DNA of 64,000 bases. Origin: Loxodes magnus (lineage: Eukaryota; Ciliophora; Karyorelictea; Loxodida; Loxodidae). Where the stretch lies: positions 62,001-126,000 of the forward strand of contig CAMPDV010000149.1 in the NCBI GenBank assembly GCA_946699065.1, given 5' to 3'. Position numbers and translations under genes: made by a program. Shown piece by piece: positions 1 to 64,000 of this stretch; within the stretch, counting starts at the first letter, position 1; every line of letters begins with the position of its first letter. The notes beneath the pieces were generated by a model. The model worked only from the letters and a program-made list of their open reading frames with translations, made no database searches and was not told the DNA's origin.

Positions 1-689
1 AATAATTTTTAAAACTCTTTTAAAAAAATGCAGATAAAGATCATCCCTTCTATAAATATGCTTGCCTTTAAAATTAGTAATAGCAACTATAAAAAATCTC
101 ATTAAAATTACTGAAAATAATATCTGGAGATATATTATACTGTTCCAATTTAAAAATTAAAAATTAAAATATTTATTTAAAAAATTCTCTCCCTTCTGAA
201 TATCTAGCAGGTTCCCTAATTCCCTAGTTAAAAACCAATTAATTTGTAGAGTTACGTTACTACTCTAAATTGAGTTTCTTATTCCATGATATTCCATTAT
301 ATGTTGGTGAAAGATATTAGAGTTTTCAATTCGAAAGTTTAGTAAATTTTTATAATATTTCTGCAAATTATAATCTGCTTTTTCACTTACAAGCTTGCTT
401 TCTCGATATTTTGATTTGATTACTTTTCTTATTAATTTTAAAAATTTTGATGAAGATTTAGCCTATTTTTGACTCTAATCTAGTTATTTTCAGTCTCATT
501 TATGTTTTTTCATAGAAAATGGTTGACATTTTCAGCAAGTTTACCACTTACTAAAAGTAAGAGAAAAAGCTAGAAGCATTAATTATCTAGCCTATTTTTC
601 CCTTCAATTAATTCAATTTTCTTCTAAAATTCTTAAAACTTCATAGATGGAATTAAGCAAGTTTGATATCTCCCAATCTATCATTAAGA

Positions 690-1366
690 ATAATAAATGA
701 AAAAGATAAAATAATAATTAATCAAATAACATACACCAGGAGAGTCGACATCAAAAGAAAACTCTTGCAAACGAAATAAAGCTGCAATACTAGGATAGAT
801 GGATTTTCGATCAGGAATTGAGGTATTTATATTCCTCAATTTGCCTAATGGTCGTAAATTTTCATAAAGATATATAGAAACTCAAACGATTTAACTAGAA
901 ACTCACTGATAAGCTTGAGAAGAAAAAGCAATTAGATGCATCTTGAATTGAGAACTAAAAATGTTATATTGAGGCAATCTACAATATTTAGAATGGCCAA
1001 AATTGCGTCTCAGCTGAGTGAGTGTTTGAAACAAAAGTAGAAAATTGAGAATTATCAGGTCACGTAAGTGATGCTACTATTGGAAATTCTTCTAGTACCT
1101 AAAGAAAAGATGCAAGAAATAAAAAATATGGAAATCGATTCAAGACAGAAGATTATGAGATCAGATGGCCAAATTGCACCCTGTCAAAGAAAGTGACGCA
1201 GAGATAGATTAATTTTTAGAATGAAGACAAGATTGACTATAAAAAAGCAAGATTATGCGAATTTCAAAACTCGAAAAAATCTAAAATCCCGAAATGTCTA
1301 TTAAGCTTCAGGGTATATGAAATGCCATCTTCAAAGCAAGGTTGAAATACTCTAAAAAGGTAAATT
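690..1366 (+). mobile_element. Coiled-coil ORF, ORF1-like family
   Basis: One frame stays open with TAA/TAG as Gln and TGA as Trp for about 220 codons. It is Lys/Gln/Glu-rich with a coiled-coil stretch (LTDKLEKKKQLDA) near the middle and a more varied second half (for example NGQNCVSAEW). No start codon is convincing and I do not recognise the second half. It resembles the other coiled-coil blocks of the left 32 kb and is placed in that dispersed family by style and context, not by alignment. Confidence 0.35.
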
Positions 1367-1809
1367 TATAAATCTATAAGATTTATATTTTTTACATTTA
1401 ACTTAGAATAATATAGAAAAATTTATATTGCTCAAAATTTTTTAATTATTTTTTACTTTATTTAATTTATTTGATTTATTTCTTCTATTTACCTAATTTA
1501 TAGCATATTTTAATATTTTTATAGCCATAAAAAATTAAAAGAAGGCTTTGAATTTAGATTTCTCAATTTTATATAATTTTTATTTTAAAAATAATTTTAA
1601 TTCAAATTAAATTAAATATATTTAATTTAATTAATTAACAGTCAGTAATAAATGTCCAACCTCCTTTTAACGTTTTTTTCTGCTTTTTGTTTATTTCTAA
1701 AAATCAAAGTAGCGTGATTCTAACAACATGCTGTATATGAATACGTATTCTTTTGTTACCAAGCCAAATCTGTCTATGGGTGAAATTTATTTTTGTAAAT
1801 TATCCTGTT

Positions 1810-2531
1810 AGGAATATAGTAGAAGTGATTTTGAATTCTTCATAAATTTTGTAGCTTTCTTTATCGCTTATTGCTCCTGTTAGTTTCATATTCTTCAGTA
1901 GTTCCTCTATTTTTCACCGAAAGTTTTGCATTATCTATAGAGGTGCCAAATATACCATTACAAGTAGCACTATTTCTGAGGCTTGATTTACTTGTGTTTT
2001 GTAGGAAGATAAGGGATAGGTAAGGAACACTTTTCTCTTTAAGTTCCGTCATTTCAGAAGCTATTATTTGCTACTACGGCTGTTCTTTGGCTTTGCTTGG
2101 CTTCTCAAGATGCTCTATAAGTTTTTTTCTAAGGTTTTTCACTTCATCTCAAAACATCAAGACTTGCTTCTCAAGTAAACTTTAATTTTCTAGTTTAGAG
2201 CCAACCCGTTACTATATTTCTTCGCAGTATATTCAGTTTTAGCTTTGAGACTTTCCACATCCTGGTTAGGCTCGCAATTACCATTGCTTCCGCATCAGAT
2301 TGTTCAACTACTCAGATTTAGCCGTTTAAATCTCCCTTACCTCTGGTATTTGTTATTGTTTTTCCTTCTAAGGTTTTTTGGTGGTCAGAGATGTGCCTAG
2401 ATAAGTAAATGGTGCTTGAAGGAAGATTTGATGATTGGTTGCTACTAGGGTTAGATCGTAGCTCACTCAATTTCTTCAATTTCCTTCTCTACCTTCGACA
2501 AATTAGTAAGCGTCTTCCTTTAGCCTTCCAT
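1810..2531 (-). mobile_element. Decayed coiled-coil ORF, ORF1-like family
   Basis: Minus-strand block that begins with an ATG (MEGQRKTLTNLSKVEKEIEE) and continues into a coiled coil (EVKNLRKKLIEHLEK) followed by a Gln-rich linker. The frame is not continuous, so I treat it as a decayed member of the dispersed family. Its coiled-coil core resembles the blocks near 16.7, 30.2 and 31.3 kb. Confidence 0.4.
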
Positions 2532-2592
2532 AATTTTTATAATTAAATATATTAATTTTAATATATATAAATAATATTCTGATATAATTAAA

Positions 2593-3631
2593 TCATAAAA
2601 TAACTGTTCGCCTTCCGGCTTAATTGAAGTTTTAAATGTATAAAATCTCCTTTCATGCATGTTCGTTCCTTGTGCTCTTTTTCCTGGACTTCTCTCTTTT
2701 TAATAGTCTGAGTTAAGAATTTGTTTTTTTCCAGATTTTCCCATTTCCCGATGGGAAGAATTCCGTCGCTCGCCATTTCAGTTGCTAATAGTTAATATTA
2801 CTCCAAATATTCATTCTTATTCTTTTCTATTGGGGACATTTTCGCCATAGATGTCAAGTGCTGTTGCAAATGTAACATCTTTTCCTTGCTCTAGGAAATA
2901 TCTTTTCTTGTTTCTCTATTTCCATTAGAATTCCTTAAGAAGGCTTCTACAGGCTTTCTTCTATTAATTTAAGTCTGGAATCTAATTTTGCTCAGTTTTT
3001 CTCGTCTTGCTCTTGCATTACTCAAATATCATTCTCTAAATTTTAAATTGACTCATAGACTCCGACTTTAGCTCTTCGGTCTACCATATGGACTTCGTCA
3101 TCATCTTCATGGTTTATCAGATCCTGACTTATTGTAAATATCTCTTCCTTCTGGGAGTTTAATTCCTCTTCGAGTTTTTTTATGTTTCTAATAAGTAGAT
3201 GAATCAGCTGTTTCATCTATTCAGAGTTCATTCGTTCTATTTCAATGTTGTCTAAATCAAAGTTATAGGATCTATATTAAATTATCGTACTTTACCTTCT
3301 TCGTTTATTTTTTATTTCTTCGTTATTATTTTTATCGATTCAGTTGAGTGGTCTCTTTGTTCAGTTTTCAATGGAGGCGTTGAGAGCTGTGTCAACTTTT
3401 CTGTTCTGAATTTTTGTCTCAGTTCCTGCTTGTCCTTTGATGGAAGAAGTCCGGTTTATTTTAATTTGTAGGATTTAGTATTTTTTATTAGTTCTTCTAA
3501 TTTATTTTGTTGTTCTGGTTATTTTTATTAAGAAGAGCGTTAAGTTGAAGAAGACGTGGTGAGAATATTTGCTTCTGGTTTTCTCTCCTGTTCTGAGGAG
3601 GTGGTAAAAAACCCTTCTTGAAGCCAGCCAT
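2593..3631 (-). mobile_element. Gag/ORF1-like protein with coiled coil and CCHC zinc knuckle
   Basis: Starts with MAGFKKGFLPPPQN. The N-terminal third is basic and Asn/Gln-rich, the middle is an acidic coiled coil (KKLEEELNSQKEE), and the last third carries a C-x2-C-x4-H-x4-C zinc knuckle (CYICNSTWHLWRKC) at 2836-2877. The Trp before the His is written TGA. Coiled coil plus zinc knuckle is the usual layout of retroelement Gag or LINE ORF1 proteins. No reverse transcriptase was found next to it, so the element class is open. The copy looks old and not fully whole. Confidence 0.55.
2836..2877 (-). other. CCHC zinc-knuckle coding segment
   Basis: Encodes CYICNSTWHLWRKC, an exact C-x2-C-x4-H-x4-C spacing. 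This is the nucleic-acid-binding motif of Gag and many ORF1 proteins. One Trp inside it is a TGA codon, so under a code where TGA only terminates the motif would not exist. Confidence 0.7.
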
Positions 3632-3868
3632 TTTAAATTATTCTGATATAATAATTAAAATTTTTATTTTTAAAATGCTTGATAATCTAATTTTTTACAA
3701 TAATATTAAAAATAAAAATAATTGAAATAGAATCATTTAGCAAAAATGTTTTATCTCTATAATAGTTTATCTGCTTAAAATTTAAATAAATATGGTAAAA
3801 TTATTATTTTATTAATAATTTTTTTCTTTATTTAAGATTTAATTTATTTAAAGTTTTAAAAGTTTTGA

Positions 3869-5491
3869 TCAATTCAAATTCTTTGATTTGCTATTTTCTC
3901 TTCTTGCATCAAGATGGTCTAAAATTTCTTGCCAGTAATTATTACTTCCTTACTCAAACTGAAAATTCGAACTGTTATAATTATTATTAGCCCAGAAATT
4001 AGCTATATTTTATAATTCGCTTCTAAAGTTGCAGCCATACTTAACAGTCAAAATTCAAGGAAGATGCTTAAAAAAATATTATTTAATCAATCCGAAATGA
4101 AAAAAATTAACTTAATTATACATAAATTTCATTCCATCTCAATTTATCGCTTGAAGATCTTTAAAATATTTTTGTTTTTTATAATTACGTAGCATTCCGT
4201 AAACTAAGTACGGTAAATATCTTTTTTGAAAAGTACCTTAGAACATTAGCTTAGTTGAATTTATTGCATAAGATTTATAAAATTATTAAAGTCATGTTTG
4301 ATTATTTTGATTAAAAAACCACTTTTATGCCTGGCTGGATATAAATAATTCATCATAAAATATTCAATGCTATTTCGTTTTAAATAGATTTTCCATATAG
4401 TTGTATATAAGTTACTTTTTTTTATTATCTGGCATTTAAAAGATTTCTTCAGAATCAAAATAAAATTTATCAAAATCTGAGACAAAATATGCAAAAGAAT
4501 GAAAGAGTAATCTATATTCAATTGACTCGTTATAATAGACCCAATTCTTTTTTAAGATTTAATAATAATTTTACCAAGAATGATAAAATCTGTATTCGTT
4601 GTAATTATGCTTATAATATTCATCACAATCAAACTAAATAATATCTGGGTCACTTTAAATTAGGTAATCACTTTTATTTAAAAAATAAGGAATAAATAAT
4701 CGAACATTTTAAGATCATCTCATTAATTTAGAACTATCGTTTTTTACTTATTGTGGAGGAGTTATATTAAAAAAAATTGTTTCAAATCCTTCACTTAATA
4801 GTTTGTCATAGATTTTTTTATAAAAATGAAGTTTTCAATCTTCAGGATTTCCTTAAAGAAAGAAAATCGGTTAAATTCCACAAACCTTTGCTTGAATCCC
4901 TGCTTATAAAAGAAAAATAGCATATATATTTGGTGTTGATGAAATTGTTAAATATCTTTTAGTAGGGAAACTATAATTTCTGTATACCTTTGTCAAGCTT
5001 ATTTGCTCGCATTGCTTTATTTAATCATACATTTGTAAAATTTCAGACGGTTTATTAATCTGCTCAATTCCTTCTTTTCACTAAGATAAAACTATTTATC
5101 TTAACTAATTATAATCTAATTGTTTTAAAATTGTTTCTGCAGATTAGTTTTTTCAATAATTGAAATCTAAATTTTATCTTCTTTTCTTTTTGCTTATCTT
5201 TCTTTAAGTTTTTATTGATAATGTCTAGTTAGTTGAATTAATTCCAGTCGATTGATAAGTTAAATTAGAAAATAGTTTATGAGTATTTTTATTATTTAAA
5301 GTAGAAGCTATTTGATTCAAAATTTTGATTTCAGGCAGATTTTGAGGCTAATTTTATCTCTCAAATTTTTTTTCTTAAACGTCAGATCATAAATATAAAT
5401 TATTTGGTCAAAAGAATAGCCAAACAAAAATATAGCAAATGAAAAAAAATCCAATAAAAAGGAAGAGCATTTATTTAGAAAAAAGAAACAT
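3869..5491 (-). CDS. Type II membrane protein, putative Golgi glycosyltransferase (copy A)
   Basis: An unbroken 540-codon frame from ATG to a terminal TGA. Residues 1-30 are a short basic tail plus a strongly hydrophobic helix (LFLFIGFFFICYIFVWLFF), the signal anchor of a type II membrane protein. A polar Lys/Asn/Gln-rich stem follows. The rest is a globular domain with conserved SSTPNIYAIFLLQAGIQAKV and, in its sister copies, IPYFFNKSDYIFQGDPD, where the D-P-D is reminiscent of the metal-binding DxD of GT-A glycosyltransferases. Topology and length fit a Golgi enzyme; the enzyme family is a guess. This copy is inverted relative to copies B (12917) and C (27061) and clearly diverged from both. 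Several Trp positions are TGG here and TGA there, or the reverse. Confidence 0.7.
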
Positions 5492-6640
5492 TTATATAAA
5501 TATAAAATACTTTATTTTAATTTTAAAATTATAATATAATTAAAATTAAGTTTTTTAGAATAATAATAAAAATTGTAAACAATATAAAAATAGAAATAAA
5601 AATTAAATTAAAAAATATCATTTAATTAATACAAAAATTTAATAAAAATCTTAAAAAATTAAGAAGCTTTAGCAAAATCTTCGTTTTTATTTAAAAAATA
5701 ATTAAAAGAAGATAAAAATCAGAAAATAAAACCATAAAAAATTAAAAAAAATTTGCACTTGTGAAAAAAGAAAATAATGATAATTTGAAGGAAATAAAAG
5801 AGTAAATAAACGGAAAAAATTAAGATTGAAAAAATTTTAAATACAAGTAGATGATAAATGATAAATATGATTATTTAGAAAAAGCAAGCAAAATCATTTT
5901 CAGCAAATTAAAAAAATTTACAAAAATGTTGAAAAAATGATGTAGATATTAAAAATAGTAAAAAAAATAGAAAAAAATGTATAGAAAGAAAAATATTAAA
6001 ATTAAAAAAAAGGAATTTAAACAAATTTTAAATTTACAGATTTGAATTTTTCACTCAAAATATTTGACAGTATTCAAATGAAAAGAAAAACATTTTTTTA
6101 TTAAATAAAAATAATAGAAAGCTAAGATTCAGATTTTAAAAGCAATAAGATTTTCCAGCAGATTTAAAGGTTTTTCACTAGAATAGCAATTTCCCGTGCT
6201 GGATACAGCCTCCTAAGATCCTCTCTCGAGTTTTAGCAGCTAAAACACAATTATTGCTTACAGAAGACAAATTAGCAGTATAGTTAAATTTTTTACTTCA
6301 ATTGAATCTCTTTCTTTATTAGCAAATTGAGATACCATCAAAATATACATTTATTCCATTGCCAAATAATTCTAGTTAGGATAGCTTTATGTTCGTTATC
6401 GAATCGAGGCATCAATCTTATTAGATGGTTTAGACCTAAAAGCATGAAGTGAGTCCGCATTAGGTTGAAGAAGAAATCGACTAGAGAAGAATTAGCAAAA
6501 TAAAGAAATAAATGAACTAAAACATTATATTAAGCTGAAAAGCGAGCATTACATAATTTAATTTAAATAAAAATATGTAAAATATTAATTAAAATATAAA
6601 ATATTAATAAAATTTTAATAAAATAGCAAGAATAAGAAAA
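5492..6640. other. AT-rich spacer upstream of copy A
   Basis: Extremely A-rich on the plus strand with runs of Lys/Asn-type codons but no recognisable protein. A less AT-rich patch at about 6140-6500 may be a decayed coding remnant. Confidence 0.4.
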
Positions 6641-7470
6641 GGCTTTCTAGATGCTAAGGAGTTAAAGAAACCAAGAATCGGCGGGACTCATTAAGTAACT
6701 CTTCCGTATAAGCCTTAAGAACACGACCATGAAGCAGGACTAGCTTAAACCTAATTCCTGAAGAAATAGAAACTTAACCAAACCTAATCACCTTAAAATA
6801 ATCAGACTTTTCAAGGCACAAGAGGAAGAATATTACCAAGTTGATATGGAAGAATGAGACGTCCCTTATGACGTCGAAGAACTACGTAAACTAGTGGGAG
6901 CTCTCAGGTTTGAGAATGCGCAAATGCGGGAGAGACTTGAATAAGTCTTGCAAGAACCATTAGAGTTCCAAGAAATGTAAGCTGCTATCTATTACCTCAA
7001 GGAAAAAATCACCAAGCTGAAAGGATTATAAGTGAAGTTTCCTGGAGTGACAGCTAATTTCCAACCTAACTCTAACCTTAGATTCAGCTGGATAAGATGG
7101 ACGTGAAACTTATTGCAATACTCTCCTGTCCTTGTTGTAAAAAAAATCTAAAGTAAAACAGTAAAAACAAAAAAGAGTGCTCAAAAGATGTTATTACTGT
7201 ATGTAGACAAATCACCTAATAAGATAATGTTTAGAGTTCAAAAAGTTCAAAGTAAAAATATCAAGAGAATTATGGGAGAGACTAACCAAGATATATTACT
7301 CGAATGGATAATTCTACAGGGAAAAGATATTCAAGAAACTGGCAACTCCAAGAGGAATTTTGCCTTTAACAAAAATTTAGACAGATCCCTCTCAGCTCTT
7401 AAGCATAAAATGAGAGGATAAATTTCATTAATTAATTAATTAATTAAATTGTAGGAAAAAACTTAAATTA
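6640..7470 (+). mobile_element. Coiled-coil ORF, ORF1-like family
   Basis: A GC-richer island than its surroundings. One frame gives LDAKELKKPRIGG then a Gln-rich stretch. A second gives an acidic start (EEEYYQVDMEEWDV) followed by a long coiled coil (ENAQMRERLEQVLQEPLEFQ, then YLKEKITKLKG) and a basic tail to about 7420. Composition and layout match the other ORF1-like blocks. The product is not continuous in one frame. Confidence 0.45.
7425..7450. repeat. (TTAA)n microsatellite
   Basis: About six tandem copies of TTAA just after the coiled-coil block. Short simple repeat with no evident function. Confidence 0.8.
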
Positions 7471-8479
7471 TTATAAATTAATTTTTAAAAGAAAAAAGTA
7501 TAAAATATTCAAAAAAGATCTGAAATAGACATATTTAAACTAAAGAGAGATTTGAAAAAAAGAAAAGGAAAATAACTCGTAATGTCATTAAAAAGCTGAG
7601 ACTTTTATCTTTATAGAAAACTGATGAAGTAAATAAATTCATTATTTATTAAAATGATTCTTAATTTTTTGCAACTTAAGTATTGTAAATGTGTATTTAT
7701 TGAAAAGTGTTGAACATATAAGAAGTAGCAAAAATCATCAAAAAGAATAATGATTAAAAATTTATGTAAAACTACAGTAAGCTAAAAAATTTCAAAAATA
7801 GTGTCATAAGAAATATATCCAAGTCCCTTTCGTAACATTAATAAATAAAAATGAAACATAAAATTAAAAATTAAAAATAAAGGAATAAAATTAAAAAATT
7901 AAAGAATCACACTAATAGAAAATTTATATTTAAAATGAATCAAAAGTCAAGAAATTACGGAATCAATTTCGATAAATAAAATTGAAAACAATTTCTTAAA
8001 AAACTGAGCTAATAATGAATCATAGAACTATTATTAAAAAAAATTAAAAATTCTTGCTATAAAAATTTTATAATGTATAAAGAAAAAATAAAGATATAAG
8101 CGAAAAGGATCAGGAAAAAGCAAAGAAAAACTTCAGTGATAATAGAGAAGTCTACAAAGCAAAAGTATGCTTTCTTAGGAAAAAAGGTAATAGTCAAAAT
8201 TGAATTAAAAAATTAACTAAATTAAAAATACAGATATTTAAAATGTTTAAAATATTGATTGTGACTCCAAATAATACAATAGATTAGATGAAATTGTGAA
8301 ATATCATAATGAACTTTAATTTTATGATACTATAATTAAAATATTATTGATAAAATTAAAAATTGAAATAATTTATAGATTATTGTCAAGATTTAACGAA
8401 ATTAGTAGTTTAACTTAAAGCCAGTTAACGTTAGTACTACTTTTGTACGATTTTTTTTGACATTTTTTCTTCCACTAAG

Positions 8480-9331
8480 GCATATTTTTAGGTATTTTAC
8501 TCTCTCAGATCAATCTTGTAGATAGATGTGCACCCTTTAATTTTTCTATTCCATTTCTTCAGTGACAGCTTACTATAAATCCTCTATTTAGATAGTAGTA
8601 TATTATCTACATATTAAAAATTATTGTTCTTCTTTTTATCTTAAAATTTTTTCTACTTTGACCCCTTTCAGCTCTAATTATCGCCAGCGCTCTCCTCTTT
8701 GTTAAAATGAAAAATATTACAACTCAGAAAGAGATGCCAGTTACCGCCTTAGTAGTAGCAAGATTTAGTTGACTGTACTGGTTCATGGGAAATTAGTTAG
8801 GGATAACGAAGGGGTGCTCTTATTACAATTCCATATACTGGACGGCAGTAGGTGGCTGAAAAACCTATGTTTGTGCATAGTTAACTTCTTTTTTGCTCAA
8901 CTCTTCGATATTGATACTCTGTTTCGTTATCATTCGATGAACTGTCAAGAGTTCGTCATACAAATCGTAGAAATTCCTTCTCAAGTTTTGTAATTCTGAC
9001 TTAATCTTAGGTATTAAATTTAGGGCCATTTTACATAAGGGTTTTTATTATCTACTTAAATCCGCAAACTTCTATCACAATTCTACAACTTTAAATGCTA
9101 GTTCATTATCAAATCTAGAGTCCGATAGAGAGAAATTGCTCACGGAGGATAATTAGAGTTAAATTTTCTTTTTATATTTTTCCTGCAGTTTCTTTTCCGA
9201 TGAATTCTACAAATGTTTTTATTAAATCTTGGAGAGTGATTGCTATATATTTTTGTGTTTAGCTTACTTACCCTTTTCCATTGCTTTAGTTCATTTTCGA
9301 TGGGGTTTAAATTATTTAGCAGACTTGACAT
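8480..9331 (-). mobile_element. Coiled-coil ORF, ORF1-like family
   Basis: Begins at ATG (MSSLLNNLNPIENELKQWK) and includes a long coding-like frame with a coiled coil (LIPKIKSELQNLRRNFYDL) followed by a less charged segment (AVQYMELQQEHPFVIPNQF). In-frame TAA/TAG and TGA are needed as sense codons. Function unknown. It belongs by style with the other left-half blocks. Confidence 0.45.
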
Positions 9332-11200
9332 CTTATAGAAAATATTGAAATATTAAAAAAAGATAGAAACAAATTTTATAAAGTAAATTTTATAGAAAAT
9401 TTTTTGAGATATAAAATAAGCAAGAAAATCTTTCAGATAAAAATTAGTAAAAGAAATAAAAAAAATGTAAATAAATAATTATATTTACTAAGAAAAATGA
9501 AACAAAGAGTCAAATAAAATTATTATTTAAGCTAATTGTATTCTTTGGATCATTTCGAGAGGTGACGTGTCTACTTTATTATTCCGCAAAGATAATCTTT
9601 AATAAGGTCAATTAGAGTCTAATCTTTCGTAATTTCTGCGTTAAATTTTAGAAGCAATAATGGCTTGGCAATGCTTAAAGATTAGGCAGAAAAAATCAAT
9701 CATCAAACATATCTTCTCGTGAAGATACTACGTATTGTACTTAATGACTTCTAGAGTTCCAAAATCCTGTGCTTTTAAGAAAAAAAAATTAATCTTAATT
9801 TAATAAAGAAAATTTTAGAAGTAAAGAGAAAAAATATGGTATATTTAGAAAAAATATTTTTTACATATTTAAAATAGGAAAATGTGAAAGAAATAAAAAA
9901 ATAAAAAAAATAATCTAAAGAAGTTACTAGTATAGTAAAAAGTTTGTAAATTTTGGATGGAAATAATTTACAAAAATGGATTGCTTACTTGAAAATTAAA
10001 CAAAAAATTTATAATATTTTTTTAAATCTCATAAAAAGTTTATCTTTGCAAAAATAAAGAAAATATTTTTTGGTTAATAAAACTAAGAAAATAAAATTTT
10101 CAAGAAAAAATAAAGTAAATTCAAAACAATGAATTATATTTAAAAAAGAATAACTTTAAAATATATATAATAAAAAATTAAAAATGTTTATATTTTTAAT
10201 TATTTAAAAAACGTAAAAAAATGTAGAAAAATAACTAAAATTACCAAATTTTTTTGTGATTCATTTGATTTTATTAAATGTTTAAATTTAATAAATATTT
10301 AAATTATTAACTTTTTACAATTAATTTAAAATTTTTTTTAATTTAATAAATGAAAATTACCTAAATAATTTTTCTATTAGCTAGTCAAAATTTTTAATTT
10401 TTTAGAATTTTAAAATAAATTATAAATAATAATTTTATAAAATATTTTAGTTAAAAATATTGTAAAAAATGTTTAATTTCAAAAATTATTTAAGCAATAC
10501 GTTAAAGATTAGTTTGACCAAAATTGAACTTAATTGAAAAATTTAGAAATTTAATTATTTTATGACGAGTAAAAAATTATAATGACTTTATGATTTAGTT
10601 ATTTTTGGATATAATGTTGTAAATTTTTAAAAAAATTCTTTATATCAAATAAAAATAAAAGATTAAGTACTTGGTGATAAAGATAGAATTTTCATTTATA
10701 AGTTTTTTAATTCTTAGAAGATGGTTTACGATTTTTGCTTAAATGAGAATTATTTTTCTCTATGAAAATTTTTGCAATGAGTTTTCTATTTTTTATATGC
10801 ATAAAAAATATTTAATTTATTAAAAAGATAAGAAAAAAGTTTCTAATCTGTAAATAATTAAATTTTGGAAAAGATTAAATAAAAATTAAGAATTTAAGTT
10901 TATATAGTAATAAATTATTGAATAAAAGTGTAAAAATAAAGCTTGTTTTTCAAAACTATGCAAGATTTTGTTGATTTTCTCTCAACTTTTTAAGAATAAC
11001 CATCATCTTTTGCGATTTCTTTTTAATATTTCTAATATTAACTTTTAACTAGAAAACAAAAATAGAAGATAAAGAGATTTTAAAATAGAAAGAATTCACG
11101 GAAGCCAATAAAATGCTGCTTTGACTTAAAAATTTAAAAGTAAGATAATTTAAGAACTTAAATAGAATTAACTAAAATGATATTAAATAACGTAAGATTA
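9332..11200. other. Very AT-rich spacer
   Basis: Nearly 1.9 kb dominated by A/T with poly-A and AAAAT words. No coding frame, RNA gene or clear repeat boundary could be supported. Confidence 0.5.
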
Positions 11201-12000
11201 AAAAAAAATTGGATACAGAAGAGATCTAAGTCAGGTGAAGGGGTTGCAACCATCCACATAAAAAATATCCAGGAATCCAACCTCGATGAAAAATGAGCAG
11301 TTTGAACTTGTTGAACCCATGGAAAGAAAACAATTCTTAAGCTTTTAGTTGATAATAATAATTATAATAATAAATTTTAACTATGAATTGCTACTCTTCT
11401 GTAGAATGCTTAGTGATCAACATATTTAACTTTCTTTCATTTTCATAAAATTTTTAGATATTCAATTAAACAAATAAAATTCAAGCAGTATAAAAAAAGG
11501 TAGAAGGAATCCGAAAGGTGTTTCATTCAGCTTAAAAAAGAAGAATCTTGTAATTAAGAAAGGCTTGGATACAGATAAAAATATCAGAAAGATTATTCCT
11601 TAAACCGAGATCTTTATCTCTAAAATATATCTAGAGGCAGGGAATATTATTCGCTCAGATTCTCTGATTTCAGTACGAAAAAGGCGATAAGTTAAGAATA
11701 GCTTATAAATAGTTCTGAACCTCTAGGAAAAGGTTGAAAACTAAAGAAAAGGTTAAGAAGCTTATGGAGAGGCTAGAAATACTGGAATAAATTAGTCAAG
11801 ACCCAAGTCTCGGAAGAAAAATTTATACCGCCTTCGGAAATACCGCAAGATCAAAACAATCAATCTTAAAAATAGCAAAAAGACAGAATTTAGAAACCGA
11901 CTAAAAATTAAAGAAGATAAGCAAAAATTGTAAAGTCAAATAGAACTAAGAGAACAAAAAGTAATCAATGATAATAAAAGAAATAATTAAAATAACTAAG
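11200..12000 (+). mobile_element. Decayed coiled-coil ORF, ORF1-like family
   Basis: Contains VKKLMERLEILEQISQDPS and a Lys/Gln-rich tail. The end (about 11935-11975) resembles a stretch of the block at 20.76 kb in sequence (shared words around AGAGAACAAAAA). The remainder has no clean frame. Probably an old family member. Confidence 0.35.
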
Positions 12001-12004
12001 TTGG

Positions 12005-12916
12005 TTTTGAATAAAAGATGATGATGAAAGAATGAAAAAACTTTACTGATAGTGTTAAATATTCTATTAAAGACAAAATAAATATTTCTAAGAGAGATGT
12101 TGACGAGAAAGGAAGATAACTTAATATTTTAAGAAAATTTACAATACTGTTCTTCCTAAGGAGTTGCATAAAAATAAATAAGCACTTGATGTGTAACTTG
12201 AACAAACAAGAAAAGTGAATGAAGAGTAAGATGATTACGACCATATTTAAAATCTGGCTGCTTTGTAGCTAGTTGAAATATCCAAAACATTATCAAGCAT
12301 TATTAATAATTAGTTTAGTTCTTATATATAAATTAAAGCATTCTCTTGATTCTACGATACGACTAAGATTACTTATTTGTAATTATTGTAATAATTTTTG
12401 TGATTTATTTTATTATTTTGCTCTTTGTCAGCATTTTAACTTAACTTATTATATAATTACTACTAACAGTAAAATAAAAGTTCCTTTTTAGTCGTGGAAT
12501 CCTATTAGTGGTGATACTCCGTTAATTTATTATTATTATTCATATATGTTTTAGTAGAAATGAAATATCTGACTTAATTTTTTTTTCTTGTTTACTTAAG
12601 TCTTCGTATATTTTTTATTTTCTTTTAAAATATTTTGATTTCTTCTTTTAAGTTATTTTTTCTTTTTCTTTTATTTTCTTTAAAATTTTAATTAGTTAAT
12701 TTATGCTTTTTTTAATGATTTTTTCTTTTTCTATTATTTTTCTCATTTTTATAAAAATAATTAAGCTTCTATTTTTTATTTCTAATTCTAATTGTACAAT
12801 TTAATTTCTTTTTCAAATTGATTAAAGTAGATAAATATTATATGATTTTTTCTAAATAAATTTAATTTAAATTATTTCATAATAACTTAATTTAAACATT
12901 TAATATTTTTGAATTT
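12005..12916. other. AT-rich spacer upstream of copy B
   Basis: T-rich spacer. A short open stretch near 12273-12491 is Leu/Tyr/Asn-rich but has no recognisable features, and I do not call it a gene. Confidence 0.4.
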
Positions 12917-14545
12917 ATGTAAGTAATCGATTTTTTTAAATAAAAACGCTTTTATCTTTTCGCTTTCTTTTTTCTGATTTCTATAAGCCTTTTTAATTTG
13001 TTCATCTGATTGAATAGTTTACTTCTATGATTTGACAATTAAGAACAGAATGTTTAGTCATAAAAAAAATCTTAGGATTCGCCTTAGAATGACAATCTGA
13101 AATTTTAATTTATCGATTTGAATTCTAATAATGATAGTGAAGGAGTGCTTAATTTAAAATACAATTTGACTTAATTTGTTTCAAATAACTCTAAGTCAAT
13201 AACGACTCAAAGGAGATCAAAAAAAAAACATAAAAGACAAAAACTTGATTTCAATTGATGGAAAAATTAATCTGTAGAACAAATTTTAAAATAATCCGAT
13301 TTTACTTTTTTAAGATAAGTGATTTATTCTTAATGAAAATTTGGATTTGATTAAATTTTGAATTCTTCTGAGATTTTGCTAATGTATGACTAAATAAAAT
13401 AATGCAAGCAAATTGAATTGACATAAGTATACAAAAACTATAATTTCCCTACTAAAAGATTTGCATACTTTTCATCAACACCAAATGTATATGCTATTTT
13501 TCTTTTATAGGCTGGGATTCAAGCAAAGGTTTGTGGCTTTTAACCAGTTTTCTTTCTTTAAGGAAATCCTGAAGAATGAAAACTTCCTTTTTATAAAGAA
13601 ATTTATGACAAAATTTTAAGAGAAGGATTTAAAATAGTTTCTTACAATATAACTCCCCCATAATTTGTAAAAAACGATAGTAACAAATTTATAAGATGGT
13701 CTCAAAATATTCGATTATTTATTCCATATTTTTTTAATAAAAGTGATTACATATTTTAGGGAGATCCAGATATTATTTAGTTTGATTGTGATGAATATTA
13801 TAAACACAATTACAACTAATATAGATTTTACCATTCCTGATAAGATTTTTATTCAGCCTTCAATACTAAATTCACATTTTATAATTCTACAATCTTATAT
13901 AGATTACTCTTTTATTCTTTTTCATACTTTGCCTAGGATTTCGATAAATTTTATTTTGATCATGAAGAAATCTTCTAAATGTCTGATGATTAAAAAAAGT
14001 AATTTATATATAATTATATGGAAAAGCTATTTAAAACAAAAGATTAATGAATTAATTATGATGAATTATTTATATCTAGCAAGGCATAAGAATGATTCCT
14101 TTATCAAAATAATCAAACTTGACTTTAATAATTTTATAAAATATATGGAATTAATTCTACTAAGTTAATGTTCTAAACTTATTAAAGGAAGAAGAAATAA
14201 GTGTACTAAGTTTATGGAATGGCTCGACACCATGAAAAACGTGATTATTTTTAAAATCTTGAAAAAATAAATTGAAATGGAATGAAATATATTTATAGTT
14301 AAGTTAACTTTTTTCATTTTGGTTTATTAAAAAATTATTTCTTTAATCATCTTCCTTGAATTTTGACTGCTAAATATGGTTGCAATTTTAGAAAAGAATT
14401 GTAAAATATAGCTAACTTCTGAGCTAATAATAATTATAACTTTTCGCATTTTGAGCTTAAGTAAAAAAGTAATGCTTAATGAAATGATATTCTGGATTAT
14501 TTAGAAGGAAGAAAAAAGAAAAGCGAAGCTGAGAAACTTGATTAA
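12917..14545 (+). CDS. Type II membrane protein, putative Golgi glycosyltransferase (copy B)
   Basis: Starts MQVIDFFKQKRFYLF with a hydrophobic anchor at residues 10-34, then a polar stem with a basic patch (RRSKKKHKRQK) and the globular domain (SSTPNVYAIFLLQAG; DYIFQGDPDIIQFDCDEYY; VYGMARHHEKRDYF). The frame runs unbroken to the point matching the stop of copy A, but no TGA occurs there. The next in-frame TGA is at 14858-14860, so the true 3' end is uncertain and the end given is by analogy. From about 13430 to 14523 it is nearly identical to copy C, while the first 500 bp are strongly diverged. Family as in copy A: topology fits a Golgi glycosyltransferase; the assignment is weak. Confidence 0.65.
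13430..14523 (+). repeat. Near-identical tract shared with 27568-28661
   Basis: About 1.09 kb that by eye is roughly 95 percent identical to the direct repeat 14.1 kb downstream. Identity falls sharply on both sides although both genes continue homologously upstream at protein level. This is the pattern of gene conversion between paralogues. Confidence 0.7.
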
Positions 14546-14999
14546 ACATCTTAAACTTAAAAACTAAATATAATTTAAATCTTAAATAAAGAAATGAAAA
14601 TAATAATTTTTAAATAAATAACTTAATCACAATTAGTAAATTTTAAGGTTTTAAATTTATAAATGCGAATAAAATACTGTTTAGTGTGGAATCTTTTCAA
14701 TGTCTTTTTCATCTAAATTATTTAATTTTATATAAAAAATTTATAGATCTTCGCCTATTAATTTCAAAACTCATCCAGTTCACTTTATGATTAGATTCTC
14801 TTTTTTATTATTTTTTTCATTTTTCCCTTCTCTTATTTTTTCTCAATAAAGCTTTTCTGAATTCCTTCTAGTACTTTTACATTTTTTTCATTTTTTTGTT
14901 TTTTTTTCATTTTTTTATCACTAATTTTTGTAAGGTAAAAAACTTTAATAATTTTTTTTATCATATAAATATAAAATTAAAACTCTTAAATGTGGCTTT

Positions 15000-15725
15000 C
15001 TATTGGGGTAGAAGAACTCAAGAAAATAAGGCCTAAAATAAAATTACTAAACTAAAAAATCTCCATAAGCATGGCACTCTTCAAATCCACCACCTGAAAA
15101 GAGAAAATAACAATAGGTGAAAGACACTGAAATCCGCCAAACAAAATGTAAAAAAAACCACCGATTTAATAAGTAGGAACAAGCCAATTTAATGCTTGAA
15201 CAGATTGGAACGACTTGGACGAGAAAAACATAAAAAAGCATGGATACAACTCAAATGTTAAACAATATATAAACACTGATAATAAGCGAACATTGAAAAG
15301 ACTAAATGCAGAAAAAAGAAGAAGTTGAGAACCACATTGAAGATGATGAACCAGAACTGAGTGAGACAAGAGAAATTAATAAAGAGACTAAAAGAAAACT
15401 GTAATAAATTCACAAGAATCCTAATAGAGGATTGCATTCCATAAGAAGTAGAGAAAAGAAAATAAAAAACAGAACTAAACCAAAATAAATTAGACAACTA
15501 TGGAACATTTACAAAAGTCGATGGTGCCTATGATTGAAATTTCTGTAATAAGAAAAGCAGACTGGAGATTAAAGTAACGACTTTCTTTCTATCGAATGAT
15601 GGGAAAAATCCGACGGAGAAAACAAGAATCACCGAATGGAAGCTTATCTACTTTTAGAGAAAGGAGAAATTTACAGACGTTGAAAATTTTTCAAATTTCT
15701 AGACAAAAGGTAACTCAGTTTAAAT
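15000..15725 (+). mobile_element. Coiled-coil ORF, ORF1-like family
   Basis: Begins MALFKSTTWKEK, similar in feel to the MAGFKK and MAFKK starts of other family blocks. Another frame gives an acidic Lys/Glu-rich segment (KKEEVENHIEDDEPELSETR), then a basic segment and an aromatic tail (WWEKSDGENKNHRMEAYLLL). Function unknown. Not continuous in one frame. Confidence 0.4.
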
Positions 15726-16499
15726 AAAATAAAATATTTTTATATATATTTTTTCGTAGTATTAAATTAATTAACTACTTCTTCCCCTTTTCTAATCTTG
15801 AATCTGAAAATTTTATACTTACATTTAATCAGATTTTTATCCCTGATTTTCGTTTAGTAGTGGGGTTCTTTTTAATGTTAACTGTGTATCTATTTATTCT
15901 TTTTCTACTTTTAGATGGATTATTCTAATTTTAATGCAAGCTTTTGAAGATATTTAAATCTATTTATTAATAATTAAATCTTATGTCAATTTCTTACGAT
16001 TTATTAAAGTACTCCAAAAGATTTTATCTATCTTTCTTTATATTTTTCTTTTCTTTCAGTCTAATAAAACTTTTAAAAGCTGTTATAACTCAATTGTTCA
16101 GTCTTTAAAATCTCAGATATTTCCCAATGAGGAACTGACTTGATTTATTTGCAAAATTTATCTTAAGAATTAGAAATGTATATGATGAAATTTTTATTGT
16201 TTCTTTGCGTTTAAAAGTACTTCTTCATATTCCTAAGAAATTTTTAAAGACATTAAATTAATCTTAAAGATTCTGAATTAGATATTGTAAAGATTTCACT
16301 AAATATTTGTATAGTACAAAGAGAAAAATTATGGTAAAAGTACTAAAAAATAATTAATAAGATAAAAAGAAAAATAATTACTTTCATATAATTTTAAATA
16401 AATAATAATTTTTATAGAATTTAATTATAATTATTTTTGAATTACAACATATAATAATTATAATAATAATAATGAGTTATAATTATTCCACCTTCATTA

Positions 16500-16960
16500 G
16501 GTTCATCAATGTTTTAAAGCTTATTAATTGACCTAAATATTATATTTCCAATACTTTTCTGGATTATCTTCTTGATTTTGTGAAATATTTTAAAAGTCAT
16601 TAAGGACTTTTTATCAGCCAACTAGTCTTGGTTCTGCTTCTTCTGAGACTTCAAGTTTTTTCTTAATTTCTTATTGTCTTTATTTAAGTTTTTTACCTCT
16701 ACCTCAAGATCCAGCACAACTTTAATCATCTAATCATAGCTGTTTGCTGTTCGCTGTTGACTGTTTGGTTGTGAAATCAAGATTTCAAAATGTATTTTAT
16801 TTTATTGGTTTTTTTTAGGTTGGAATTTCACTTTGGTTAGCGACTTTTTTGGTGTCTTTTCCAGGTTTTAGTCTCTATAAAACTTCCTTAACTAAAAAAT
16901 TTTTAGAGTCGTGAAAAATCCTTATTTGGATATGGTACCTTTTATAAATGGATGTTATTA
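16500..16960 (-). mobile_element. Coiled-coil core of ORF1-like family
   Basis: Encodes IKVVLDLEVEVKNLNKDNKK at about 16.65-16.73 kb. This closely matches IKVVLDLQEEFKKLKKDNNK at 30.1 kb and VKVVLNSQEEVKRLKK at 31.3 kb, which shows that these blocks are members of one dispersed family. Flanking sequence is less clear. Confidence 0.5.
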
Positions 16961-16999
16961 AAATTATTTAAAAAATAATTTATCAGAAGATATCATCGT

Positions 17000-17767
17000 T
17001 CATTTAATTTAATTTTTTAATTTTTCTCCATATCCATTTGTATTAGTTCTAGTCGTCTTCTATCTTTAGGTCTTTTAATATCACTCTCATTTTATCTTGA
17101 AATCTTTACTTCTATATGATTCTCTCTTGATTTAAATATAATTTTTCTTTCTTTTGACTAGATTTTTTCAATAATTTGTTTTAAAGTTTTAAAATTTCAT
17201 AATTGCTTTTATATGTGTTTCTTTAAGACAATAGCGATTTTTCTTCTTTTTTGAAAATTTTTATGTTTGAATTTATTTTACTTTGATTTCTTCTTTTTCC
17301 ATTTTGCTGTACTAAAAAACTGATAGCTTAAGATTTATTATTATTGTCTCTAAAATTCGGCTTTATTCTTTTGACTCTGCTTCTAAATTTCCTCTAATAG
17401 GAGTTTGTCTAACTGAATTAATTTTGGTGATAGTTTCATAAACTTCGATTTCCTCTACATTAGATATTCTCAAATCCATAATATCTTTGAACTCATTGCT
17501 TATCAACTCCGTCAGCTTAAATTTTTTAACCTCTTCCTAGATGTTTAAGAAAACTTTGGTAAGCTATTCCATGTTCATCTGTGCAGAAGGATTGAATTTT
17601 GAGACATCTAGGATTAATGCAGAATTCGACTTTTTACTCGATTTCTCCGAGTGAGGCATTATTGCCTCATGGATAGTTTTCAGTAACTTCCTAGTCTCCT
17701 CATATTTCTTCAGGTTCCGTTTTATTATCTTCTTTGAGCGGCAAATAAATTTTCTAAAGTCTGACAT
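17000..17767 (-). mobile_element. Basic coiled-coil ORF
   Basis: Starts MSDFRKFICRSKKIIKRNLK. It stays open with TAA as Gln for about 150 codons (KVFLNIQEEVKKFKLTEL; ISNVEEIEVYETITKINS), then becomes a Lys/Arg-rich coiled coil. The M-x-FRK start recalls the MAGFKK start at 3631. Function unknown; may be the N-terminal part of the same family member as the block just downstream on this strand. Confidence 0.45.
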
Positions 17768-17769
17768 TT

Positions 17770-18770
17770 TTTTAATGAATGTTATTAAAAGAATTATTGG
17801 ACTTAATAAACAATATTGAAAATAATAAAAAGGATTAAAATTAAATAAAAATATTTTATATATTGATAGGGAAAATTGTAGGAAATAATTAATAAAAAAT
17901 TATATTTAATTTATTTATATTTGCAATACATTTTCGAAAAGAAAAAATTTAATTTAATATTAATCAAATAATAGAGATTTATTTTAGGAATTTTACAATA
18001 ATTAGTTATTTTTGGTAAAAGTTTAGAAGAAATACTGCTTTATATGATTAGATCTATATTGTTTAGAAGATAAAAACTTACTGATTTAGATAAAGAAATC
18101 ATAAGTTTTCTTAAAGATTTACTAAAGAAAAATGAGGAATATTCAATATGAATAATGAAAGATAAAAAAATTCTTAAAATGGAAAATAAGATAATTAAGT
18201 CGAGATTTTCAAGTACTTTACAAGAATAATTATGACTTAGAACAAAATTTATCGTGTGAAGAAAATAAAAACTTTAAAAATATATTTGATTATAAAATTT
18301 AGCGTAATTAGGCAATTAAATCCAATTATCAAAATATTGAAACTTTTATTTCTATTATTATTATTAAATATATAAAAGAAATTTAAATACTAATTTAAAA
18401 AAAATATATCTAAAACTTAATTTTTCAAAAATTAAAGTAGTTTCCTACTTGCATAAATATTAGTATGAAAAAAAATTTAAAAAAATAAAAACTAATATAA
18501 AAAAATATAGTCAGCATAATAAAAAAATTAAAAAATCTTTTTTAATAAGCAAAAATAAAGAATTCAATTAATTTAAATTAAATTAAATAAGAATTAAAAT
18601 TAGTAATAAAATTTTCCAGAATTAAAAAAAATTATATAAATAACTTAAAAATTCTTATGAAAAAAAAAGTATAAATTAAAAAAATAGAAAATGAAGAATA
18701 TATAATCAACCTAATAAAAATAAAAGTTTAATTTTAATTGAAATAAAAAAAAAATAATAACAAATTAAAA
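17770..18770. other. AT-rich spacer
   Basis: A/T-dominated sequence with no supported coding frame, RNA gene or repeat boundary. Confidence 0.45.
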
Positions 18771-18779
18771 GGATTCTTC

Positions 18780-19500
18780 TTTAGAAGGATCATAACAATT
18801 TTAAGTTTAGTCTAATTGGGTCTTTTCTTGCGAATTCTTTATTCCTTCTTCTTAAATTGTTGATAGCTTTCATTCTATTCTTTTTATTTAGCTCAGTTTT
18901 CTTCTTGTTCTGTTAGTCAATCCTTTCTTGCTCTTTTAGAATTATGCGTCTTGCAGCTCCTTTTATAATTTCCTCGTAATGTATTTTTTGTTTGTACTAC
19001 AATTCATTTAATTTTATGCATTAAAATAGTTTTCTTCAATAAATCTAACCTTAACTTGAGAAATATTTTTGGCTTAGTTTATTTCATAATTTTATTTCCT
19101 TTATTCTTTACTTTGTTTAAACTATTATCATTGTCTTACTATATGTCTTTTCCTCTAAAAGAATCAACATCTTAATATTCTTCTCTGATTATAGTTGTAA
19201 TCAGTTTTAAATCTCTTTCAATATTAATAGGATCCTTTTAAATTAGATTATTAATTATATATAAGATAAACAGGTAGAGCCATTATTTTATTTATTTTGT
19301 TACATGTTAACTTTAAATTCCGAATTTCTGTAATTAAAAAAAATTATTTATTTTGTTATCGAATTTTTATCGCATCTTATAGTAATGTTCTAATTTTTCA
19401 TTTAATTCAAAGACTTAAGATTTTAAGGTTTTATCCTCCGAGAAAAGTTTTGATATCTTTTTTTAGTAATTCAGGTTAATTTTGTTTACTTTTTGCTTTA
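18780..19500 (-). mobile_element. Decayed basic coiled-coil ORF
   Basis: From an ATG at 19021 a Lys/Arg/Gln/Asn-rich frame with several TGA and TAA codons read as sense can be followed for about 80 codons (EQEENWAKQKEQNESYQQFK). Sequence upstream of it is T-rich with a similar composition. No domain is recognised. Confidence 0.3.
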
Positions 19501-19859
19501 GAAGAGGATTTAATTAATTCTTTATAATAAAATAGAGAAAAAGAAGAAATAAACTATAATAAGATGTTAAGCTAAAGAAATGAATATTGAACTGAATATG
19601 ATAGAGATAATTAAATAGGTTACTAAAATGTTATATAATTAAGTAAAAAAGTAAAAATTTTAAAGAAAAAAACAGGGTGTTAGTAAAAAATAAATTGTTT
19701 TGAATAAATAAGTTAGAAATAAAAATTGTTTAAACGAATGATATCAAAACTATTTGAATTGAAAATTGAAATTTTATAAAATTATAAAAAAGAGTTTATA
19801 TAAAAACTTAAAATAGAAAGACTTAATTATAATAAAGTGAGAAAAATGAAAAAAAGAAA

Positions 19860-20190
19860 ATAAAAAATTCCTAAAAAGCATAACCAAGATATATTTTGTG
19901 TTTTAAGGAGATTTTATAAAAAAATGATTGGTGGAGATTATTAACTCTATAATCAGTAGATGGTTAAAAAAAAATATCTGAAAATGACTGAATTAAATAA
20001 AATACCATCAGTAAAGAAATGATATATTAGCAGCCATAGATATTTTATCCAAAAGGACGAACCTGGAGAAGGAATGTATGATTTCAAAGATTTTTACAAT
20101 GATTTTTGAGACTTTTATAGACTAATACGTGACAAGCCAATCAAAGGTGACGTCATATTAATAAATAATTATGCTATAAGATTCTTAAAA
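19860..20190 (+). other. Coding-like remnant related to 30.6-30.75 kb
   Basis: The stretch 20123-20173 aligns by eye with 30691-30738 (shared words around GTGA, CCAA, AAAGGTGA), so both are copies of one repeated sequence. The local frame reads DFKDFYNDFWDFYRLIRDKP. Function unknown. Confidence 0.35.
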
Positions 20191-21650
20191 TTATTCTTTA
20201 ACTATCTAATAATTCTAAGATAATTAAAAAAACATATAATAATTCTTAAGGTAATTAGGTATTAAGAAAGTTATTGCTAAATAACAGCAAAGGCATATAA
20301 ATATAAGGGAAAAAATAATCACATAACAAGATTTATCAAACACTATTTAAAAAGACAAATAAACTCTAAAATCATATTCTATTTTATGTTTAAGAGAATA
20401 ATAGTGATACTAAAATAACTTCATAATTTAAAAGGACTAGTAGAATTATGAACATTGTGCACAAGAAATCGTGAATTCACCGCTAAAAAATAATTAGCTA
20501 TGAACAACTAGTTAAAGTGGTGCTAAACCTTTAGTAAGAGGTGAAAAGACTAAAGGACAACAAAAAGTTAGAAGGGGCTTTATACAAGCAAGAAGAGTTT
20601 GATTTAAGACTGTGTACCAGAAAATAGATTTAAATGCTTTTTGAAGTATTTTATAAGATCGAAACAACAAATTTTAAAGCTAGCAATAGAAGAAGAAAGA
20701 AATTGAAAATAGAATAGAGAAAATAGAAGAAAACCAGCAAAAATTTCAACTTCAAGTTGAGATAAGAGAACAAAAAAGGGACCCAAAGATGATTGAAGAA
20801 GATATTATCAGAAAGCCTTAAAGAAAATAGAGGTAGATAAAGATTAGGAAAAAATGTTTTTGTTGTGGAAGCTCACGGTATTTATATTGGAATGTTAGAA
20901 ATTCTAGCAGAAAAAGACTGATCTATAGGATTCAAGAAAAACGAAGAAAGGAACAAGAAGAAGCAAGATTAAACCGAATGTATTGTAGTCCGAGTAGAGA
21001 AATATATAAAATAAAGAAAGATACTATAAGACAAGAACAGGAAAAAAGAGGAAGGAAAATCTGAAAAAATGCGAGTTTCCAATCTCGCTAAAATTGGAGA
21101 TTCCAAATATTTTTATTTAACAGCAAGGAGCATGAACTGGCGTCTTTTGAAGGGTTGAAATACCTCATTATGTAAAACTTAAATTTATATTATTATTATT
21201 ATTATAGCAAAGAAAGTTTAAGAAATTAAACTTAAATATAATAAAATTATGATTGCACAAATGGAAACAGAGCTGAACATATAAACGACGCTATGAGATC
21301 TCTTTCTTCAAGCCTTAAGAAAATATTTTGAATCACAAAAGAAACAAAACGTTAAGCAGTGATAAAGTTGTAATAACTTCTCCGAGTTTAGAAAATTAAG
21401 AAAAATTCTTTCATTGAAATTCCTAGAAGCCGTTTAATAATTTAAGTCATCAAAGAAACTTTAGTGGTTTTTAAAAGAAAAAAATTTCATAAATCATTAA
21501 AAATACATTAAAGAATAAAAAATGAAAATGTAAATAGTAAATGGAAATTTTATCCCTCTTCATAATAAATCTTTGAGTAAAATAATGTAATATCTTATTT
21601 TATCGAACAAAAACTTAATCAGTATAGTTATTTGCTTGAAAGTATTAAAA
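20190..21650 (+). pseudogene. Partial duplicate of the 32.6-35.8 kb gene, interrupted
   Basis: 20190-20460 and about 21205-21650 match 33060-33340 and 33350-33800 of the right-hand gene, with shared stretches such as TCTCCGAGTTTAGAAAATTA and CCTAGAAGCCGTTTAATAAT. The two pieces are separated by about 0.74 kb of unrelated ORF1-like sequence. The duplicate lacks the rest of the gene, and a further related piece lies out of order at 22.1-22.24 kb. A duplicated, rearranged and probably dead host-gene fragment. TAA/TAG Gln codons are still widely kept. Confidence 0.65.
20465..21200 (+). mobile_element. ORF1-like element inserted in a gene duplicate
   Basis: Lies between two halves of the partial gene copy. 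It carries a coiled-coil block (EERNWKQNRENRRKPAKI-type composition) and a degenerate zinc knuckle at 20855-20896 (KKCFCCGSSRYLYW) that keeps the C-x2-C and the Gly but not the rest. The relation to the family at 2593-3631 is inferred from this motif and composition. Confidence 0.5.
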
Positions 21651-22089
21651 AAATTAAATTGCTGCTGAAATTACTAATTCCTCTATAAAAATGCCTAAAA
21701 TCTTAAGCAGAGATAAAGAACTTACTGAAACGATTACTACTGGAAACAAGAACTTGGAAGACAAAATAAGACCGCCTGGGGAATTAAAAAAAATTAATAA
21801 GCCAAATGTTCTACAGTCTAGCTGGAATTATTAAAAGACTAAATTAACATAAAGGGATTAGGCGAAGCGAGAAGAATATGGAAATAAAACTTTAATTTGA
21901 AAAGACATTGAATATATAAAAAATATAGCAATTTTACCTATATTTTTATTAGTTTAAATATTTATTTATTTTACTTTTATGCTATTTTTATGTTATTTTT
22001 ATTTTCATATTAACTTTTATTTATTAATTATTTTAGAATAATATTTGCTAAATTTCTTGATATTTTGGTTGTTTAATTTAAGTTTAGAC

Positions 22090-22240
22090 TTTAATTACAT
22101 CCTTCCAAAAAATCTGAATTATAAAAGATATTTATCAAAATAATGATTAAATAAAAGACATAAATAGGAGTTATTTTCAAAAGGCAAGCTTTTTGATATT
22201 TAAGAACTTCAAGGGATTCTCTATTTGGCATGCAGTCTTC
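22090..22240 (+). pseudogene. Fragment related to 32.43-32.53 kb
   Basis: The segment reading ELFSKGKLFDI matches ELLSKGKLFDI at 32.48-32.52 kb, upstream of the large right-hand gene. Here it lies downstream of the other duplicated pieces, so the order is changed. Followed to 22330 by sequence without recognisable content. Confidence 0.5.
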
Positions 22241-22984
22241 TTGCAAGTTTTTCAAATTCCTATAGACTCTAGGATTCCGCTTACTCCTACTTTTTGGAAG
22301 CGAGAAAACCTTTACATAATCCTTCCATCTTTTTAATTAAAAAAAATGTAGTAAGTTAAATTAGAGTTAACAGAAAAAAATAAAGAAGTAAAAGATAATA
22401 TCACTCACTTAAAAAATCATGCTAATTGAATTTAGAAATTAAGTGTTATAAAATAATATATTTAAAAAAAAGAAAATAAAATATCTAGTATCTCTAATTA
22501 AATATAAGCATTTTTGTAAAATTTTTATCTTTATTGCTACTTTTTTTATTATTTTTAATATTAAAGAAATTGCTTATATTTATTTAAAGAGCAACTTTTT
22601 GCATCTCATTTCTTTATATCTAAGAAGAGATAGGCTTTACATTAAAAAATTTGAAATTTTATAAATTATTTAATACTAATTATATAAGTTATTTATAGTG
22701 ATATACTTATATTTATTCTTTTTTTAGTTTTTAAACTAAATTATTTTAATTTTTTTGATTTATCTATATCTTATCTTTTTCTATTTAATACTATGGTTTT
22801 TTTTCATAAAATTTTTAATTTTACCATTTTAAAACATTTATATTTAAACATCTTAGAAAGATTTTTGTGATTATTATTTTAGTTTTATTCATTATATTAT
22901 TTTAATCATTAAAATAATTGTAAATTTGACTTTAAAAAAATTTATATGTTTTTGTTAATGCTTAAATAAATGAAATTTTTCTTG

Positions 22985-23726
22985 AACACTCCCTGTGATC
23001 TTATTTATAGCCTTGCTAACTCATTTTCGATCTCCTGTTATTCATCTTTTAGCTTGTTTCAACTCTTTTGTGTTTCTATTTTATTATTTCTTTAAACTTT
23101 ACATATGCTCTAAGAAAATATTTCGATGATTTGCAGTAGTAAAACCGCTACTAAGACTTTATTTCCTTTATTCTTTCCATTTTTAGTGGTTATGATCGTT
23201 CTACTTGTATTATCTATGAAATTTACTTTTTAATTCCTAGTTTATCAATATTTTGATTTATAAGTTTCAATGCTTCATCCAACTTGGTAGCTTCTGTCTC
23301 TTTTTATTCTAACGAAATTCTAATGTCTCCCTTGAGTTATCAGAATTGTTCCCTTTTCGTTATGGAAGCTTCATGGTAATAATTATTTTCAATATGCTCT
23401 AATAGTTCTTGCTGCAATTTTAGCCTTCATATTTCTTGCTAGTCCAATTGCAACTTTAGATTCTTTATTATCTTGATCAGGTCACTTTGTTGAAACTAAC
23501 ATTTACTGTCACTAATGAGGCGTATTTATTTCTCTCTCTTAGTTTTTATTGAATTATCTCAAAGTATCAAATTTCTTAAGTTTAAAATCTAATAAGAAAA
23601 AAAATTTATTTTTTATGTTTTCTTTCTCTCCAAAGTTTTGATTATGTTTCTCTGGTTGCCTTTGAGACTTTATTCTGTAAGTTGCTCCGCTTTTTCCTTT
23701 TTATCTTTATTACTATCCCCAAGCAT
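22985..23726 (-). mobile_element. Coiled-coil ORF, ORF1-like family
   Basis: ATG at 23726 gives MLGDSNKDKKEKAEQLTEQS. Further along, IIKNLKLQLDQQEIWRLKLQ is a clear coiled coil. The frame is not continuous over the whole block. Assigned to the dispersed family by layout. Confidence 0.4.
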
Positions 23727-24277
23727 GAAGCTCTTCCATTTAAATATAAATTTATTGGTATAAATTATAATATCTTATTATTTGAATAAATAAAATTAGA
23801 TACTTAAAAGTTATTTTTAACCTGCTATTAAAGATTTACACTATAATTTTTAAGTTGCATTCGTTCCTCTAAATTACATTTATGCTATTTTTCTTTTTTG
23901 TATTTTGCTTGTTATTATTTTATACTGAAGAATGTTCTATTAGAATCTTTAGAATATGTTTATTTTATAAAATATATAAATGATAATTCTTAAATAATAA
24001 AGTAATACATAGTTGATAAATAAATTAAGATAAACACTAGCAAAAATGTAACTTTTCTTAAAAGACTATTATTTCCATGACGTTTAAATGCATTCAGCAA
24101 TAAAAGAGAAATGATAAAATAAAATAAAGAGTAAAGTTTTAAAATAACTTTTAGAGAGATATACTTTTGATAATTATTCCAGATATAAATTTTGTATAGA
24201 TCAAAATATTTATAATTTAATCTTTTACTTAAAATATACTTTTAATTTATTTGTTATTATATTATATTATATATAAA

Positions 24278-25140
24278 ATGGCTTTTAAGAAATAACAGAA
24301 CTTGGAACAAAACATTTAAACAGGAAAATTCTCTAAAAAATAAAAAAGTGAAATAATTAAAATGAGTGAAAGTGAGAAATATGATTGATATGACGAACAT
24401 TAACCACTTGGAAACCCAGAATTAAAAAAACTTCCGACACAAACTCAAATAGAAATATTATCTAAGTCATTAAAGAGTTTATGTTTAAAAATAGATACCT
24501 CACTGATAAAGTAGAAAATTAGAAAAACTAATAACGTCTTTACTTGGGGAACAATATTAATCATCATAAGAAATAGAAAACAAACTGGAACAAAGAATTC
24601 TTTAAATTTAATAATAAATTCAGGTTACGCCATTTTCGATTTAACAGAATTAATCAGATCCTATGGAAATAGAAAATGAAGCCTCAAATTAAAATAAACA
24701 GTAAACGTTTATTTAAAATAAGTAGTAAATTTAAATTAAATAAGTGTTACAGAAATAATAGGTTAAAAGAAGAATAAAATGCTACGTGTTCAATAAATAA
24801 CATCAATGAAAATACTGCTACTAACTAAGCGAAATTTAAAGAAAGAATAAATAAGATATTTTTAGAAAACTATTTAGGATATATCCAACATAAAGCGGAA
24901 AAATTTATAGAAAAAAATTCTTTAATTCAAATCTTAATCCTTGGAGAAATAATTAGGAACGCTACATGCAAGACCAAAACTATTCAGAATATTAAAGGAT
25001 GGTGCGCTAATGAAGTGCTACACCGCCTAACTAAGCCTAGTAGGAATTCAAGACAAACTAATAGAGACAAGCTGATAGAATAGGTCAGATGGCTGACTAC
25101 TAAGGCTTTAACTAAGCTTTTTAACTTTATCAGTTTTTAA
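24278..25140 (+). mobile_element. ORF1-like protein with degenerate zinc knuckle
   Basis: Starts MAFKKQQNLEQNIQ, close to the MAGFKK start at 3631. A Cys/His cluster at 24780-24818 (KCYVFNKQHQWKYC) resembles a zinc knuckle that is no longer canonical. The C-terminal part is Gln-rich with ERYMQDQNYSEYQRMVRQW and a tail ending near LYQF. Probably a family member, partly decayed. Confidence 0.5.
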
Positions 25141-25239
25141 AAAAAAATTATTTTCTCTTTTATTTTTACTTTTTTAGAAATTTCCCATCTAGTTTTGTAT
25201 TATTAAATGCTTAGTCATTATCATAAAATATATTTCTTT

Positions 25240-25500
25240 AATTTAGGTTAATTTTAACTAAAAGAGCTTTTGGAGCCGAAAACTCCTTTCCGATGAGACG
25301 ACTCGATGCTCTCTTTTTAAGGAATAACAGGGATTCCTGTTGTGCTCCAGACATAGATGTTAAGGAACTCCATTGCTATGAGCAGCCAGGTTTAAAGCAC
25401 CTACCAAAAGCGGATAATCTCAAAGACAGCTTCCCTTCGTAAAATACTCAATATCAGCTCCCACCATTTCTTCAATTATTTAAAATCTATTTCTTATGTT
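25240..25500 (+). other. GC-richer coding-like island, unrecognised
   Basis: Clearly less AT-rich than its flanks. One frame is open with well-mixed amino acids (ENSFPMRRLDALFLRNNRD, then CCAPDIDVKELHCYEQPG). It could be the C-terminal part of the ORF1-like element just upstream or a separate exon. I also considered a structured RNA but saw no family consensus. Confidence 0.4.
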
Positions 25501-25569
25501 TTATTTTTTATTATAGTATTTACGCATATTACTTTATTTATTTTTTATATTTCAATTAAATAAAAATTG

Positions 25570-26130
25570 AAGGAAAGCATAGATTAGAATTTAGCATAGC
25601 ACCTAAGAAATAAGATAATCACAGTAGTCCAACCATTTGAACTAATAACTAAATAAGAGACAACAATAAACAGAAAAAATTCCAATTCATATGAGAAGCC
25701 AAAAAAACAACAGAAATCTATCTTGCATTAGAATTTTCAATTTTTAGTTCAACAAAAATTGGATCGATTTTTGATAAATAGCAGCAGAAGTCTAAAATCT
25801 TCAAGAGAAATAATAAAATTAAAAAAAAAGAGTATTAATTATAAAAGTATTATATCAGTAAAAGATCACATTGAAAAAAAACTTGTGAGCCCTTCAAACC
25901 TTTTGGAATATATTAAAAGATCAAAATAAAAAGCTATTAATAAGATAATACAAGAACTCGAGAATAGAATTAATATAAAAATATAACCTTTAAAAAAATA
26001 TAAAGAATTCAAAAAGAAATATTGATAAAAATTCGTAAGCTAGATATATATCTTTATATAAATGACTAAAGCGAAAGATGGAGTGTAGAATCATGAAGAA
26101 TTTAGAAGAAATTTTTATGATCTATCAGGA
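25570..26130 (+). mobile_element. Decayed coiled-coil ORF
   Basis: Lys/Ile/Asn-rich frame with a coiled-coil character (NKIIQELENRINIKIQPLKK). No domain. Same style as the other left-half blocks. Confidence 0.3.
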
Positions 26131-26139
26131 AAATTTTTA

Positions 26140-27060
26140 ATAAAAAATCAATACTAGATTGAAGTACTAAAAAATCAAAATATTATTTTATTTCTATAGT
26201 TATTATTAATTTACCTTATGTGTTACACGGAAATTTTAAAAAATGTTAAATATTTTTATTATTTTTCTCTTTAAATTATTAACTTTCTTAATTCAATTTT
26301 TGCAATTTTTCTTTTCTCTAAAGATATCATCTTTTTACTTTTTGGGTTTTTCCTATATCAATCCTTCTCTTTTCTTTCTTAAGTTTTTAAGTATTACCTT
26401 TTATCTTTGTTGTTTCTTTTTTATTATTATAAGAAATATAGATGTCAGCCGCAGGGAAGGATAGATAAACTCAAAAGAGAAAAGTCTTACTCACTTGTGG
26501 ATTCTCGCTAGTAGTATGAACTTTTGATTTTCCTGTAAATGACTTAATTACTAGTTCTTATTTGGAGCTTATTCAAGAAAACTGGAGCATTTGATTAAAG
26601 ATTCTAAATAATCTTTAATAAGTAGATCCCCCATCTGATGTGATTCATTGAACGAATAAAATGACAATAAGAAGTATGAGAACATTTTTTTAATATTAAT
26701 ATTAAAATATTGAAAGAGCTGCACGCCATCGAGGTGTTGCATTCTCTATAATCATATTTATTTATTTTAATTTTACGAATTTTTTTATAAGTAGATATTT
26801 AATTTTATTTATTTAAAATTATAATTTCTTTTTGCATCTTTTTTAACATTTTTTCTTATATTTTTGTTTTCAACATTTATTTATTAATTAAAAAAGAATT
26901 ATTATTGGCTTCATAAATTTTTATTCTTACTTTTTAATTTTTAATTCTTATTTATTTTTATTCAAAACTTGTTTATTTTAAAAGTAATATTTTTTTATTC
27001 AATTTTAATTATTTTATAAATTAATAGTTTAAACTTTAAGTATTTTTTAAATTTATATAA
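26140..27060. other. AT-rich spacer upstream of copy C
   Basis: Mostly T-rich. A hydrophobic open stretch at 26243-26464 has the look of AT-rich noise (Phe/Leu/Ile only) and I see no support for a gene. Confidence 0.4.
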
Positions 27061-28683
27061 ATGGTTAAGTTTTGAAAACAAAAGCGTTTCCTTTTTTCTT
27101 GCCTTATCCTAATTGTTTTTACTCTTATTATTTCGTTCATGTTAATGACTAATTTATATTTATGATTTGATGCTAAAGAACAAAAATTTTAGAATAAAAA
27201 TAATTTTAAGAGTTTGTTTAGTATTAAAAATTTGAACCAAACATTTTTCAATTTAAAATCTATTAACATATAAGAAAAAATTTCAAATTTAACTTATTAT
27301 TTTACTGACTTATCTTCAAATAAAAAGACATCATTATAAAATCCTTTAAGAAAACCAAAGAAAAAGAAAAAAAAGACAGATTATGATTTAAACTACTGGA
27401 AAAACTAATCTTTAAGAACTATTTTTAAAAATTTCGATCAAACTTATTTAAGAAAATTAGTATCTTCTCAGTGAAAAAAAGGAATCTAAAAGATTTAGAA
27501 ACCTTCAGAAATTTTGGAAATGTATGACAAAATAAAATAATGTAAGCAACTTGTCTAGAAAAATTTATACAAAAAATATAATTTCCCTACTAAAAGATTT
27601 ATATACTTTTCATCAACACCAAATGTATATGCTATTTTTCTTTTATAGGCTGGGATTCAAGCCAAGATTTGTGGCTTTTAGCCAGTTTTCTTTCTTTAAG
27701 GAAATCCTGAAGAATGAAAAATTCCATTTTATAAAGAAATATATGACAAAATTTTAAGAGAAGGATTTAAAATAGTTTCTTACAATATAACTCTACCATA
27801 ATTTATAAAAAAAGATAACGAAAAATTTATAAGATGGTCTCAAAATATTCGATTATTCATTCCATATTTTTTTAATAAAAGTGATTACATATTTTAGGGA
27901 GATCCAGATATTATTTAGTTTGATTGTTATGAATATTATAAACACAATTACAACTAATATAGATTTTACCATTCCTGATAAGATTTTTATTCAGCCTTCG
28001 ATACTAAATTCACATTTTAAAATTCTATAGTTTTATATAGATTACTCTTTTATTCTTTTTCATACTTTGCCTAGGATTTCGATAAATTTTATTTTGATCA
28101 TGAAGAACTCTTCTAAATGTCTGATGATAAAAAAAAAAAAATTATATATAATTATATGGAAAAGCTATTTAAAACAAAAGATTAATGAATTAATTATGAT
28201 GAATTATTTATATCTAGCAAGGCATAAGAATGATTCCTTTATCAAAATAATCAAACTTGACTTTAATAATTTTATAAAATATATGGAATTAATTCTACTA
28301 AGTTAATGTTCTAAACTTATTAAAGGAAGAAGAAATAAGTGTTCTAAGTTTATGGAATGGCTCGACACCATGTAAAGCATGATTTTTTTTAAAATCTTGA
28401 AAAAATAAATTGAAATGGAATGAAATATATTTATAGTTAAGTTAACTTTTTTCATTTTGGTTTATTAAAAAAGTATTTCTTTAAACATCTTCCTTGAATT
28501 TTGACTGCTAAGTATGGTTGCAATTTTAGAAAAGAATTGTAAAGTATAGCTAACTTCTGAGCTAATAATAATTATAACTTTTCGCATTTTGAGCTTAAGT
28601 AAAAAAGTAATGCTTAGTGAAATGATATTCTGGATTATTTAGAAGGAAGAAAAAAGAAAAGAAAAGTTAAGAATATAAACTAA
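27061..28683 (+). CDS. Type II membrane protein, putative Golgi glycosyltransferase (copy C)
   Basis: Starts MVKFWKQKRFLFSCLIL with a hydrophobic anchor at residues 8-32, a stem with a Lys run (RKPKKKKKK) and the same globular domain as copies A and B (SSTPNVYAIFLLQAG; DYIFQGDPDIIQFD; VYGMARHHVKHDFF). The frame is unbroken through the match to copy A's last residues. From start to the shared FWAN Trp codon it has the same length as copy A. As in copy B, no TGA lies where the stop is expected, and none was found in frame for at least several hundred bases, so the 3' end given is by analogy. Near-identity to copy B is limited to 27568-28661. Confidence 0.65.
27568..28661 (+). repeat. Near-identical tract shared with 13430-14523
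   Basis: Partner of the tract in copy B at an offset of about 14,138 bp in the same orientation. Both edges of high identity fall inside or just at the end of the coding region. Confidence 0.7.
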
Positions 28684-29259
28684 AATATTTAAAACTCTTA
28701 AATTAAAATAAATTTAATCTTTTATAAAATACTAAATTAAAAAAATAAAAATCATAATTATTAAATTCTTTAATATTTTATTTTTGTGAATGTGAATAAA
28801 ATAATGTTTGGTATTGCTTAGAGATTTTTAACTTCATTTACACTATCTCCACTATATATCAGTGAATAAAAAAGCTTTAATTTAATCTTAAATATTTTCA
28901 AACCTTGTCCATTTCTCTTGATTAAGAACTTCTCTTTACCAACATTTTTTTAATTTATTCTTTAGAAATTTACTATTTTTTAAATAAATTTTTTGTAAGG
29001 TTATTTAAAATTAAAGAATTAAATTTAAATTTAAAATAAAAATAAAAAATAAAAAAATTTAAATTAACTTATTAAAAATAAAATAAATAAAAATGATTAT
29101 TTTGTGCCATTCATAAATAGTTATTTAGAATAAATAATTTATTTAAAAAAATTTTATTAAAAAATAAAATAAAATAATTTTTTAATTAAGCGGCGTATAA
29201 AAGCAAACCAACATAGATAAAATAAACCTAAATTTTAATAATAATAATATTGGAAAAGT

Positions 29260-30240
29260 AAAGCTTGTTGATATTTTAAGTATTTCAGCTAATTTTTCAC
29301 TGACTTCCAGAAATATCTGCAGATTGTAAAATGTCTAGAAATTTTTTTAATTTGGTCCCTTTATTTGTTATGCTGGTTGGAAATTTCATTCTCTTTATTA
29401 GCATAGATATGGTCTTATCGTATAGATTTTCCTTATTGCCCTTCAAATTTTTATTTGCATTTATTGAATAAAAATAAAAATAAAAATAAAAATAAGAAAT
29501 TGAATGTTTGACATTTTTGGAGATATTTCAAATTCTTTCCCCCTTTACTTCTAGATTGCAAGAGGCTCAATAAAACAGATTAAAAGTCTCTGCAACTCTT
29601 CTCCTTGTTGTACATATGGTTCTTGTAGTAGTCTTTCGCTTAGACAATGCTTGGCATCTTTTTTCTTTTATATTTTTCCGAATTTGATGCAATATAATAT
29701 TTCCCTCTTTGTTATATGAAATGAAGTCTCAACTTTTGCTCTCCTTCTTTTTCTAGTAGTTTCAGTACTATTATTTGAATTTTTTTTATTTCTAGCATCT
29801 TTTACGCAGAAGCGAGCGAAAGTTACAGTAATACTATCTCTTTGTTTCCCGTTTAGGTTCGGACTTTAGTTTTTTTCCTTTGATAATCATTGTATCATTC
29901 CCTTATAATCTTAGTTCTAATTAACTAGCCAATTTCTGCTAAATTTTCTTCTATTTTTTTATCTTTTCGCTCAGTTCTTTCTATCTCTATTGCTAATTCT
30001 ATGATTTGCTATTCTGGTTTATTTAAATATTTCAGAAGATGTTAATATCTCTTTCTTAGATCATGAATCTTGATTCTATTTCCTCTGCTAATTTCAAGTT
30101 TTTCCAACAATTTATTATTGTCTTTTTTCAGTTTTTTAAACTCTTCCTGGAGATCCAGTACCACTTTTATCAGCTAATCATAGATTATTTACTTATCGTG
30201 GTGAAATTCTAGCCTTCCGAGTGCATAATATTTTTAGCCT
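29260..30240 (-). mobile_element. Coiled-coil ORF, ORF1-like family
   Basis: Encodes LIKVVLDLQEEFKKLKKDNN and downstream RKRYQHLLKYLNKPEQQ and IEIERTERKDKKIEEN, a good coiled coil. The first motif is shared with 16.7 and 31.3 kb. Lower part (29300-29900) is less clear. Confidence 0.5.
29467..29495. repeat. (TAAAAA)n microsatellite
   Basis: About four tandem six-base units of five A and one T. Simple repeat inside the coiled-coil block. Confidence 0.8.
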
Positions 30241-30274
30241 ATTTATTATATATATATATTAAAAAAAATGGAGG

Positions 30275-30900
30275 CTCCTAAGCATTTAAACTGTTCAGCT
30301 TGCTTGGCTTGCAGAACATGCTTTAGCAGGAGGAACCTCTGCTGGAACTAAGGTAACAATCGAGGGAAGAAGAGTAGAACATCTTCATAAGGGTCTGGGA
30401 TGTTAAGTACCCGTAATTGACTATGTCTCCCACTTCTTTGACTATTCTTGAAACCTAGAACGAAAAAACCTTCGATGGCCGAAATTGAAAAAATTTAAGA
30501 AATGTTACTTATAAACTTTTGAACTTTAGAAATATTTAAATCAACTGTGCTATTTATCATATGATTTGAAACTCCTCTAATATCATCTCATCTTACTCCT
30601 ACCTCAGACAGACTTATAAGACATGAATATGACAGGAAGTCAAATTTTTGATTTTAAAACAAAGGAGAAGAGAAGATTTATTAACTTTTAATCTGTGATA
30701 AACCAAAAAAGGTGATATAACATTAATTTACTATGTTATGTTATGCTTTTCTTAGAGATGGGACTCTCGATTCGATGGATGACATTTTTGAAGCCTTTTT
30801 TCTGCCCCAGTTTCTCTAGGATATTGATAACTCGTGTTTTCTTGAAGCTACAAAAATCTTGATTTTGATTTTGATATTTTTAATTATTGTTTTTCTAATT
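30275..30900 (+). CDS. Unrecognised coding-like ORF
   Basis: A GC-richer start (30275-30470) reads as ordinary protein in one frame (TVQLAWLAEHALAGGTSAGT, then EGRRVEHLHKGLGCQ) and remains open past 30750 (DFKTKEKRRFINFQSVINQK; LLCYVMLFLEMGLS). Well-mixed residues suggest real present or past coding. I recognise no family. A portion is shared with 20.12-20.17 kb, so it is part of a repeated sequence. Could be another ORF of the dispersed element. Confidence 0.4.
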
Positions 30901-31179
30901 TATTTTTATTAGATATTTTATTTTCTTGTGTTAATATATTTCTATTTAATCTTCAGTAGTTTTAATTAAATTTTAGTAATTTATGACGTTTTGCAAAAAC
31001 ATTTTTGCATATTACAAAATAATATCTCTTTCTTATTTGCTTTATTTTTCACCTTCCAATTTTTCGATTTGCATCATATTCTTTTTTGATATTTTAATAC
31101 TGTCTGATTTTAAAACATTTTTTGTTTTTCAACTAGTTGCTCCATTTAGCTTTCAATTGCTTTAGTTTTTTTTGCTATA

Positions 31180-31610
31180 AGATTATATGTCTTTTCTTTG
31201 TTACACATTTTTGAAGACATTAAGATCTCGTTCTTGCGATATAAATTTTGATTTTTTTTGCTTTTTGAAGTTATTCGTAAGTTTTAATATATTTTTTCAA
31301 TCTTTTGACTTCTTCCTAGGAGTTTAACACAACTTTAACTTATTAATCGAAAATTAATACTTCTCAGTGGTGAATTCAAATACTTCTTGCTAAAAATATA
31401 CGAAGTCTATTTCAAATTTTGCTTCAGATTTCTAAGTCATAATTTGATGCGTAACCTTCTTGCTGACATTTCCCTTGTTCTAGAGATTCTAGGCTGCCGT
31501 TTTATCCTAAATTTTAAGCGCTGCAATAAAACCCTTCTTATACCCTACTCCATATTTCTATCTAAATGTAAAAAAGTAAAAATAAAGATTAGTTAATTTA
31601 TGATGAAATA
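31180..31610 (-). mobile_element. Coiled-coil core of ORF1-like family
   Basis: Contains VKVVLNSQEEVKRLKKYIKT, matching the cores at 16.7 and 30.2 kb. The rest is AT-rich and unclear. Confidence 0.4.
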
Positions 31611-32400
31611 AAAATTTTAAAACTGTCTTATAATGTTAGATATTAAAGTAAAACTAAAAAAAGGATTAAAATCAAAAAAAAGTTTATAAATAAAAAGAAA
31701 AATAAATTAGTATTTTAATAGCTATGAAGCAAATAAGAAATATATTAAATTGCATTTTTTTTATTTTTAATTTACATTTTTTATTTTTGTTTATAATAGA
31801 ATATTTTCTATTTAAATTTTGATTTTAATACTCATTTTATTTCTATATTTGATTTTTTTAATGATACTTGAAAATAAATTTCTGATTTCTAAAAAATACT
31901 TTTTGCTTTATAAAATAATATTTACAAATATTTTTTGCTGCATAAATTTATCACATTGGTTTTGATCAATATAGTTAGATTAAAAATAATTAGGAATGCT
32001 TATCTCATAAAATTATAATTCCTATACTCTATGTTTAATAAGAAAAATGTTATTAAATCTTATAATTACTAGTTTTTTCTTAATCTTTTTTCCCTCACAG
32101 TTTTAAAATATTTTTAAATTCTTTATTAAGAAAATTTGTAGGTTAGATTTAATTTCTGTTTTAGTTAATATGTAAATAGATTGTTTAGATTTAGTTATTT
32201 GAAGATTAGATTATGAATTGTTAATTTATATAACTATTTTTACCTTTTTAACTTTAAATTTCCATCTAACTATTTTTATGAATTTTCATTGTGCTCAGGT
32301 AGAAGGTTTTTTAATTCTTTTATTTGAAATCTTTAATAATGGAATTATAACTGTAAGAATAAAAATTGACAGTCATTGAAGAGTAAGTAAAACATAGATT
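31610..32400. other. AT-rich spacer at the compartment boundary
   Basis: No gene seen. To the right of this spacer the sequence changes from repeat-like to a regular series of open genes. Confidence 0.4.
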
Positions 32401-32622
32401 TTAAGTACAATTTCCCAAGAAATGCTGGTCTATTATAAAGGATAATTATTAAAATACTGCTAAAATAAAAAAAGAGAAGGTAGAGGAGTTGCTTTCAAAA
32501 GGTAAGCTATTTGATATTTTAAAGTACTTCAAGAGAAACTAATACAGGAAAAGCATCAAAATCCTAAAGAAATAACTAAGCAAATTATTTCTTTTGTACT
32601 TAAATTGATTAAAAATGATTAA

Positions 32623-35600
32623 ATGCTTGAATAGACTCCATTGTCTAATTAAGAAGCTTAAAATGATGCAATTATACTAGAAGATTAAGTTAAAGATAAA
32701 AATTAGAAGGATTATCTACTCTCTAACACAACCAAGGAATAGAAGATTGAGATTAGAGGAAAGAATGAGTAATAGGATAAATAAGAGTAGTCATTAAATA
32801 CTAAAAAATAAAAGAATTATTCTAAAAAGGATAATATTAACTAAAAAGCTCATATAAAAAGCATTGATTTTGACAATCTTGATAAGTAATTAGATAGTTT
32901 GAATAAGCAAGAATAATTCTTTTCTAAACAGTAAAAGTAAATTAAGAAAAAGAAAGAAAAGTTACTGCTACTTAAAAACTAGTTACATAACAACGAAGAA
33001 CCAAACTAGAAAATTACAAATCAACCTTAGACAAATATTATACGACATGTTAAAACTTAGTCTTTAACTATTTAATAACCCTAAAACATTTTTAAAGAAT
33101 ATAAAAATTCTTAAGGTAATTAGGTATTAAGAAAATCATAATTTAAAAAGCAGCAAAGGCATAAAAAATAAGGAGAGAAATATTAATCATCTAATAAAAT
33201 TTATCAAACTTTATTTAAAAAGAATGATAAACTCTAAAAGTCTAATGCATTTTAAACTTAAGAGAACGAAAGTGATACTGAAATAACTACTGAGTTTAAA
33301 AGCACAATGTAGAATTATGATTAAATGTATACTGATAGATAAATTGAATATAACAAGGAAAGTTTAGAAACTTAAACCTAAACATAAGAAGATTATGGTT
33401 TTATAAATGGAAGCAGAGCTGAATATATAAGTGGCTCTAAGAGATCTCTATCTACCGAACCTTAAGAAAATATTTTTAAGCACAAAAGAAACAAATCGCA
33501 GGCCAGCGATAAAATCGTAATAACATCTCCGAGTTTAGAAAATTAAGAAAAATTCTTTCATTGAAGTTCCTAGAAGCCGTTTAATAATTTAAGTCATCAA
33601 AGAAACTTTAGTGGAGACCAAAAGAAGGAAATTGCAGAAATAAATAAAAATATATTAAAGAGGAAAAAAAGTGAAAATGGTCAATAGTAAATGGAGAATA
33701 CTATCCCTTTCCACAATAAAAAGTCGCACTAAAGAATGTAATCTCTCACTTTATCAAACAAGAACTTGCAACCTGTATTGGTAGTTGCTTAAAAGGATGA
33801 AAACGAAAGTCCAAGGAAATCTATAGAAAAGATAGAAAGTGACAGACTTCCTCTATGAACTCCCAGATTATGATCTTAAATGTAATAAGAAGAATTATAA
33901 AATAAATAGCATTTAAAAAGATTAAAAAGCAATTCTAGCTATTAAATAGCTTTATAGAAAAAGCTAAATAGTTCAAGTATTTTATAGAAAAGTATGCTAA
34001 TCACTAAAATTTTTAGAAATAAGGTTCTGGATAAAAATAAAAAATTAAGTAATGAAACAAAAAAGAAGTCTTTCACTAATTGGAAGGAATAATTGCTAAT
34101 CTAGCTTTAATTAAAATAATAAAAGGAGCTAAGATTAAAGGCTTAGGATAAAAGATAAAAGCAATTTGCTAGAAACTCATTGGTTAATAATAAAATTAAT
34201 GCTATTGATGCTTGCGTCAAAATTAAGGCTACATCTAGGTTTTCTGTGTTTCATAATGACAAATTTTGATAGGCAGAAAAATTGAAGTTAGAATAAATAG
34301 AAAGGAAAAAAGAAATAGAACAAAGAGCAAAAATGAAATTTGAAAGAGATATTAAATACTTTAAAAAATACTTCCTCTCTTGTCACAGACCTCTTAGATT
34401 GATAGTCGAGTTTACTGGAGAAATTTTATTTCCATTTACTAAAATTAGAGAGTTATATATAAAGTCTAAGATTATTCAAATGCAAACTAAATAAGGTTGA
34501 AGTTTTGTAAATGATAAATCTTTTTTGCTATACAACATTATCCTTAAAGAAAGTTTCTAATCGTACAATTTCGAAGATAATGAATCGAAAAAGATTTAGG
34601 TAAATAGCAAATTAATGGAGAAACAAGACAAAGTTGGAATTTTACTGAAAATAAAATCATTTAAGGACATTAGAGTAAGATTAAAAAAGATTTAAAGTTT
34701 GGTTAATATTGGAAAAAGTTACTTAGATAAAGATCAGGCTTTAAAGGCAATTCAACTTTTTCAAGATCCTTACTTCTAATCTGTTAAATTTGAAGATTTA
34801 ATAACTGAGCAATAAAACTCTTAGAGAAGTACTTCTTTTACTAGAGAGGCGAAGAGTAATAGTTAGACAAAACGATCTAAATCCGCTAATAAATATAGCA
34901 TTACTAATTTATCATTTGCATAGAATACTGCAAGCAATAGGAACATTTAGAATTAATTTCAATTTAAAGTCAATAACTTTATGCTTAATCTACTAGAGGA
35001 GAAAAAAAAATCTCATCAAAGAGCAAAATCAGTATCTCCTCATGGCTTCAAATAGTATAAAAGGGAATTTTCTCAGCAAAATAAAAATAAAATAGCAGTA
35101 AAAAACAGTTAATCCTCAGAAAGAGAAAAAGAAAATGCTAGTTTGGAATAAATAGGCAATCTTCTATAATAAAGACAGCTTATTATTTATGAAATGATTA
35201 AGATTGGAGGAGTACCTTTCATTAAATTTGTTGATTTTTTAGGGATGAACTATTTCGAAGATTCGGATTAAGTAAAATAAAAATACAACAAAGAAAAAGT
35301 ATTTTAGTATTCTAATTTACAGCAAAAGCTAAATAATAAGTTATAAGGATTCAATCCTTCTAAAAGAGCTTTGCTTAATTTTTTGGAAGGTTAAAAGCTA
35401 TTTAAAACTTAATTATAACAAAAAAAATTACCTTTTAAGCAGAGTGACATTACTTTTCTAAGGATAGTTCTACTTCTACTGAATTAAAACGTAGCTGAAG
35501 ATGATTTGGCAATTCCTTATAAAGTAAACAATATATTGCAGCAAACTAGAATCAAGCATTCATTCTAGAGAAGTAAATCAGTTTAATAAGTAGAAAAGCA

Positions 35601-35838
35601 ACTTTTTGTAGGATAACGAGGAGTATAGGAAAAATGTTTCGTAGCTAATGAAAATAATTTAGGTAATCTGAAAAAATATTTGAAACTCTTATTTAATGAT
35701 AAAATCTTTGCTACTTAGATTCAATGCATATAAAAATTGTCAATGCTTATTTAAGAGATTGCAAAATACTTAGGAATAGGATCTTCAGCAAGCTCAAAGA
35801 GAAAGGTTTAAAATGATAATCACTAAATTTTAATTTGA
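32623..35838 (+). CDS. Large Q/K/S-rich protein, unknown function
   Basis: 1071 codons from ATG to TGA in one frame. TAA/TAG are very frequent as Gln, and several internal TGA codons (for example in HNDKFWQAEKL and TKQGWSFVND) fit Trp. Low-complexity polar N-terminal half. Around residues 560-720 there is a more structured helical region (KKYFLSCHRPLRLIVEFTGE; QALKAIQLFQDPYF), and a C-terminal helical region follows (RALLNFLEGQKLFKTQLQQ; LKKYLKLLFNDKIFATQIQ). No domain recognised. The frame is open further upstream (QEKLIQEKHQNPKEITKQI), and an exon may begin near 32.43 kb (KKEKVEELLSKGKLFDI), so the true start may be earlier. A broken partial copy lies at 20.2-21.65 kb. Confidence 0.75.
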
Positions 35839-36355
35839 ATGCTTTTTTAATTTGCTTTGAACTAATTTTATTTTTATTTCTTTTTTAAAGAATCATTTTA
35901 AAATATATTTTGGTATCTTATTATTTTGCCTTTATTAACAAATCAAAGCAACTATTATTTCTAAGTATAGAGCTTCAGCTTAATTAGGACTGCTATATAG
36001 TTAACAAAATAAAAGTATAACTGGATTAGATTTATGTAATCTATTAGGTATTTGTCTACTATTTTATAAGGTTTATCTTATGAGATTTTTCTATAAAATT
36101 GATCAAAATATTAACTTAAGTCAAACTAATTTACTAAAAAATCAGTATAAAAAAGGTAGAAAAATTAGGTTGATTGTAAGACTTTTTTTTGTATTTTTAT
36201 TCTTCAAAACATGTTTTAAATAAGTCTCAAAACGTTAAATTAGTTAATATTGGCTAATTAAGAAAATAAAGTAGCATATCATTCTAATAAGGAGAAGCAG
36301 AATAGTTAATTATAATAATAAGATGAAAGTTTAATTTTAAAATCCGTTTAATCAA
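35839..36355. other. Intergenic spacer
   Basis: AT-rich spacer between convergent genes. Nothing further identified. Confidence 0.6.
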
Positions 36356-37432
36356 TCAAAGGTCTTCTTTGTGAGCTTTCTTCAAATCTTCTGGAATTCT
36401 ATCTAGGCCTAATTATTCTGGATTTTTAAAGCAAGTTACAAAACTTTGCTTAAGATCGTAGACAACTCCAGGAGTATCGGGTAGTTATACAGTTTATTCT
36501 TCATTATTTAAAACATAATTTTAAACTACTTTGTTGTAGCAGATTTGACTTAAGCATTTTTGCTCACACAATACAACTTAAAGATTTGAAAAGCTTGATT
36601 CTTAGCAGTTACAGGTACTTTAAAAGAGAATAGTATCATACTCTCTCTCAATTTCGTCTTTTTCTAATGAGATATTCCAACATTAGTAAAACTATCTATA
36701 TAATTATGCTCCAAATATCACTTTTTAAGTTTAATTTTCAGGAAAATTTTATAACTTTTTTGATTCAGAATTACTTTCATAAGGTTTATATACTTAATCG
36801 TAGCAAATAAAATCAGCACATTTAGCCCTGCAAAACTAAGTTTCTATTATATTTTCTGAATATCCATCGCATTCCTTTATGCACTCTTTTAGCCTATTCG
36901 ACTTAGTATTCCCTTCAAACTCTTCAGTTGCCTGAAAAATAGATTATCCCTCTTTTCCTTACTACCTTTGCATTTCTCTGAAACTTGGTGGCATTAATTT
37001 TCATTCAAGTTCTTAATATAAAACACCATATTCATTAAGGCTAATTCAATCCCAAATGCACTTTTGCTGCTAAAGCAAACGATTAAATCCTTCTGTTATT
37101 CAAACACTTCCTTCTTTAGGAACATCGAACTACTTTTGCTTAAAATCAACAACATATTCAGAATAAATCTGATTCATGCATTAGTTAGAAAAACAATTAG
37201 ACCAGCATATATGCTAATGAATGATTCTTTCATCACTTCCTGTAAACTCAAACTCTTTGCAATACTTCTAGCAATCCTCTATTATTTTAAGAACTCTTTA
37301 GGTTATTAAGTCTTAGAGTATCTAGGCTTCTTATCTATTTGGATCTGACAACTCTGGATTATCAGCTTCTTGAGAAATTTATGAACTTACTAAGGGTAGG
37401 ATTAAAAGAGTTGCTAGTATAAATACCTTCAT
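36356..37432 (-). CDS. Secreted Cys-rich repeat protein with C-terminal KEDL
   Basis: 358 residues. An N-terminal signal peptide (MKVFILATLLILPLVSSQ) is followed by three similar modules, each with a C-x3-C-x4-C cluster: CWSNCFSNQC, CRAKCADFIC and CEQKCLSQIC, each preceded by another Cys pair. The protein ends KKAHKEDL followed by TGA. KEDL is a close variant of the KDEL/HDEL ER-retrieval signal, which suggests an ER-resident lumenal protein. The signal at the very end also supports TGA as the real terminator. Internal TGA codons (for example SVWITEG, LEWKLMPP) read as Trp and lie far from the end. No family recognised; probably ciliate-specific. Confidence 0.85.
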
Positions 37433-38646
37433 CTTTGGAAAATAAAAATAAAATGAATTTATATATCATAAGATATACATTTAGCATATCATAACTACTA
37501 CTATTACTTCCTTCATATGTTTAAGACTTTAACCACTCACATTTCATCATCTATATTAGTGTTATACGTAATTCATTTCTTCCACTATATTAGTAATTTT
37601 CAGCATTGATAATAAAATTTTAACAATTATTTTTCTTAATTTTAAGCATATAAGATCTAGAATAATAAATCAATTAAATTTGTAAATCATTTAAGTTATT
37701 TTTGTGTTAGTATTTTAGAGTATCTATTTGATACTAAGCTTAATGATAAATGTAAATTTATATTAACTGCTAAATTTGAGCTTTTCAATATTTTAGTTTT
37801 ATATAGCTTTTATACATTTTATTGCTCTTTTTGCTTAGCTTCTCATATCAAATTTAATTTGTGAGGAAATTTACTTTTTTGAAAATTTTATTTCCCATAA
37901 CTAAGTTTGATATCCTCATCTAGCTCAAATTTCAGATTCAAAGAAATTAGCAAAAGAAACATTTATAATTGTTCTTAAGGGATTGAATATTAGCTTGCTT
38001 AATCTTTTCTCTGAAGTTGTTAAACATCATATCTGCTATAAGCTTCATATCTTATACCTAGAATCAATTTATGTATCAAATCTACATAACTCAGCTTACA
38101 GAGAAAGTTTGTTTTATAAGATAAATTTTATATTTTCAAGCATTGTAATATAAAGCAATGGTTTAGAATGATAATCTTTATTAATCTCTAAATAGGAATT
38201 TAAGAGTAATGAAATAACCTTATTAAGCTTAAGCAGAAATAGGATTAATATTACAAAGAGATATTTTATAAGCTAATAATAGCTTCAGCTGTAACCATAG
38301 TGCATTATTAACTAATATCTAATTCCTTTTCTATCATCTTACTTTTAATCTTAGCTATAAATATCTAAATATCTGAGCGCTTTTTTTCTAGTGCTAGATA
38401 AAATTTACAAAATAGATTCTCAATTTCTCGCATTGAATGAGTATTAAAATAACAATTTTCCTCAATTAAGGAATAGAAATATAAGTAATATAGTAAAATG
38501 AAAGATGAGAGTATAGATATTGGCTAAGTGAGTTTACACTTTAAATAGAAAGCAAAAGATCAAAAAAAAGAGTTAATAAGAAGATTTAAATTAATCAGTG
38601 AAGTTAAATTTTACAAAAGTGATTGAAATTATTAATTTAGCCAGAA
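37433..38646. other. Intergenic spacer
   Basis: About 1.2 kb without a supported gene. A start-like ATG at 38489 opens a frame (MKDESIDIGQ) that could be a first exon of the next gene if a short intron lies near 38.6 kb. Confidence 0.5.
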
Positions 38647-40008
38647 ATGAAAGAAGAAATTGACTAAACTCTAAAGAAATGGATAATTCAATAAATTGCT
38701 TATGAATTTGCAAAGTAAAACTTGCACTATTAGGAGTTAGTGTAATATGAAAGTCTGTGGTTCTTGAAGGAAAACTATTCTTAAGATAATATTTTGTACT
38801 AAATCTACCTGCAGCTGTATAGTCATTTTCTTCAAAATAATATTCTGCTGAAGTATAAAAATCTGATTTGCTATTATGCTAATATTATGTATGAGATTAA
38901 GCAGAAAGAAGAACTGATTAAATAGAAAATCCAGTTTTTCAGCTCTTAAAATGTCCAAGCTATAAACTAGTTAACTAAAATTGCAGAGGTTTAGAAAGAT
39001 AGTGTAATTCAGCAATTACTTGTGCAAATATTCAAGAATCATGAAAATTTGCAAAATCTTGATTTTATTCCTAATTTTTATCTTAATCTGCTAATCAAAA
39101 TCGCAGATTAAGAGTTTACTAGTGAAAATTACTAGTTAACGTTTGAGCTAGAAAATGAGAACTTAAGTGACTGATTGTTATTGTGTGAGAATGCAAATAG
39201 TTCACTAAATATTATGGACAGTAATCTTTAAGAGCATTAGGAAAATCAAAAGGAAAACAAAGCAAAGTACTATCAGATAAAACTTGAGCTAAATACCAAA
39301 AATTTGGATTAAAATATAGTATTAAAAATCCTAAAGAGAAAGTGAATAAACAACAGTGTAAGTTCTATTTAATAAATCAGTTCCAAGAATATGGAATCTG
39401 TAGATTTCCTTTGCAAACACTGCTGAACAATCTAGAAACAAATGATATTTCTAAAACCTCAACATAGTTTGTAATAGTTGAGTAAGCTTCTATACAGTAC
39501 AATATTAGAAACTAGAAAAGATATGGAAAGCTTATTCTCTACCAAGCTAAGACTTGAAGTATCTATTAATAACATTGAAGAATCTACCAAGATCTGCTTG
39601 ATGGTTCAAAAAATATGTTATAGTTAGAGTTAATTTCATTTATGAAATTAGTAGTTATAGGATATTACTTAGAAGAAGGATGAGTTTACTAAGGCTTTTC
39701 CAAGTCTTGAGTTCTAGTCTAAATAATTCAAAGCATTTTTTTCCTGGATGAATGAAAAAAAACATATTGAAACTGAAAAGAAGTATAAGTAGGATATGTC
39801 ACAATATGAATCTATTTAACATTAAGGAAATTAAGAATGTGTTTAGCAATGCAAACCTTGCTTTACTCCTAAAAATTGCTTCATATTCTGATCATTAATT
39901 AATTTTATCTCTATACAAGAATAGCCAAACTATTTTAACTATCAAATTATTAGCTTAAAACAAACAAGTAACTGTAAGCAGTTGATTGAGAAAAGAAACA
40001 AAAAATGA
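38647..40008 (+). CDS. Helical protein with Cys-x2-Cys, unknown
   Basis: About 450 codons with many TAA/TAG Gln codons, mostly helical and Leu/Lys/Gln-rich (EIKQKEELIKQKIQFF; TKLRLEVSINNIEES), with a CKHCW motif near residue 255. The start at 38647 is the first in-frame ATG; an upstream exon is possible. The stop is uncertain: in-frame TGA codons at 39889, 40006 and 40042 all lie near the end of coding-like sequence. No family recognised. Confidence 0.6.
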
Positions 40009-40044
40009 TTATAGAATAAACAATTTCTTCTAGCCAAAATTTGA

Positions 40045-41239
40045 GTTGTTTGGGTGAATAGAAGTAAAATAGCGTAGAATAAAAAGTGCAAAGATATAAA
40101 GCTAAAGTATCTAGTTTTAATAATATAAATTAAGCTTATAAATGAATAATCTAATCTGCTAATCTTTATATTTGTATTGCTTATCTTAGCAAATTAATTA
40201 TATATTAAAAACTTTATTTATAATACTCTAAGTCTAAATAATACTAAACATATATATCTCAAACAAGAACAAATTAAAAATGATAAGAATATTATAATAA
40301 AGTGGAAGATTGCAAATCTAATTTTATACTTTATGGATGTTAAAATTCTTTTAATAGTAAGATAAGATTAATAGAGAGTTAAATTACTCCCATAAATTAA
40401 GCTTAGTTATAACAAGCTAATCTCTTAAAGCTAACAAGTTAATTGGTTTTCTATGAATGATATCATAAAAAGTATAAACCTTTTATATAAATAGATGATT
40501 TAATTAAATAAACTATTATTATCATACTTCTTATAGTTTAGAGTATTTAAGCCTTTAAGAGACGTAATTATACAATCAAAATAAGCTTAGAATAATTTTA
40601 GTTTTTTTGCTAATAAAGTTATGTTTATACATTACACTAGATTAATCTTAATTTTAAAGACATTAAAAGTTCTAATTATGCAAGATTAAAAATTGAAATT
40701 AATGCAACTTTTTTTAAATTTATTGATACTAAGAAATTTATGCTTAGGATAAAACTTAATTATAAACTGAGAAAAGGAAAAGAATAATCATTAATCTAAG
40801 TATTAGAAAACTAAGTTTTACAGATAGTAATTCCTTTACATTTTGAAATCCGAATTTATATTGAAAAGGATGGTGAATTTATTTATAGATTATAAAGTAG
40901 TAGATGAGGAGTTAAAGATTTTAAAGCTTTAAAATTAAAATTAGAAAGAATTGATTAAAGCCAGCTAGTTAGTTTAATTTTATTCCTTAGTTTGATTAAT
41001 TTATTATAATGCTAACACAAAAGTTAATTTATTTCTCAAAGCTTTAGCAGATCAAGATACCTAAGTAGATATTTTTATCTTTATTTAATTTCTAGAATAG
41101 CATTTTAAGAAAGTATGAAGGAAGTACTAAGCTCTTTTTAAGAAACATTAGAACATATATAAATTTATACTTATCTGATAAAAGTATAAGATAATTCTAA
41201 TAAATTAAAATGCTAATTCAACTTAAGAAAGTTAAACTC
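40045..41239. other. Intergenic spacer
   Basis: About 1.2 kb of AT-rich sequence between convergent genes with no supported gene. Confidence 0.5.
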
Positions 41240-41971
41240 TCAGTAGCAGTCTTTAATTATGCTTTTTAGGCTATTGACAAATAGTTTTTTTTTTAATTTA
41301 TCGCTCATTATATTTTCTGGAAGGGATTGCTTGTTTTGATACCTTAAGTTTAAGTTTGCCTTCGGAATTTTAAAAAGCAAATCATTCTTTTTCTTTTAGC
41401 TTAAATTTTCGATTGAGTTCTTTCTAGATTATTGCTGTGGGAGTAACATGGATTAGTATTTTTTCAATTTTCTAGTTTATGGAGTGTCATGGAATTTATC
41501 TTTAATAGCTATATCTAAGGCTGAAATTTGTGTCTGATACTTAGGAATGTTAAAGCCATACTTATTTATCTTATGGATATTTCACTTTTTAGTCCTATAT
41601 CTTTTATCAAAGCGATCAATACTATTACTAAAGCTCTTTTATTTCTCCTTCCTAAAAGAAGAAATAGTAGTAATCTTTTAAGGATTAAATCTATTTATGC
41701 TTACATTTATTGTCTTTTTTATTAAAGGTCTTTGCATTTATTACTGATTATTTTATTTCTTTATGGTATTTTCTTTAACGCTTTGGTTATAACTTCAATC
41801 TATTTTTTCTTATGATATATCAATGAAACGATATTATGAGTCTTTATTTTTCTAAGTTTGACTTTATTTTCTAGTTTAAGTTTGTAGCTTTAGAGGTATT
41901 TTCTTTTTTTAATTTACCAAGTTGATGGGACTATTCAGCTGAATTACTTTGAGCTAATTATTCCTTTTCAT
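41240..41971 (-). CDS. Basic Gln/Lys/Asn-rich protein
   Basis: 243 residues, MKRNNQLKVIQLNSPINL to KSIIKDCY then TGA. Highly basic and polar, no hydrophobic helix, no recognised domain. The middle (NKYGFNIPKYQTQISALDIA) looks structured. Internal TGA codons (IDWSYNQ, TKKWNIHK) are read as Trp and none lies near the terminal TGA. Downstream of the coiled-coil gene on the same strand with a gap of about 0.36 kb. Confidence 0.7.
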
Positions 41972-42329
41972 TTTTAATTAACTAATCAATTTCATTTAAA
42001 ATCAAGCAAAGCATTCTATGATGTACTTGGCTTGATAAAAGCCTTTAAATTACTGACATGGATATATTTTTCAGAGTTATGGGAACTTATTATGAGTAAG
42101 TAAACTAGCAAAAGGAAATAATTATTAAATCCATTTACTTGGAGAACTAAAGCTATTATATCTTGCTTTTACTTATTATTTTGAATGAGATATTACTGAT
42201 AATTGGTATAATGGAAAAGAGATTGGAGATATTAAGTGTTGGAGTGGATAATTGATGATTTATAGATTGGAACTAAACTTATTTTATTATTTTCAGCAAT
42301 AAAGAATATTAAAAAATAGCAAGTTAAGT

Positions 42330-44195
42330 GGAATTTGTTATCCACTATAATCTATCTTCCAGACGATTAACTACATGTCTAAGATGTTCTGCAAATTGAA
42401 TTCCCCATCTTCCATTCTATTCCTATAACATAAGATTATCATTCCATGTTTTTAGATACTAAATTTCATCTTTAAGTGTGCTAATATATCTATTTACTTT
42501 ATCTTTAATACTCTACTGTAAATGCTTTATTTATCTTTCGTACTTACTTTTTGCAGCCTGATGATCTTCATTTAGCTTTGAAGTATTTATCTAGTATTAG
42601 TTGCTTTCTGTATCTACTCTTTTTTCCAATTCAAATACCTAATTTTAAAGCTGGCTTAAAAATAATTCCTATTCGGATTTCGCATGTCTTTCATCTTTTA
42701 GTTACTACTTCAGTGATTCCAACTCCTAATCATCATTTGACTTCATTATATTGGTTTATTATTCGAAGTGTTCTATTTTCTATTAATACTGTTAAAGCTC
42801 TAGTTCAATGCTTTTCTTTATTGATTATGTTTCATTTAATTCTGCTTATAATTTTTAAATATTTTCGTCCATTTTCATCTGTAGATCATTGTGCTATTCC
42901 TTCATTACCTCCAATTATTAATTTAGCTAAACTACTGTTTCACTTAACTGTAAATTTTCATTCATTTGCTACTCACATAGTTCTTGATTCTGCAAAACTT
43001 TTTACTTAGTAAACTCAAGCTCTTTAGTAAGCTTATAAATGTATTGTTCGTCTTATTAAGCAATGCTTTCCATTTTCTCAATATATTCAGTACAGCTGAG
43101 CTTTTCTTTTTCAAGTTAAGTTACTTTTTAAGAAAGTTCTTCAAATTATTAGTTAATTTCTTGATTTTAGAGTTCATATTCTTCACATTTCTTTTTAAAA
43201 GCTTTCTTTTCTTATATTATTACTTAGTCTTTTTCTTTTATGCAATCAGCTATCTATTGCTCCAAACTTTTAATTCTCGCATCTTTTTCTTATGAAGCAT
43301 AAAGCATACTATTTCTCTCTTCTTGTAGGTTTAAATATTATAATTTCAAATATTCGTACTCATCCTAAAGCTCTATTATATCTGCAGTTTGTTTACCTAT
43401 TGTTGACTATGCTTAAGTAAATTATTAGGTAAGTTCGTGCTGTAAAACTTAAGTCTCATCTCTTGATTTTTGATGAAGGGAATCAATTTCTTTGCTAAGT
43501 TCAAGTTCCTTATGAGAAAGTTTATCTTCTAAATGTCGAATGGATTTTTCATATTCCATAAGCTAAAGATCTTACTAGCTTTGCAATTTCTAATTTTCAT
43601 TTTACTTTTCTAACAATTGCTCATTCTTTCTCACTAACAGTTAATTTTAGTTTTACAAGTTCAAGATTTATCTTTTGGACTACTCAAGCTGATTACTGAG
43701 CTATGTATTGTTGACGGTTAGTTCTTCTATGCTATTTTCTAAGTTACTAACTTTCTCGTTTAGAATTTGAATTTCAGAGCTCGCTTATTACTAGAGATTA
43801 TCCAATGACCCACTTGAACTTTAAACAAGTTTGTAGCATCTTAGTTTATACTGCTAATTCTGGTGCATTAGGTTCTGAATAGTAACTTCCTATTTATCTA
43901 ACTTCTCATATAATAAGTTATTTTAGGATCGTTCATGAATCAACTCTTACTCCAGTTCCAAAATAGCTTCTCTACATCTTATAAGCAAAGTTTCTCGATC
44001 TTTGCTAAAAGTTTCTGAGCGAGTAGTATAAAGTTCTTTGTTTAAAGTACGCTAAAAATCCAAATTGCCACTAATAGAAGGTTTTGCAGAAAGCAGAACT
44101 CTTCTATTAGTCTACGATTTATTAAGCCTAGGAGTAATTATATGGGAGTATAGCTGGTTGCTAGAAATAAGAGAATCATTTTAAGAGTCCATCAT
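42330..44195 (-). CDS. Long coiled-coil protein
   Basis: At least 618 codons in one frame from ATG-ATG at 44195. Residues 1-70 are Ser/Asn/Thr-rich. From about 75 to 560 the protein is almost continuous Gln/Glu/Leu coiled coil (QIQILNEKVSNLENSIEELT; KHLQQSIKDKVNRYISTL). A conserved-looking tail follows (QNGRWGIQFAEHLRHVVNRL). Such proteins in ciliates are typically basal-body or cortical structural proteins; that is inference. After QWITNS the frame drifts into AT-rich sequence with no TGA for a long way, so the 3' end is unresolved; a short intron before the end may be missed. Confidence 0.7.
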
Positions 44196-44725
44196 TAATA
44201 TGATTATCAACTAAAAGGAAGAATTTCTAATTGTTTAACTATATCTCTCTTTATTTAATTCCTCTTACTTTTAATTTTACTTCCTTTTACTCTTTTAACT
44301 GAAGATATGCTAACTTAATTCCTTTAGTTACTTTATTGATTAGACTAAAACTCTATAATTTACTGTGCTATTTATATATAAACAGCTTTTAATCATATCT
44401 TATCCTTCTTTTACTTGCTAGAATAGTAGTTTAATATAAAGTTTCAATAGAAGTTTAACTATCAACTGGCATCATTTAAGTTTATAGTAGATTGTTGTAA
44501 AACTAAAATTTACCTTTTTTATATCAGTTAATAATACTAACTTAGACTTCTGGCTAGAAAGCTTCAGTTTTATTAGATGACTAGTTTTATTTGCTTATCT
44601 TAATTCATCAAATATCTTAGATTATTAGCTAAATAGCCTTATTTACAAATACCTAGGATGCTAGGTATGACAGATAGGGGAAAGTGAGGTAAGGGATTTA
44701 AGTGTGTAGAGAGTATTATAAAATA
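44196..44725. promoter_or_regulatory. Divergent intergenic region
   Basis: About 530 bp between the start of the coiled-coil gene (minus) and the CEP44-like gene (plus). It must hold both promoters. No specific motif identified. Confidence 0.5.
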
Positions 44726-45730
44726 ATGTCTAATTTAAAAAATAAACTTATTGAGCTTAAGCAAACGCTAGACTTAATAAAAGCTCATCTTTTACTAGAT
44801 GAAAATGCTTTAGTAGAAGGACAGCCATAGCCTTATTATCAGATTCTTTAGTACTTAGCGACAGAATGATCATCATATATTCACAAATATATATCGATAG
44901 ATTTGAATTATAACCTAAAGAACAAAACAATTAGTAATTTTATGGAAGCTTTGTATAGTATTCTGTAGAGACACTTTCGATACACTCCAGTACTACCTAT
45001 TCAAGCTTTTATGAATAAAGGAAATCCCGAGAAAAAGCTCTAGCTTTGCTTAGATGTCATTAAGAAGCTTAGATAGAAACATAATTTTCTTACTAAAAGC
45101 AGAATAAAAACTTAGACTAAGTAAGATTTACTCTAATCTGAAGTTACTATGACTTCACGATCGCCTGATAAAATAAGAAAGAACAAGTCATTCAAAGAAC
45201 TATCAAAAAGCTTTGAAATCACTTCAGAAAAGAACAACACATAAGTACAGAAGATAATCAATTAATGCAAGCCTAAAAATGTTAGAACTATAAATGTTAG
45301 TCTTTTGAAAGCTCCCCGTAAATCTTATCTTAGAAAAAGCAACAACGAATGATGAGAATAGTTAGAGAAACAAAATATGAAGAGTATTCAATTTGAATTA
45401 GATATGCACAGCTTTATGCTATCAGAACTCAAACATATTTATAAGAAACTTAAAGAAATGGATTCCATGATTCAAGACCATGTTGCTGCCACTAATTCCA
45501 AACTCAGTGGGCTTACTTCTAGAATTACTTCCATAGAAAACTTTATACACTAATATGTTCCAAATGGATAACAGCTCAAGATTCCAAACATCGAAAAACA
45601 GTTAGAAAACAACGAAGAGCCATTCCAAAATAATCAAGATAGTATTATTAGCAACTCCATTCATAGTGAAAGCAATAGTTTCTCTATATTTCTTGAAGAG
45701 AATAACAATTAAAACAACTCTGATCATTGA
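44726..45730 (+). CDS. CEP44-domain centrosomal/basal-body protein
   Basis: 334 residues. Residues about 5-120 match the CEP44 domain layout: LKNKLIELKQTLDLIKAHLL, then a YYQILQYLATEWSSY segment, NFMEALYSILQRHFRYTPVL with QAFMNKGNPEKKLQLCLDVI, ending in a basic KKLRQKH. In animals CEP44 binds the centriole and helps centriole-to-centrosome conversion; in a ciliate a basal-body role is likely. The C-terminal third is coiled coil (ELKHIYKKLKEMDSMIQ) as in CEP44. The Trp in ATEWSSY is TGA, inside the domain. A TGA-TGA pair lies at about 45350; since good coiled coil follows in frame it is read as Trp-Trp. Ends SDH then TGA. Confidence 0.75.
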
Positions 45731-47208
45731 GTAACCTTTAAATAGGATAAAGACAAATGCATTATAAATTGTTTTATTCATATAAACTCATTTACTATTA
45801 ACTTCAACAAATCAGTTAAATAAGTTCACACTTAATTAAGCTCTACTCTGCTATTTTATGTATTAGGGAATATAAAAATCTTATTTATAAGCCAAATTTG
45901 AAGTGACATACTATAAAGTAAATATATAGCAGCACATTGCTTTATACTTAAATTAGAAATAATGAACCAAATAGCCTTTTAATATAATTAATAGTGCTGC
46001 ATTTTTTATTTAACGTTAAAGTATATTATTAGCATAGTAAGAAATATCATAAGACACTTTAATTTTGTTAATAAAGCTTCTAAGAGAAATATATTTAGAC
46101 ACTAATTAAACCAAAATCTTTCTAGTTTCCTAAATAAAGTTTTTTAAGCAAAATCCAATAGTTAAGAGCATATTTACTATTAGCTTAATCATACAATTGT
46201 AAGCTTAAATAGCTCAGCTTAATGATATAATAATTTGTTAAATTCTATAGTTTTTGGATTAAATCTTTCAACGAAGAAATATTTATCTTAGCAAGATATA
46301 TACGACAAATATCAGACAAGATTGATGCTATTAAAGTTAAATATATTTAGTAAAGCTGTTATAGGAATCTAAACTAAGTATACATTAAAAGTCTAATTTA
46401 GCATTTTATAGAGTTACTTTATTAAAGTAACTCTAAAATTGTATAGAGTTGAATATTAAATAATTGTACCTAAATATACTAATGTCTATAGAGTCTCTTT
46501 TTTAGTAGTAATCTGGTATTAGTTTCAATTAAAGATATCCATGTGAATATTTAAAGAGCAAACTAAGGAATTTAGTTATTCTATTCTACCTTAGCAATTA
46601 CTTCTTAATTAGATTTAAAATGAATTTATAATCCAAAATATTGGGTAAATAGTAGTTTGAATACAAGCAGTTTTAACTAATCATTTTTAGTTTATAGTGC
46701 TTTTAGCTTTCATTCAATAATCTTAACTTTAGCTTCTCTATAGTAATTAAAGAATCTTGCTATAAAGGGATTTAAGCCTTTTAATTGAAATTAATTTTCC
46801 CTTTACTAATTATAAAGTGAGATAGTTTGCTTTACTAAATAGAGCAGAGTTATCAATTTTAATAAAAGGAATGACAGTAATTGCTTAGACTATTAAAAGA
46901 AAGAGGAAGTAAAGTATTAAAGCTATTTAGATAGCTAACTAATCATAATCCTCTTATATAAGAGTTTTAAAATACCTTTAAGCAAACTTATACTAACCTT
47001 CAACTTAAAATATATACCCTTATTTTTAGAGTAACTTACTTTAACTATATTCAGGAAATTAAGATAGATTCAATTAAGGAAACCCCTTTATTAACTTTAA
47101 GTTGAGATAATGCAAAATTATAAGAAAAAGAGTAAAAAGGAGTGAAGTATTAAAGTTAGAAATTGGTATAGTTAGTGCTTTTTTAATTGTTAATTTAAAT
47201 AAAAGAAA
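45731..47208. other. Intergenic spacer
   Basis: About 1.5 kb with no supported gene. Contains the palindrome at 46409-46435. Confidence 0.5.
46409..46435. repeat. 27-nt perfect palindrome
   Basis: Arms TAGAGTTACTTTA and TAAAGTAACTCTA flank a single T. It lies alone in a long spacer. It could form a hairpin or bind a dimeric protein. No related copy was noticed nearby. Confidence 0.8.
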
Positions 47209-48027
47209 ATGACTTAGAGATGGAATCATGAATTGTTATAGTGCTGCAGTAATCATGACCAAGTGTCTAAACTTTTATGAATTTGTCCATGCTATTTCAG
47301 CTTGTAAACAACTTGGAAAAACTTTTAGGTTTTAGAAGGAGAAGAAAATGCAAAATAAATAATATGAAAAACTGTATTTTGTGGAGTAAAAGCATTTGCA
47401 GAAAACAGAGGATATATAAGGCAAAAGTTCAATATTGGAGGCAGTTGTTGCGATGATTGAATTTCTCATTTTTTCTGTCATTGTTGTGCAATCATTTAGG
47501 AATATAATGAAGTTCATTCAAATCATAGCGTTATAGTAGGGCAACCTGGCTAAAAATACTTAGATTAGTAAATTGGAGAAGTTTAAATGTAAGAGATGAA
47601 AAAGCCTGGGACATAATCATAATAGAAAAGAAATGAATCTTAATCAAATGAAATAGAAATAACACACTAAACATAATTGTAACCTACTGTCATTAAATAT
47701 TAAAACCCTTCAATTTCAGCAAATTAAATACAATGCAACACTACTACTTGCTAATAATGAAAACAACTTGCTAAATTACCAACAGAACCAGATTAGGAAA
47801 AAATAAGAAGCGCTTTAAACCATTTAAGGTAATATTAACATGAAAAAACTTCTTGCTAAGAACAATAAGGAAAATGCAAATATTTCTTAAAGGCAAATGA
47901 CTAATAAAAAGATACATATAAGTTGATACATCTTTTAACATATCAACATGAATCAGATACAATAATGACAGATGATATGATGATAAATGAGCTTGAGTAG
48001 TTATTACTGAAATCTAACAAAAAATGA
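47209..48027 (+). CDS. PLAC8 (Cys-rich) domain protein
   Basis: 272 residues. Residues 4-100 form a PLAC8 domain: RWNHELLQCCSNHDQ, then ICPCYFSLQ, and the hallmark second half IRQKFNIGGSCCDDW followed by FFCHCCAIIQEYNEV. PLAC8 proteins are small Cys-rich membrane-associated proteins linked to cell size, cadmium resistance or calcium in other eukaryotes; the role here is unknown. Residues 100-272 are a Gln/Asn/Lys-rich tail without domains. TGA encodes Trp in LLWICPC, IIWKTV and DDWISHF within the domain, and a TGA terminates after LLLKSNKK. Start chosen at the first ATG, directly before the domain. Confidence 0.85.
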
Positions 48028-48922
48028 TCTTGAGGTAATTAAGCCAAAACTACTTAATAAAATTAAATTAGCTTATTTTATATTCTTACTCATAAACTTA
48101 TTTCTAATATATTAAAAACTAATTTTCAATTCTAAATTTAATATGAAACCATTATTTCACCTTTAAGAGAGTAAACTTAAAGTAACATAAGTTTTTACCT
48201 TTTTTTAAAAATAGAGCTCACTATATAAAAATATTTATTTGGTTCATACCAACTTACAGACATCAAAGTAGGATTCTTTCTAAAATATTAGCTTGAAAAG
48301 CAAATTTCCTTTTATATCTAGCAGAATCAATATCAATTTATAGTTTACTTTTTTTGGAAAATTTAAGTAACTTTTACTGAATGATTGTGTAAATATCTAG
48401 ACTAAAGAGTAGAAAAATTTTACAATTATTTAAAAAACTTATATTCTATTCTAATTAAAGCTTTATTAACCTTAAATTTATCAATAAGCAATACTTTTCC
48501 AAATTATCTAACAGATATCATTTTATTAATCTCTTTAACTTGAGATTTTACTCTAATTATTGTTAGATTTATATGATCTTGAGATTTAAACCATTTACTT
48601 AAATTTAATCATCTATATTTCTGTATCCTATACTACTTATTTGAAATAAAATAAAGAATTCCAAATATAAGCTAAAAAAAACTCTTAGTCTTTTAATATT
48701 AGATCTAGATTATACCTACCAAAGCTATTTCTTCCTAAACTATCCATAATCCTACATTAAGTATTTACCATTTATATAATTTGTTTTAATAAGCTTAAAT
48801 TACTCTAAATTTAATTAAGTAAGTATACATATCAAGTTTATTCTTATATTAATATAATTAAATTTTAAATAAACTAGCAATATAAGAATTTTTTGCTTAA
48901 CCTATCATAATAAAGTAATATA
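48028..48922. other. Intergenic spacer between convergent genes
   Basis: About 0.9 kb, AT-rich, no supported gene. Confidence 0.5.
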
Positions 48923-49798
48923 TCAAATAGCTGTATAAATCTCTTAGTCTATACAATTAGTTGCTTTTATTTTATTCTAAATTTTGTTTTTTGAGTCACT
49001 CTACATTTTTAGTTTTATCTCTTTGAAGTTCTACAAACTTTTTCTCTATATATCTAGGAAGTTTTTTTGCTGTTTCTGATTTGAAGCTAAATTAGCTTTT
49101 TTAACTAGTTTATGTGTACTTTAATTAGAGAAATTTCCTTTTCTAGGACTTAAAGCACTTCTCTGAAGCTGAAAACTGTTTTACTTTCTATGACTAGCTT
49201 TGCTGCCACTTCTTGTTGTGCTTTTATTATTTTGTGAAACATTAGAATTAAACATGCTTTAGCAAATCTGCTTTTATTTCTCTAAGGGAATGTTATTAAT
49301 AAGAAGAATATCTAGTTCTCTCTTAGTTGGAATTCATGGAGTTTATCTCTTAATGAATTACTTACTACTAGCTTTTTTTTTCTTTTCCGTGTTATGATTA
49401 GGGGCTTCTTTTATTTAAGGCTATGTTTACTACTATTAACTATGAAATTCTTATTAATCTTGAAAATTATCTCCTTCTGGTTTATCATTAAGTGCTTCTA
49501 GATCACATTAAACTTATTCGAAAGGTATTTCAGTTTGTGTTTGCATATCTTTTAGCCCTAAAGAAAGAGTGTCTCATTATTATGATTACTTTCTAGAACT
49601 ACTCTCACTAGTTTCTACATCTTTAAGTTACATACTAACACTTTCAAGTTTCCTTTTCAAACTTTGTAAACTCTCTTCATCTCATTCTTCAGAATCTTAT
49701 ATTTCACATGTATTCTCATGCTCCTCTAATTAGCTTTCCTTAGCGTCAGTTTAGCTTGGTTAATATTAATAAAGATCTTAATTAATCTAATTTCCCAT
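48923..49798 (-). CDS. Polar Ser/Gln/Lys-rich protein, unknown
   Basis: 291 residues from ATG (MGNQINQDLYQYQPSQTD) to TGA. An acidic N-terminus with a short coiled coil (ESLQSLKRKLESVSMQL), a poly-Gln-type linker, and a basic Ser/Asn/Gln-rich C-terminal half (RSGSKASHRKQNSFQLQRS). Likely largely disordered. Internal TGA codons (SEEWDEE, SQQWDTL, TPWIPTKRE) read as Trp; none is close to the terminal TGA. MGN at the start could be an N-myristoylation site but the context is weak. Confidence 0.7.
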
Positions 49799-50824
49799 TT
49801 ATTATATCCAAACATTATACCATAAGAATAAAGCTTAACTGACATCCATAAATTAATGGATACTTTTTCCTTCTTTATATAGCAACTTAAAGCTTCTTTT
49901 AAAACTTACTTCGATATTGCATCAATTAATATACTAAGACACTGAGATTTTTATCTATTGCAATCTATTAACGTAACTGAGAACTAGATTTGATATTTAT
50001 TCTATAAAGGTATATTAAATAAAGAGTTTAGATGGCTTTAGCCTATATAAGAAAATAATTAGTTTGGTTATGTATCTAAATATTTAATCAGTAACTAATA
50101 AAACTTATTATATTATAGCTTTATAACTTATTTGCTTATTCTTAAGCTATATCTGTACTCAATATGGTAGATATCAAAATACTAGTTTTCAGTAAAATTT
50201 TAGCTTAAATAATTATTCAAAAATAACTTCTAGAAGACTTACCTAGAATATAAGGTTTTCTCTTTCCTTCTCTTTTAACTTTAACTGCCAACAAGAAATC
50301 TAATAACTTCTTTCATCTAATTTGGGTGATTTAAAACATAAGAATCTAGATACTAGTAATATCAGCAAGCTTCATAGCAATGTCTTCTCCTATAATAACA
50401 TTAGAAATATTTCAGTTAATTAGACAACTAAAAGCTTATTATAATAAGCCAGCAGATAATCAACTAATAGCAGGTTCTCTTGTCATCCTATAGAGTTAAT
50501 TACTTTTAGTATTCAATTCATAGTTAACTTATCTAATTTTATACCTTAGAACTAAACCATCTTCTACTTATCTATTCTACTTAATCTACCCTTGTAGCGC
50601 AAATGTCAAAAGCTAGTTTTGCTAACCCCTTTTTAGAATTTCATATATGTCAAAGTAATTTAAGATAGCTCAGTGAATAAGTTGGTATTTCAATGGAGAG
50701 AGGCTAAATTTAGTTAATGAGTATATAGATGGATAATAAAAGGAAGTAATAGAGTAATATGGAAGTATTATTAAGGATAAATAAGAAATTAGGCTTCTAA
50801 TAAATATTTTTATTACAGAATAAA
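49799..50824. promoter_or_regulatory. Divergent intergenic region
   Basis: About 1 kb between two divergently transcribed genes. No gene or motif could be supported. Confidence 0.45.
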
Positions 50825-52330
50825 ATGGACAATCAAAGTGATTATCAGTAACTTAGGGATAAAACTAAAGCTTTTTTAATGAGGAATTACTAGAAGTTTA
50901 AGAATAAAGAAACCCAATAAGAATTGAACTCAACTCTTAAAAGTGCTTAACAGATTGAATCTTAATAGGAGTTTGTGAAAGAATTGAATTCTGCATTTGC
51001 TTAATTAGAAGTACAGCAGTAGTAAGATCCTTAAGAATCAGCTGTTAGTTCGGATATTCATTTTGGAGAAGAAATATCAAATGGGTAAACTACTAATTGC
51101 ACTTCTTAAGAAAATACTTTAGATTAGAAACCTAAAACTAAAGCAGAAATAAGACTTGCATAGAAACTAAAGAATAGCATTGATCAAAATTAAGACTCAA
51201 AGAGTTAATCCGATTAAAATTTGAAAACATCATAGTCAAGCCTTGAAATAAGCAATCAGGTAAAAGAATGATCTTTTTAAGAGGTTGAATGTGAGAGTAT
51301 TAATGTTATAGGGAATATTTAAAGTGATTAAGTGTTCAAATCTCATCAAAGTGCGTAAGATGATTAAAGTTAAATGTCAAAGAGCTAAAATATATTTAAA
51401 AAGCCAGAAAGAGTTAAGCCAAGTAGCTTAATAAGGTAACATAATACTAGGTAAAATTATTTTAAGGAATCTTAGTCATAAAATTCTAAACTTTTGCCTA
51501 AAAACAAATCAGTTTCTCCTAAACCTTCAATTAAAGAAGTAGCAACTACAAGAAACTGCGAACTTCTATAATAATACACAAACAGCTATTTAGCTAGAAT
51601 ACAAACTAATGACTGTGTTTTTAAGCCCACCTTAAACTCTATGAGTTAAATTTTAGATATTCATGCAAAGGTTTTAGATGAAAACGGGAAAAAAATGCCT
51701 AGATGAAAGATTTTATATAATTAATAGGAAAAAAAAAAACAAAAACTTGAAAGACTCGTGTAGGAAAAGAAATCTCAATAGGCACTTAAAGAAGAAGAAT
51801 AACTTAAAGAATGCACTTTTAAGCCCATGCTTTATAAGCACAAAGTATCTTATTAAACTAAGTAAAGTAATTTCTATTCTCGAATGTAGGAATGAAACTA
51901 ATAAAAGGAATAGAAAATATAGGCAATGCAAATATAGCAGTGTGATGTTGCTTTATAAGAATGTGTTTTCACTCCTGAAGTTCATGAGTTTAATTAAGAA
52001 GTAAATGAATCATAAATTCATAAAGGTGTTACTAGTTTCTTAAAGCGGTAATAGTAAGCTTAAGCAGAAAAATAGAGAAAGAATGAAATAAATAAAAAGT
52101 TTAATGGAGATAAATGATAGAATTTGAGAACTAAGCCTAAAAATTTTACATTCAATTAGCAAGTTGATAAGGACAGAATTAAATGCTTGAAAAGAGTAAG
52201 TATTAACTAATTAATATAGCCCATTGAATTCTCATAAAGATCAGCTGCAAATGTAAGTTTTCTCGACGAGTAATAGAATCTAACATATTCAAACTAGAAG
52301 TTGATTTAAACAAAGTATATATACACTTGA
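50825..52330 (+). CDS. Ciliate cytoskeletal-type protein with F-x-P repeats
   Basis: 501 residues, MDNQSDYQQLRDKTKAF to KLIQTKYIYT then TGA. The first half is Gln/Ser-rich and disordered. The second half has repeated units with a Phe-x-Pro core (CVFKPTLN, CTFKPMLY, CVFTPEVH) separated by charged helices containing a Trp (FYSRMQEWNQQKEQKI; MPRWKILYNQQEKKKQ). This architecture is common in ciliate and alveolate basal-body or ciliary proteins of unknown function. The Trp in both helices is TGA, and Trp is the expected residue there. A GTAAGT with a downstream TAG near 52.2 kb could be a 24-nt intron but the frame is also open through it. Confidence 0.75.
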
Positions 52331-52828
52331 TATTATGCTTAAATAATAGTTTTATCATTCAAATAAGCAAACTTACTAAGGTCTTAATCTTTTAAATGAA
52401 GTATATTAGCCACATATCTATATATAAGTAAAGGCTTCTATGAAAGGTATTATATCTACAATAATTAGATTAAATCTATTATTGATAGACTTAAGTTAAG
52501 CTAGTTTGATCCAGAAATAAAAAATTAGTATGATCGAATAATTTAACTTGTAACCGAACATATAGTAATAATGTATAAGGCTGTTAGTTTGTTTTAGTAA
52601 CTAAATCTAAGGTATTTGTATAAATTGTTTAATTAACAAGGAATTTAAATGTGACTGCTAATGTTGAATTGTTTAACCTTCTGGAATATTCTTAGCTAAA
52701 TAAACCCTTGCTAGTGTTTTATTTATTAAGTTTAATTTAAGACACTTGATACTTGGTATTATTGTCTTCTAGGTAAGTTTTGAAGATAAACGATTATGTT
52801 AAAAGTAAATAAAGTTTAATAATATAAA
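52331..52828. other. Intergenic spacer
   Basis: About 0.5 kb, AT-rich, contains the promoter of the small MGC protein. No motif recognised. Confidence 0.5.
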
Positions 52829-53044
52829 ATGGGTTGCATTATGCCTAGATCCATGTAACCTTACTTTACTCCTCAAGAAGTGAGAAGAATGAATGATACT
52901 AATAGACCTAATGGGTGTAAAAGATGCTGCTGGAGAATTTGCTGCGGTCGTGAGCTTTAGGAATTCGAAGAAATGGAGCAATATTATAAAAAAGCAACAC
53001 TAGACGAAACATTTGAAGAAGCAGGTTTAGAAGACGATAAGTGA
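52829..53044 (+). CDS. Small N-acylated-type protein (MGC start)
   Basis: 71 residues. The N-terminus MGCIMPRSM has Gly-2 and Cys-3, the pattern of N-myristoylation followed by palmitoylation, plus a basic residue nearby, so membrane attachment is likely. A Cys/Arg-rich centre (GCKRCCWRICCGREL) is followed by an acidic helical tail (EEMEQYYKKATLDETFEEAG) ending EDDK then TGA-TAA. The only Gln-coding TAA/TAG are at MQPYF and LQEF. Family unknown. Terminates convergently with the next gene, about 240 bp apart. Confidence 0.75.
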
Positions 53045-53283
53045 TAAATTTATAGTGTTCATATAATTTATTTCCTCTTATTCTTTTATAATAATCTTAC
53101 CTTTATATCTTTAGTAACTAAGCATTCAAGCTACTTATTCCAAAGGTAATCAAATACTTGATCTATTATTACAAATACTAAACTCAGCATAACTTAAATT
53201 TTTAACTCTGAATTTATATTTTGAAGTTACTTTCGTATTTTCAATAGTTATCTCAATATGTTACATATTTAAATGACTCCTAC

Positions 53284-56200
53284 TCATATATCTAGAATTA
53301 AAATTTTCTTAATGTGGCATTCCTTATGAATATAGTTTTTAGGTATTGAATATATATTTACATCTTATTTTTAAAGAGTATTTTGGATGTATTATAATAT
53401 AAGCTATTCCTTTTAAGCTTTTGGGATCTCTAAAGACTAAATTAAACGTTATTTATAATAAAAAAAACATTAGATTAAAGTACCTTAGCATACATTATTC
53501 GATTCTTTTGGTAAGGTTTTAGTTCTTTAAGGAAATTTCTAAACTGAAGGATAAATAAGATTACCTCCATTTGATGAGCTTTTCTAAAGAGTACTTGATC
53601 TTTTAAGATTGAACTAATTTTATTATTTTATTGACTTTTTTTCACTCGTTTAATCTGAATCTATAGAATTGTTAGTGCTGACTTATTATGAAATAGCAAT
53701 AGGCTTGATATTTAAGTTTGTATCGTTTTAGATACTTTTTCTATTTATATTTTTAGAAGGAGTATTTTATATTAAGTTCATATACATTTTTTATATTGCT
53801 TACATCATATCAGAATTGTATCCTATATTATTTTTATGAACTCTCCTTTTTATCCTTTTTTCACTTAAAACTTCTGTACTTTTTGATTTAGTTAAGCTTG
53901 AATCTTCTTTAACTTATATTTTATATCTGTTATAAAATCGTTTATTTTAATTCTGAAGCTACATATTTATAGCCTCGACTATTTACTTGCATGTCATTTT
54001 TTCGACTTCTTAATCGTCCAAAAATAGTGGGTTAGTTTCTTTTTATTCTTGCTAAATGCTAGTTTTAATAAGTTTAACTTTTTCCTTAAGCAAATTATTA
54101 GCCTTTGTATTTAGAAGTTAAATTTGCTTATTTACTTAATTAACATTTCCTTTCATTTTCTAAGCTCACTTTTTTTATGTTATCGATCTCATTGCAAGAC
54201 TATCTGGACTAAAAATTAATTACATACCTGCAGAGCTATGACTTTGCCTTTAATTTCGGATCAACACTTAAACTTTATCTACTTTAAGCTCCAGGACTTT
54301 GTTATCTCTATTACGTAAATTTAAATATTTGACTTGAGTTTTATTTTTATTATTTAAAGTCAGAAGGACTTAAGAAGTTGATAGGAAGGCTTTTCTCCTT
54401 CTATTGAGATAAGTTAGGTAAACTTTATTAATTTTAACTTTACTTAGATGAAATTGATCTAACTCATTTTTTAAACTCCTACTGATTCTTATCTTTCACT
54501 TTTTTCCTTAGTTCCGCTATATGATTTTTTTCAATTTACTAAGTAAAGTAGTCATCTTTATCTATCTTATTAGTATAAGCTCTAGCGGTTAAAGGTTCGT
54601 ATCTTTAATCCTCTTTATTCTTTTTTCTAAGTGGAAGTTTTCGTTTTCTAAGTAAAGGACTTTACTATTAGCTTTAGCAAGTTTTTTTCTCAGAAATAGG
54701 TAATTGAATTTCTCTTTCTTCACTTTACATTTGCTTATTGTTTTATGCTTCCTTTTACATTTGATCTTCCATATTTAATTATAAATCCACTGCTGCCTTT
54801 ATAGTGCTATAAGTAAAGATATTTCTTTTAATAATAGGAATATATGGTTTCAATTCATTTAACTTTCCTTAATTTTTGTTAAATTTGATAAATGGGCTAG
54901 CATCTATTTACATGTGCTAAGAGGATGGAATCACAAAATGCTTTTTATAAATCTCCTACCCAATATTTGAAATAATTGTCCTTCTTCTCTATTTACTCTC
55001 ATGTATAATACTATTAAGTTAAATCACATCATCTTGCATTAATCTCTTTAGCAATTCTTCAGAAATTCCATGATTTTTTCTATTAGTTAAATTTTCTTTA
55101 AAATACTACTTATATTAGCTCACAATCTGTACAGCTGACACTATTTTCTTTATTAAAATGAGGAATAGAATATTTAAATCTTTCTGTAGTTCAAATTATT
55201 TTTGCTGAATTCATTTATTCTCCTCTGAGTTTGTTATTTGCTTCTGGCTTAAAAATAAAAATTTTCCAACTCAATTTTGCATTTAAAATTTCTGAATTGG
55301 TCCTAACTAATCATTTCTATCGATTTTGTCTATTTTTTATAGAAGGAAATTAAGTTAGACTGTTACTAATGCGATTTACCTTTATCTTCATTACTTGTTA
55401 CGCATATTAAGTAGTAGTCAATTCAATTTACTATTTCCTTCTTTATTTTTGAACTTTGAAATATATTCTTTTTTTTCTTTCTATACCAAAGTTTATTCGT
55501 CCTCATTCTATTCTTTAAGGAAGGAAATTAAAATTTAGTCTCTCTCTTCTTAAAGTTCCATAAGCTTCTTGCTAACAGCTACTAATTGTAAGCTTTTATC
55601 TTGAAGTTGGTTATTAAGACTAGACTTCATTAATATCATTTCGTTGTATTTTTTGATAATGAGATTTTCATCAGTTGTATTAAAAAATTTCTTTAGCTTT
55701 ATTAGTTGCAGCTATATATTCCTCACTTGAAGATACTAGATTAACTTTATTTCAGCTATGTTCTAGCATTCTAGTTTCAGTTTGCTAACTCTCTCCTGTA
55801 TTTTATTTATCTTTGATTATTATTATTGCTATTAGATCTATTTTGCTTCTAAAATGGAATTTTGAATTAGGATTTCTTTTTCTTAATGATAGTTATAAGT
55901 TTTCCTTTCTTCTTTCTTCTATTTATGAACTTCTATCAATGTATCCTTTTACATTTTAATTGCATTTTGTTTCTTTATTTAGACTTATTCGTTTTGTAGC
56001 AAAGATTGCTAAAAATCCTTAGTTTAGTTTAATCTAATATTTAGATTCTCGATGACTATTAGAATTTAGTTAATTCTCTCATGAAGTACTTAGCATTCAT
56101 TTCTGATTCTTTTTTGCATATGATTATAAGTAAATCTATCTTACTCAGCCATGCTTCTATATAAAAGCTTACTTTTCAATGAAAGTTTTCTGAATTGACG

Positions 56201-56657
56201 TTTCAAGGTATTCAGCTCTGTTACACTAATCTCAATTAATTTCTTTCTTTTCTTTTATTAGTTAAAAGTCACTAAATTCCTTTTGCAGCTTTACCAGTTA
56301 TAGCTCTCTTTCTTAGTTTAGCCTTATATATTTATTTAGTAAATTCTGCTATGTTCTTGTATTGAACTCACTATCCTAAAGCTAAGTTTCCTGTTGAGAA
56401 ATTTTATAGAATTAGCCTGAAGCTTGCTAATCGAAAGATATTTGATCAAGTTAATCAGTTGAATTATTTAAGCTCTGACTATAGCATATAAAGTATAGTT
56501 ACCTAATATGAGCAGACAACTCTCCCTCTGCTAGTTATTTTTCTAACTCTTAAGTGAGATCTGACTTCTTTTATTTGAAATTTAGCCTTTTCTTCTAATC
56601 AATAGACAGTCGCTTAATTAGCTATTTCCTAAGAATCCTTATTCTTTAACTCTTCAT
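53284..56657 (-). CDS. Very large coiled-coil protein with tiny introns
   Basis: Begins MKSQRIRILRKQLIKRLS and is coiled coil over much of its length (DLTQELEKQLAEGELSAHIR; KKLMELQEERDQILISFL; NNLLKEKVKLIKTSIQQEQ) with Ser/Gln-rich linkers (QQSPGAQSRQSLSVDPKLK). Exons in different frames join through very short introns: 56157-56172 (16 nt) keeps the reading intact, and 54209-54223 (15 nt) is an in-phase candidate. At least one further discontinuity lies near 54.1 kb, and the exact splice there is unresolved. The stop is placed at the first in-frame TGA, 53284. About 1100 residues. A structural basal-body or cortical role is plausible but inferred. Confidence 0.6.
54209..54223 (-). other. Candidate 15-nt intron
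   Basis: Reads GTAATTAATTTTTAG on the coding strand, a textbook tiny-intron form. Being 15 nt it does not change the frame, so the support is the sequence form only. Confidence 0.4.
56157..56172 (-). other. Probable 16-nt intron
   Basis: Reads GTAAGCTTTTATATAG on the coding strand. Removal joins FIEK to SMAEQDRFTYNHM and restores the coiled-coil frame. Without it the upstream frame meets a TGA within a few codons while the downstream frame remains coding-like. Size and GTAA...TAG form match the 15-16 nt introns known in heterotrich ciliates. Confidence 0.65.
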
Positions 56658-56836
56658 TTAATTAATTTACTTATTAGAGAATTACAAATCTTAAAACTGC
56701 TAGTTCTATACGCTATATCTATCTTCCTTCTATATAAAGAATAATAAAAGTAAAGAGATAGAGATAGTAAAGCATGGATGGAGGTATGTGTAAGGAAGAG
56801 GGAGCAGTTAATTAAAAGTAGTGAATAATAAATTAA
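56658..56836. promoter_or_regulatory. Short bidirectional promoter region
   Basis: Only 179 bp separate the start codons of two divergent genes, so both promoters must lie here or overlap the 5' UTRs. Confidence 0.6.
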
Positions 56837-57796
56837 ATGTAGCAAAAAGCAAAAAACTAGACTGATAGTACTTTAACTAATAAATCTACCATAGAGTCTC
56901 CCTATAGATAATATCTCAATACTTCAGAAGTTAGATTTCCTAAAGTCCAACACTCTGAAAGAGCTTAGTCCATAAATTCTACTCAAAACAAACTCTTTAG
57001 TGTTAAGAAAACCAGAAAGGAAGTGGAGGAGGAAATTTAGCTTCTTTAGAATAGGCTGAAGTTACTTCAAACAGAAGATGAAAGAACTAGCAAGAACATT
57101 TAAGAAACTTAGAAGAAGGCAGATTATATAAAGAGCTTATAGGCTAGAATGGAGGAAAAATAGAAAATTAAAGAAAAGGTACAGAAAGATAGAGAGGAGC
57201 ATATCTAAAGGTAGAAGCTTTTGATAGCTTAGAGAAAATAAGAGCAGCAGATTAAGTTTTCTAAGTAATAAGAAATACTAGCGTAAAAGTAATTAAATGC
57301 ACAGGAAATAAAAGGAATTTCTAAGCATATCAAATAAACTATAGAAAGATCAAGATAAGAAGTATACTAATATAGTTCCAAAATTGCTCAGCTACATTAG
57401 TAGTAAAAAGAGCTTCGAAGTTTAAAAAAGAACTAATGGAATGCTATAAAAGAGAAAAGTAAGAGAGATTATTAATAGAAAGTAGAGCAAGAGTGGTAAG
57501 AAATGCAAGCAAAGAAAGATTTACTTCGATAATTGGAAGAGTAAGAGCTCTCACTTATTGAAAATTTGAAAGTGAAACAGTAAGATTAGAGAAATGCTTA
57601 TAAGGATTTAGAATCTGTTATTCTTTAGGGTGCTGGACGGTATTAGAGGCAATTATTGTAACTTATTACTAATATATCTTTTACTTTATTTACTCTTCTT
57701 CCTTAATATAAACAATCTAAACAAATTCTGAAAGGTAAATTTAAAGTTTTTTGCTTTTGCAGCTTAGATCCTTAAATTATTCTATAATGTAACTGA
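56837..57796 (+). CDS. Coiled-coil protein
   Basis: 319 codons from ATG to the first in-frame TGA. The first 60 residues are Ser/Thr/Gln-rich. Residues about 65-260 are one long Gln/Glu/Lys coiled coil (EVEEEIQLLQNRLKLLQ; KADYIKSLQARMEEKQK). The last 55 residues before the TGA look like AT-rich spacer (ITNISFTLFTLLPQ), so the protein may really end near 57660 through an intron or an unrecognised stop. Family unknown. Confidence 0.65.
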
Positions 57797-58224
57797 ATTA
57801 AATAAACTAATATGCTTTATACAAGCCAATCCATTCCATTCCAACTATTTTATTTCTAGCAATCTCTAATAGTATTTTTATATTTAGTAGTGTTAGAAGG
57901 ATTTTATTAAGTCCTTATGGTATCTGTTTCTTTATTAATAGTTCTAGTTAAGTAAGGATAGACATCTGATATCAATATGTTTGCATTTCTATGGTTATTT
58001 CAGCATTATTAATTGATTTTCGTTTTAATGATATTTCTTTAAAGATATAAGTAAGGACTAGATCTAGGCTTTAATCTTCATTAATGCTTTCTTTAAGCTT
58101 TAAAATTCAATCTGGTTTTAAGTTTATAGCTTAGCTTTACAAACAAGAAAATCAAGATTTTAGTTTTGTCCCGCATTTCCTTTTTGAAGGCAATATAAGG
58201 GAAATTTGATAATTTTTAATAAAG
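57797..58224. other. Intergenic spacer upstream of eL41
   Basis: About 430 bp, AT-rich. Must contain the eL41 promoter. No motif recognised. Confidence 0.5.
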
Positions 58225-58302
58225 ATGAGAGAGAAGTGGCGAAAGAAGAGAATGAGAAGACTAAAGCGAAAGCGCAGAAAGATGAGAGCTAAGGCTAAGT
58301 GA
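58225..58302 (+). CDS. RPL41: 60S ribosomal protein eL41 (complete, 25 aa)
   Basis: A complete 25-codon gene. The peptide starts MREKWRKKRMRRLK and continues with the invariant Arg/Lys helix to RAKAK, nearly identical to the eL41 of animals and fungi, which is also 25 residues. eL41 is the smallest ribosomal protein, a single helix bridging the two ribosomal subunits. The codon after the last Lys is TGA. Because the family length is invariant, this fixes TGA as a true stop in this genome. The Trp in it is TGG. No Gln occurs, so TAA/TAG are not used. Confidence 0.95.
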   Translation: MREKWRKKRMRRLKRKRRKMRAKAK

Positions 58303-59268
58303 GTTGTTCAGATAATCATATTATACTTATTAATTAAACCTAATTTAACTTATCCCTTTACCTTCTTTCTTTTTTCCATTCTAAGTCTTCTTATTAACTT
58401 ATTTGCTCTTTCCGGTTTTTAAGTCATATAAAGCATAAAATCAAATTTAGCGATGTTTGGTAAGTTTAAGTCACAACTAGACTAAAGTTAATGACACTAA
58501 TATGGCAGTTTACATAACAAAAATTAAACAAAAACATCAAATAAGCTTCACCTCAGTCTGTGAAAATAATTATTTAATCTGGATCTTTTGAAATTCTATG
58601 ATACTAACTTGTGTATACAAATCAACATTTAGAATGCTAGCTCTAATAAAATTAAGAATAGCCTGCATTTAAAATCAATAGATTAGCTTATGATTCTGCT
58701 TAATATATAATGGATAAAGTTTAATTAATCAACTATTGAAAGATATTCCATTTTGTCTAATATTTATAAGTAATATCTTAATTCAGCAACCAATAGTGTA
58801 GAATCTAACATTTTAGCTATAACAGATACTTTAACTACCTTCTTAGATATTAAAAAGAAGAGTCTCTTCATTTAGAAATAAGCATAAAATACCCTGCTAA
58901 TATAGCTAAAGATAAATATTTTATTGAGCAGGTAATTTATATATTCTCTCTATCTAATTAGATTTAAAAAATTAAAAAAACTATTGATTATAGTAATTCC
59001 TTCTAAGTTTTTATGATGGTATATTCAGAAAAAAAGGCATTAAGAGCAGAAAGTAGTTATAGATAATTTCTTAATTTATTCTTCTTTAATACTCAACTTT
59101 TACAAATTTTAAATAATAGATTAAATCAGCATTGATGAAATACATTATTAATAACATTAATGGGAAAGTCTGCTTTAGTGAAACTATTTCAGCTCTCTTT
59201 TTAACTCTCTTTAATAAATTTAGTATACTTCGCTAAGATTTGTTTGACATCTTTATTTACTGTCACTT
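58303..59268. other. Intergenic spacer
   Basis: About 1 kb between convergent genes, AT-rich, no supported gene. Confidence 0.5.
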
Positions 59269-61242
59269 TCAATTTTTAAACTAATTTTTCCTTTATTAAA
59301 CACTTACTAAATTGCTTTTTAAAAGACTAAGCTTTTTTTTAGCTTTACTGACTTCTTTTTCAGCTTCAGCTATTCTAAGTAGCTATTTTTAATTTGTATC
59401 TTCTCATATTTCTCTCCGTTTTGATTAGACTGATTTGAGGTTTTCCAGTTTTTGGGTGTTAATATCTTATAGTTAGTTTATTTTTTTCTGCATTAATCTT
59501 TTATCATATTCTAATTAATCAATCCTGTTTTCGCAAAATATAATAGAGTGCTATAGAATTTAATTCTTAATCATTTATTCATTTATCTTCATCTATATAT
59601 TAGTCTTCTAGTTTACTACTTCTAAATATTTATCTTTAAATTACATTTAATGCTAAGCAGCTGCTCTTTGGAGCTTTAATATCTTATCATGAAGCTGAAT
59701 ATTTTCTTTAAAAATAGTTTCTTTAGATTCCTATAACTTAATCATTTTTTGTTCTAGGTTTTACTTTTCAGAAATTTAAACTTTGCTCATTTCTTCTCTA
59801 TTTTTTACCTCTACCTTAGAAATATCTTCTTAGTTCTTAATTCTTTCAACTAGTAATTAAGTTTGGAGTTACTTAAATTCTTCTAATGCTTCTTATAATT
59901 TCTGCTAAGCAGCTTGATTAGTTTCCATACTGTTTTAATATTATTGTTCTAGTTAATTGATTAAATTGCTCTATTCCTTTAGTTACTCCTGAGCAAGTTG
60001 CTTTGAAATAGCTCTTTGTTCATTTTCATTATTAATAGCTTCTTATTACAGCTCTAGCATTTTTTATTCTTTTTACTTAATTTAATCATCATAGTTAGAT
60101 ATTATCTAATCTAATTACTCTTTTATCTTGCTTATTTCTGTTTGAAGCACTTATTTTTCTTCTGTTTCATTATTTATTTATACCTCAAGGTTTTGTAAAG
60201 TTTATCGCTTATTAAGTTACAATTTTAATATTTGCTGCTTGAGTTGTAAATAAGAATCTTCAGCGTGAGACTTTATCAGTTTTTCTTGCTAGATTTGCTG
60301 AATTATTTCGTTTTACATCTCAAAAGTCTTAATTTGCTCCTTTTCAATCAGAAATTAGATTCCTTCTCTTTTGGCATCAGTTTGTACATGAGAAATAACC
60401 ATTTGATTATATTTATAGGCAATTTCTTCATCTTAGTCATTTCCTAGTACATTAGAGCTATAGAATTCATTTGTGAATGAATTAGATTCCTAAGGTAATC
60501 TTTTTACCTCAAACTACTAACTCTATCATCGTGAATGTGTTTAGTCCTCTTATTAGTCAAATAAAATTTCACAGTTTTGTTCTATTAAATATTTCTGATA
60601 CGGACTTTGAAAAATTTTGGCTTTCTTTAGCTAAATTTCAATGTCATCTAAGATATCCTCTGGAACTTTATTTCCAGTTAAGTCAAGTTGAATTAGTGTT
60701 TTGTTGACATACAATGATTACAATAAAGCATGTCCTCCGTAAGATCCAATCTCGTTTCATCTTAAATCGAGTTTCACTAGAGATGTATTTTTCATTAGCA
60801 TACTTGCTAATGCTTCAGCATCTTTAGGTCCAATTTTATTATACTTAAGATCTAAAAAGTTGATGGTGGTATTGATTGCAAGAGCACTTGCTATTGCTTC
60901 TACTGCTCCACTGAACATTCCAATGTTATTTCACTCTAAATTAATAGATTTAATCTTGCTAGGCTTCTTAAGATACCAAGCTAGAACTTTAGCACCTTCC
61001 AGTCCTATATTATTTTGCTAGAGTTAAATAGAAACTATTTGGGAATTTTCTTCAAGGAACTAGAATAATTAAGAACTACCTTCATCACCTATAAAGCAGT
61101 TAGCGAGATTAAGAAGTGGATTGCCTCTTTAGCTTTCTAATACTTAGGTAAGCTACTAATTAGGGTCTACTTTTAATATATGAATTGATTCTTCTGATGA
61201 GACAATTAAAGATTACTCAGACGAAGAAGATCAATTTGACAT
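59269..61242 (-). CDS. LRR plus coiled-coil protein
   Basis: 657 residues in one frame from MSNWSSSSEQ. Residues about 35-185 hold leucine-rich repeats of the ribonuclease-inhibitor type (QNNIGLEGAKVLAWYL; INLEWNNIGMFSGAVEAI; LDLKYNKIGPKDAEALASM; LDLRWNEIGSYGGHALLQ; LDLTGNKVPEDILDDI). Residues about 270-640 are Gln-rich coiled coil (KLQLNKRQTLQNLEVQINN; QKMLELQQEAINNENEQR). In LEWNNIG and LDLRWNEIG the Trp is TGA at the position where many LRR proteins have Trp before the Asn, good independent support for TGA=Trp. Ends RKNQFKN then TGA, with a second in-frame TGA two codons later. Likely a scaffold protein; partner unknown. Confidence 0.85.
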
Positions 61243-62706
61243 TTTTATTTGAAAAAAAGCGCGCAATTAGTAAAAATAAAAAGTCTAGCGAATCCAAATA
61301 ATAATCTCATTTAAGTCATATCTATAAGCTTATTTGTTCTATTTCTTAATTCAAACCTAAACAAAGATACAACCATACTATACTTCTAAAACTATCTCTC
61401 TAATGATATAAGTACAAGTCTCTAACTATTATAATATCCATTATCTGCTTTATAGTTTCTATAAAATTATTAATGTATTAAGCTTACTTTCCTCATATAA
61501 ATAGATATAAGGCTTTGTATAAGATAATGCAAATAATATTTGATTGAAAAATATGAAAAAAGACTAGTGCTTGCATAATAATTTATCTTATATTGATACT
61601 ATATTTACTAATCTACTTGCTTTAGGAAATTTGCTAGTCCTTTTTATTATTGAATGCTTTACTTAATTTATTTATTTATTTTCTTTTGTGCTAAATATTT
61701 TACTTCAAACCTTTGCTTTATATAGCATTAATTTAATATTAAACTAATAGCTTCCATAAAACCTACTTTATAAGGTATTTAATATGTATTAGCATTTTAT
61801 TACTAGTAAGCTGCTAGTATCAAGTTTAAACTTAAGATATCTATCTTTACTGGCTTTTTATCAATTTTTGCGTTTTTTATATTTATCCAAAAAGCCAAAA
61901 CATGAAGTAACCCACTATATTTAGTCCAATACATGAAACATAACCTTCAGTTTGGAGTACTAGTTGATATCTGCTTTTATATATAATAATAAAGCTATTT
62001 AAACTATAAGAGTTAAGCATATTATTAACCCTTATATCCATAATACCTTTACTTGCTATCTCTAGTTTAGTTTATATACTAGTTATTCCTATACTTATTT
62101 AAGTTTATCTTTCATAATCTTATGTACAATCTCTTTCTAATTATACCTACTTGCTATTTTGTAATAATGGATAAAGTTTATAACAAGAAGGTGTATAAAT
62201 GATGAAAGGACCATCTATTTAAGGATAGATACTTAAAAAGCATATAATGAAAATAATAACTTGCTAAGTTACCTTTTAAAGTACCTAAGAGCAATTATAT
62301 ACCTAACTAGATTTCTCTCAAATTAGTATATTTATTATTCTATGCTTCAATGCTATAGTAAGGAAAACTTTAAGAGCTAATACTTGCTTTGCATATATAA
62401 TGATACTTAGAGGAAGATTCTTAGCAAGGAAATAAAAGTAACATATAGTAACTAAAAGTTACTAGCATTATTAGAGTACTAAAAGTGTTAACTTTCTTAC
62501 CTTTTTTATATATCAAAAGCAAATAATTTACTCTAAATGCCTGTATTATTTAGCAGAGGTAATATAAATAGTAGGGTTATTTAGAAAAGGTAACAGATTA
62601 AAGTGCTAATGACTTTCTATAAAGCTTATTTAACTAGTTAGTGTAAGTAGAACTAAAGAAATAACTGACGTTTAATTAATTAAATTAATCTTGTGCTAAT
62701 AAGATA
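61243..62706. promoter_or_regulatory. Divergent intergenic region
   Basis: About 1.5 kb between divergent genes. AT-rich with no supported gene. Confidence 0.45.
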
Positions 62707-64000
62707 ATGGAAACTCCTATCTCTGACCTTAGCGCTTAGAAAGCTTAATTGTTCAAATGACTAAACTCTCTTAAAATAGAAAGTTGTAGATAATGTTAAA
62801 CGATAGATGAGCTTAGGAAGGCAATTGCTCTTAGTGAACTAATAGCTTACTTGTATAATATAAATTAAGCCAATATAAAGAAGAATATCTCTACTGCTAA
62901 TAAAAGCTTCCTTGAAGACTGCTTATAGAATTTATAGTTTGTACTGGATATTTTATCAAGCAGAAGTATATTAAATGCCCCTAATTTAACTAATGAAACT
63001 CTTTTTTACAGTGATCAGCATTTGATCTGAATACTCTCTATGCTTCAAAAAGAATTTTTCTTGAAAGCTGGTAGAAAAAATGTAAGGGTTTAGCCTTTTT
63101 AAACTAACGCGGACTAGGAAAGAAACTTATTATAGATTGATAAATTGGAGTTTGTCTCTCCTTCTAATGCCTCAATGAAGCTTCTTTAATCTTAGAAACT
63201 GGAAGATATAAATGTTAGCAGGATAAGCTTGAATAATGTGGATAATTCCTATAGTTTAATTTCTAACCTCTAGATGGGACTAAGTAGGGGAATCTCTGCT
63301 AGTAAAAATTAGATTATTTAATCTAGACAGCAGCTTGAATTCCGCTTTCCTAGTCCCACACCTCCTGATATTATAATTAAGCGATAAGCCTTCTAGTTTC
63401 AGTAAAAGCTTTAATAGAGCAACTAAACTCTCTGAGAATGAATACTACAAGTTATGAAGAGGATAAAGCAGCAGAATAAGCTAATAAGCATTCCTTCCTA
63501 ATAAGAAGTTGCTAAATATTTCAGCAATGGCATGGCACTTGCTGCTTTAATAAACTATTGTGAGTAAAGAATAGTTTTCTCTATCAGAGACATGAAGTAA
63601 ATAAATAGCTTTGAAAGCCTATAAATAATTAAGAAAGTTATTAAAATCATTAAAAGGAAGATGAATGTACAAAAGACTTTGTATACTATTGATTAAGTAT
63701 TAGCTAGAGAAGATTAAGCTATTTGGACTCTTTTAAGTGATTTAAGGAATATTTATGACCAAGATGAGGAAAATCTAACAAGGAAAATTACTAATTCATA
63801 GAGTTTGGTAGATTTATGAAGGTAGAGTTCTGAAGATATTTAAAGGCCAGAGCCGCCAAGTCCTTTTAGTAGAAGTGTATTTAGCTAGTCTGTTATCGAT
63901 AGAAACGAAAACCAATAGCTTTTGCAACTTCAAATATGATTAAAATAATGGAAAATAGAAGGAAATCCCTAAGAATTTAAATCTGAAAATATACTTGATA
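62707..64000 (+). CDS. Calponin-homology-like protein (partial, runs off the window)
   Basis: At least 431 codons from ATG (METPISDLSAQKAQLFKWL), open to the window end. Residues 15-110 (FKWLNSLKIESCRQ; LRKAIALSELIAYLYNINQ; FLEDCLQNLQFVLDIL) and 240-350 (LWEWILQVMKRI; EVAKYFSNGMALAALINY; QAIWTLLSDLRNIYD) each follow the pattern of a calponin-homology domain: an opening Trp helix, a hydrophobic ALAxLI-type helix and a closing Trp/Leu helix. CH pairs bind actin or microtubules; in ciliates such proteins are often ciliary. Trp in FKWLN, LIWIL and both in LWEWIL are TGA. Ser/Pro-rich linkers join the domains. The CH assignment is by pattern only. Confidence 0.65.

Follow-up and report, generated by a model that had tools for sequence, protein, structure and literature searches.

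UGA as tryptophan, stop and apparently selenocysteine in the karyorelict ciliate Loxodes magnus

The karyorelict nuclear code, NCBI table 27, is reportedly due to Seah et al. in 2022. In the version published for Loxodes magnus, UAA and UAG encode glutamine and UGA is either tryptophan or stop; UGA is the sole stop, it lies near the poly(A) tail when it terminates, and coding UGA is depleted in the ~20 codons upstream of the stop (PMC11441545). The published 3' UTRs have a median length of 41 nt. The code of L. magnus is already known and in print, for karyorelicts and for the species. A third meaning of UGA has been published for Condylostoma magnum and the karyorelict Parduczia sp., where 'codon triality' (tryptophan, stop and selenocysteine, Sec) was described (Swart et al. 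2016, PMC4967479); as here, thioredoxin reductase (TrxR) is the case presented, and the SECIS lies close behind the Sec codon, where Loxodes has a SECIS-like hairpin. The code of Condylostoma magnum (table 28) resembles that of Loxodes in that all 64 codons are potentially sense and termination depends on context; it differs in that UAA and UAG are also stops, of which Loxodes offers no unambiguous case among 14 recognisable Rab gene ends. Blastocrithidia resembles Loxodes in reading UGA as tryptophan through a tRNA-Trp(CCA) with a 4-bp stem, in using UGA also for Sec, as Loxodes appears to do, and in carrying an altered eRF1, whereas its UAR codons are glutamate, UAA is the stop and its eRF1 carries S70G where that of Loxodes carries S70A (PMC12153298).

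We analyzed a stretch of 64,000 nucleotides of L. magnus DNA (the window), in which all three standard stop codons between positions 36356 and 64000 are sense and TGA also terminates. This had been claimed by a sequence-only reading and is borne out by domains and gene ends in the window and by Rab and TrxR genes elsewhere in the genome. The code of the window is, with good support, the ambiguous karyorelict code (UAR glutamine; UGA tryptophan internally and stop terminally); the sequence-only reading had proposed a code of this type, which matches the one published for the species (PMC11441545), and the code itself shows no difference from table 27. That reading appears incomplete in one respect, as UGA in this genome is also found with the hallmarks of a selenocysteine codon. 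With a probability of roughly 0.93, the window is macronuclear karyorelict DNA using table 27, and a few mRNAs would additionally use UGA for Sec, guided by a SECIS-like hairpin 3' of the stop. Beside what is described for Condylostoma and Parduczia (PMC4967479), Loxodes presents five TrxR and two SPS2 genes, with a spare in-frame UGA past the stop in all five TrxR genes; the three readings are placed in each of the five, and no gene-by-gene contrast with the other two ciliates is claimed. No report of UGA triality in Loxodes was found in the literature searched, and the main text of PMC11441545 holds no occurrence of 'selenocystein'. What appears to be added to the known code is a putative third use of UGA, selenocysteine, within single Loxodes genes.

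Coding stretches of the window

Pfam domains were searched in the six frames of positions 36000-64000 under code 27 (TAA/TAG as glutamine, TGA as tryptophan). The KEDL protein, the MGC protein and eL41 had been said, among others, to end exactly at a TGA, and these three ends were located. A 358-codon open frame on the reverse strand (36356-37432) has a signal-peptide-like start (MKVFILATLLILPLVSS) and ends in KEDL followed by TGA at 36358-36356; it contains internal TGA codons at 37102, 37048 and 37003 and 29 TAA/TAG codons, and its span had no Pfam match in the six-frame search. The forward-strand protein starting with MGC (52829-53044, 71 aa) has no internal TGA and terminates at TGA 53042-53044. 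Ribosomal protein eL41, of 25 aa (MREKWRKKRMRRLKRKRRKMRAKAK; 58225-58302, forward strand), matches Ribosomal_L41 over 58225-58299 (E 6.7e-6), encodes its tryptophan by TGG and stops at TGA 58300-58302. Scans of the window for RNA families and tRNAs returned none. A gene finder based on codon usage, with Rab matches as its training set, marked only seven stretches of the window, two of them within 36356-64000, and was set aside.

Four conserved domains are interrupted by TGA. The CEP44 gene (44726-45730, forward strand; domain at 44735-45097, E 1.6e-18) has TGA 44867 within the domain and a tandem TGA TGA at 45350 and 45353, and its stop is likely TGA 45728-45730, a position that homology does not fix. 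The PLAC8 domain (47200-47520, forward strand; Pfam 47221-47511, E 5.8e-12) contains in-frame TGA at 47278, 47365 and 47458. Leucine-rich repeats on the reverse strand (60625-61236; LRR_6, E 2.6e-11) contain TGA at 60933 and 60759, with a third, 61233, preceding the repeats. A calponin homology (CH) domain on the forward strand (63382-63801; Pfam 63418-63756, E 6.6e-5) contains TGA at 63433 and 63439; it reached 23.5 bits in the long read, below the Pfam cut-off of 26, and had no match among solved structures at E up to 0.1. The same stretches hold 5 (CEP44), 7 (PLAC8), 11 (LRR) and 14 (CH) TAA and TAG codons.

To rank the residues at these positions, TGA was replaced by ten residues in turn and the domains were rescored. 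Tryptophan scored highest in LRR_6 (W 67.7, Y 66.1, F 65.6, lowest 60.5) and in CH (W 28.5, Y 26.1, F 26.0, others 25.7-25.9), where the alignment extends to the domain start if TGA is tryptophan. PLAC8 gave F 57.1, C 56.7, L 56.2, W 56.0 and Y 55.0 (lowest 51.1), CEP44 gave Y 78.0, C 76.8, F 76.4 and W 75.8 (lowest 74.5), and a second repeat model, LRR_1, placed G (30.3), Y (28.9) and R and S (27.8) above W (27.3). Summed over PLAC8, CEP44, LRR_6 and CH, tryptophan leads with 228.0, followed by Y 225.2, F 225.1, C 223.4 and the other six at 212-219. The claim that the LRR, PLAC8 and CEP44 domains stay open only with TAR as glutamine and TGA as tryptophan holds insofar as TGA is read through in these and in CH, while tryptophan is only weakly singled out; to speak of several independent proofs was an overstatement. 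The window alone is no proof of tryptophan: in PLAC8 and CEP44, F, C or other residues score slightly above it. In the window, TGA is read as a residue with a lean to tryptophan, and the decisive evidence for tryptophan comes from elsewhere in the genome.

Putative selenocysteine sites and their machinery

TGA stands at the Sec site of seven genes from two unrelated families, five TrxR genes with the tail TGC-TGA-GGT-TGA and two SPS2 genes. In both SPS2 genes the site reads GMKG-TGA-GCKVPQ, and solved SPS structures have Thr or Cys at the TGA position. Three of 52 genome matches to RF01852 exceed the Rfam gathering score; all three are tRNA-Sec(UCA) genes, identified as SeC(tca), and lie on contigs 1.4 and 2.0 Mb long. 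Two of the 49 matches below that score were examined and are tRNA-Ser. SepSecS is encoded in the genome (E 1.9e-104). In the Rdx family (SelT/SelH-like) two C-terminal exons were found, and an upstream TGA at locus L051 shows no fit to a CxxU motif.

A SECIS-like hairpin follows all seven Sec-site genes under a relaxed pattern, and six of the seven under a strict one, at a near-constant distance. The pattern was composed after the sequences had been viewed and was loosened to admit one locus (L062); controls match it at a rate of 0.0098 per 150 nt, and shuffled sequences in 15 of 1800 cases. Of 14 further redox loci, two (L061 and L067) also have a match within the 600 nt downstream.

The best-surviving alternative is that none of these TGA codons is Sec: the TrxR tail codon would be a premature stop or tryptophan, the SPS2 codon tryptophan, and the tRNA-Sec a relic. 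The Sec assignment is drawn from sequence, cmscan against Rfam, with E values allowed up to 1, placed no SECIS family at the seven loci, all four glutathione peroxidase genes carry Cys and none Sec, and the Sec tail is missing from a sixth TrxR-like copy (L067), all of which is compatible with that view. Against it, the TGA codons of the seven genes, which belong to two unrelated families, fall exactly at the Sec site, all five tailed TrxR genes continue with GGT-TGA, the hairpin recurs at its near-constant distance, and the genome encodes SepSecS and three tRNA-Sec copies. We regard this alternative as unlikely and favor Sec at these sites.

Rab genes, gene ends and decoding factors

Codon meaning was assessed genome-wide with Rab genes, using the best 30 of 150 matches in the L. 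magnus genome and weighting the aligned residues for each codon; the figures below refer to these 30. Of 23 TGA codons, 20 fall in two tryptophan columns; tryptophan has a weight of 0.75 at TGA, 92 times the background, which equals the 0.74 found at TGG. The residue before DTAG[QM] is W in 18 cases, TGA in nine, Y in two and L in one. The three TGA codons outside the tryptophan columns lie in a mostly Asp or Tyr column (L035), in a mixed column and in a likely intron (L025). Glutamine is the residue most enriched at TAA (n=132, 13-fold) and TAG (n=61, 11-fold), although its weight reaches just 0.21 and 0.18. The Rab columns bear out tryptophan at internal TGA positions, while across the window domains tryptophan comes first in the sum only. 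At the level of sequence, the Rab genes settle that UGA is tryptophan inside genes.

Gene ends bear on a second alternative, a code of the Condylostoma type (table 28), which would use UAA and UAG as additional stops near transcript ends. A CC or CxC tail lies within six codons before TGA in 12 of the 30 Rab genes, six of which also contain an internal TGA; two further ends were recognised by eye, giving 14. In three of these 14, a TAA or TAG follows the cysteine motif ahead of the TGA, an ambiguous arrangement that such a code would accommodate. In the remaining 11, as in eL41, the KEDL protein and the five TrxR genes with a Sec tail, no TAA or TAG separates the recognisable end from the TGA, and the Loxodes paper names UGA as the sole stop (PMC11441545), which makes this alternative very improbable. 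A Tetrahymena-like code (TAA/TAG glutamine, TGA stop only), with genes containing internal TGA being pseudogenes, introns or assembly errors, is compatible with the low GC, with UAR as glutamine and with the one Rab TGA in an intron-like insertion, and is still harder to credit given the two tryptophan columns and five TrxR frames of ~490 codons with TGA at conserved tryptophan positions, since decay would not pick tryptophan columns.

By conservation, UAA and UAG stand at sites where relatives have glutamine above background more than any other residue, UGA occupies conserved tryptophan positions, and the recognisable gene ends terminate at UGA. A pattern combining a Gln-type D-arm with YTYTAR had 182 genome matches (none in the reversed control), with anticodon UUA in the 100 listed of the 182 and in three sequences examined in full; these abundant tRNA genes would decode UAA and UAG as glutamine. 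The tRNA-Trp genes called by ARAGORN have a CCA anticodon in all four copies. In a tRNA-Trp array on contig C148, the one copy examined has its top anticodon-stem pair broken by a T.C mismatch and is a 4-bp-stem tRNA-Trp(CCA), the form described for Loxodes in work cited by PMC13092985. Among four tRNA-Trp-like copies on two other contigs (C110 and C7736), three have 5-bp stems and one was not recognised. Compared with human eRF1, the Loxodes protein (L056) carries E55A, T58R, S60Q, S70A and Y125F and retains NIKS.

Three probable readings of UGA in thioredoxin reductase mRNAs

Besides the two tail codons, each tailed TrxR gene contains 2-4 additional TGA codons, at sites that are tryptophan in at least one of the two solved TrxRs to which L066 was aligned. 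The Sec and stop TGA are separated by one codon and start six nucleotides apart, and a spare in-frame TGA is the third codon past the stop in all five genes. We consider it probable that each of the five TrxR mRNAs of L. magnus reads UGA in three ways, 2-4 times as tryptophan, once as Sec and, one codon later, as stop, with a SECIS-directed choice that, at one codon only, overrides both the release factor and the tryptophan tRNA. As the Sec and stop UGA are one codon apart, poly(A) distance, which is the accepted signal for terminating UGA under this code, is hardly the discriminator, and therefore a SECIS-directed choice would have to recode one codon: SECIS and the Sec machinery would act on only the first of the two tail UGA codons. 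The spare in-frame UGA would probably act as a backup, a fail-safe for a stop whose distance to the poly(A) tail is unusually large.

The published Loxodes gene predictor forbids in-frame UGA within 21 nt before the stop (PMC11441545). Published gene models may be wrong at TrxR genes, because this rule excludes the TrxR ends proposed here. In the same mRNA, two UGA codons at practically equal distance from the poly(A) tail would meet opposite fates, and the TrxR tail would thus provide a clean natural test of how the ribosome chooses among tryptophan, selenocysteine and stop at one codon.

In-frame TGA in domains and at gene ends

The genome searched comprises 705,730,643 bases in 7,843 contigs, with the window at C149:62001-126000; the published macronuclear assembly of Loxodes magnus is given as 706 Mbp (PMC11441545). 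The same paper describes NCBI table 27 as the code of karyorelicts including Loxodes, with UGA as the sole stop and also read as Trp if it lies sufficiently 5' of the poly(A) tail. It reports short 3' UTRs (mean 53, median 41 bp) and a depletion of coding UGA and UAA in the last ~20 codons before the stop.

The interval 36000-64000 of the window was translated in six frames with code 27 and 18 frame stretches were scanned against Pfam. Matches were obtained for CEP44, PLAC8, LRR_6, eL41 and a CH domain, with one further weak match to Rho_N (E 0.053). In-frame TGA is present once in CEP44, three times in PLAC8 and twice each in the LRR repeats and the CH domain. At gene ends, the 25 residues of eL41 are directly followed by TGA; the KEDL protein (36356-37432, minus strand) carries three internal TGA codons and a C-terminal KEDL, resembling an ER-retention signal, followed by TGA; and the MGC protein (52829-53044, plus strand), which starts with these residues, has TGA at its end. 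The sequence-only reading had proposed that TGA is read through inside the LRR, PLAC8 and CEP44 domains and also ends eL41, the KEDL protein and the MGC protein, and in this it was right. With TGA alone counted as stop, the longest frame detected as open in the window (41820-44471, minus strand) has 883 codons, 96 of them TAA or TAG, and the six-frame code 27 scan gave no Pfam match in its span.

The residue was assessed by replacing TGA with ten residues one after another and comparing domain scores. Trp was best in LRR_6 and in the CH domain, where the match reached the domain start with Trp only, and it ranked first in the sum over PLAC8, CEP44, LRR_6 and CH, 2.8 bits over Tyr. Phe, Cys and Leu scored slightly above Trp in PLAC8; Tyr, Cys and Phe scored above it in CEP44, and Gly, Tyr, Arg and Ser in LRR_1, a second repeat model. 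As PLAC8 and CEP44 both score other residues above Trp, a match to either indicates readthrough of TGA and not the identity of the residue.

Trp, Gln and stop codons in Rab genes

A Ras/Rab search of the genome gave 150 scored matches among 721 candidates, and the best 30 of the 150 were read and aligned. In this alignment, 23 TGA codons face Trp with a weight of 0.75, 92 times background, and TGG faces Trp with the same weight (0.74). For TAA and TAG, Gln is the residue most above background (13 and 11 times, weights 0.21 and 0.18, respectively). Two Trp columns take 20 of the 23 TGA codons. The others are found in locus L035, in a column mostly Asp or Tyr; within a likely intron; and in a mixed column (F 13, L 6, K 5, W 2) at which the nearest paralogs, L015 and L020, carry Trp.

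Rab C-termini are prenylated cysteines, so that the gene end is fixed independently. A CC or CxC tail lies at most 6 codons before TGA in 12 of these best 30 Rabs, and 6 of the 12 also contain internal TGA. Two further ends, CSKC and CNLL, bring the recognisable ends to 14, and TAA or TAG occurs between the cysteine motif and TGA in 3 of them. In the remaining 16 of the 30, the first in-frame TGA is reached without such a tail; several of these genes probably run on past an intron.

Most of the best 150 WD40 matches in the genome lie in long tandem arrays (contigs C1503, C119, C9, C1832, C620 and C272), often spaced by a multiple of 126 bp and with one internal TGA in many.

tRNAs and eRF1

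A pattern for Gln-type tRNAs that admitted UUA or CUA as anticodon gave 182 matches and none in the reversed control; the anticodon is UUA in the 100 of the 182 that were listed and in three copies read fully. A tandem array of 19 such UUA matches, spaced by 273-279 bp, lies at C214:232598-237599. The tRNA-Trp pattern, allowing CCA or UCA, matched a single place, with anticodon CCA. When this gene was used as query in a DNA search, 40 matches were scored among 131 candidates, and six Trp-like copies were read: Trp(CCA) was called in four of them and Arg(CCT) in another, while the sixth was not recognised. A tandem array of tRNA-Trp-like genes, with 33 minus-strand matches spaced by about 241 bp, lies at C148:157290-165068; a single copy was read among the 34 matches of the C148 array, and it is a Trp(CCA) tRNA whose anticodon stem has 4 bp, a form described for Loxodes (PMC13092985, 2026). 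The tRNA-like copies of contig C110 (L071 1494-1566 and 719-791; L075, L076) have nearly one body in common but anticodon arms of three kinds, Trp(CCA), Met(CAT) and Arg(CCT), and are perhaps a tRNA-derived repeat family. Aligned with human eRF1, the Loxodes factor (L056) shows E55A, T58R, S60Q, S70A and Y125F and retains NIKS.

Selenocysteine as a candidate third meaning of UGA

Sequence evidence suggests that UGA has a third meaning, Sec, in this genome. The tRNA-Sec model gave 52 matches, of which 3, at 63.5-73.9 bits, passed the gathering score of 47 and were called SeC(tca) by ARAGORN; two of the 49 lower matches were read and both are tRNA-Ser. SepSecS was also found. Both SPS genes contain GMKG-TGA-GCKVPQ, and the two aligned solved sequences, which we take to be human SPS1 and a Leishmania-type SPS, have Thr and Cys at the TGA site, respectively.

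Among 13 genomic matches to Pyr_redox_dim, five thioredoxin reductase (TrxR)-type genes (L062-L066) terminate in GC-TGA-G-TGA, with Cys at the Sec site in aligned solved sequences. They represent four distinct copies, as L064 and L065 are nearly identical (11 differences over 3,339 bases). A sixth TrxR-like copy, L067, does not carry this tail. At locus positions 667 and 697, all five tailed genes also carry TGA, which faces Trp in both solved TrxRs shown in the L066 alignment; of two extra TGA codons in L066, that at 562 is Trp in both and that at 1624 is Phe in one and Trp in the other. In all five, the third codon past the stop is again an in-frame TGA (about 1903), and the two intervening codons are not the same in the four distinct copies. 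None of the 14 recognisable Rab ends has another in-frame TGA closer than 31 codons. The additional TGA of the TrxR genes is probably a spare stop.

A SECIS-like hairpin is present 3' of the stop in 7/7 genes (five TrxR, two SPS2); it has TGA on its 5' side, GA on its 3' side, 8-10 pairs in the helix and AA close to the apical loop. Counted from first base to first base, its TGA lies 44-46 nt 3' of the Sec TGA in TrxR and 27 nt 3' of the stop TGA in SPS2. From this position, the 3' UTRs would exceed the published median. The pattern was drawn up after the sequences had been seen, and its strict form matched six of the seven genes (L062 missed) compared to 5 matches per 208,674 bases of Rab loci. 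Relaxed to let L062 pass, with one mismatch in a 10-pair helix, it matched 25 times over 382,562 bases taken from other loci, a rate of 0.0098 per 150 nt, 6 times on the two strands of the window, 15 times in 1,800 shuffled flanks and, within the next 600 nt downstream, after two of 14 further redox loci (L061, L067). Rfam, at E up to 1, matched no SECIS family at the seven loci. Loci L051 and L052 hold SelT/SelH-like C-terminal exons, preceded in L051 by a TGA; an upstream redox motif was looked for in both and none was placed.

The string 'selenocystein' is absent from the main text of the Loxodes genome paper (PMC11441545), and a literature search for Loxodes with selenoprotein returned only a 2015 review; a report may exist in Seah et al. 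2022. UGA is described as Trp together with Sec in Blastocrithidia (PMC12153298) and in Amoebophrya. The name 'codon triality' was given to UGA of Condylostoma magnum and of Parduczia, a karyorelict, and illustrated by TrxR (Swart et al. 2016, PMC4967479), and Loxodes would share with them a UGA read as Trp, stop and Sec.
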